Source: a virus
Length of the DNA: 27,269 bases
Direction: 5' to 3' (one strand)
Virus record (IMG/VR): IMGVR_UViG_3300020159_001461
Coordinates: 1-27,269 of that record
Shown in pieces: positions 1 to 27,269 of this stretch. The position numbers were made by a program, and so were the translations under genes. Numbering within the stretch: position 1 is the stretch's first letter; every line of letters begins with the position of its first letter. The notes under the pieces are model-generated. The model was not told where the DNA came from. It saw nothing but the letters and a program-made list of their open reading frames with translations, and ran no database searches.

Positions 1-5
1 AAAAA

Positions 6-73
6 CTTTCAAAAATAGTTCAGAAAAGTGTGCTTTGTATCAGAAAATAGTTATAAATTTACCATGTAACAAA
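6..73 (+). promoter_or_regulatory. Cassette-1 promoter (upstream part cut off by window edge)
   Basis: This is the first of five copies of a promoter module. The upstream box reads CTTTCAAAAATAGTTCAG (8-25 region), the -7-like box TAAATTTAC is at 54-62, and ATGTAACAAA follows at 64-73. The gene starts at 86. The middle part TTTGTATCAGAAAATAG is shared with cassettes 2 and 5. The spacing from the TTC of AGTTC (19-21) to the -7 box is 32 nt, as in the other copies. The operator array expected 63-125 bp upstream of the -7 box would lie outside the window. The -7 box resembles the Bacteroidetes TAnnTTTG element with A in place of the last G. Promoter activity is inferred. Confidence 0.7.
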
Positions 74-85
74 CAAATAACGAAT

Positions 86-442
86 ATGACTATCAAAATC
101 AAAGTTATCAATCAAATCACCGGCCACGTAGAAATTGACTCTCAGATCGAAGTAGCTTCCACATGGGAAACTCTTTCTGAGAACCACAAAGTTTTCCGTG
201 AAGTGTTTCCAGACTGTCAAGTTAATTTCTCTGCCCTTGGCGATAACAGTTTCATCTTTTCTCCAGCACTTAATATGGAGCGTGACGAACAAGCTTATGA
301 TGAAGGTCGTATGACTTGGAAACAGTATTGCGATAAGTGGTACAAAGGCTGCCCCGCTATGTGTAATGAAGATGATGATCTTGCTACCCTCGAGCGTTAT
401 GCTGCTGAGGACTGGGCTTCACGTGATTCAATTTGTCACTAA
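86..442 (+). CDS. Hypothetical protein, first gene of cassette-1 operon
   Basis: 118 aa, not recognised. The frame is open upstream to 35, but ATG 86 is chosen because the promoter -7 box and conserved leader occupy 54-73 and the other cassettes place their first ATG at the same distance. The N-terminal half is strand-rich and the C-terminal part acidic. It aligns collinearly with the protein at 4968-5309: PDCQV (42-46) with PDCSV, NM (63-64) with NM, and MTWKQYCDKWYKG (76-88) with MTMDQFTKKWYGK. The two are therefore probably paralogues. All arginines are encoded by CGT, unlike most downstream genes which use AGA, suggesting adaptation for strong expression. Function unknown. Confidence 0.8.
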   Translation: MTIKIKVINQITGHVEIDSQIEVASTWETLSENHKVFREVFPDCQVNFSALGDNSFIFSPALNMERDEQAYDEGRMTWKQYCDKWYKGCPAMCNEDDDLATLERYAAEDWASRDSICH

Positions 443-458
443 TTAAAACAAATACAGT

Positions 459-530
459 ATGACACTCAACGCACCTGTTATTGTATACCCGAACTTCCCT
501 AAACAAATTCAAACAATATACTTAAACTAA
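459..530 (+). CDS. Possible 23-aa peptide
   Basis: A short frame, ATG 459 to TAA 528-530, between the genes at 86 and 536. It reads MTLNAPVIVYPNFPKQIQTI and three more residues. It fills almost the whole gap, begins with ATGAC like many genes here, and its stop lies 5 nt before the next ATG. At 23 codons it could be chance, and no family is recognised. Confidence 0.35.
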   Translation: MTLNAPVIVYPNFPKQIQTIYLN

Positions 531-535
531 AGGTT

Positions 536-901
536 ATGACACAGCAAGAAATTAAAGAGTTAGCTTCAGAAATTATCGGTGACGGCCAATTACCAAACAA
601 ATTTTTTGTAACAGAAAGTCCAAACATTTTGGTTACAGACGAATTTGGAGACAAAAACTATGAAACAATAGAAGGATATGGAGAAGAAGCTTCATACACA
701 TTCGGACCATTCGATACATACGAAGAAGCGTTAGCGGCTTACAATGAAGCTGATCTAGATATCTATGAAGGCGTAGGATCTGTCACAATAGAAGATCGTT
801 TGACTGGACAGATAAAAGAAAAAGTTCTTGAGAAGATTGTACGTACAGATTATTCCTATGTAGAGTATGATGATACTAAACTTTTTGGCTACACTAAATA
901 A
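536..901 (+). CDS. Hypothetical acidic protein
   Basis: 121 aa, strongly acidic, not recognised. It starts at ATG 536 directly after the AAAGGTT box that precedes many starts in this arm. A segment around residues 48-72 (GYGEEASYTFGPFDTYEEAL) resembles the aromatic 'GPFxTxEEAxxAxxE' pattern of small phage proteins that handle conserved sequence turns, but this is too weak for a name. It lies in the cassette-1 operon, 18 nt before the next gene. Confidence 0.75.
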   Translation: MTQQEIKELASEIIGDGQLPNKFFVTESPNILVTDEFGDKNYETIEGYGEEASYTFGPFDTYEEALAAYNEADLDIYEGVGSVTIEDRLTGQIKEKVLEKIVRTDYSYVEYDDTKLFGYTK

Positions 902-919
902 CAACTAAAACAAAAGGTT

Positions 920-1213
920 ATGACAAAGAAAAAAACAGTAAAGGCTCAGCTCATAGAACGCATGGTCGAACTTGGCAACCCAGGTATTACTTATACTGAG
1001 ATGATTAAAATGATATTAGACATAGTTAGACCTGGCCATAAGTATGATTGGCGTACTGATAGAGGGTTTTACGCAAGTAATTTTACAATGCCCAGGACTC
1101 CATGGTGGAATAAAAACATTGTTATAAAAGGTGGGTACATGGTAGATGGAGGTAAAGAGAATGTATTTAAGTACAACGATAGGTGGTTCGCATTCCCAGT
1201 TAAACAAAAGTAA
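920..1213 (+). CDS. Hypothetical basic protein
   Basis: 97 aa and basic, with an N-terminal helical region (KAQLIERMVELGNPGITYTE) followed by a tryptophan- and glycine-rich C-terminal half. The first 40 residues could form a winged-helix-like fold, given the helix-turn-helix spacing, but no clear DNA-binding signature is visible. The start is set by AACAAAAGGTT immediately before ATG. It is in the middle of the cassette-1 operon. Function unknown. Confidence 0.75.
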   Translation: MTKKKTVKAQLIERMVELGNPGITYTEMIKMILDIVRPGHKYDWRTDRGFYASNFTMPRTPWWNKNIVIKGGYMVDGGKENVFKYNDRWFAFPVKQK

Positions 1214-1228
1214 ATTAAAAAAAAGGTT

Positions 1229-1633
1229 ATGGCAACAAGAAGTTATATCGGAGTTAGAAATTCAGACGACACAGTTGATTATATCTATTGTCACTACGAT
1301 GGATACCCTTCAAATAATGGTAAGATACTTGTAGAGAACTACAATGATCCTACAAAAGTCAGCGAACTTTTAAGTCTAGGAGACTTGAGTGTATTGGCAC
1401 CTGCAATTGGTGAGAAGCATGACTTCAATGATAGAAGTGACAAGTATAGTAATTGGTGTTTGGCTTATGGTAGAGATCGTGGAGAACTTAATACTCAAAT
1501 GAAGACAGGACCGTTCAGTGAACTCATAAATGACGATGGCGTAGATTATGTATATGTCTTCTATTGTGGTATTTGGGAATGCTACGATACATACAATGAT
1601 GAGACCTTTGATCTTTATGCTCAAACTTTATAA
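1229..1633 (+). CDS. Conserved phage protein of unknown function (MATRSxIG family)
   Basis: 134 aa. The N-terminus MATRSYIGVRNSDDTVDYIY is followed by CHYDGYPSNNGKILVENY and LLSLGDLSVL. This pattern (ATRSxIG ... YCHxDGYPxxxGxxL ... LGDLSxL) recurs in a family of hypothetical proteins in many tailed phages, as I recall it. No catalytic motif is assigned. The C-terminus is aromatic and acidic (DYVYVFYCGIWECYDTYND). It starts after AAAAAAAAGGTT and is separated from its neighbours by 11-15 nt. Confidence 0.8.
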   Translation: MATRSYIGVRNSDDTVDYIYCHYDGYPSNNGKILVENYNDPTKVSELLSLGDLSVLAPAIGEKHDFNDRSDKYSNWCLAYGRDRGELNTQMKTGPFSELINDDGVDYVYVFYCGIWECYDTYNDETFDLYAQTL

Positions 1634-1644
1634 TCTAGACTAAT

Positions 1645-1911
1645 ATGAAATTCAAACCACAAGCTTATAAGACACTAAGTAATTCTCATGCTATGGAGAT
1701 CATGGTAGTAGATGCAGATGATTATACTATTGAGTCCGGCTTATTAGTACAATATAGATACACAGATGAAGGACCTAATGCTGAAATACATAGTTCAGAA
1801 GTATGTCAAGACTATGATGATGATCTTTACTTTAAAGAAGTTAAAGGTCCTGACAATTCTCAATCCTCAGTACACTATTTAAATGAATTCCTTAAAATTA
1901 CTATAATATGA
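1645..1911 (+). CDS. Hypothetical protein
   Basis: 88 aa, acidic, not recognised. No transmembrane segment or known motif is visible. Its stop codon overlaps the start of the following gene (ATATGA at 1907-1912), indicating translational coupling. Confidence 0.7.
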   Translation: MKFKPQAYKTLSNSHAMEIMVVDADDYTIESGLLVQYRYTDEGPNAEIHSSEVCQDYDDDLYFKEVKGPDNSQSSVHYLNEFLKITII

Positions 1912-2141
1912 AAAGTAACAATACAGTAGCTATTAGTAAGACTTGCTTTCCTAAAGATCAAATGTCTTATCCAGAGTGGGCAAGACACTTTAATGTAGGT
2001 AGTAATGTCCCATTAAGTTATGGTAGATCTACAAAGTCTGACTTAAATAAAGACTATGATTTTAATAAGCTATTCAAAGAACATAGTCAAAGTATCTTTA
2101 ACTTCTCTTGGATATTACAAAGGCTTAATATATTTGCTTAA
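1908..2141 (+). CDS. Hypothetical protein
   Basis: 77 aa, not recognised. The start overlaps the stop of the preceding gene by four bases. A short motif, SYPEWARHFNVGSNVPLSYGRS, near residues 20-41 is well ordered and suggests a small folded domain. The last codons contain TATATTTG (2129-2136), which may be the promoter of the next gene. Function unknown. Confidence 0.7.
   Translation: MKSNNTVAISKTCFPKDQMSYPEWARHFNVGSNVPLSYGRSTKSDLNKDYDFNKLFKEHSQSIFNFSWILQRLNIFA
2108..2136 (+). promoter_or_regulatory. Candidate host-type promoter before the metallopeptidase gene
   Basis: TTG at 2108-2110, 18 nt, then TATATTTG at 2129-2136 fits the Bacteroidetes sigma-factor pattern TTG-N(about 17-23)-TAnnTTTG. 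It lies inside the 3' end of the preceding gene, and the 2188 gene begins about 50 nt downstream. A second TAnnTTTG match, TAAATTTG, overlaps at 2139-2146. Confidence 0.4.
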
Positions 2142-2143
2142 AT

Positions 2144-2170
2144 TTGATCCTGATATTTATATTAGATCAA
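2144..2170 (+). repeat. Inverted repeat in the leader of the metallopeptidase gene
   Basis: TTGATC (2144-2149) and GATCAA (2165-2170) form perfect 6-bp arms around a 15-nt AT-rich centre, which can extend the stem imperfectly. There is no T-run, so it is not a terminator. It could be an operator or an RNA hairpin in the leader. Confidence 0.4.
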
Positions 2171-2187
2171 CAACTTAAGCATAGTTT

Positions 2188-2577
2188 ATGGAGGAAAGTA
2201 TTAAGTTAACGAAGAGGCATGTGAATAAGATATTTGATTGGTGTCTTAGTACCTATGGCAAATCAAAGTACAATAGAACCTTTCCAGATATTCAATTCAA
2301 GAAGCCAGACTATTCAAATAAAGACTGCGCTGGATTCTATGATGAAGTAGAACACTTTATATTTGTTAACAAAAATGATCATAGTACTCTACCTGACTTA
2401 GTCAATACTGTTATCCATGAATACACGCACTATAAACAAAATATGAAACACTATCAGGTTCTAGCTTTATATCTAGATCGTGATAAGCATCCTATGGAAA
2501 TAGAAGCAAATGAAGTAGCAGATAGAGACACAAAAAAATGTCTTAAAGAAGTATTCAATATTGATTCTTTTGAGTAA
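2188..2577 (+). CDS. Zinc metallopeptidase-like protein (HExxH)
   Basis: 129 aa. HEYTHYKQ at 77-84 is a classic HExxH zinc-binding, catalytic motif followed by a basic/polar stretch. About 23 residues later HPMEIEANEVADRD (101-114) supplies a likely third ligand from its acidic residues, the arrangement of small gluzincin-type phage and SprT/M78-like peptidases. The N-terminal 60 residues form the expected helix-then-sheet part. There is no signal peptide, so it acts in the cytoplasm. The substrate is unknown; a role in processing host or phage proteins is inference. It has its own candidate promoter and inverted-repeat leader. Confidence 0.75.
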   Translation: MEESIKLTKRHVNKIFDWCLSTYGKSKYNRTFPDIQFKKPDYSNKDCAGFYDEVEHFIFVNKNDHSTLPDLVNTVIHEYTHYKQNMKHYQVLALYLDRDKHPMEIEANEVADRDTKKCLKEVFNIDSFE

Positions 2578-2595
2578 ACCAAAATATTTATTAAC

Positions 2596-2808
2596 ATGTT
2601 GTATTATGACGTACTAGATGAAATATCTGAACTCTATGTACCGAATGAAATACATCCAGAACTACATATTAATTCTAGACAGGCTTGGATAGATACGGTG
2701 GCTATGATGATTGAATATGATTTAATAAGTACTAGTTACGCTAACCTCTGTAAGTGTGCAGAGATTTGGGAGATTATGTTGTACAAAAGGTATAGCGTAT
2801 TAAACTAA
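2596..2808 (+). CDS. Hypothetical protein
   Basis: 70 aa, predicted mostly helical (ARQAW-, MMIEY- and EIWEIM-type helices), not recognised. It starts after AAAATATTTATTAAC, an AT-rich leader without Shine-Dalgarno sequence. It lies between the metallopeptidase and the holin-like gene in the same transcription unit. Confidence 0.7.
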   Translation: MLYYDVLDEISELYVPNEIHPELHINSRQAWIDTVAMMIEYDLISTSYANLCKCAEIWEIMLYKRYSVLN

Positions 2809-2823
2809 ACTACTTAAATTATT

Positions 2824-3114
2824 ATGACTTTTTTACAAGTAGCTGAAACTGATTCAATACAAGAGTACTTACTTCAGTACGGCGTATTAGGACTATTAGC
2901 ATTCTTATTAGGATACTTTGCTTGGACTCAGTATCAAAGACTAGTAAAAAAGAATGACGATCTAGAAGCTAAAGTAGATAAGTTACAAGAAGAAATGATG
3001 ACGATCTTAATAGAAGAAAGAGACAGACTAGCTGAATTAATAAAAGAGAATACTCAAGCATTAGCAGACTTACAAAAGACAATATTCAAGTACATGATTA
3101 AAAATAGTGACTGA
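2824..3114 (+). CDS. Holin-like single-pass membrane protein with coiled coil
   Basis: 96 aa. A short polar N-terminus is followed by one hydrophobic segment at about 17-37 (LQYGVLGLLAFLLGYFAWTQ). The rest is a long charged coiled coil (about 40-90, heptads through KNDDLEAKVDKLQEEM). This layout matches small BhlA/UviB-type phage holins and related membrane-anchored coiled-coil proteins. A holin would form membrane lesions and release endolysin, but no endolysin gene is seen nearby, so a spanin-like or membrane-anchor role is also possible. Its stop overlaps the start of the next gene by one base (TGATG). Confidence 0.6.
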   Translation: MTFLQVAETDSIQEYLLQYGVLGLLAFLLGYFAWTQYQRLVKKNDDLEAKVDKLQEEMMTILIEERDRLAELIKENTQALADLQKTIFKYMIKNSD

Positions 3115-3437
3115 TGGATTATAAAAAACTTTCTTTATCAAAAATGAGTGATGCGCTAGTTAAAGCAATGGAAGCTAAAGAATATTTTGATAAGAAAGAA
3201 AAAAAGCCACAAGCGGATCCCTACATTAATAAAGTAAAAGTACTTAAAGAAACATTAGCAAAAGAATATAAGTCTATAGTATCTATAAATAGCGATAACA
3301 AATACATAGCATTAAAAGTTGGAGTAGTAGAGAAACATATAGACTACGTTAAAAAAATACAGAATAATAAGACTTTTGACACCTCGGATAGGCAAATAAT
3401 CGACCGCCTTTTGATCAAATATGGGGTGGATTCATAA
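3114..3437 (+). CDS. Hypothetical basic helical protein
   Basis: 107 aa, lysine-rich and helical, not recognised. It is translationally coupled to the holin-like gene by a TGATG overlap, so the two products may work together. It is the last gene of the cassette-1 unit; the palindromic control region of cassette 2 begins 2 nt after its stop. Confidence 0.7.
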   Translation: MDYKKLSLSKMSDALVKAMEAKEYFDKKEKKPQADPYINKVKVLKETLAKEYKSIVSINSDNKYIALKVGVVEKHIDYVKKIQNNKTFDTSDRQIIDRLLIKYGVDS

Positions 3438-3438
3438 C

Positions 3439-3544
3439 TGATTGATAATCAATCACTTAGGATTTGGCTAAAAATCCTTCAATCTGGGCTCGATTTTACT
3501 AAAGATTCTTCAATAAATCCTAGGTTTTGCTAAACCTGGCAAAA
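3439..3544. repeat. Operator array of cassette 2 (four dyads)
   Basis: The near-perfect 17-bp palindrome TGATTGATAATCAATCA (3439-3455) is followed by three phased sites: CTAAAAATCCTTCAA (3468-3482), CTAAAGATTCTTCAA (3499-3513) and the half-site CTAAACCTGGCAAAA (3530-3544). Site starts are exactly 31 bp apart, and the third lies 63 bp before the -7 box at 3593. Two local hairpins also exist, AGGATTT/AAATCCT (3459-3478) and AGGTTT/AAACCT (3522-3537). The same layout recurs in cassettes 3, 4 and 5. Binding by a dimeric regulator is inferred. Confidence 0.7.
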
Positions 3545-3549
3545 ACTTT

Positions 3550-3612
3550 TAAAATAGTTGACAAAATTGTGCTTTGTATCAGAAAAAGGGTGTAAATTTA
3601 CCATGTAACAAA
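3550..3612 (+). promoter_or_regulatory. Cassette-2 promoter
   Basis: The upstream box TTTTAAAATAGTTGAC has its TTG at 3558-3560. After 32 nt comes TAAATTTAC at 3593-3601, and ATGTAACAAA follows at 3603-3612. The gene ATG is at 3623. The middle segment GCTTTGTATCAGAAAAAGG repeats that of cassette 1; it also provides a TTG 16 nt before the -7 box. The constant geometry across five loci supports a promoter, although the spacing differs from the usual host TTG-N19-21-TAnnTTTG. Confidence 0.72.
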
Positions 3613-3622
3613 CAATAACGAT

Positions 3623-4048
3623 ATGAGCATCATCAATCTGACCGACATCCACATGACAAATTTCATCCAAGATCGCCCAGGACAATTTAGAGCGATCATC
3701 AAGGTTCAAGCAGGCTTCATGACAGTCGTTGGCGACTTAGGGATCCAGTGTAAATGGGAAAGCGGAGCTCGTTGGAAAAGAGCAATACATGTATTTAGAA
3801 GCTTCAAAGCTGGTGCACTTCAAACTATCGAGTTCAAAGCAGACGGCACAGAAACTTGGTTGCATGTGTTCGCTAAAGCCGGCAAAAAAGTTAAGTTGAT
3901 GGATGCCCAAATGTTCGAAGATATGGAAGTTGGAGATATTAATGACGGCAAGTATTGGTCTACTACCAACCTCTACAATCAGAAACAGTACGCTATGGTA
4001 AATTCTAAAACTTGGGCATCCAAGGTGTTTGTAAAGAACGCCGCCTAA
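3623..4048 (+). CDS. Hypothetical protein, first gene of cassette-2 operon
   Basis: 141 aa, slightly basic and strand-rich, not recognised. ATG 3623 lies 18 nt after the start of the conserved GTAAC leader, matching the other cassettes. The composition is richer in G and C than downstream genes, a trait shared with the other first genes, and fits a strongly expressed early protein. No signal peptide or membrane segment. Function unknown. Confidence 0.8.
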   Translation: MSIINLTDIHMTNFIQDRPGQFRAIIKVQAGFMTVVGDLGIQCKWESGARWKRAIHVFRSFKAGALQTIEFKADGTETWLHVFAKAGKKVKLMDAQMFEDMEVGDINDGKYWSTTNLYNQKQYAMVNSKTWASKVFVKNAA

Positions 4049-4089
4049 ATTTGCCTATTAATTTAATCAACTCACTCAAAATAAAAGTT

Positions 4090-4938
4090 ATGAATAAAAA
4101 TCAAATCATCCTGTCCGCGTTAGAGTCTCAATCAGAGTCAAAGACTATTGAAGTCGAAAATTATAGGAAGTCAGTATACGAACCTGCCCGCAAAGTATTA
4201 AACGAGGAAGTCTTACAATGGTTCAAAGATAACGTTTCTAGTCTTATTTTGAGCCTAGATATATCTACAGACCATATTAATATTCACGGTATGGATCGCA
4301 GAGGTTATGGTTCGTGCAATATATACTTCAACTATGTTGACTACAAGAGTAAAACTAAATACGCTAAAATGAGTTGGTACAGTTCTAGTGCTACTGTACA
4401 AGATAATAACACTTTGACTGATGTCCAGATCTTTGGTGCGGTTGCGGCCAATCTTGCAAACATAGAAGATAAGATGCTAGATACATGGTCTAATACTATT
4501 TGTGAAATAGAAAAAGGTATCTACGCTCACGAATCAAATTTAACCCAAATTAATTCAAGTATACAACAAATCAAGAATGAGATCAGACTCGAAGAGATCA
4601 GTAAGTATAAAGAGATAGGATTCGAATGTGAGTTTAATCCTGAATACTATTATAGTCATACAGACGATAAGATCTTAAAGAGTCCTCGAACTGTTTTAAT
4701 GAAGTACGGTAGAGGCAAATATGATTATGTACACGTAACGCACTATAAAATAGTAAGTAAGATCAAAGACACGTATATCTTAGAAGTCAAAGATCAAAAA
4801 TACACGTCACTCTCAAATGATCAAAAAATAACGATCAAAGAAAAGTACATGTCAGAATTTGTACAAGATGTATATAACTGGGAGACTCAAGGTTCTGCCA
4901 AGTCTAAAGCAAATGCAGAGAAATATCTTAATAAGTAA
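4090..4938 (+). CDS. Hypothetical protein with central coiled coil
   Basis: 282 aa. The frame is open from 4012, but ATG 4090 is chosen because the conserved initiation box CACTCAAAATAAAAGTTATG ends on it and the upstream extension overlaps the previous gene. Residues about 120-175 form a helical, heptad-like region (ANLANIEDKMLDTW through NSSIQQIKNEIRLEE). The N-terminal part is mixed and the C-terminal part has charged strands. It is one of the longer unknown proteins in the arm. No enzyme motif is recognised. Confidence 0.78.
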   Translation: MNKNQIILSALESQSESKTIEVENYRKSVYEPARKVLNEEVLQWFKDNVSSLILSLDISTDHINIHGMDRRGYGSCNIYFNYVDYKSKTKYAKMSWYSSSATVQDNNTLTDVQIFGAVAANLANIEDKMLDTWSNTICEIEKGIYAHESNLTQINSSIQQIKNEIRLEEISKYKEIGFECEFNPEYYYSHTDDKILKSPRTVLMKYGRGKYDYVHVTHYKIVSKIKDTYILEVKDQKYTSLSNDQKITIKEKYMSEFVQDVYNWETQGSAKSKANAEKYLNK

Positions 4939-4967
4939 TTTTATCTAACTAATTAAAACAAAAGGTT

Positions 4968-5309
4968 ATGTTGAAGACAACTAAATTAACATTAGTGCAT
5001 TGGTTCACTAAAGAAGAAACTGAGAAGACCATTACTCCAAAGGATCCTAGGGTTGCAGCCGAGATCCATCAAAGGAATAACCCTGACTGTAGTGTAACTT
5101 TAGAGTGGCATGAGGTGGGTGAGTATAGGTATGCATCTAAAAGACCGTACAATATGGACTTAGATCTTTTGAGTGTAGAAGATCCAGAAGATCCTATGAC
5201 TATGGACCAATTCACAAAGAAGTGGTATGGTAAACTCAGTAAGAATAAGATCAAGGAGATAGAAAAAGAATTAGAAACTGAATACAAAAATGATGAAGAT
5301 GAACAATAA
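4968..5309 (+). CDS. Hypothetical protein, paralogue of the 86-442 product
   Basis: 113 aa. PDCSV (39-43), NM (62-63) and MTMDQFTKKWYGK (77-89) line up in order and near-identical position with the protein encoded at 86-442, giving a small in-window family. The C-terminus is a charged helix (KNKIKEIEKELETEYKNDEDE). The start follows AACAAAAGGTT. Its 3' end overlaps the next gene by 20 nt. Function unknown. Confidence 0.78.
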   Translation: MLKTTKLTLVHWFTKEETEKTITPKDPRVAAEIHQRNNPDCSVTLEWHEVGEYRYASKRPYNMDLDLLSVEDPEDPMTMDQFTKKWYGKLSKNKIKEIEKELETEYKNDEDEQ

Positions 5310-5508
5310 TAAATACTGCAAAGTGTGTGGTGAGCTTATTCACCCCAAGAGAGTCGAGCTAGGATTTAGTACTTCATGTGTAAAACATTCTACTGCATCT
5401 AGATATACAGGAATAGTGGCAGCAGGATCTAAGAGTGACTTTGAAGTTCATATCATTAAGGATCCAGCCTTAGCGAAAGAACTTGTTGAACTCAGTAATA
5501 TTTATTAG
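5290..5508 (+). CDS. Small zinc-finger-like protein
   Basis: 72 aa. CKVCGELIHPKRVELGFSTS is followed by CVKH, giving C-x2-C-x17-C-x2-H (residues about 10-34), a likely zinc-binding knuckle. The pattern 'CxxCGxxIxxxRxxxGxxxxC' is reminiscent of the DksA/TraR zinc finger, but the last ligand is histidine and the coiled-coil part of DksA is missing. Starts at 5290, 5293 or 5299 are possible because ATG is repeated. It overlaps the preceding gene. A nucleic-acid or RNA-polymerase contact is only a guess. Confidence 0.65.
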   Translation: MMKMNNNKYCKVCGELIHPKRVELGFSTSCVKHSTASRYTGIVAAGSKSDFEVHIIKDPALAKELVELSNIY

Positions 5509-5523
5509 AAACAAACTTAGAAC

Positions 5524-5712
5524 ATGAATAGTAAATTAACTCTAAAGGAAAGAATAAAAGCACTTACTCCAGAAGAAAGAGAGCAACTTAAAGAATATAA
5601 AGACGCTTTAATAGAAATAAAAAAAGCGATTAAAGAATTACTATATAAGAAAGACTTAGGAGAAGAACTAGGAGGCAATCGTATGGACTTGTATCTTCAA
5701 ACTGAGGAATAA
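5524..5712 (+). CDS. Hypothetical helical protein
   Basis: 62 aa, rich in Lys and Glu and predicted as one long helix or coiled coil (TPEEREQLKEYKDALIEIKK). Not recognised. It lies 11 nt before the membrane-protein gene at 5724. Confidence 0.68.
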   Translation: MNSKLTLKERIKALTPEEREQLKEYKDALIEIKKAIKELLYKKDLGEELGGNRMDLYLQTEE

Positions 5713-5723
5713 AAACAAATCAA

Positions 5724-6074
5724 ATGGTTATAATTTTAAATTTAGTTTACGGTATTCTATACGGTATCATAGGACAAGTCTTATCGTTCATTCAATTACA
5801 AGCCGGAGTTAAATGGGGATGGACAGATAAATGGTATTGGGTGTTAATGTTATTAGGACTTCCTATTAGTTGGGCATTCATGAAGAGTGTGCAGAACTTT
5901 ATAGTGGCATTCAATGGAGAAACATGGCCGAGTAGACTATGTGGCTTTGGTATCGGAGTTGTTGTCTTTAGTATCCTTAGTTGGTTAATGTTTAGTGAAG
6001 GCTTAACAAATAAAACAATAGTGTGTCTTATTCTTGCACTAGGCATAATATTAGTTCAAGTACTTTGGAAATAG
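5724..6074 (+). CDS. Multi-pass membrane protein
   Basis: 116 aa with four hydrophobic segments at about 2-24, 37-55, 73-91 and 98-115. The loops contain W-rich (WGWTDKWYWV) and NGETWPSRLCGFGIG motifs. Similar small membrane proteins with a TWPxRLxGFxxG loop occur in other phages as unnamed families, from memory. A superinfection-exclusion or membrane-remodelling role is possible, but nothing in the sequence decides it. Confidence 0.72.
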   Translation: MVIILNLVYGILYGIIGQVLSFIQLQAGVKWGWTDKWYWVLMLLGLPISWAFMKSVQNFIVAFNGETWPSRLCGFGIGVVVFSILSWLMFSEGLTNKTIVCLILALGIILVQVLWK

Positions 6075-6120
6075 ATTTTATTTAGATTGACAATCGTATT
6101 AATTTTATCAAAACAAGGTT

Positions 6121-6861
6121 ATGTCAAAGACAATTTGTATAGGAGATCTTCATGGTAGGTCTGATTGGAAGTTAGCAGTTCATCAAGAGAATCCTGATCG
6201 TGTTATATTCATAGGCGATTATTTTGATAGCTTTACTATATCTGCTGTAGAACAGATAGACAACTTTAAGCAGATCATAAAGTATAAAGAAGATAATCCA
6301 CAAATTGAAGTCATTATGTTAATTGGCAATCATTGTCATCATTATTTCCCTGAAGTAGGATACACTGGAACAAGTGGATATCAATTTAAAGTGTCACCAT
6401 CTATAACACAAGTCATAGATGAGAACAGACATCACTTACAAATGGCTTATGGCTTTAATGATTATCTATTTACTCATGCTGGAGTAAGTCCTGTATTTAT
6501 GGATCAGGTATTCGGACCTGATGATTGGAGTATAGAGAGTGTAGTGGTTGATCTTAATGAGTTGTTTAGATATAAACCTAGAGCATTTGACTTCAATGGA
6601 TTAGAGTCAACCGGAGATAATGCAACTCAAACTCCTATATGGATTAGACCTAGATCATTAATGTCTTCAAACAAGAAGCATCCTAAAGGTCTAAAGAACA
6701 ACTACATACAAATTGTCGGCCACACCCAGATGAAGAGACTTGACTTAACAGGCTCAGATAAGTTTACAGGAGGCAGGTACTACTTCATAGATACAATGGA
6801 TACCTCAGGACAATACCTAGTCATTGAAGATGATAAAATGAGAACAGGTTCAGTAAGATAA
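6121..6861 (+). CDS. Calcineurin-like metallophosphoesterase
   Basis: 246 aa. The metallophosphatase signature is complete: GDLHG (8-12), GDYFD (32-36), GNH (69-71), THAG (118-121) and GHT (200-202), which supply the Asp, His and Asn ligands of a two-metal centre. The family includes protein phosphatases such as lambda phosphatase, nucleotidases and nucleases. The GDxHG...THAG...GHT arrangement is closest to the PPP-type serine/threonine phosphatase-like enzymes. The protein is cytoplasmic and the substrate is unknown. Roles in countering host signalling or in RNA-end or nucleotide metabolism are inference. The start follows AAAACAAGGTT. Confidence 0.92.
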   Translation: MSKTICIGDLHGRSDWKLAVHQENPDRVIFIGDYFDSFTISAVEQIDNFKQIIKYKEDNPQIEVIMLIGNHCHHYFPEVGYTGTSGYQFKVSPSITQVIDENRHHLQMAYGFNDYLFTHAGVSPVFMDQVFGPDDWSIESVVVDLNELFRYKPRAFDFNGLESTGDNATQTPIWIRPRSLMSSNKKHPKGLKNNYIQIVGHTQMKRLDLTGSDKFTGGRYYFIDTMDTSGQYLVIEDDKMRTGSVR

Positions 6862-6872
6862 AAACAACTAAT

Positions 6873-7106
6873 ATGAAAGCAATACTTGAATTTAATCTAC
6901 CTGATGATCAGACAGAATTTGATCTTGCTATTTCTAGTAATAAATTTTGGAATGTGTTATATGAACTCGATCAAGAGTTAAGAACAAAAACAAAATACGC
7001 ATCTGATGATTTACCTCAAGACAAGTATGATGCGTATCAAGAAGTTAGAAATTTGTTACGTGAATTGATGTCTGAAAATAATATAAGTTTTGATATAGTA
7101 AAATAA
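6873..7106 (+). CDS. Conserved small phage protein, unknown function
   Basis: 77 aa, acidic. The pattern MKAILEFNLPDDQTEFDLAI followed by KFWNVLYELDQELRTKTKYA recurs in small hypothetical proteins of many tailed phages, as I remember them. No catalytic residues are assigned. It lies 11 nt after the phosphoesterase gene and is probably cotranscribed with it. Confidence 0.75.
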   Translation: MKAILEFNLPDDQTEFDLAISSNKFWNVLYELDQELRTKTKYASDDLPQDKYDAYQEVRNLLRELMSENNISFDIVK

Positions 7107-7117
7107 AAATAAAGAAT

Positions 7118-7378
7118 ATGCCCACATTTACACAAGAAGTAGAAGTTCATATAGATGTAAAAGAGTTTATTGAAGGATGTAGTGACTATAATAAAGATTG
7201 GCTCATAAAATTCTTAATAGAAGACGGTCTTATAAAGAGTGATTCTAGAATTAATGAGTATAACTATTCAATAGCGGAAGCAGACTTCGAACAAGCTTTA
7301 GATAAACTTAAAGGTAAGTACAATATGCTTACTTCCGAAGAAGAACAAATAGTAATTAAACTTGCAAGTAGATTCTAA
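7118..7378 (+). CDS. Hypothetical protein
   Basis: 86 aa, acidic. The N-terminus begins with a strand (FTQEVEVHIDV) followed by helices. Not recognised. The next gene begins one base after its stop (TAATATG). Confidence 0.7.
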   Translation: MPTFTQEVEVHIDVKEFIEGCSDYNKDWLIKFLIEDGLIKSDSRINEYNYSIAEADFEQALDKLKGKYNMLTSEEEQIVIKLASRF

Positions 7379-7379
7379 T

Positions 7380-7544
7380 ATGGCCAACGTAGTAGACTTA
7401 GTAGATCAAATAGAAGAACTATTCTCTAATATACCTGATAAAAGAAAGAAGGCAGAATATCAAGAGTGGAAACAGACTATCAATAAATTAATCATTGAAG
7501 TCAATAAAGAGTCTAAGATAAAGATGTACTTAGAAATAAAATAA
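7380..7544 (+). CDS. Hypothetical small helical protein
   Basis: 54 aa from ATG 7380. A TTG 18 nt upstream in the same frame is less likely because it lies inside the previous gene. Residues form one or two amphipathic helices with no known motif. Tightly linked to 7118 and to the tiny gene at 7546. Confidence 0.6.
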   Translation: MANVVDLVDQIEELFSNIPDKRKKAEYQEWKQTINKLIIEVNKESKIKMYLEIK

Positions 7545-7545
7545 C

Positions 7546-7629
7546 ATGGAAAACAATCGTAGATCATTCTTTTTCAAGGACGCAAACCAAAAATCAGAGA
7601 AGCAAACATTTAATAAAGGCGGCAGATAA
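7546..7629 (+). CDS. Possible 27-aa basic peptide
   Basis: ATG 7546 to TAA 7627-7629 encodes a basic, polar peptide beginning MENNRRSFFFKDANQK. It starts one base after the stop of 7380-7544 and ends just before the promoter-like sequence at 7671. The close spacing supports translation; no family is recognised. Confidence 0.45.
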   Translation: MENNRRSFFFKDANQKSEKQTFNKGGR

Positions 7630-7670
7630 TTATTAATGTGCGACGCGAGATGAGGTACTCCCAAAATTTG

Positions 7671-7679
7671 TATATTTAC
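7671..7679 (+). promoter_or_regulatory. Stand-alone TATATTTAC promoter-like box
   Basis: TATATTTAC is identical to the -7-like box of cassettes 4 and 5, but lacks the 31-bp operator array and the GTAACAAA leader. It lies 47 nt before ATG 7727 in a 97-nt gap with no larger frame. It may start a minor transcript for the genes at 7727-8511. Confidence 0.4.
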
Positions 7680-7726
7680 AGATAAGGCAACAAGACTAGG
7701 CATTAGACAAGACTAAAGAAAGAGAT

Positions 7727-7900
7727 ATGACAGACATACTATACAATTACGTATTACACTACAACCACTTAGAAGAATTGTGGTACCTCGTGCCTCGTGA
7801 CGTACAAAGCCTCTACTTCAACGGCCAGATTAATAAAGACGACTTACTAAAGAATGAAGATGTAAACCAATTAATAAAAACAATAATACAAAATGGCTAA
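7727..7900 (+). CDS. Small hypothetical protein
   Basis: 57 aa (MTDILYNYVLHYNHLEELWY...), ATG 7727 to TAA 7898-7900, overlapping the start of the next gene by 8 nt. The codon choice and the ATGAC start match neighbouring genes. The C-terminal half (INKDDLLKNEDVNQLIKTII) is helical. Not recognised. Confidence 0.68.
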   Translation: MTDILYNYVLHYNHLEELWYLVPRDVQSLYFNGQINKDDLLKNEDVNQLIKTIIQNG

Positions 7901-8150
7901 ACAAGAAACAGTTGAGAAACTAGTTCTCGAAGAAGAACACTTCTCTAAAATAGTAGAGGTACTACACATGATCGACCAAGTAAGAGACAGATTCGAATTG
8001 TACTCACAAAATCCAGGTTCTATGGATGTAAGTAAAGTATTCTTTGAATTAGGTAGAAGCTACGCTGAACTCTGTAAAGCGTATGACACCTTAGATAGTG
8101 TAGCAGATGACTTAAATCCAGCGTGGGAACTGGAGGATGACGAGAACTAA
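7893..8150 (+). CDS. Hypothetical helical protein
   Basis: 85 aa, acidic and almost entirely helical (VEKLVLEEEHFSKIVEVLHM, FFELGRSYAELCKAYDTLDS). Not recognised. It overlaps the preceding gene by 8 nt, suggesting coupling. Confidence 0.7.
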   Translation: MAKQETVEKLVLEEEHFSKIVEVLHMIDQVRDRFELYSQNPGSMDVSKVFFELGRSYAELCKAYDTLDSVADDLNPAWELEDDEN

Positions 8151-8166
8151 TCTCATTTCCATATAT

Positions 8167-8511
8167 ATGAAAAAACTACTTGTTCTTATTCTATTATTCA
8201 GTAAGATATCCTATAGTCAAAAGTTAATTGATCAAAGTAACATTAATCATTTTACAGCCGGGTTCACAATTAGTTCTACAGTAAATGGACTTTGGGTTAA
8301 AACCCCAAAGGACAGGATTTGGGTAGGAATTTGGTCCGGATTGGTGGCAGGAAGTATCAAGGAATTGCATGATTCGGGCCGGAATGGTGGAATATTCCAA
8401 CCAAGTGACGTACTTTCCACGGCAACCGGAGGCCTTCTGGGAGCCATTCTGATCAACCGGGTTACCAGGCCTAGTAAAAGATCCAAAAAGGACAAAATAT
8501 GCCGATTTTGA
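8167..8511 (+). CDS. Secreted YfiM/DUF2279-like protein
   Basis: 114 aa from ATG 8167, chosen because it begins a typical signal peptide (MKKLLVLILLFSKISYSQ). An alternative ATG at 8137 would add 10 residues and overlap the previous gene. NHFTAGFTIS (27-36), GLVAGSIKELHD (58-69) and DVLSTATGGLLGA (81-93) follow the order and spacing of the YfiM/DUF2279 family in Bacteroidetes ('HFxxGfxxs', 'aKExyD', 'DxxxtxxGxxxG'). The mature part is probably membrane- or envelope-associated. The stretch about 8260-8480 is clearly richer in GC than its surroundings, suggesting a host-derived gene. A role in the envelope or in exclusion is inference. Confidence 0.65.
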   Translation: MKKLLVLILLFSKISYSQKLIDQSNINHFTAGFTISSTVNGLWVKTPKDRIWVGIWSGLVAGSIKELHDSGRNGGIFQPSDVLSTATGGLLGAILINRVTRPSKRSKKDKICRF

Positions 8512-8535
8512 GGCTCCGGTGAGGCCATTTATAAG

Positions 8536-8642
8536 TGATTGATTATCAATAAGTTAGGGGGAGGGCTAAAGAATATTTAGTCCTTCCTAGTTTTTGGTGA
8601 AGATTCTTCAATAAAAGGCTCATTTTACTAAATGTGGCAAAA
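8536..8642. repeat. Operator array of cassette 3
   Basis: The palindrome TGATTGATTATCAATAA (8536-8552) is followed by CTAAAGAATATTTAG (8566-8580), GTGAAGATTCTTCAA (8597-8611) and the half-site CTAAATGTGGCAAAA (8628-8642). Starts are exactly 31 bp apart and the last is 63 bp before the -7 box at 8691. The first site lies in a longer 9-bp stem (AGGGCTAAA with TTTAGTCCT). The third site is nearly the same as that of cassette 2, including GGCAAAA. Confidence 0.7.
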
Positions 8643-8644
8643 AG

Positions 8645-8710
8645 TTTTAAAAAAAGTTGAAAAAAAGTGCCAATATTGAAAAAAAGGGTGTAAATTTACC
8701 ATGTAACAAA
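8645..8710 (+). promoter_or_regulatory. Cassette-3 promoter
   Basis: TTTTAAAAAAAGTTGAA has its TTG at 8657-8659; after 31 nt comes TAAATTTAC at 8691-8699, then ATGTAACAAA at 8701-8710. The gene ATG is at 8721. The middle segment diverges from cassettes 1, 2 and 5, which shows that the two outer boxes and the leader are the conserved parts. Confidence 0.7.
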
Positions 8711-8720
8711 CAAACACAAT

Positions 8721-9053
8721 ATGACTACTTACACTTTTGACACCTTGCCTCTTGACACCCAAATCCAGATCCTCAATCAACAGGAGCGTGCTGCCCTCCC
8801 TAAATTCCCTGTCTCTTCCATTACTCGTGAACTCCGTAACCGTGGTTGGATCTACGTGGCCGCTAAGTTCTCTAGGGATTTTAGCTCTGAGCATCTTATG
8901 ACTCAAGACCAGATCTTAGATGAGATTAAGATCGGTATGTTGAGTACTCGCTCTTATGTCGCTGACAGCTTGGCCATAGGTATGGACACTATCGCTAGAA
9001 GTCTGGCTAAGAACATTGTTGAGTACTCATGGTCAGAAAGGGTGGAAGCCTAA
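8721..9053 (+). CDS. Hypothetical protein, first gene of cassette-3 operon
   Basis: 110 aa, mostly helical, not recognised. It starts 18 nt after the GTAAC leader element. The coding sequence is C-rich with many CTC, CCT and CGT codons, clearly different from the AT-rich genes downstream, as in the other first genes. This points to selection for high expression, or a different origin. No membrane segment or catalytic motif. Confidence 0.8.
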   Translation: MTTYTFDTLPLDTQIQILNQQERAALPKFPVSSITRELRNRGWIYVAAKFSRDFSSEHLMTQDQILDEIKIGMLSTRSYVADSLAIGMDTIARSLAKNIVEYSWSERVEA

Positions 9054-9099
9054 GTCTTCCCTCCTCTTCACTTAAATTTAAACACTTAAAATAAAATTT

Positions 9100-9366
9100 A
9101 TGACACACAAAGAATATAGACTCATCGTTAGTAAAGAGATCTTAGAAACATCTGGAAATATTGAGGCAGTCCACTACAAAGTAGGCCATGTATTGAGTGT
9201 TAATGATAATCTTTTTGAACGCTTAAAATCCGGAGAAATAGTGGAGAGATACACTCAAGAAGGAATGATAGAGTTTGATAGGTATAACTTTGAAAATGAA
9301 GTTGAATGTATAACGATTGAAACAACATTTTCTACAGCAAAGTTAGGACAACGTAAAAACAAGTAA
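9100..9366 (+). CDS. Hypothetical protein
   Basis: 88 aa, with mixed strands and helices, not recognised. Its start ends the 20-nt initiation unit CACTTAAAATAAAATTTATG (9083-9102), a variant of the unit used at 9645 and 9894. The next gene follows after 2 nt. Confidence 0.72.
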   Translation: MTHKEYRLIVSKEILETSGNIEAVHYKVGHVLSVNDNLFERLKSGEIVERYTQEGMIEFDRYNFENEVECITIETTFSTAKLGQRKNK

Positions 9367-9368
9367 CT

Positions 9369-9626
9369 ATGGCACAAAGATCTAAAGCACTTCAGAAAAC
9401 TCTCGACTCAATGAACGCTATCCTCGCTATGGAAGAACTTGGGTTGTATAATCAAGACGGCCACATAGAGAGTGTTAAGAGTGACACAGAACGAGCACAG
9501 TTATACAAGGACGGGATTTGTACTGTAATTGAGACCATGCTCAATAACGCTAACTCATATAAAGGCTTCATGTTTTTGGACCGTGCTTATACTGAAGCCA
9601 GAAGATTTGATCGTAAATATTTCTAA
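9369..9626 (+). CDS. Hypothetical helical protein
   Basis: 85 aa, helical (SKALQKTLDSMNAILAMEEL; ERAQLYKDGICTVIETMLNN), ending in a basic segment. Not recognised. It is followed by the repeated initiation unit of the next gene, which begins 1 nt after the stop. Confidence 0.72.
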   Translation: MAQRSKALQKTLDSMNAILAMEELGLYNQDGHIESVKSDTERAQLYKDGICTVIETMLNNANSYKGFMFLDRAYTEARRFDRKYF

Positions 9627-9644
9627 TCACTTAAAATAAAAGTT

Positions 9645-9863
9645 ATGAAAAAGACAACAAAGATTACTCTTAAAGAAGCACTCACAATAGCTCAAACCAT
9701 GTCAGCCGGAGAGTTTGATAAATTGTATGAAAGCCAGATTGAATTGCTAGATACTGATAATCTATTTAATCCTAATGATGGAATGTACAATATCATTTTC
9801 CATGGCAAAGAGAAGAATGGTAAAAAAATTATGTTGTTCATCAATGGAGAATTTATAGTCTAA
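9645..9863 (+). CDS. Hypothetical protein
   Basis: 72 aa, N-terminal helix then strands (YNIIFHGKEKNGKKIMLFIN). The N-terminus TKITLKEALTIAQTMSAGEF is typical of small helical phage proteins, but no family is recognised. The start is the ATG of CACTTAAAATAAAAGTTATG (9628-9647). Confidence 0.7.
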   Translation: MKKTTKITLKEALTIAQTMSAGEFDKLYESQIELLDTDNLFNPNDGMYNIIFHGKEKNGKKIMLFINGEFIV

Positions 9864-9893
9864 ATAGTTTCTTAATCGCTTAAAATAAAAGTT

Positions 9894-10088
9894 ATGCAAT
9901 ACACAAAAAGAGAATTAGTAAGTTTAGAAACTATCGAACAAGCTTGGGATGGAGATGAACTCAAGATCGATAATAAAGATGGTATGAGAGTGTGGCTTAC
10001 TCACCGTGAAAATAGACAGTATGGTGGTGACTATACTATAGAGAAATTAGTAGATGGTATATGGATCCAAAAGACTTGTTATTTCTAA
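9894..10088 (+). CDS. Hypothetical protein
   Basis: 64 aa, strand-rich and tryptophan-containing (RVWLTHRENRQYGGDYTIEK), not recognised. The start closes the initiation unit CGCTTAAAATAAAAGTTATG (9877-9896), one base different from that of 9645. Confidence 0.7.
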   Translation: MQYTKRELVSLETIEQAWDGDELKIDNKDGMRVWLTHRENRQYGGDYTIEKLVDGIWIQKTCYF

Positions 10089-10104
10089 ATAAAAACAAAT
10101 AACT

Positions 10105-10242
10105 ATGACAGAACAAACAATACAAGACATCCAAAAACTAGCAGAAGAAATGTGGGAAGGGTGTCATGGGTGTGATGAGATGGATAAATATATGTGGATA
10201 AGTGGCTTTATTGAAGGATATCTAACAGCTAAATCAGAATAA
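10105..10242 (+). CDS. Small hypothetical protein with CHGC
   Basis: 45 aa, ATG 10105 to TAA 10240-10242. An acidic N-terminal helix leads to MWEGCHGCDEMDKYMWISGF and a short tail. The CHGC pair could bind a metal but is not enough for a zinc finger alone. It is preceded by AAAACAAATAACT and lies 2 nt before the next ATG. Confidence 0.6.
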   Translation: MTEQTIQDIQKLAEEMWEGCHGCDEMDKYMWISGFIEGYLTAKSE

Positions 10243-10244
10243 CT

Positions 10245-10508
10245 ATGACAGACAAAGAAAGAGGCGTGCTGTTTATAACAATAGCCGTAGTATTAGGGCT
10301 TGTGCTTGCATTAGTCCTCATAAAATTAGACTACACACCAAAAGGTGAACAGCGACAATTGGAAAACGACAACCATAAACCAATGCATGACTATAGAATA
10401 GTTAAGATAGATGGGTGTGAGTATATTGAAGTGGATAATGGTGCTGGACGTAATAGAGTTTATAGTCTAACCCATAAAGGGGATTGCGATAATCTTCATA
10501 GTAAATAA
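10245..10508 (+). CDS. Small membrane-anchored phage protein (THKGxC family)
   Basis: 87 aa. One transmembrane segment at about 8-27, then a polar domain: YRIVKIDGCEYIEVDNGAGR and, at the C-terminus, YSLTHKGDCDNLHSK. The ending 'THKGxCxN' after 'VDGxEYIxxxxG' is seen in many short phage proteins, from memory, often without a membrane anchor. The function of the family is unknown. It is probably oriented with the C-terminal domain on one side of the inner membrane; the topology is not determined. Confidence 0.7.
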   Translation: MTDKERGVLFITIAVVLGLVLALVLIKLDYTPKGEQRQLENDNHKPMHDYRIVKIDGCEYIEVDNGAGRNRVYSLTHKGDCDNLHSK

Positions 10509-10555
10509 AAGTTAGTCACTTGATACAATTACTGTTTAAATACAAATAAATGAAT

Positions 10556-10563
10556 TAAATTTG
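10556..10563 (+). promoter_or_regulatory. Candidate promoter of the RNA ligase gene
   Basis: TAAATTTG is an exact TAnnTTTG match. A CTG 21 nt upstream (10532-10534) could be a weak -33 element. The expected start of transcription falls within a few bases of ATG 10569, so the message could be almost leaderless. Only the -7 element is convincing. Confidence 0.4.
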
Positions 10564-10568
10564 TCTAT

Positions 10569-11708
10569 ATGGAAAATTTAAACTCAGTTTGCTATATCGC
10601 TAAGATAGTGGATATAAAGCCTATTGAAGGCGCAGACAATATAGAACTTGCTATTGCCAATGGTTGGAATTGTATTACTAAGAAAGGAGAATATAAGATA
10701 GAAGACTTAGTAATTATTGCCACTACCGATGCAGTAATACCTGAAAAGTTATCTGACTCAATAGGTATTACTAATTACTTACGTAAAGGTAATAGGGTAA
10801 GGACTGTAAAATTACGTGGAGTATATTCAGAGTGCTTGATCATTCCATTCTCATGTCTTGACGGTAGAGCGACTATGGCAGACTGGGATCTAAAACAAGG
10901 TTCTGACTGTATGAGTATCTTAGACATTTATAAGTATGAACCACCTGTAAAGACGGTACAGTTATCAAATGGTAAGAAGATCAAGTATCAAGACAATCCT
11001 AACTTCCAAGTGTATTACAAATTTCCTAATGCTAAGAATGCACCTGAGATGTTTACTTCAGATGACTTAGTGCAAGTTACTCGTAAGATACATGGTACTA
11101 ATGCAAGGTACGGTATTGTAAAGAAGACTAAGATATCTTTATGGGATAGAGTAAAGAAGTTGTTTGGTAATGAATGGATAGAATTCAATTTTATAGTCGG
11201 ATCCCACAATGTCGAGAAAGGTTCTGACTCACAAGGATACTACGGTACTAATGTTTGGTATGAAGTGGCTGAGAAGTATAAAATAAAAGAACAGTTGTGG
11301 AAGTATGTAAAGTTCTTCTATTCTCCAAGTAACTTACAACAAGGTGTAGTTATCTATGGTGAAATATATGGACCTGGCATACAGAAAGGATATGACTATG
11401 GACTTAAAGAACTAAAGTTTAGTGCATTTGATCTAATGATTGATGGAGTATATGAACAAACTTGGGCAACTGAATCTACTATAACTGGATTCTTTGATGA
11501 TATGGATCATGTACCAGTCTTGTATGAAGGAACATATAATAAAGATATCGTAAGCCAGTTTGTAAATGAGAAGATTGAAGGAACTAAAGTACCACATGAA
11601 GGAGTTGTAGTTAAACATCAATCAGGTCAGAGAAATAAGATCTATAAAGTAATAAACCCAGAGTACCTTTTGTATTCAGAGAAACATGACATTGGAGAAT
11701 CGCACTAA
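10569..11708 (+). CDS. RNA ligase, Rnl5/DraRnl-like
   Basis: 379 aa. The N-terminal domain (about 1-120) has the pattern of the OB-fold region of Deinococcus-type ligases: IVDIKPIEGADNIELAIANG, W33, KKGEYKIEDL and a GVYSECLI strand. The nucleotidyltransferase domain follows, with motif I RKIHGTN (K173 the expected AMP-attachment lysine), motif III YGEIYG (263-268), motif IV HEGVVVK (343-349) and motif V IYKVINPEYL (358-367). The enzyme joins RNA ends via an adenylated intermediate. In phages it may repair tRNAs cut by host defences or work in RNA end healing. The phosphoesterase at 6121 could in principle prepare ends, but this link is inference. A candidate TAAATTTG promoter lies just upstream. 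Confidence 0.88.
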   Translation: MENLNSVCYIAKIVDIKPIEGADNIELAIANGWNCITKKGEYKIEDLVIIATTDAVIPEKLSDSIGITNYLRKGNRVRTVKLRGVYSECLIIPFSCLDGRATMADWDLKQGSDCMSILDIYKYEPPVKTVQLSNGKKIKYQDNPNFQVYYKFPNAKNAPEMFTSDDLVQVTRKIHGTNARYGIVKKTKISLWDRVKKLFGNEWIEFNFIVGSHNVEKGSDSQGYYGTNVWYEVAEKYKIKEQLWKYVKFFYSPSNLQQGVVIYGEIYGPGIQKGYDYGLKELKFSAFDLMIDGVYEQTWATESTITGFFDDMDHVPVLYEGTYNKDIVSQFVNEKIEGTKVPHEGVVVKHQSGQRNKIYKVINPEYLLYSEKHDIGESH

Positions 11709-11738
11709 AATTATTTATCAACTCTAAAATTAAATTAT

Positions 11739-11819
11739 ATGGTATTAGGATTTATTGTTATTATTGTATTTCTCTACGCAATCAATGAGAATATTCGTAG
11801 ATCACACTATAAAAAATAA
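11739..11819 (+). CDS. Tiny membrane protein
   Basis: 26 aa: ATG 11739 to TAA 11817-11819. The first 15 residues are hydrophobic (VLGFIVIIVFLYAI) and the rest basic (RRSHYKK), giving a single-pass peptide with a basic tail. It fills the gap between the RNA ligase gene and the gene at 11823. Function unknown. Confidence 0.55.
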   Translation: MVLGFIVIIVFLYAINENIRRSHYKK

Positions 11820-11822
11820 ACT

Positions 11823-12197
11823 ATGACATACGAAAGGTTTTTAAAAATTACTACAACACTTAAAATGCAAGATGAGCGTGTAAGTGAATTGTATGAGAGA
11901 AATGTAGATTTAGTTGAATTTACAGACCCATATCATCAAGTAATTACTGAATTGATTAAGGAAGTTTATGGAGATGAAGGTTATGATTGGTGGGCTTGGT
12001 TTTGTTATGATGCAGATTATGGAACCAAGTATTGGAGTGATGGTCCTGTTTATAAAAAGAATGAAGCAGGTGAATTAGAGATGGTAACTGACTATCCTAA
12101 AGAACATAATTGGGGAGCATCAGATGAGAATGGCAATCCAATCTGTTATGATTTTAAATCAACTTGGGAGTATCTTGAAAGTTTAAAGAATAAATAA
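11823..12197 (+). CDS. Conserved phage protein of unknown function
   Basis: 124 aa, acidic. KEVYGDEGYDWWAWFCYDAD (about 47-66) followed by NWGASDENGNPICYDFKSTW is a pattern seen in unnamed proteins of several large phages, from memory. Tryptophans and acidic residues dominate; no catalytic motif is assigned. It begins 3 nt after the stop of 11739-11819. Confidence 0.75.
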   Translation: MTYERFLKITTTLKMQDERVSELYERNVDLVEFTDPYHQVITELIKEVYGDEGYDWWAWFCYDADYGTKYWSDGPVYKKNEAGELEMVTDYPKEHNWGASDENGNPICYDFKSTWEYLESLKNK

Positions 12198-12208
12198 ATT
12201 ATATTTAT

Positions 12209-12400
12209 ATGAAAAAAGATATGCCTGATAATAAAATAGAAGATCCACAAGAGATCGATGAGGTAGTAGAACAACAAGAGTTAGTTGAAGATATACCTGT
12301 ACAAGAAACGATCGAACCTGAACCGCCTGTGCAAGAGCCAGAGCAGCCACAAATTCAGCCTGTAAAGAACTCAGTTAGAATAATAGACCGAATTTGGTAA
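12209..12400 (+). CDS. Low-complexity Pro/Glu/Gln-rich protein
   Basis: 63 aa. Residues about 9-52 are dominated by E, Q, P and V (VEQQELVEDIPVQETIEPEP and VQEPEQPQIQP), with a short conserved-looking tail (SVRIIDRIW). The protein is likely disordered except for the tail, which may be a binding motif. Leader AT-rich. Confidence 0.65.
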   Translation: MKKDMPDNKIEDPQEIDEVVEQQELVEDIPVQETIEPEPPVQEPEQPQIQPVKNSVRIIDRIW

Positions 12401-12419
12401 TATTTATTCTAAAAGAACC

Positions 12420-12527
12420 ATGGCTAGAAATAAACCTAAAGTAAAAGCTGTAAAGAGTAAGAAGAGTTTCTTAAAGAATAAGAAAAGAATTGAACAAAAC
12501 AATATTATCTTAAGTAAATTTAATTAA
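12420..12527 (+). CDS. Tiny, highly basic protein
   Basis: 35 aa, ATG 12420 to TAA 12525-12527. About one third Lys/Arg (MARNKPKVKAVKSKKSFLKN...). Such peptides can bind nucleic acid. It is spaced 19 nt after the preceding gene and 2 nt before the next. Not recognised. Confidence 0.6.
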   Translation: MARNKPKVKAVKSKKSFLKNKKRIEQNNIILSKFN

Positions 12528-12529
12528 TT

Positions 12530-12706
12530 ATGATCGAACCAGTTATGACTTTAGAAGAATTAGAGAGAAGAATCTCTGAATTAGAAAAATCAGTGAAAGA
12601 GAATGATGTAAAGATTAAAATTCTAATTGATTGGATTAATACAAACACTCCTAAAAAAAGTAACTGGTTTCAATTAGATGGTGAAATAATGGCAAGAAAA
12701 TTTTAA
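12530..12706 (+). CDS. Small coiled-coil protein
   Basis: 58 aa, ATG 12530 to TAA 12704-12706. Residues 6-36 form a strong coiled coil (MTLEELERRISELEKSVKEN). The tail is polar (SNWFQLDGEIMARKF). Neighbouring genes are 2-3 nt away, so it is part of the same message. Confidence 0.68.
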   Translation: MIEPVMTLEELERRISELEKSVKENDVKIKILIDWINTNTPKKSNWFQLDGEIMARKF

Positions 12707-12709
12707 GTT

Positions 12710-12892
12710 ATGAATCCTACAGAACGTGCAGAATTTCTACTACAGACATATTCTATAGATAGAGCTAAAAATATTGTTGAGAGTATATTATTTGATGCTA
12801 CTAAAGAAAATGATACTGAAGACATTAAATACTGGACTAAAGTAAAAAAATCACTATCAACTTTAGCAACCAATAATGAAGTAGAACAATAG
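12710..12892 (+). CDS. Hypothetical helical protein
   Basis: 60 aa, helical (ERAEFLLQTYSIDRAKNIVE; DIKYWTKVKKSLSTL). The pattern 'A..L...Y...A..IV..IL......D..YW..VK' is common in small phage proteins of unknown role. Its last codons and stop are inside the terminator hairpin at 12881-12907, which ends this transcription unit. Confidence 0.7.
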   Translation: MNPTERAEFLLQTYSIDRAKNIVESILFDATKENDTEDIKYWTKVKKSLSTLATNNEVEQ

Positions 12893-12907
12893 TTCTACTT
12901 TTTTTTT
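12881..12907 (+). terminator. Rho-independent terminator
   Basis: GTAGAAC (12881-12887), loop AATA, GTTCTAC (12892-12898), then nine T residues (12899-12907). A perfect 7-bp stem plus T-run on the + strand. The stop codon of the upstream gene lies inside the hairpin. Confidence 0.85.
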
Positions 12908-12967
12908 ATATTGTTTTATTTGAAGAAATAGTCTTAATTTTAATACATAATCAAAAACAAATAAGTT

Positions 12968-13114
12968 ATGAAGAAAAGATTCGTAGTAGCATTACTAATT
13001 ATCCCTTGCATTTTTATTGACGGTCTATCATTACCAATTGTCACTATCAATTGGATACTCACAGGAAATATATTACCATCACTGTCACAAAAATTAACAG
13101 AGCAACAAGGATAA
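12968..13114 (+). CDS. Small membrane or secreted protein
   Basis: 48 aa, ATG 12968 to TAA 13112-13114. A basic start (MKKR) and a hydrophobic stretch (FVVALLIIPCIFIDGLSLPI) resemble a signal or membrane anchor; the tail is polar. The start follows AAAACAAATAAGTT. First gene after the terminator at 12881; its promoter is not clearly recognisable. Confidence 0.6.
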   Translation: MKKRFVVALLIIPCIFIDGLSLPIVTINWILTGNILPSLSQKLTEQQG

Positions 13115-13130
13115 GTATAAAACAAATAAC

Positions 13131-13316
13131 ATGGAAAGATATAATGTTATTAGTCAAATAGGTAACCATACGTTAGACTCAATCATTACCTGCGATTATT
13201 TTAGTTATGAAGAAAAATTTTATTTCTTTAGTAATTCAGACTCAGGTGAGTCATGGCGGTATCCTATAACTCTCACATATGTTAAAAAACTTTCAAATAA
13301 AAATGTATATAAATAA
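13131..13316 (+). CDS. Hypothetical protein
   Basis: 61 aa, strand-rich with many aromatics (DYFSYEEKFYFFSNSDSGES). Not recognised. Leader AAAACAAATAAC. The next gene begins 1 nt after its stop. Confidence 0.68.
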   Translation: MERYNVISQIGNHTLDSIITCDYFSYEEKFYFFSNSDSGESWRYPITLTYVKKLSNKNVYK

Positions 13317-13317
13317 C

Positions 13318-13947
13318 ATGAAAGTAAATAGAGAAGATCTAAAATGGTTCATAGATAATATCAAACGTAAATACCCTGACTGTAGTGAAGAGGAATTTGC
13401 TGATCACTTAGCACGTTATATGGAAAGTAACCCTGCTTGTATTGATATGAATGGTATATCTAATCCTGGCCGCTTTAGTTATTCAACAGTAGGTTATGGT
13501 GTATTCAGTCTCTTCGGTGAGAAGTATAGTATGGGTAGAATAGAAGTATTTGATAGAGAGAATGAGAGTGGATATGCTGTGCATGAAGGAGAATACACAA
13601 TGCCTCACGTATCAGCAAATCAGTTTGAAGACTTTATGGACTCATTACAAACCGAGTTACCAATACACATTGAAATAGGTAGTCATGAATGGTGTGCTGA
13701 TGAATGCGCTAAGTCTTTAGGCTTTGAGAATGATGAAGATATGAGAAACCCTGAAAAAGTAAGTGCGTATAGAGACAAGAAGAATGACGAGTTCGCAGTC
13801 CAAAACGGCTACAAAGATTGGAATGATTTGATGGTAAATAGTAAATGGAATATGATATCAGAAGATAAACCTCAACCTAATATATCTTCTTCATGTGAAT
13901 ACAGCGGTCTCCCTTCAGTAGAATCTTACAGTAACGATAAACTTTAA
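13318..13947 (+). CDS. Hypothetical acidic protein
   Basis: 209 aa from ATG 13318, which directly follows the previous stop; an earlier in-frame start at 13279 lies inside that gene and is less likely. A helical N-terminus (EDLKWFIDNIKRKYPDCSEE) is followed by a strand-rich region and by SHEWCADECAKSLGFENDED (about 121-140). Acidic overall, with a low-complexity serine-rich tail. Not recognised. Confidence 0.74.
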   Translation: MKVNREDLKWFIDNIKRKYPDCSEEEFADHLARYMESNPACIDMNGISNPGRFSYSTVGYGVFSLFGEKYSMGRIEVFDRENESGYAVHEGEYTMPHVSANQFEDFMDSLQTELPIHIEIGSHEWCADECAKSLGFENDEDMRNPEKVSAYRDKKNDEFAVQNGYKDWNDLMVNSKWNMISEDKPQPNISSSCEYSGLPSVESYSNDKL

Positions 13948-13977
13948 TTATAATTTCAAAACCAAAAACAACGCAAA

Positions 13978-14406
13978 ATGAAAAAGTTATTCATTCTCCC
14001 TCTGTCTTTGTGCCTTGTATTCTCTTCTTGTAAAAAAGACTCTAGTAAATCAGAGACACAAAAAACCAATATCTTACTGAATGACAATAACTTAACAACT
14101 TCAAAGATTAGACAAACTAATTCAGGAATTACATTGACTGCCACATTTGATCCTAAAACTGGTGTAGTAAAAGTATCTCCTGATAAAAAGAATCAGACCT
14201 TTGTATTTGTATCTTATAAATCATACAAAGACGTAAATGGTTCTTATGTACTCAACTCTAGTATCAACTACGGTACGCGTGTAGGATCATTTGTAGTATC
14301 TAATTACGCATCTATTCCTGTAGGTACTAAACACAAATTAAACTTAGAAGCAAGGACTCCAAATGGTGGTTACTTTAACTTTGTATTCGAAGAGAATAAA
14401 AAATAG
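13978..14406 (+). CDS. Phage-encoded lipoprotein
   Basis: 142 aa. The signal peptide MKKLFILPLSLCLVFSS is followed by Cys18 (lipobox LVFSSC) and the KKDSSKS linker typical of Bacteroidetes lipoproteins. Cleavage and lipid attachment at Cys18 would leave a 125-aa strand-rich domain in the envelope (ITLTATFDPKTGVVKVSPDK; YGTRVGSFVVSNYASIPVGT). In phages such lipoproteins often block superinfection or alter receptors, but that role here is inference. Confidence 0.8.
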   Translation: MKKLFILPLSLCLVFSSCKKDSSKSETQKTNILLNDNNLTTSKIRQTNSGITLTATFDPKTGVVKVSPDKKNQTFVFVSYKSYKDVNGSYVLNSSINYGTRVGSFVVSNYASIPVGTKHKLNLEARTPNGGYFNFVFEENKK

Positions 14407-14411
14407 GTTGC

Positions 14412-14813
14412 ATGAATTTTGAAACATCAACGTTTGAGATTGATTTTTTTGAACTAGCATTCTTGGCGGAGGCATGTATTCCGCCAAGACCTATTGCTAG
14501 AGCTATGTTTTGGCAGAGTCTAACTGATAAGTATTGGCATCAAATGAGTGAAGGACAGAGAAGACATTTATTTCAATGGATTCAAAGGAATTCTTTTTAT
14601 GAAGAGAGTTTAAAGACAGAAGAAGATACTAAAGTATTCCATGCTAGATTTGATCCAGATAATCAATATACAGTATACTCTATATTTGAAGGTATGGATA
14701 AAATAACTAGAGCATTTAAGTTAGGTGACAGATACTGGATAAACACAAGAACGTTTATATCAGAAGAATATATAACTAAGGTTGAGAAATTAGAATTAAC
14801 GTTTGAGTATTAG
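14412..14813 (+). CDS. Conserved phage protein of unknown function
   Basis: 133 aa. FELAFLAEACIPPRPIARAM, FW and the later HQMSEGQRRHLFQWI motif form a pattern I associate with unnamed proteins of large phages. The C-terminal part has strands (ISEEYITKVEKLELTFEY). Not membrane-bound. It follows the lipoprotein gene after 5 nt, so the two are probably cotranscribed. Confidence 0.74.
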   Translation: MNFETSTFEIDFFELAFLAEACIPPRPIARAMFWQSLTDKYWHQMSEGQRRHLFQWIQRNSFYEESLKTEEDTKVFHARFDPDNQYTVYSIFEGMDKITRAFKLGDRYWINTRTFISEEYITKVEKLELTFEY

Positions 14814-14833
14814 AGCATATAAACAAATAATTT

Positions 14834-15019
14834 ATGGAACAAATTAACATTGGCAAATTAGATGACATTCAACTAGCAATGTACTTAGCTCAGAAGAATA
14901 ACCAAGGATATGGTATAGTATATATAGAAAGACAAGCAAACGAGTTTTATAAATGGATGAAGAGTAAGAGAGACGAGATAAGCGATAAAACAAAACAAGA
15001 GCATGTCACAACAAACTAA
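14834..15019 (+). CDS. Hypothetical protein
   Basis: 61 aa, N-terminal helical and C-terminal basic (FYKWMKSKRDEISDKTKQEH). Not recognised. Its end overlaps the next gene by 17 nt. Confidence 0.66.
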   Translation: MEQINIGKLDDIQLAMYLAQKNNQGYGIVYIERQANEFYKWMKSKRDEISDKTKQEHVTTN

Positions 15020-15260
15020 GTTTCAAAGTCCAAGTGCAGTAGAGTGGTTATCTATTCAGTTATATGAGAAAATGAATATGGCTGGTAATGAAAAAGTATT
15101 TGATGAACTAATTGATCAAGCCAAAATAATGGAAGAAGATGATTTGTATACAGAGTATATGAAGGGTTATGAAAAAGGATGGAAGACTTCAAATGAGAAT
15201 TTCAGAAGTGACGTAACTAGATTATATAATAAGTATAACTTCAACACTCCATCAAAATGA
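15003..15260 (+). CDS. Conserved small phage/Bacteroidetes protein (AVEWL family)
   Basis: 85 aa. SAVEWLSIQLYEKMN, FDELIDQAKIMEED and YMKGYEKGWKTSNENF match a pattern of short proteins common in phages and prophages of Bacteroidetes (TAVEWLxxQL...IEQAKxMExxQ...AYxxG), from memory. The function of the family is unknown. It overlaps both neighbours (17 nt upstream; ATGA with the next gene). Confidence 0.75.
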   Translation: MSQQTKFQSPSAVEWLSIQLYEKMNMAGNEKVFDELIDQAKIMEEDDLYTEYMKGYEKGWKTSNENFRSDVTRLYNKYNFNTPSK

Positions 15261-15475
15261 CATTAGCTCCAAAAGAAAAAGCACAACAACTGTATCTAAA
15301 GTATTACGGTATTCCTTTGTACATTAAAACAGTTAAAGAATGTTGTCACTACGCAGTAGATGAAATACTAGATACTCTAAACTTTGATATTCAAGATCTA
15401 GATGTAAGAGGAAGTGTATTATTAGATTTGATTATGTACTGGAAAGTTGTAAAGGAAGAGATAGATAAGTTATAA
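15257..15475 (+). CDS. Conserved small phage protein
   Basis: 72 aa. PKEKAQQLYLKYYGIPLYIK, CCHYAVDEILDTL and YWKVVKEEIDKL follow the pattern of another small family that often sits directly next to the AVEWL protein in Bacteroidetes phages ('PKeKAxeLvxky...AxxxvdEIi...YWxxVkxeI'). Starts with an ATGA overlap. Function unknown. Confidence 0.75.
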   Translation: MTLAPKEKAQQLYLKYYGIPLYIKTVKECCHYAVDEILDTLNFDIQDLDVRGSVLLDLIMYWKVVKEEIDKL

Positions 15476-15492
15476 TAAAAATCAAATAACAA

Positions 15493-15726
15493 ATGAAGGT
15501 AAAAGAACTAATAGAACAACTCCAATCCTTGGATCCTGAACTAGAAGTATTCATACCTGGTTATGAAGGAGGATATGAGAATATAGAAAGGATAGGTATA
15601 CCCGAAGACTTTGTATTAAACTGGCATACAGATTGGTATTATGGTCCACATGAGAAACTAAATGAGATTGGATATCATGTAGAACTCAAAGAACAACACA
15701 AGATAGTAAAAGGAATACTACTATGA
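15493..15726 (+). CDS. Conserved small phage protein (gYEGG type)
   Basis: 77 aa. MKVKELIEQLQSLDPELEVF then IPGYEGGYENI is a pattern of short phage proteins of unknown role (MxVxELIxxLxxxDPxxxVxxxGYEGG). It is the last gene before the terminator at 15777. Confidence 0.75.
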   Translation: MKVKELIEQLQSLDPELEVFIPGYEGGYENIERIGIPEDFVLNWHTDWYYGPHEKLNEIGYHVELKEQHKIVKGILL

Positions 15727-15776
15727 AAGAAGAAAAAGAATAGGATAATATAAAAGAATATAATAAGTAATAAGAT

Positions 15777-15840
15777 AAGAGACCTGAGTAGATTAAATGT
15801 TAGCTAGATTGTTAGCTAGTTCTACCGGTCTCTTTTTCTT
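15777..15840 (+). terminator. Rho-independent terminator with long loop
   Basis: AAGAGACC (15777-15784) pairs with GGTCTCTT (15827-15834), followed by a T-rich tail (TTTCTTTG). The 42-nt loop contains GTTAGCTAG twice (15799-15807 and 15811-15819) and can fold further. It ends the operon that ends at 15726. Confidence 0.7.
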
Positions 15841-15920
15841 TGTAAGATATAACAAATAAGAAATAATAAAAAGAGTGTAAAAGAAATACCAACGTGTGTA
15901 GAAAACCATTGGGTGTTATT

Positions 15921-15946
15921 TTGTGTCTATTTGTGTTAGATTGTGT
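15921..15946 (+). repeat. Three TTGTGT repeats, 10-bp phased
   Basis: TTGTGT at 15921-15926, 15931-15936 and 15941-15946, separated by CTAT and TAGA. The helical phasing puts all three on one face of the DNA. Confidence 0.7.
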
Positions 15947-16047
15947 AACAAAAATCATGAGGACAGAAAAGCCAATTCCGTAGTCCATCAATACCTTGGT
16001 TTTATAAATATTAAAAATATATTTTCAGAGTAATCTATAAATAAAAA

Positions 16048-16103
16048 TAATAAAAATTTATCCTTTTATAATAAAAATTTATTAATAAATAATAAAAATG
16101 TAA
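16048..16103 (+). repeat. Three TAATAAAAAT repeats, 21-bp phased
   Basis: TAATAAAAATTTAT is present exactly at 16048-16061 and 16069-16082, with a variant TAATAAAAATGTAA at 16090-16103. The 21-bp step is two helical turns. The region may be easily melted or curved. Confidence 0.65.
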
Positions 16104-16182
16104 ATATAAATATTCTTTAGCAATACCAATATACCACTAAAGATTCTTCAACCAAAGCCTAGAAACACTAAATAAAACAAAA
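16077..16182. repeat. Operator array of cassette 4
   Basis: ATTTATTAATAAAT (16077-16090) takes the place of the distal palindrome. Then come ATAAATATTCTTTAG (16106-16120), CTAAAGATTCTTCAA (16137-16151, identical to the middle site of cassette 2) and the half-site CTAAATAAAACAAAA (16168-16182). Starts are 31 bp apart and the last is 63 bp before the -7 box at 16231. Confidence 0.65.
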
Positions 16183-16184
16183 AG

Positions 16185-16250
16185 TTTTAAAAAAAGTCAA
16201 ATAAATGTACCACAATTCAGGAATTAGTCTTATATTTACACTGTAACAAA
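16185..16250 (+). promoter_or_regulatory. Cassette-4 promoter
   Basis: TTTTAAAAAAAGTCAAA has GTC at 16196-16198 in the place of TTG; after 32 nt TATATTTAC lies at 16231-16239, and CTGTAACAAA at 16241-16250. This is the most diverged copy between the boxes, but every spacing is kept. Confidence 0.65.
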
Positions 16251-16261
16251 TGAATGAATAT

Positions 16262-16567
16262 ATGATTAACGTATTAGACACCACTCCAGTTGTAGGCACC
16301 CGTATGGACGACCGTGTATCCACTCTTATTGGAGCCACTAGAGACATTACAGAACTTCAAAGAATCGTGACTAACTATAACGATCTTATGCTTGAGCCCG
16401 ATCAAGTTCAGTTAGATTTATTTCCTGGGGATGATGGTACCCAAAAAGCATTACTCACTGGCACAGCCATGGGAATATTCCATATAGGATTAAGACTTGG
16501 TCACTCAGAAGAAAGGCAATACCTTAAGGATCTTGGTCCTTCTTTGAGAGAGATCATGATAGGATAA
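16262..16567 (+). CDS. Hypothetical protein, first gene of cassette-4 operon
   Basis: 101 aa from ATG 16262. An ATG at 16250 in the same frame would add four residues, but it overlaps the conserved GTAACAAA leader, and the other cassettes start 18-20 nt after GTAAC (here 19 nt). The protein is mixed, with LDLFPGDDGTQKALLTGTAM and a helical C-terminus. Not recognised. Several CGT arginines near the 5' end resemble the other first genes. Confidence 0.75.
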   Translation: MINVLDTTPVVGTRMDDRVSTLIGATRDITELQRIVTNYNDLMLEPDQVQLDLFPGDDGTQKALLTGTAMGIFHIGLRLGHSEERQYLKDLGPSLREIMIG

Positions 16568-16604
16568 TATTAATTACTACTAAACAAAATAAAAAATAAA
16601 AGTT

Positions 16605-16934
16605 ATGAACACAGTTACAGCAATGAATCTTGTATCGAACAGTGCATCCAGTATCTTTACTAAGCAAGATGTACTTGATATCCTTATTCGTATTGAATCA
16701 ACTCCAGTAGAACAGCAAGGCAAAGTCATTACTCAGAATGATATGGAAGAGTTTATTGACTACATGTCAGATCAAATGCGGAACCTGGGTTCAGGAGACG
16801 TAGTAGACTTTGACAGTGCAGAGTATAGCTTGTGTGACAATTCAATTATCCTTGAAGACGTTAGTATTAATATTGATACCGTTGTTGATGAATTGAGAAG
16901 TGCAGTAGAAGAATATTTTAAATCTAAAGACTAA
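16605..16934 (+). CDS. Hypothetical acidic protein
   Basis: 109 aa, acidic and mostly helical (TKQDVLDILIRIESTPVEQQ; NIDTVVDELRSAVEEYF). Not recognised. The start follows AAAAAATAAAAGTT. Confidence 0.74.
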   Translation: MNTVTAMNLVSNSASSIFTKQDVLDILIRIESTPVEQQGKVITQNDMEEFIDYMSDQMRNLGSGDVVDFDSAEYSLCDNSIILEDVSINIDTVVDELRSAVEEYFKSKD

Positions 16935-16967
16935 ATAGATAGATTTTATATAATGAATAGATTGTCT

Positions 16968-16975
16968 TATATTTG
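16968..16975 (+). promoter_or_regulatory. Candidate promoter of the HTH gene (TATATTTG)
   Basis: TATATTTG is an exact match to the host -7 element, in the 66-nt gap before ATG 17001. No clear TTG is found 19-21 nt upstream (a T-rich GATTTTAT lies there). It suggests separate, host-type transcription of the regulator. Confidence 0.5.
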
Positions 16976-17000
16976 TTATATACAAAACAACATATCAGTT

Positions 17001-17240
17001 ATGAATTCAAATCGTCCAACTAGCTACACTAAGCTTAACAATCAACAGAAGATCAGCCGTATTAACCGTCGTCTCCGTATGGGAGATATCAGCAAGGTTG
17101 CCCAGAATACCGGCTACAGTCCAAACTATACTTCCGAAGTCCTTTCAGGTAAGTATCAAAATCAAAGGATCATTAACGAAGCTTATGATCTTACGCGTGG
17201 TCGCATGTCAAACACTGTTAAGCTTAGTCAACTGAGCTAG
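17001..17240 (+). CDS. Small helix-turn-helix DNA-binding protein
   Basis: 79 aa from ATG 17001, chosen over an in-frame ATG at 16953 because the TATATTTG promoter lies between them and a GTT box precedes 17001. The protein is basic. MGDISKVAQNTGYSPNYTSE and VLSGKYQNQRI (27-57) form a Cro/XRE-type HTH: helix (ISKVAQNTG), turn, recognition helix (SPNYTSEVLSG). Similar short HTH proteins occur in Bacteroidetes phages. The coding sequence is enriched in CGT/CGC arginines. It lies directly upstream of cassette 5 and is the best in-window candidate to bind the repeated palindromes; this is inference. Confidence 0.78.
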   Translation: MNSNRPTSYTKLNNQQKISRINRRLRMGDISKVAQNTGYSPNYTSEVLSGKYQNQRIINEAYDLTRGRMSNTVKLSQLS

Positions 17241-17463
17241 TAGTATCAGTTAGTCATTATTTGTTACAAATACGCCTGGGGTTTTTACCCTGGGCTTTAC
17301 TTGTTTCTAAAATACCTGATATTTATTGTAGTAAGAAGCTGATCCCTCCCGGGCTGGTACCGTATATGAATGAGAAAATTGAGGCCAATTACAACCAAAT
17401 AAAGTGACATAAGACTAGAAAGAATGAGCCCTACCAAGGGCTATCGTAGTTTATGGCCATAAC
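17241..17463. other. Non-coding gap with hairpins before cassette 5
   Basis: No gene-sized frame. It holds the weak terminator at 17274-17300, a GATATTTAT motif (17318-17326), a GC-rich patch (CCCTCCCGGGCTGG, about 17345) and the perfect hairpin AGCCCT-ACCA-AGGGCT (17427-17442) without a T-run. A 13-codon frame from 17367 is judged chance. Confidence 0.5.
17274..17300 (+). terminator. Possible terminator after the HTH gene
   Basis: GCCTGGGG (17274-17281) and CCCTGGGC (17288-17295) pair over 8 bp with two G-T wobbles around the loop TTTTTA; a weak T-rich tail (TTTACTTGTTT) follows. Plausible, but less certain than those at 12881 and 21351. Confidence 0.45.
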
Positions 17464-17569
17464 TGATTGAAAACCAATCACTTAGGATCTGATTGAAGAA
17501 TCTTTAGCCCAGGCCAGGGTCCATTGAAGATTCTTCAATGGAAGTGCCTCCAGACTAAATGAAACAAAT
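17464..17569. repeat. Operator array of cassette 5
   Basis: The palindrome TGATTGAAAACCAATCA (17464-17480) is followed by TTGAAGAATCTTTAG (17493-17507), TTGAAGATTCTTCAA (17524-17538) and the half-site CTAAATGAAACAAAT (17555-17569). Starts are 31 bp apart, the last 63 bp before the -7 box at 17618. The middle site is the centre of a longer perfect 23-bp inverted repeat (17520-17542), the best dyad of the set. Confidence 0.72.
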
Positions 17570-17570
17570 A

Positions 17571-17637
17571 TTTTAAAAATAGTTGACTAAAATGTACCCA
17601 GTATCAGAAAATAGTTATATATTTACAATGTAACAAA
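17571..17637 (+). promoter_or_regulatory. Cassette-5 promoter
   Basis: TTTTAAAAATAGTTGAC has TTG at 17583-17585; after 32 nt TATATTTAC is at 17618-17626 and ATGTAACAAA at 17628-17637. The segment GTATCAGAAAATAGTTATA and the leader up to ATGACT are nearly identical to cassette 1. Confidence 0.72.
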
Positions 17638-17649
17638 TCAATAACGAAT

Positions 17650-17904
17650 ATGACTAAGCATCTTGCCTTCTCTGCTCCTGAACTCGCCTTCATGATCAAC
17701 GCACTGTCTGTATCTGCCGCTGCCACCCGTAAGACTATCATTAAGGCTGAGTCTGAAGGTCGACTCACATCCATGTATGAGGGTGAACTTAATCTCCTCG
17801 AATCAATGATATCCCGTGCTGTCGATGGATACTCTGAGATCTACCGAGCCAAAGCCGGTCAGATACATTCAGAGTTCGTTAACCTTGTACCACTCGAGAG
17901 GTAA
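17650..17904 (+). CDS. Hypothetical protein, first gene of cassette-5 operon
   Basis: 84 aa, almost wholly helical (APELAFMINALSVSAAATRK; YEGELNLLESMISRAVDGYS). Not recognised. ATG 17650 lies 20 nt after the GTAAC leader. The codons are C- and G-rich (CTC, ATC, CGT) compared with typical genes in this arm, as in the other cassette-first genes. Confidence 0.78.
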   Translation: MTKHLAFSAPELAFMINALSVSAAATRKTIIKAESEGRLTSMYEGELNLLESMISRAVDGYSEIYRAKAGQIHSEFVNLVPLER

Positions 17905-17966
17905 TCATCCTGCATCCTTAAGTCCTAATTCAAATCTCACTCAAATAATAAAACAAAATAAAGGTT

Positions 17967-18779
17967 ATGTCAAACGCAACTAATTTCAGAAACAACGTTA
18001 TCACTTCTATCTCTCTCGACGCTGCAAGAGAACTCGCTCCCGCCATTTTTGCTACTTCACCTGCACCGACTATCAAAAGTCCGAAGTATCAGTTCACTCC
18101 TACGTTTGAGGTTATCGAGCACATGCAAGATATGGGTTACGCTCTTACAGGAGTAAAACAATCAAAGAGTAATGTAGACCTGCGTAAGAACTGGGGCATC
18201 CACATTACTAGGTTCCAACACCCTGACCTCTACATTAAAGACCCACAGGGTAATGTTGAAGCCAGGCCTGAAGTTGTATTGATCAACTCACATGATGGTA
18301 CAAGGCCAATCCAATTCGAGATGGGACTGTTCCGCCTAGTGTGTGAGAATGGACTGGTAATTAAGTCTCAAGACATGGGTTCATTTAGAGAGCGTCACAC
18401 TAAGCTCAACTTCCAAGAGGTAAAGAACCTGATGGATGAGAAGGTATCTGGACTTCAAGATGTAGTGGGCAAGATCAGCCAATGGAATATGAAAGAGATG
18501 AATGACAAAGAGAGGTTCAACTTTGCAATGGAAGCTTTAACCCTGAGGATAGGAGTAGAGAGACAGCCAGAGCAGTATGAAGTAATGGATATCCTTTCAG
18601 CCAAGAGGAAGATAGATGAACAACCTACCTTGTGGCACACATTCAATACCGTACAAGAGAACCTGATCAAAGGTGGCTTCCAACTGAACAACCGTCAAGC
18701 CAGGGCAATCAATAACCCTATCGAGGACTTCAACTTGAACCAAGGCTTGTGGCAGTTAGCGGATGCATATATGGGATAA
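17967..18779 (+). CDS. DUF932 family protein
   Basis: 270 aa. PEVVLINSHDGTRPIQFEMG and LFRLVCENGLVI (101-132) are the hallmark of the DUF932 family of phage and plasmid proteins ('NSHDGSxxxxxxxGxFRLVCxNGL'). The C-terminal NPIEDFNLNQGLWQLADAYM also fits ('N...NQxLWxLAexY'). The family is linked to mobile elements, with no settled biochemical function. The length is usual. It starts after AAAACAAAATAAAGGTT and belongs to the cassette-5 operon, so it is likely made early and in quantity. Confidence 0.85.
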   Translation: MSNATNFRNNVITSISLDAARELAPAIFATSPAPTIKSPKYQFTPTFEVIEHMQDMGYALTGVKQSKSNVDLRKNWGIHITRFQHPDLYIKDPQGNVEARPEVVLINSHDGTRPIQFEMGLFRLVCENGLVIKSQDMGSFRERHTKLNFQEVKNLMDEKVSGLQDVVGKISQWNMKEMNDKERFNFAMEALTLRIGVERQPEQYEVMDILSAKRKIDEQPTLWHTFNTVQENLIKGGFQLNNRQARAINNPIEDFNLNQGLWQLADAYMG

Positions 18780-18920
18780 GCGAGTCGAGTAAGGAGTACT
18801 AGTATGTTGCTAGTACTCCACTAATACTCTTTAGCATCTCACTAGCAACCTGGCAAAGACCTAGTTATGGTAGATAGCAAGTTGTTAGTACCTGGGATCC
18901 ACTTAGGCACTTCCCACACA
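18780..18920 (+). other. Structured non-coding stretch, possible RNA element
   Basis: A perfect 10-bp stem GGAGTACTAG (18793-18802) / CTAGTACTCC (18810-18819) with loop TATGTTG follows the DUF932 gene. The right arm begins four degenerate 10-11 bp units: CTAGTACTCC, CTAATACTCT, TTAGCATCTC and CTAGCAACC (18810, 18821, 18831, 18842). TTGCTAGTAC (18808) recurs as TTGTTAGTAC (18882). There is no T-run. It could be a processed 3' end, a small RNA or a protein-binding leader; no known RNA family is recognised. Confidence 0.4.
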
Positions 18921-18965
18921 CCGGGGAATTTTCCAAACCTTGACTAAAAAATATATACGTAAATA
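18921..18965 (+). promoter_or_regulatory. Second-class promoter-like repeat, copy A
   Basis: GGGGAATTTTCCAAACCTTG runs into ACTAAAAAATATATACGTAAATA, ending just before ATG 18968. The same order of blocks (GGG-AATTT-CAAAC-ACTAAAA-ACGTAAATA) lies before ATG 19403. It lacks the elements of the five cassettes, so it may be a different promoter class. Confidence 0.45.
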
Positions 18966-18967
18966 AA

Positions 18968-19111
18968 ATGACAGATACTAGTATATACAAAAAACTGTTT
19001 GACTCTCAAGAAGAAGCAGGAAAGTTAATAGCCAAATTCAGTGCCATATCTATTCCAGCCACGATGAAAAAAACTCCTAATGGAAAGTATATCGTAACTT
19101 TCAAAATATAA
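18968..19111 (+). CDS. Small hypothetical protein
   Basis: 47 aa, ATG 18968 to TAA 19109-19111. MTDTSIYKKLFDSQEEAGKL is helical; the C-terminus ends in a strand hairpin (KKTPNGKYIVTFKI). Not recognised. The next gene starts 5 nt later (AATAAAATG). Confidence 0.65.
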   Translation: MTDTSIYKKLFDSQEEAGKLIAKFSAISIPATMKKTPNGKYIVTFKI

Positions 19112-19116
19112 ATAAA

Positions 19117-19350
19117 ATGAGACTAGATATAGAATCGCTTGCCAAGTCAACAGACAAACACGAATTTAAGAACTGTATAGAATACCTCGTGATTGCTAAA
19201 AGGTTCGACAAAGTAAAAGAATACATAGACAGAGTAAATGAGATATGGAGTATACAGCTAGAGCTCCTGCCGGACGCCATGCACTACGTCTATATGGACT
19301 TGTTCATCGATTCGGAAACAGGAAAGTACCTAACCGAACCGGAAAACTAA
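19117..19350 (+). CDS. Hypothetical helical protein
   Basis: 77 aa, acidic and helical (KHEFKNCIEYLVIAKRFDKV; WSIQLELLPDAMHYVYMDLF). Not recognised. The second copy of the promoter-like repeat follows its stop. Confidence 0.7.
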   Translation: MRLDIESLAKSTDKHEFKNCIEYLVIAKRFDKVKEYIDRVNEIWSIQLELLPDAMHYVYMDLFIDSETGKYLTEPEN

Positions 19351-19358
19351 ATCAAGTG

Positions 19359-19395
19359 CCCGGGTAAATTTCAAACTCTAACTAAAACGTAAATA
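19359..19395 (+). promoter_or_regulatory. Second-class promoter-like repeat, copy B
   Basis: CCCGGGTAAATTTCAAACTC followed by TAACTAAAACGTAAATA, aligned with 18921-18965 after one short gap. ATG 19403 follows 7 nt later. Confidence 0.45.
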
Positions 19396-19402
19396 CAAGA
19401 AT

Positions 19403-19615
19403 ATGGAAAAGAAGAATTTCACAAAACACCCGCTCAGTTTAAAGCCCGGTGGAGATACCCTAACGTTCGTATACTCCCAGGGCATGCCAGAGTCGCATGG
19501 TTCGATTAAGTATCCTACAGCATATATAGACAAGGTAATACGAGAAAAAGCGGCAGAAGGTATATCTATTGTGGCCATATATAAAAATGGTAATGATGAA
19601 GAGAATATCGCCTGA
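19403..19615 (+). CDS. Hypothetical protein
   Basis: 70 aa. KHPLSLKPGGDTLTFVYSQG then helices (YIDKVIREKAAEGISIVAIY). Not recognised. The end overlaps the T5orf172 gene by 23 nt. Confidence 0.68.
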   Translation: MEKKNFTKHPLSLKPGGDTLTFVYSQGMPESHGSIKYPTAYIDKVIREKAAEGISIVAIYKNGNDEENIA

Positions 19616-20096
19616 GGAAGCACATTATTATATACGGTTAGAGGAAGGGGATCTATACCGGTGTAAGAAGGCGGTAGCGTTCACTTTGACTCCGTCTAAT
19701 GATCCTGGGTTTGAAGGGTGGGAAGATGTTACTTACTATGGTGAAGGAATACTAGACCCGACCTTGAGTGTAAAGAAGCCTGAGTGGGTCTATGTACTTG
19801 TGAACAAATCGATTCCTGGCATTTGTAAGATAGGAATGACGACCACTAGTGTTACGCAAAGGGTCCAAGAAATTAACTCTGCGACTGGCGTTATTACCCC
19901 GTGGTTTCCTGTCTTTAAATATAAGTGCATTAACAGTCGAGTGTTGGAAAGAGAGGTCCATCAAAGGTTGGAGCAAATGGGACATAGAGTTAATCCTAAG
20001 CGTGAAGGGTTTGAGCTTGAGTCACAAACAGCAATTGATCTTATAAACGAGCTTGGAGAGAAGTTGACAGTAAGGCCTCAAGATTTTAGTGAGTAA
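19593..20096 (+). CDS. T5orf172/GIY-YIG domain protein
   Basis: 167 aa from ATG 19593; ATG 19587, 19596 and an upstream GTG at 19569 are alternatives in the same frame. The C-terminal domain has VYVLVNKSIPGICKIGMTTT (67-86) with SVTQRVQEINSATGV and then YKCINSRVLEREVHQRLEQM (110-129), HRVNPKREGFE. This is the T5orf172 pattern, a branch of the GIY-YIG nuclease superfamily: strand pair with KIGMT, R90, E119, H123, RVN and F140. The first 60 residues are a separate, unknown region. A nuclease role is likely but untested; it may be a mobile or anti-host gene. Confidence 0.8.
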   Translation: MMKRISPEEAHYYIRLEEGDLYRCKKAVAFTLTPSNDPGFEGWEDVTYYGEGILDPTLSVKKPEWVYVLVNKSIPGICKIGMTTTSVTQRVQEINSATGVITPWFPVFKYKCINSRVLEREVHQRLEQMGHRVNPKREGFELESQTAIDLINELGEKLTVRPQDFSE

Positions 20097-20106
20097 AATA
20101 TATTTG
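20064..20106 (+). promoter_or_regulatory. Candidate promoter before the membrane-protein gene
   Basis: TATATTTG (20099-20106) is an exact TAnnTTTG. TTGACA (20064-20069) lies 32 nt upstream, the same TTGAC-to-box spacing as in the five cassettes. It overlaps the end of the T5orf172 gene and precedes ATG 20152 by 45 nt. No operator array is seen. Confidence 0.45.
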
Positions 20107-20151
20107 TAAATATTGGTAGGGCCTAGCACCTAGCAGAAAAATAAACTACTT

Positions 20152-20436
20152 ATGACATACTTAATTATCATACTTTGCTGTTTAGTTGTGGTCTTTGCTA
20201 TCTGGAAGATCAAATGGTTCTTGGCAAATATCTGGCTTCTTCTATTCTCTGTATCTGTTATAGGACTACTTCTTATTCCTGTTAGCATCAGTATTGGCAT
20301 AACTATAGCTACAGTATGTGTAGGTATCATGATTGGTTTGTTTTTCATTACACTTATATCGTACTTTGTCACTGCTGTAATTGTGGCTCCTCTTGTTACT
20401 GTTTGGTTCGCTATTAAGAATATATTTACTAAATAA
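20152..20436 (+). CDS. Multi-pass membrane protein
   Basis: 94 aa, hydrophobic nearly throughout, with three probable membrane spans (about 2-19, 25-63 as one or two, and 64-90). Charged residues are few (KIK near 19-21, KN..K at the end). Not recognised. Small hydrophobic proteins like this can be holins, but the length and lack of a charged tail leave this open. Confidence 0.65.
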   Translation: MTYLIIILCCLVVVFAIWKIKWFLANIWLLLFSVSVIGLLLIPVSISIGITIATVCVGIMIGLFFITLISYFVTAVIVAPLVTVWFAIKNIFTK

Positions 20437-20473
20437 ACCGATATTTATTACTAAACACAAAAAACATTTTAAC

Positions 20474-21325
20474 ATGGCAGATAATTTTAATTTAGCTAAG
20501 TTCTTGAGAAACAACCGACTCCTCAATGAAGGTATTGGTGGTTACAAGGACGTAGTACCTTATGCTGGCCCTGAAAAGAAGCTTGATGGATTTGGCGACG
20601 AATTTGATCAAGTTGATCCAGTAGAAGAAGGCGAGGAAGAGCAAGCTTATTTTGACTACAAGCGTTCTCAGGAAGACGACATAGACGATCCAGACGCAGA
20701 TATTGTAAATGACTTTGTACAAGGTATGAGACCGTATTACGAAAAGGATCCATCATTTATAAAAAGAGTTATAGATGCCATAAGAGGTAAAGGCTTTGGA
20801 GCTGACATGTACAATAAAGGATTTAGAATGAATGAAGCTGAATTTCAATATGATGATGATAGAGACGATGTAGATCCACTACCTTCTCTTAGTCCTAAAT
20901 TTAATATTAGTCAGGATGATTTTTTTGGTCGTATGATGGATCTTGCTCATGAAGAATTTATGGGCATATCAGACATTGTGAGTATGACAATTGATAGTTT
21001 AAGGCATGCTGGTTTTGATGATCGAGATATTCTTAACTTCCTTGCTACTGACTTTTCTTTGGACGAAGGACTAGCTGAAGCAGAAATGTATACTGTTGAC
21101 TTTGGTACTAATACTCAAGACTTTGAACTAGACAGAGAGGCTGGAGTTCTTAAAGGACTAAAGCCACAAAGAGGACTTCCTGGTTCTCCTCGTGAAGAAG
21201 ATATTATACCTGTAATGATTGATGCTAATGGATATTTGTCTACTAAAGATCCAAGGGTGAAGGATATATCTTCTGCGTCTAATGCAAATCCATTCTCTGA
21301 TCCAGGGTATAAGCCTGGATTCTAA
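20474..21325 (+). CDS. Acidic phage protein, N-terminus of LAKFLRNNRL type
   Basis: 283 aa from ATG 20474; a longer reading frame from 20381 overlaps the previous gene and is discarded. NFNLAKFLRNNRLLNEG (4-20) is reminiscent of the conserved N-terminal peptide of many proteins in large T4-like marine and Bacteroidetes phages. The rest is very acidic (DPVEEGEEEQAYFDYKRSQE; DDDRDDVDPLP) with a helical centre (FFGRMMDLAHEEFMGISDIV) and a polar tail. It is the last rightward gene, before the convergent terminator and the virion operon. Unknown function; a virion-assembly role is inference. Confidence 0.72.
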   Translation: MADNFNLAKFLRNNRLLNEGIGGYKDVVPYAGPEKKLDGFGDEFDQVDPVEEGEEEQAYFDYKRSQEDDIDDPDADIVNDFVQGMRPYYEKDPSFIKRVIDAIRGKGFGADMYNKGFRMNEAEFQYDDDRDDVDPLPSLSPKFNISQDDFFGRMMDLAHEEFMGISDIVSMTIDSLRHAGFDDRDILNFLATDFSLDEGLAEAEMYTVDFGTNTQDFELDREAGVLKGLKPQRGLPGSPREEDIIPVMIDANGYLSTKDPRVKDISSASNANPFSDPGYKPGF

Positions 21326-21350
21326 TTTCCTCTTGCATGCCCATACATAT

Positions 21351-21379
21351 AGCCCTTGGCAAGTGCCGGGGCTTTTTTT
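21351..21379 (+). terminator. Rho-independent terminator between convergent operons
   Basis: AGCCC...GGGCT with inner GGC/GCC (21351-21373, loop AAGT) and seven T residues (21373-21379). It ends the rightward unit. The T-run overlaps the stop region of the leftward gene at 21378. Confidence 0.82.
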
Positions 21380-21833
21380 ATTCTACGTCCTTTCTATAGA
21401 ACCTACCTTGGATATTATCATTGTATGACTCTACTCTTAAAACGTCATATCTCATTTGATAGTACACTTCCCAATAAGTAAGCTGCTTCTTAGTATAACA
21501 TATCCGTAGTACCTCTTTAGCAAATAGGCCGTCACCAGATTGTTTTCTTTCCTCATTTAATACTTTACTACTTCCATAGTAAGACAGCCAGTCCGATTCT
21601 TTGACTACTTTCTTCTTGCGTGGGACGCGCCCAGGTTTGTCCCAGGCCTCGATCTCCTTCTTGGTTAATAGTTTATTGGTATTGTTATATAAGACCTTTC
21701 TACCAATATAGAATTTAGCGTTGGTTAGGTTTACTATCTTGTATATAAAGCCGATAGCGCCTTCAGGGAAGTCTTCTATTGTATTAAACTCTCTAGTAGG
21801 ACCATCTGTATAGAAATATAACCATTTACTCAT
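21378..21833 (-). CDS. GIY-YIG endonuclease
   Basis: 151 aa. GFIYKIVNLTNAKFYIGRKV (28-47) is the GIY-YIG core with the catalytic Arg45; DWLSYYGSSK (81-90) and E122 (LTYWEVYYQ), then N138/N140 complete the nuclease pattern. This matches the small GIY-YIG enzymes (Seg-like) found singly among structural genes of T4-like phages. It could be a homing endonuclease or a DNA-processing enzyme. It is the last gene of the leftward operon, 11 nt after the structural gene, and its end abuts the terminator. Confidence 0.85.
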   Translation of the reverse strand: MSKWLYFYTDGPTREFNTIEDFPEGAIGFIYKIVNLTNAKFYIGRKVLYNNTNKLLTKKEIEAWDKPGRVPRKKKVVKESDWLSYYGSSKVLNEERKQSGDGLFAKEVLRICYTKKQLTYWEVYYQMRYDVLRVESYNDNIQGRFYRKDVE

Positions 21834-21844
21834 AATTTATTATT

Positions 21845-22654
21845 TTAGCTATCCCATCTAATATTAAACGATATGTCTGTGTTCGGTGGTATTGGATATG
21901 GCCTTGACAATTTACCTACCACTAGTAGTTCATCTTGATCATTGTATAATCCTACTGTTGTTGTGTACGGATGCCAGTCTGAACCTGTTACTGCATTGAT
22001 GTATGAACCTGTAGTACCTGCTAGAACTGCGCTTGGGTTATTAGTATAGTTAAAGTCATTCTCACTTACTCTACATCTTACTTCATTCTGATATATTGTA
22101 GTCTCTGAACTTAGTCTTAGTGTATATCCTGAGAATGTACCTTGGTAACTAGGGTTAGTTATAACGACTATGCCTTGGGAATAGAATACGTTTCCTACAT
22201 GGACTAAACTACTATTAGCATCTTTAACATTACCATTTCCATCATCGATTAGATTGTATGAACCTGCTGTAATGTTTAACGTACCTTTACTTATATTTTC
22301 ACCGAATACAGTTCTAGGTATAGCAAACATTCTTATTTGAGCCGATGCCGCATTAGGGAAGTATCTATTATTATCGTCTAGTGAACCTGAGGCTGCAGTT
22401 GATTGCCATACTGGATCCCAACCACTACCAGAATCATTTAACGATCCTGTAAGATAATAGTTATAATATAATTGTTGTGCTAACTTATAGTTCAGGTATT
22501 GAGCTCCATTAGCTTGATAGGACGTATTTATCCCTGTATTAAAGGTAATTCCATAACTGGCAGCAGATGCACTAGCAAATGAGCCAGAATATTTTACCTT
22601 TATAGGATATGTTGAAATGTCTGATCTATCAAGCGTTGTTTTTGCTAATCCCAT
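21845..22654 (-). CDS. Virion structural protein, paralogue of the 22665-23678 product
   Basis: 269 aa, rich in Ser, Thr, Asn, Gly and Tyr with few charges, as in fibre or decoration proteins. The C-terminus SENDFNYTNNPSAVLAG followed by TVGLYNDQDELLVVGKLSRP and IRWDS aligns with the end of the neighbouring protein (GDYNYTTNPSF ... SVGLYNDNNELLAVAKLSKP ... VKLDW). This C-terminal module recurs in phage structural proteins, from memory. The N-terminal part (STYPIKVKYSGSFASASAAS) also fits a virion surface protein. Cotranscribed, 10 nt from the neighbour. Confidence 0.75.
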   Translation of the reverse strand: MGLAKTTLDRSDISTYPIKVKYSGSFASASAASYGITFNTGINTSYQANGAQYLNYKLAQQLYYNYYLTGSLNDSGSGWDPVWQSTAASGSLDDNNRYFPNAASAQIRMFAIPRTVFGENISKGTLNITAGSYNLIDDGNGNVKDANSSLVHVGNVFYSQGIVVITNPSYQGTFSGYTLRLSSETTIYQNEVRCRVSENDFNYTNNPSAVLAGTTGSYINAVTGSDWHPYTTTVGLYNDQDELLVVGKLSRPYPIPPNTDISFNIRWDS

Positions 22655-22664
22655 TTATATTTTA

Positions 22665-23678
22665 TTACCAATCTAATTTAACTCTTATCAAAGCTTCCTT
22701 AGTAAAATCTTTTGTGAGTGGCTTAGATAATTTAGCTACAGCTAACAATTCATTATTGTCATTATACAATCCAACTGATGTAGGGAATGTTTGAGGACTA
22801 TTGATGAAGTTAGTGTATATAAGGTCTCCTGAACCAGTTATAAATGAAGGATTGGTTGTATAGTTATAATCACCATTCTTAATCCTTACAAATATATAGT
22901 TAGATGATATAGTCTCTTGTGAGTTTAGTTGGAATGATCCACCATTGCTAATAGCCGAAGTTATGATAGCATTATTAGCATTCATAGTAGCTAGAGTATT
23001 AGTAGCCGTAAAGTTTGTTTGAATACCACCTGTAGTAAGAGATAGAGCCCTAGGATTAAGTATGATCAATCCCATATCTGGTAAGAATAGACCATAACTA
23101 CCTGATGGTGTATATCCTTTAGCAGATGCTCCGGCTAATAAAGGACTGTTTATTGCAGTGCCATTAGATCCTGATATAATGTCAAATACTCTACCACCAT
23201 CTACATACGTAATAGTGCTAACGTCTCTTGAGTTATCAGTTAAGTTAATAGTGCCAGTACCAGTTAGCCTTAAATTAAATGTACCTGGGAATAAGGCTTC
23301 TTTATACCTATTTCTATCTACTTGGATTATAATCATATCGATAGAGTCAGTATTACCTGTACCAAAACTAACTAATGATTCTGCATCTCCATATATTAAA
23401 TTCCTGTACTCGCCATACAATACTCTAGTTGGGCTATTGCCTGGTACTAATGAGTTTAATGGTAGAGAGCCAGATCCTAACTTGTGAGCATAAGCAACAC
23501 TAAACTGTATTGATGCTGATGGAGAAGTTACTGCCCCATCATAAACATCTACATAGCTACTTGATACTGTAGGAAGAAAGAACGATGTTAGAGTAGTTAC
23601 ATTATTACTCCATGCCGGTGCTGTTATTGAATCTGATGATACTACTAAATCAGTCGGATCTAATCTTGTAAATGACAT
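22665..23678 (-). CDS. Virion structural protein with YNYTxNPS/GLYND module
   Basis: 337 aa. The N-terminus MSFTRLDPTDLVVSSDSITA and the low-charge, Ser/Thr-rich composition are typical of tail or virion proteins. The C-terminal 80 residues (VRIKNGDYNYTTNPSFITGS ... FPTSVGLYNDNNELLAVAKL ... EALIRVKLDW) are shared with the 21845-22654 product. The pair probably arose by duplication. Likely exposed on the tail or baseplate; the exact location is unknown. Confidence 0.78.
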   Translation of the reverse strand: MSFTRLDPTDLVVSSDSITAPAWSNNVTTLTSFFLPTVSSSYVDVYDGAVTSPSASIQFSVAYAHKLGSGSLPLNSLVPGNSPTRVLYGEYRNLIYGDAESLVSFGTGNTDSIDMIIIQVDRNRYKEALFPGTFNLRLTGTGTINLTDNSRDVSTITYVDGGRVFDIISGSNGTAINSPLLAGASAKGYTPSGSYGLFLPDMGLIILNPRALSLTTGGIQTNFTATNTLATMNANNAIITSAISNGGSFQLNSQETISSNYIFVRIKNGDYNYTTNPSFITGSGDLIYTNFINSPQTFPTSVGLYNDNNELLAVAKLSKPLTKDFTKEALIRVKLDW

Positions 23679-23689
23679 ATGTTAGTTTA

Positions 23690-24349
23690 TTACGAGTTTA
23701 CTTTTGTTATTGTTACTGGTATGCTTATCCTAGCACCAGAATCACGGCCTACAACCACCAATGTAGTGTACAATGCTGTATTAGATCCAAACAATGTATT
23801 AACTGTTGTAGCAGTCAAGTTAATTGTTGTACCAATTACAGTCTTACTTACATTAGTACCAATAGTTGTAGTTGAGTTAAGGGCAGTTGCTTCTGGTGTA
23901 TTAATACCAACACCATTAAATGAACTCATCGTTCTTACGTCACCGATAGTTGCAACATAACCTGATTGCTCAAATGTTGAAGTTGCGCCAAGGTAGTTAA
24001 GAGTCTGAGGAGTGATTGCCAATGAAGCCCCTTGCTTAATACGAATATTTGTATAGCCTAGATCTAGTACTGGTATCTTAGCAGTTCCTCTTGGTAGAGT
24101 TATTAGCTTATACTTCATTATTTCCATATCGTTTGGAAATGCTTGAATAATAGGCATTGCTTCAATAGCTTCACCATAGAATGCAGATCCTGATGGGTGG
24201 TTAGGATTATATAGCGTATAATCTACTTCGTCATCAGCTAATGAAAACTGAGTGATTCTAAAAGAGCCGTCATTTCTTGCTAGAAGCTCTCTTCCTTTCT
24301 TTGTTAGGATAGCATCTACTACTACCGATGTACTACTTAAATATGACAT
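23690..24349 (-). CDS. Conserved virion structural protein
   Basis: 219 aa. VVVDAILTKKGRELLARNDG, FRITQFSLADDEVDYTLYNP, HPSGSAFYGEAIEAMPIIQA and FPNDMEIMKYKLITLPRG form a conserved N-terminal block known to me from many structural proteins of T4-like and Bacteroidetes phages. The C-terminal half is Thr/Asn-rich. It is probably a tail or baseplate component. It sits between the giant structural gene (27 nt gap) and the paralogous pair. Confidence 0.82.
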   Translation of the reverse strand: MSYLSSTSVVVDAILTKKGRELLARNDGSFRITQFSLADDEVDYTLYNPNHPSGSAFYGEAIEAMPIIQAFPNDMEIMKYKLITLPRGTAKIPVLDLGYTNIRIKQGASLAITPQTLNYLGATSTFEQSGYVATIGDVRTMSSFNGVGINTPEATALNSTTTIGTNVSKTVIGTTINLTATTVNTLFGSNTALYTTLVVVGRDSGARISIPVTITKVNS

Positions 24350-24376
24350 ATAAGAAGGCTTTTAAATAAATATGTG

Positions 24377-27269
24377 TTATTGGAAGATTATTGTATTTGT
24401 ATCTGGATCAATTATGTTTTGTTGTTTCAATGCTTTAACTGTATTACCTGCATTATCTCTAACTGCTTCATCTATATATTGTGGCAATAGTAAGCCATTC
24501 TCAACTATAGTAGAGTCTTTAGGATTATACCTTAATATAACGTTAGTCTCATCAGGTACATGTTTCCATACTACATATCTGCAAGCTCTCCAAGGAGTTC
24601 TTGTTATAGACTCTGTTGGTACAGTAGAACCAGAACTTAATAGACTAAAGTTTAATCCTCTATCTAATTCTACTAATAACCTAGATCCAGTTACACCAGA
24701 GCCAGTTATTCTAGTATTCTTTACTACGTACTCTTGAAGTTCTGTCCAACCAAGTCTTGATGAAGAATCATAGAACGACATTCTATCTCCTACGTTTAGC
24801 GTAAATGGAAGCAATACTTTTTCTAATACAGATGCAGTATAAGCATTATCGCTAAGTGAGTCAAAGGTTATTCCGTTTCTATTGTAGTAGTACGATATCT
24901 CTGAATTAAATACTACTTCATTTGATTCTGATATATAATATAAACATGCTTGAGAGCTAGTTATAGTTGACGTATAGTATGTAGCAGTAGATGTAGTTGT
25001 AGTACCACCTCCGCCTCCTCCACCACCGGATCCAAATTGAGATATACTATCTATATAAGGAAGAGGACTACATTCAGATATACCAGATGGCCAATATGTA
25101 CCAAATGTTGTGTCTCCTATATTTATAGTTTCATTTCCGCCACCACAGGTTCTAGCAGTGTATTCAGATAGACTAAATACAGTAGCATAACCAGACCCTG
25201 CTCCGGCTAATACCACTATAGGTACAGTCCTTTGAGCTCCACAAGAACCGTCTGTTTGTATATTTGTTAATACATTTACTACTAATTTATTTGTATTTGT
25301 ACCATTATATGAAGCATAAAATTGTACATTATAATTACTAGTGTTACAAGCTTCTATAGCTTGTTCTACTACATACCACTGTAAGTTCCAATTAGATGAA
25401 TTAAATTGAGGATCTGTTGGAGAAGGAGGTGCTGTTCCTTCAGTTATTGTAACACTAATTAATTCTGGGTTTGTTAAAGTATACCTTTGAAATGATGCCG
25501 AACCACTAATATTATGAAGTATAGGAAGGTACCTAAACCCTCCTTCATATATAGGTAAGGTTGGGTTATTAACTAACTGTTGAGTATTAGGATTAGCTTC
25601 ATCATAATTAAATAAAGATATGTCAACTGATTCTCCGGACTTAAATATATTCTGAACTGCAAATATGTTTTTATTTGCTTTAGTCAAGTCTAATACATTC
25701 TGATCATTATCTATTACGTATTTGATCTGAGCATTAGATCTATTTGGGAATAGTTGAGGCGCAGCATAGATATCGATAAGATACGCATACTGATACTTAA
25801 TTTTATCTATAGCCGCAGTCTTACCGTATGATTTATCCCCTACTGTATATGTGTTATACAACGCACTTCTAACCTCTGAACCAGAATACCTTGGCAGTAA
25901 CGATCTCCTCAAGAAATAGTTATAGTCTTGAATATATGCATAAGGATTATTTGGGTTCGTATATGTAGCATAGTTATTAGTCTGAGAACTATTTATAGAT
26001 TGAGTAATGATATCTAGATTGACTGGTATAATCTGATCATACGTATAGTCTAAGTCCAAGAATATTTGCGATCTAACTGAACTAGTTACATTCTGATACA
26101 GAGCTCCTAATGAATATGTCGTAAAATATGAAGCAGTACCAGGTAAGCTAGATATTTCTGTTTGACTAAATGCCTGACCATCAGTTACTACTAATAATGA
26201 ACCACTAAACTCACCTGTATATCTTTCTATATTGTTTGAGCTAGAAATAGGTACAGATCCTGATGGAGACATGATTCTTCCAGACCATGCAGTAGAACCT
26301 ATTACTGATCCTCCTGATGAGCCAGATACAGTTATCATGTCGATAGACTGAGAGTAATTTGCATAACTAGCACTAGGTTCATGCCTAGCGTATTTATTCC
26401 TTTCTAACATGTGAGACTTAACAATTATACCTGTAGATAGATTTGTTCTAGCAGGCACAAAGTCTCTAATCATTTTAAACAGAGAGTTGTTATAAAACTT
26501 AATTAGTCTTATATATTCCCAAACACTATTACGCTGTGTATAAGAAGCAAAGTGGCTATTCTTAACTGTCTCTAGACCCGTATATTGATCTAGATACTGA
26601 TCGGTAGGGTTTCCTATTAGTTGGTCTATATTAAAATAGCCTAATGATCCCGTTATATTATTATTGATAGTATCGGCAGGAGAGAATCCTACTTCTATAT
26701 CTGTTGTATTAATCCTATTTGTATTCTTATAGTACTGTAAACTAGCTTCAGGATGAAGTAAGGATGATGACAAGGTTAAACTTCCTGTAACAATTCCTGC
26801 ACTCCCGGTTGCAATAGTTAGTTTACTTAGTGATGAGTCTAGATCAAATATACCATCAACAGATAAGATAGGTGTACCACCAAATTCTCTAACCGTTAGA
26901 ATATCATCTGGTATACCAAAAGTACTTATCAAGGCTTTAACTCCTCTTTCGGTACCTTTAGTCTTAAGTAAGTATGGTAAGTTATGATATAGTCTTTTAT
27001 ATATCTCTTTCTGTATGGTATCAGCAGGTAAAGTAGCTAGACTTGAAGTAACATAGGTCCCTCCAATAGCAGTTATCTTTTCTGACCCAGTTGGAGGTAG
27101 TAATGATCCATCTGGATTGATACCAAACAATGTATAGTAAAGGTTATCAGATATGTTTGAGTTTGTATATAGCTCGGTACCAAGACCTCGTAATGCGTCT
27201 CCAACAACGTCCAAAGATATACCATTATCAGGGTTGTTAGTATTGTTATACCTATTAGACAGATCTTTG
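24377..27269 (-). CDS. Very large tail/baseplate structural protein (5' end beyond window)
   Basis: At least 963 codons; no start is needed because the frame is open to the window edge, and the apparent start at 27214 is only an internal TTG. Near the edge, IQKEIYKRLYHNLPYLLKTK and GTERGVKALISTFGIPDDIL with FGG resemble a domain of phage tail proteins (YHNLPYLLKTKGTxRGxxALxxxxGIP), distantly like P2 gpI. Later regions are Ser/Tyr-rich and fibre-like; a Cys-containing segment is followed by a run of eight glycines (about 25010-25033) acting as a hinge. The C-terminus ends ALKQQNIIDPDTNTIIFQ. It is the first known gene of the virion operon. Confidence 0.82.
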   Translation of the reverse strand, partial: KDLSNRYNNTNNPDNGISLDVVGDALRGLGTELYTNSNISDNLYYTLFGINPDGSLLPPTGSEKITAIGGTYVTSSLATLPADTIQKEIYKRLYHNLPYLLKTKGTERGVKALISTFGIPDDILTVREFGGTPILSVDGIFDLDSSLSKLTIATGSAGIVTGSLTLSSSLLHPEASLQYYKNTNRINTTDIEVGFSPADTINNNITGSLGYFNIDQLIGNPTDQYLDQYTGLETVKNSHFASYTQRNSVWEYIRLIKFYNNSLFKMIRDFVPARTNLSTGIIVKSHMLERNKYARHEPSASYANYSQSIDMITVSGSSGGSVIGSTAWSGRIMSPSGSVPISSSNNIERYTGEFSGSLLVVTDGQAFSQTEISSLPGTASYFTTYSLGALYQNVTSSVRSQIFLDLDYTYDQIIPVNLDIITQSINSSQTNNYATYTNPNNPYAYIQDYNYFLRRSLLPRYSGSEVRSALYNTYTVGDKSYGKTAAIDKIKYQYAYLIDIYAAPQLFPNRSNAQIKYVIDNDQNVLDLTKANKNIFAVQNIFKSGESVDISLFNYDEANPNTQQLVNNPTLPIYEGGFRYLPILHNISGSASFQRYTLTNPELISVTITEGTAPPSPTDPQFNSSNWNLQWYVVEQAIEACNTSNYNVQFYASYNGTNTNKLVVNVLTNIQTDGSCGAQRTVPIVVLAGAGSGYATVFSLSEYTARTCGGGNETINIGDTTFGTYWPSGISECSPLPYIDSISQFGSGGGGGGGGTTTTSTATYYTSTITSSQACLYYISESNEVVFNSEISYYYNRNGITFDSLSDNAYTASVLEKVLLPFTLNVGDRMSFYDSSSRLGWTELQEYVVKNTRITGSGVTGSRLLVELDRGLNFSLLSSGSTVPTESITRTPWRACRYVVWKHVPDETNVILRYNPKDSTIVENGLLLPQYIDEAVRDNAGNTVKALKQQNIIDPDTNTIIFQ

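Follow-up and report, generated by a model that had tools for sequence, protein, structure and literature searches.

A putative regulatory array of dyads spaced by exactly 31 bp precedes several operons in a group of uncultured phages

Introduction

At the class I tandem-site promoters of E. coli, CRP sites lie near -61.5 and ~31 bp further upstream; class I activators work by contacting the alpha C-terminal domain of RNA polymerase. The OR and OL operators of lambda overlap the promoters that they repress, and the MotA sites of T4 are single and lie at the -30 position. Few descriptions exist of how Bacteroidetes phages control transcription. The sigma-A boxes of Bacteroidetes, as defined in F. 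psychrophilum, read TAnnTTTG and occupy positions -12 to -5 (PMC9723704).

Here we analyse a promoter cassette that is repeated before several operons of an uncultured, Flavobacterium-type phage. A preliminary description had read the cassette as three dyads phased at 31 bp upstream of a -7-like box, and had considered such a layout undescribed in Bacteroidetes phages; a literature search for promoters of such phages, and for a phased layout in Bacteroidetes phages, likewise returned nothing. The evidence assembled below strongly supports the view that the cassettes are a regulatory array, and its sequence features point to activation, a reading that we consider somewhat better than even.

Results

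Anatomy of the cassettes

The window – the whole 27,269-nt stretch of virus DNA analysed, comprising positions 1 to 27,269 of IMG/VR record IMGVR_UViG_3300020159_001461 – contains four complete cassettes with boxes at 3593, 8691, 16231 and 17618; 15-mers begin exactly 63, 94 and 125 bp upstream of each, as originally reported. All features are on the plus strand. Cassette 1 comprises an upstream palindrome of a different kind (type B; TAACTGATTGATAATCAATCACTTA, 3435-3459), a weak dyad A1 at -125 (CTAAAAATCCTTCAA, 3468-3482, with 3/7 arm pairs), dyad A2 at -94 (CTAAAGATTCTTCAA, 3499-3513), a half-site CTAAA without a dyad at -63 (3530-3534), a conserved A/T core (CAAAAACTTTTAAAA, 3540-3554) and the -7-like box TAAATTTAC followed by a conserved start region TGTAACAAA (3593-3612), with the first gene of the operon at 3623-4048. 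Cassette 2 repeats this order, with the type-B palindrome TAAGTGATTGATTATCAATAAGTTA (8532-8556), A1 (CTAAAGAATATTTAG, 8566-8580), A2 (GTGAAGATTCTTCAA, 8597-8611), CTAAA at -63 (8628-8632), box and start region (8691-8710) and first gene (8721-9053). In cassette 3 there is no type-B palindrome upstream of A1 (ATAAATATTCTTTAG, 16106-16120); A2 (16137-16151) is identical to that of cassette 1, and is followed by CTAAA at -63 (16168-16172), box and start region (16231-16250) and first gene (16250-16567). Cassette 4 consists of the type-B palindrome TAACTGATTGAAAACCAATCACTTA (17460-17484), A1 (TTGAAGAATCTTTAG, 17493-17507), a perfect 7/7 dyad A2 (TTGAAGATTCTTCAA, 17524-17538), CTAAA at -63 (17555-17559) and box plus start region (17618-17637); its operon begins with a gene at 17650-17904, after which comes a DUF932 gene (17967-18779). 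A fifth cassette, overlooked in the preliminary description, is cut by the start of the window (1-73): its core and box (54-62) precede a gene at 86-442, and the array itself falls outside the record.

At -125 and -94 the sites are dyads (YTRAAGAWTCTTYAR). Palindromicity was scored as matches out of seven arm pairs (background mean 1.88; P(>=5)=0.018). Over the four cassettes of the window its mean is 5.75 at -94 and 4.75 at -125. Four random anchors were drawn 20,000 times and the offset scoring best across all four was taken: 4.75 was reached in 0.085% of draws and 5.75 never. The third dyad claimed for -63 fails by the same measure and was rejected: scores there are at background level, being 3, 1, 2 and 2 in the window and averaging 1.72 over 25 non-redundant cassettes. 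What is conserved at -63 is a left half-site, YTRAA (CTAAA in 21/25), followed by CAAAAASTTTTAAAA. The fourth palindrome proposed before the first site is present in three cassettes, centred ~28-29 bp before the -125 site, and missing at 16231. The array is thus made up of two dyads and one half-site, and the palindrome further upstream is a separate element of a different kind. Information per position is 1.05 and 1.26 bits in the dyads compared to 0.54 and 0.74 in the spacers.

The box, TANNTTTAC, matches TAnnTTTG over its first seven positions and ends in A instead of G; it is at this final base that the TANNTTTA box departs from the pattern. No TTG/TTTG element was found at -33: AGTGC/AGTAC is conserved ~24 bp before the box instead. 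The distance from box to ATG is 19-32 bp (median 31). If the box occupies -12 to -5, as sigma-A boxes do (PMC9723704), then the array, whose sites begin 63-125 bp upstream of the box, would be found some 65-140 bp before the predicted transcription start, clear of the usual polymerase footprint. There are no array dyads between -63 and the box, and none overlaps the -33/-7 region. Upstream of this expected footprint A1 and A2 are separated by whole turns (31 bp) and keep a fixed register with the box.

Spacing in related phages

Related IMG/VR contigs contain the cassette again, with its offsets unchanged. In a spacing-blind test on 20 related records, in which dyad pairs 16-60 bp apart were admitted, 25/27 pairs were exactly 31 bp apart; each of the two remaining pairs is a single hit in a record that lacks a cassette. 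Anchoring on the box alone gave the same picture: among 41 boxes a dyad is found at -94 in 24 and at -125 in 24, with no other offset occurring more than twice. One cassette has shifted en bloc to -95/-126, retaining the 31 bp. A search with the core pattern, which contains no dyad, returned only known type-A contigs (those with the 31-bp array) plus one further type-A cassette. A Fisher test on indels was set aside because the register of some sites is partly imposed by the way in which cassettes were collected.

Failure of the spacing in relatives had been named beforehand as a result that would refute the layout, and 31 bp held. Selection on geometry, also proposed at the outset, is supported by the spacers, which match at only 42-57% between cassettes (27% is expected at random), with first-spacer identity at or below 40% in half of the pairs. 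The same data bear on whether the cassettes are simply recent copies of one promoter, their spacing kept by common descent. Core and box are indeed alike in all copies, but the spacers have diverged while A1-A2 spacing shows no variation, length does vary in the B-A1 gap and in the leader, and the frequent 1-10 bp shifts between dyads that recent copying would predict are not seen in related phages: we regard recent duplication as very improbable.

Exact 31-bp pairs in IMG/VR are confined to this phage group. When 84,980 bacterial and archaeal genomes were scanned for dyad pairs, 90 stretches came out, with no enrichment of 31 bp: this spacing occurs in 6 among the 80 listed of those 90 stretches, and some other spacings are commoner. 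Near DNA matches in annotated phages were not found, with blastn the cassette matched only short A-rich stretches, and Rfam contains no known RNA element that matches it. The lack of a 31-bp excess in the scanned genomes speaks against a host regulator, as opposed to a phage one, binding the dyads, as does the difference in array type between closely related phages; the argument in favor is that the available phage contigs yielded no convincing type-A-specific regulator gene, and on balance a host factor appears quite improbable. A 60-aa family (12710-12892 in the window), restricted among the sampled phages to type-A phages and G042, was considered and rejected, since it does not resemble a DNA-binding protein.

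A candidate regulator

The leading candidate for the regulator, we infer, is a small helix-turn-helix (HTH) protein encoded at 17001-17240. Its gene has its own promoter upstream and adjoins cassette 4, with an intrinsic terminator (17274-17295) between the two. The protein matches the HTH profile phrog_925 (E 0.0008); its predicted structure has five helices (pLDDT 84), and comparison of this model to the PDB gave mostly XRE-like matches, all weak (Foldseek E>=0.6, Z under 5). Relatives were found neither in annotated phages nor among PDB sequences or bacterial genomes. The recognition helix SPNYTSEV defines one clade (99/97) containing type-A phages only (G000, G003, G011, G012, G014 and G016), and the remaining 19 homologues of the alignment all have STTHVSDV. 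Two phages break the expected match between helix and array: G006 (type A, and grouping with G003/G014 in the DUF932 tree) and G042 (type-A-like) both carry the common helix STTHVSDV. The idea that the helix strictly predicts array type was consequently rejected, and because it tracks array type imperfectly the HTH protein is kept as a candidate only. The mismatch fits either exchange of the HTH gene or a different binder.

A small XRE-like HTH protein encoded beside a cassette, together with phased dyads of the sort typical of cooperative repressors, recalls a repressor array, in which a phage repressor on the dyads would cover or loop the DNA upstream and keep the promoters silent until its removal, as in a lysis-lysogeny or early-to-late switch. 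Yet no dyad overlaps the -33/-7 region, the box register is kept to within 1 bp, which an upstream repressor does not need, and the promoters seem weak in themselves. In the window no integrase came to notice, and since bacterial genomes yielded no HTH relatives, nothing indicates a prophage state. Repression is, in our judgement, unlikely.

Exchange of arrays at orthologous operons

The type-B palindrome is a 25-bp sequence, TAASTGATTGATWATCAATCASTTA. In sister phages orthologous operons have the same promoter core and a different array: palindromes of 25 bp repeated at 25-bp intervals (type B), or a diverged ~30-bp version (G042). Depending on the phage, orthologous first genes are found behind a type-A, a type-B or the G042 array: the orthologue of the first gene of cassette 1 sits behind a type-B array in G018, and orthologues of the first gene of cassette 3 behind a type-B array in G018 and the diverged array in G042. 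In type-B arrays, too, the site proximal to the box is fixed within ~1 bp (-64 or -65).

Since the same operons carry a different array in relatives, it looks as though one phage regulator would govern the whole gene set and its DNA code would be rewritten as a block; we propose that the array is an exchangeable 'address' for whichever regulator a phage uses. More tentatively, and with considerable doubt, the operators at orthologous operons may have been rewritten in concert (25-bp tiled, 31-bp dyads or ~30-bp diverged, by lineage), driven by a switch of the HTH recognition helix from STTHVSDV to SPNYTSEV. If true, this would be a case of natural regulator-operator co-evolution that also alters the geometry of the array.

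Two regulators may nonetheless act, since type-B cassettes are kept in some type-A phages: type-B-only cassettes stand on other operons beside type A in G003, G014, G016 and G008, and most type-A cassettes carry a B palindrome at -149 to -152. Both facts accord with an enhancer at which the B palindrome (general) and the A array (regulon-specific) would bind different proteins, their combination setting the timing. Against this, the 16231 cassette has no B, and the B-A1 distance varies (by up to 3 bp), so that B may be an independent or relict element; such an enhancer is possible, though we would not expect it.

Discussion

Among the roles initially entertained – activator array, repressor switch, enhancer – an activator array appears to fit best: the cassettes would be activator arrays through which a single dimeric regulator, encoded by the phage, drives several operons of small non-structural genes. 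It is favored because the sites are upstream of the expected polymerase footprint, in fixed register with the box, at promoters without a canonical -33 element. Upstream arrays can, however, also repress, for example via looping.

According to this activator hypothesis each cassette would combine a phage promoter with upstream sites for one dimeric DNA-binding protein, probably phage-encoded. The full dyads A1 and A2 and the promoter-proximal half-site A3 are 31 bp apart, which is about three helical turns, so that bound dimers would be aligned on one face of the DNA, as the preliminary description had argued. These sites keep a constant distance to the conserved A/T core and to a -7 box of putative sigma-A type, unaccompanied by the canonical -33 element; the regulator may bind them cooperatively and recruit or stabilise host RNA polymerase from upstream (in a class-I-like manner), and several operons of small non-structural genes would be switched on together.

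Here a strict rule of geometry meets a set of genes that recurs across many uncultured phages, and at orthologous genes the array has been replaced in nature. The motif lets the regulon be recognised in metagenomes, and concerted change of a regulator and all its operators becomes directly testable.

In comparison with described systems, the cassettes resemble the tandem class I activators (CRP), with which they share dimer sites that lie about three turns apart before a promoter whose -35 region is weak, and a proximal site in fixed promoter register. They differ in host phylum and sigma factor, in the proximal element (only a half-site), in serving several co-regulated phage operons, in being swapped as a block between sister phages, and in that the activator is putative. 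With lambda-type arrays they have in common several similar dyads in a row and a small HTH protein encoded nearby, but whereas OR and OL overlap promoters, cassette sites lie well upstream of the box and at many operons. The TANNTTT box and the short leader to ATG resemble those of Bacteroidetes sigma-A promoters (PMC9723704), from which the cassettes are set apart by the final A for G, the lack of a TTG-type -33 element and the long conserved upstream array. Finally, as at T4 middle promoters served by MotA, one phage factor is proposed for many operons, and a short site lies upstream of a normal -10-type box; the cassettes, unlike those promoters, carry multiple phased dyads further upstream.

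Organization of the cassettes

The window, which spans an entire IMG/VR record (27,269 bp), is a fragment of a tailed phage whose nearest named isolates are the Flavobacterium immuto phages (~160 kb; protein identity ~32-36%); with its DUF932 protein (17967-18779) as query, 23 related IMG/VR loci were matched. The four complete cassettes, each probably a promoter with an upstream array (boxes at 3593, 8691, 16231 and 17618), lie exactly where the preliminary description placed them, and a fifth stands truncated at the window start. From 5' to 3' the type-A cassette consists of a type-B palindrome (centred ~146 bp upstream of the box), dyads A1 (-125) and A2 (-94), half-site A3 (-63), an A/T core CAAAAASTTTTAAAA (~-53 to -39), AGTGC occupying the -33 position, the box TAWATTTAC, a start region TGTAACAAA 3' of the box and an ATG 19-32 bp after box start. 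Three dyads had originally been proposed: palindromicity is well above background at -94 and -125; at -63 it is not (1.72 of 7 across 25 non-redundant cassettes), and only the left half-site YTRAA is kept there (CTAAA in 21 of the 25). The fourth palindrome, further upstream, was confirmed, though as a separate 25-bp motif that the 16231 cassette lacks.

Since sigma-A boxes of F. psychrophilum lie at -12 to -5 (PMC9723704), transcripts should start ~12 bp past the box start. A recurrent leader motif, AAAATAAARGTTATG, likely a translation-start context, precedes many start codons (window 899-935, 4069-4105, 9079-9115, 9624-9660, 9873-9909 and 17946-17982). Downstream of cassette 2 lies an RNA ligase gene (10569-11708) with kinship to RNA ligases of phages (phrog_968, E 7e-58).

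Conservation of the 31-bp spacing

Three tests blind to spacing gave results that agree. When boxes were picked by their own sequence only (n=41), a dyad was present at -94 in 24 and at -125 in 24, with every other offset represented at most twice; one shifted cassette was displaced as a block. When dyads were picked by their own sequence only, in 20 records, 25 of the 27 pairs lying 16-60 bp apart were separated by 31 bp. Finally, dyad pairs with gaps of 3-33 were sought in 2.9 million viral contigs: 31-bp matches were confined to this phage group, the remainder being scattered. The same scan of bacterial genomes gave no excess at 31 bp among the matches listed. A dyad-free search with the core pattern returned contigs already known as type A plus one new type-A cassette. 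Spacer identity between cassettes is just 42-57% (27% for random sequence): sequence drifts while spacing is retained, in keeping with the original suggestion of selection on geometry.

Exchange of arrays and a proposed mode of action

In sister phages the same core carries type-B arrays, palindromes TAASTGATTGATWATCAATCASTTA tiled at 25 bp with starts near -64/-89/-114; in the diverged array of relative G042, dyads stand at ~-93 and ~-123 and the site at -64 reads TTAGAT. The operons begin with orthologous genes in all three: the 118-aa, 290-aa, 141-aa and 105-aa families follow type A in type-A phages but type B in G018, the G042 array also precedes the 118-aa and 105-aa families, and the 99-aa family has type A in front in G006 and type B in G003, G014 and G017. 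Which array addresses this one gene set thus depends on the phage, and some phages hold both types, on different operons. Among the phages sampled, a 60-aa protein family (window 12710-12892) occurs only in those with type-A or G042-type arrays.

In more distant phages the common core is joined by one palindrome only, GTTAATAAC, which lies ~57 bp 5' of the box (L028:3866, L029:1273, L034:6297/5001/2624 [IMGVR_UViG_3300012663_000707]; L217:11471, 10850, 9310). Some copies in IMGVR_UViG_3300012663_000707 have a hairpin (GGCCTGACATTTTTTTATGTCAGGC, then a T-run) directly 5' of the -7 box.

Judged from position, the array would activate the promoter from upstream. Three features favor this reading: the array lies clear of the footprint expected for the polymerase, register with the box is held within ~1 bp in types A and B alike, and the promoters are without a normal -33 element. 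The array may instead repress these promoters, or two regulators may be involved.

A candidate regulator

A candidate regulator is encoded by a single-copy HTH gene (in the window 17001-17240; terminator at 17274-17295), which has its own promoter and terminator and in many of these phages lies just 5' of a cassette. Its predicted fold is helical, with weak matches to XRE-type HTH proteins as closest resemblance. In 19 of 23 aligned homologues, some of them just 47-48% identical to the window protein, the recognition helix reads STTHVSDV without variation; the other four (window, L105, L107, L043), and also G003 and G014, carry SPNYTSEV. All SPNYTSEV carriers are type-A phages and form one clade. 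A tie between helix and array type is suggestive only, because G006 and G042 break the correspondence.

In relatives (G003, G006, G011, G012, G016, G017, G018, G021) the gene has a separate, array-free promoter class, ACTMTAAAGATC ... AGGTTCAAAAATAGTCTTATATTTACTATAT; the window region (~16905-17003) is similar, but carries TATATTTG instead. In the G007 contig (L039) no HTH gene was detected; there a GIY-YIG-like endonuclease gene (L039:234-989) lies 5' of the cassette, at the relatives' HTH position.

Relation to known arrays

A literature search found no description of a fixed 31-bp layout (two dyads plus half-site) across a phage gene set, nor of block replacement of an array at orthologous operons. 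The principle of tandem phased activator sites is known.
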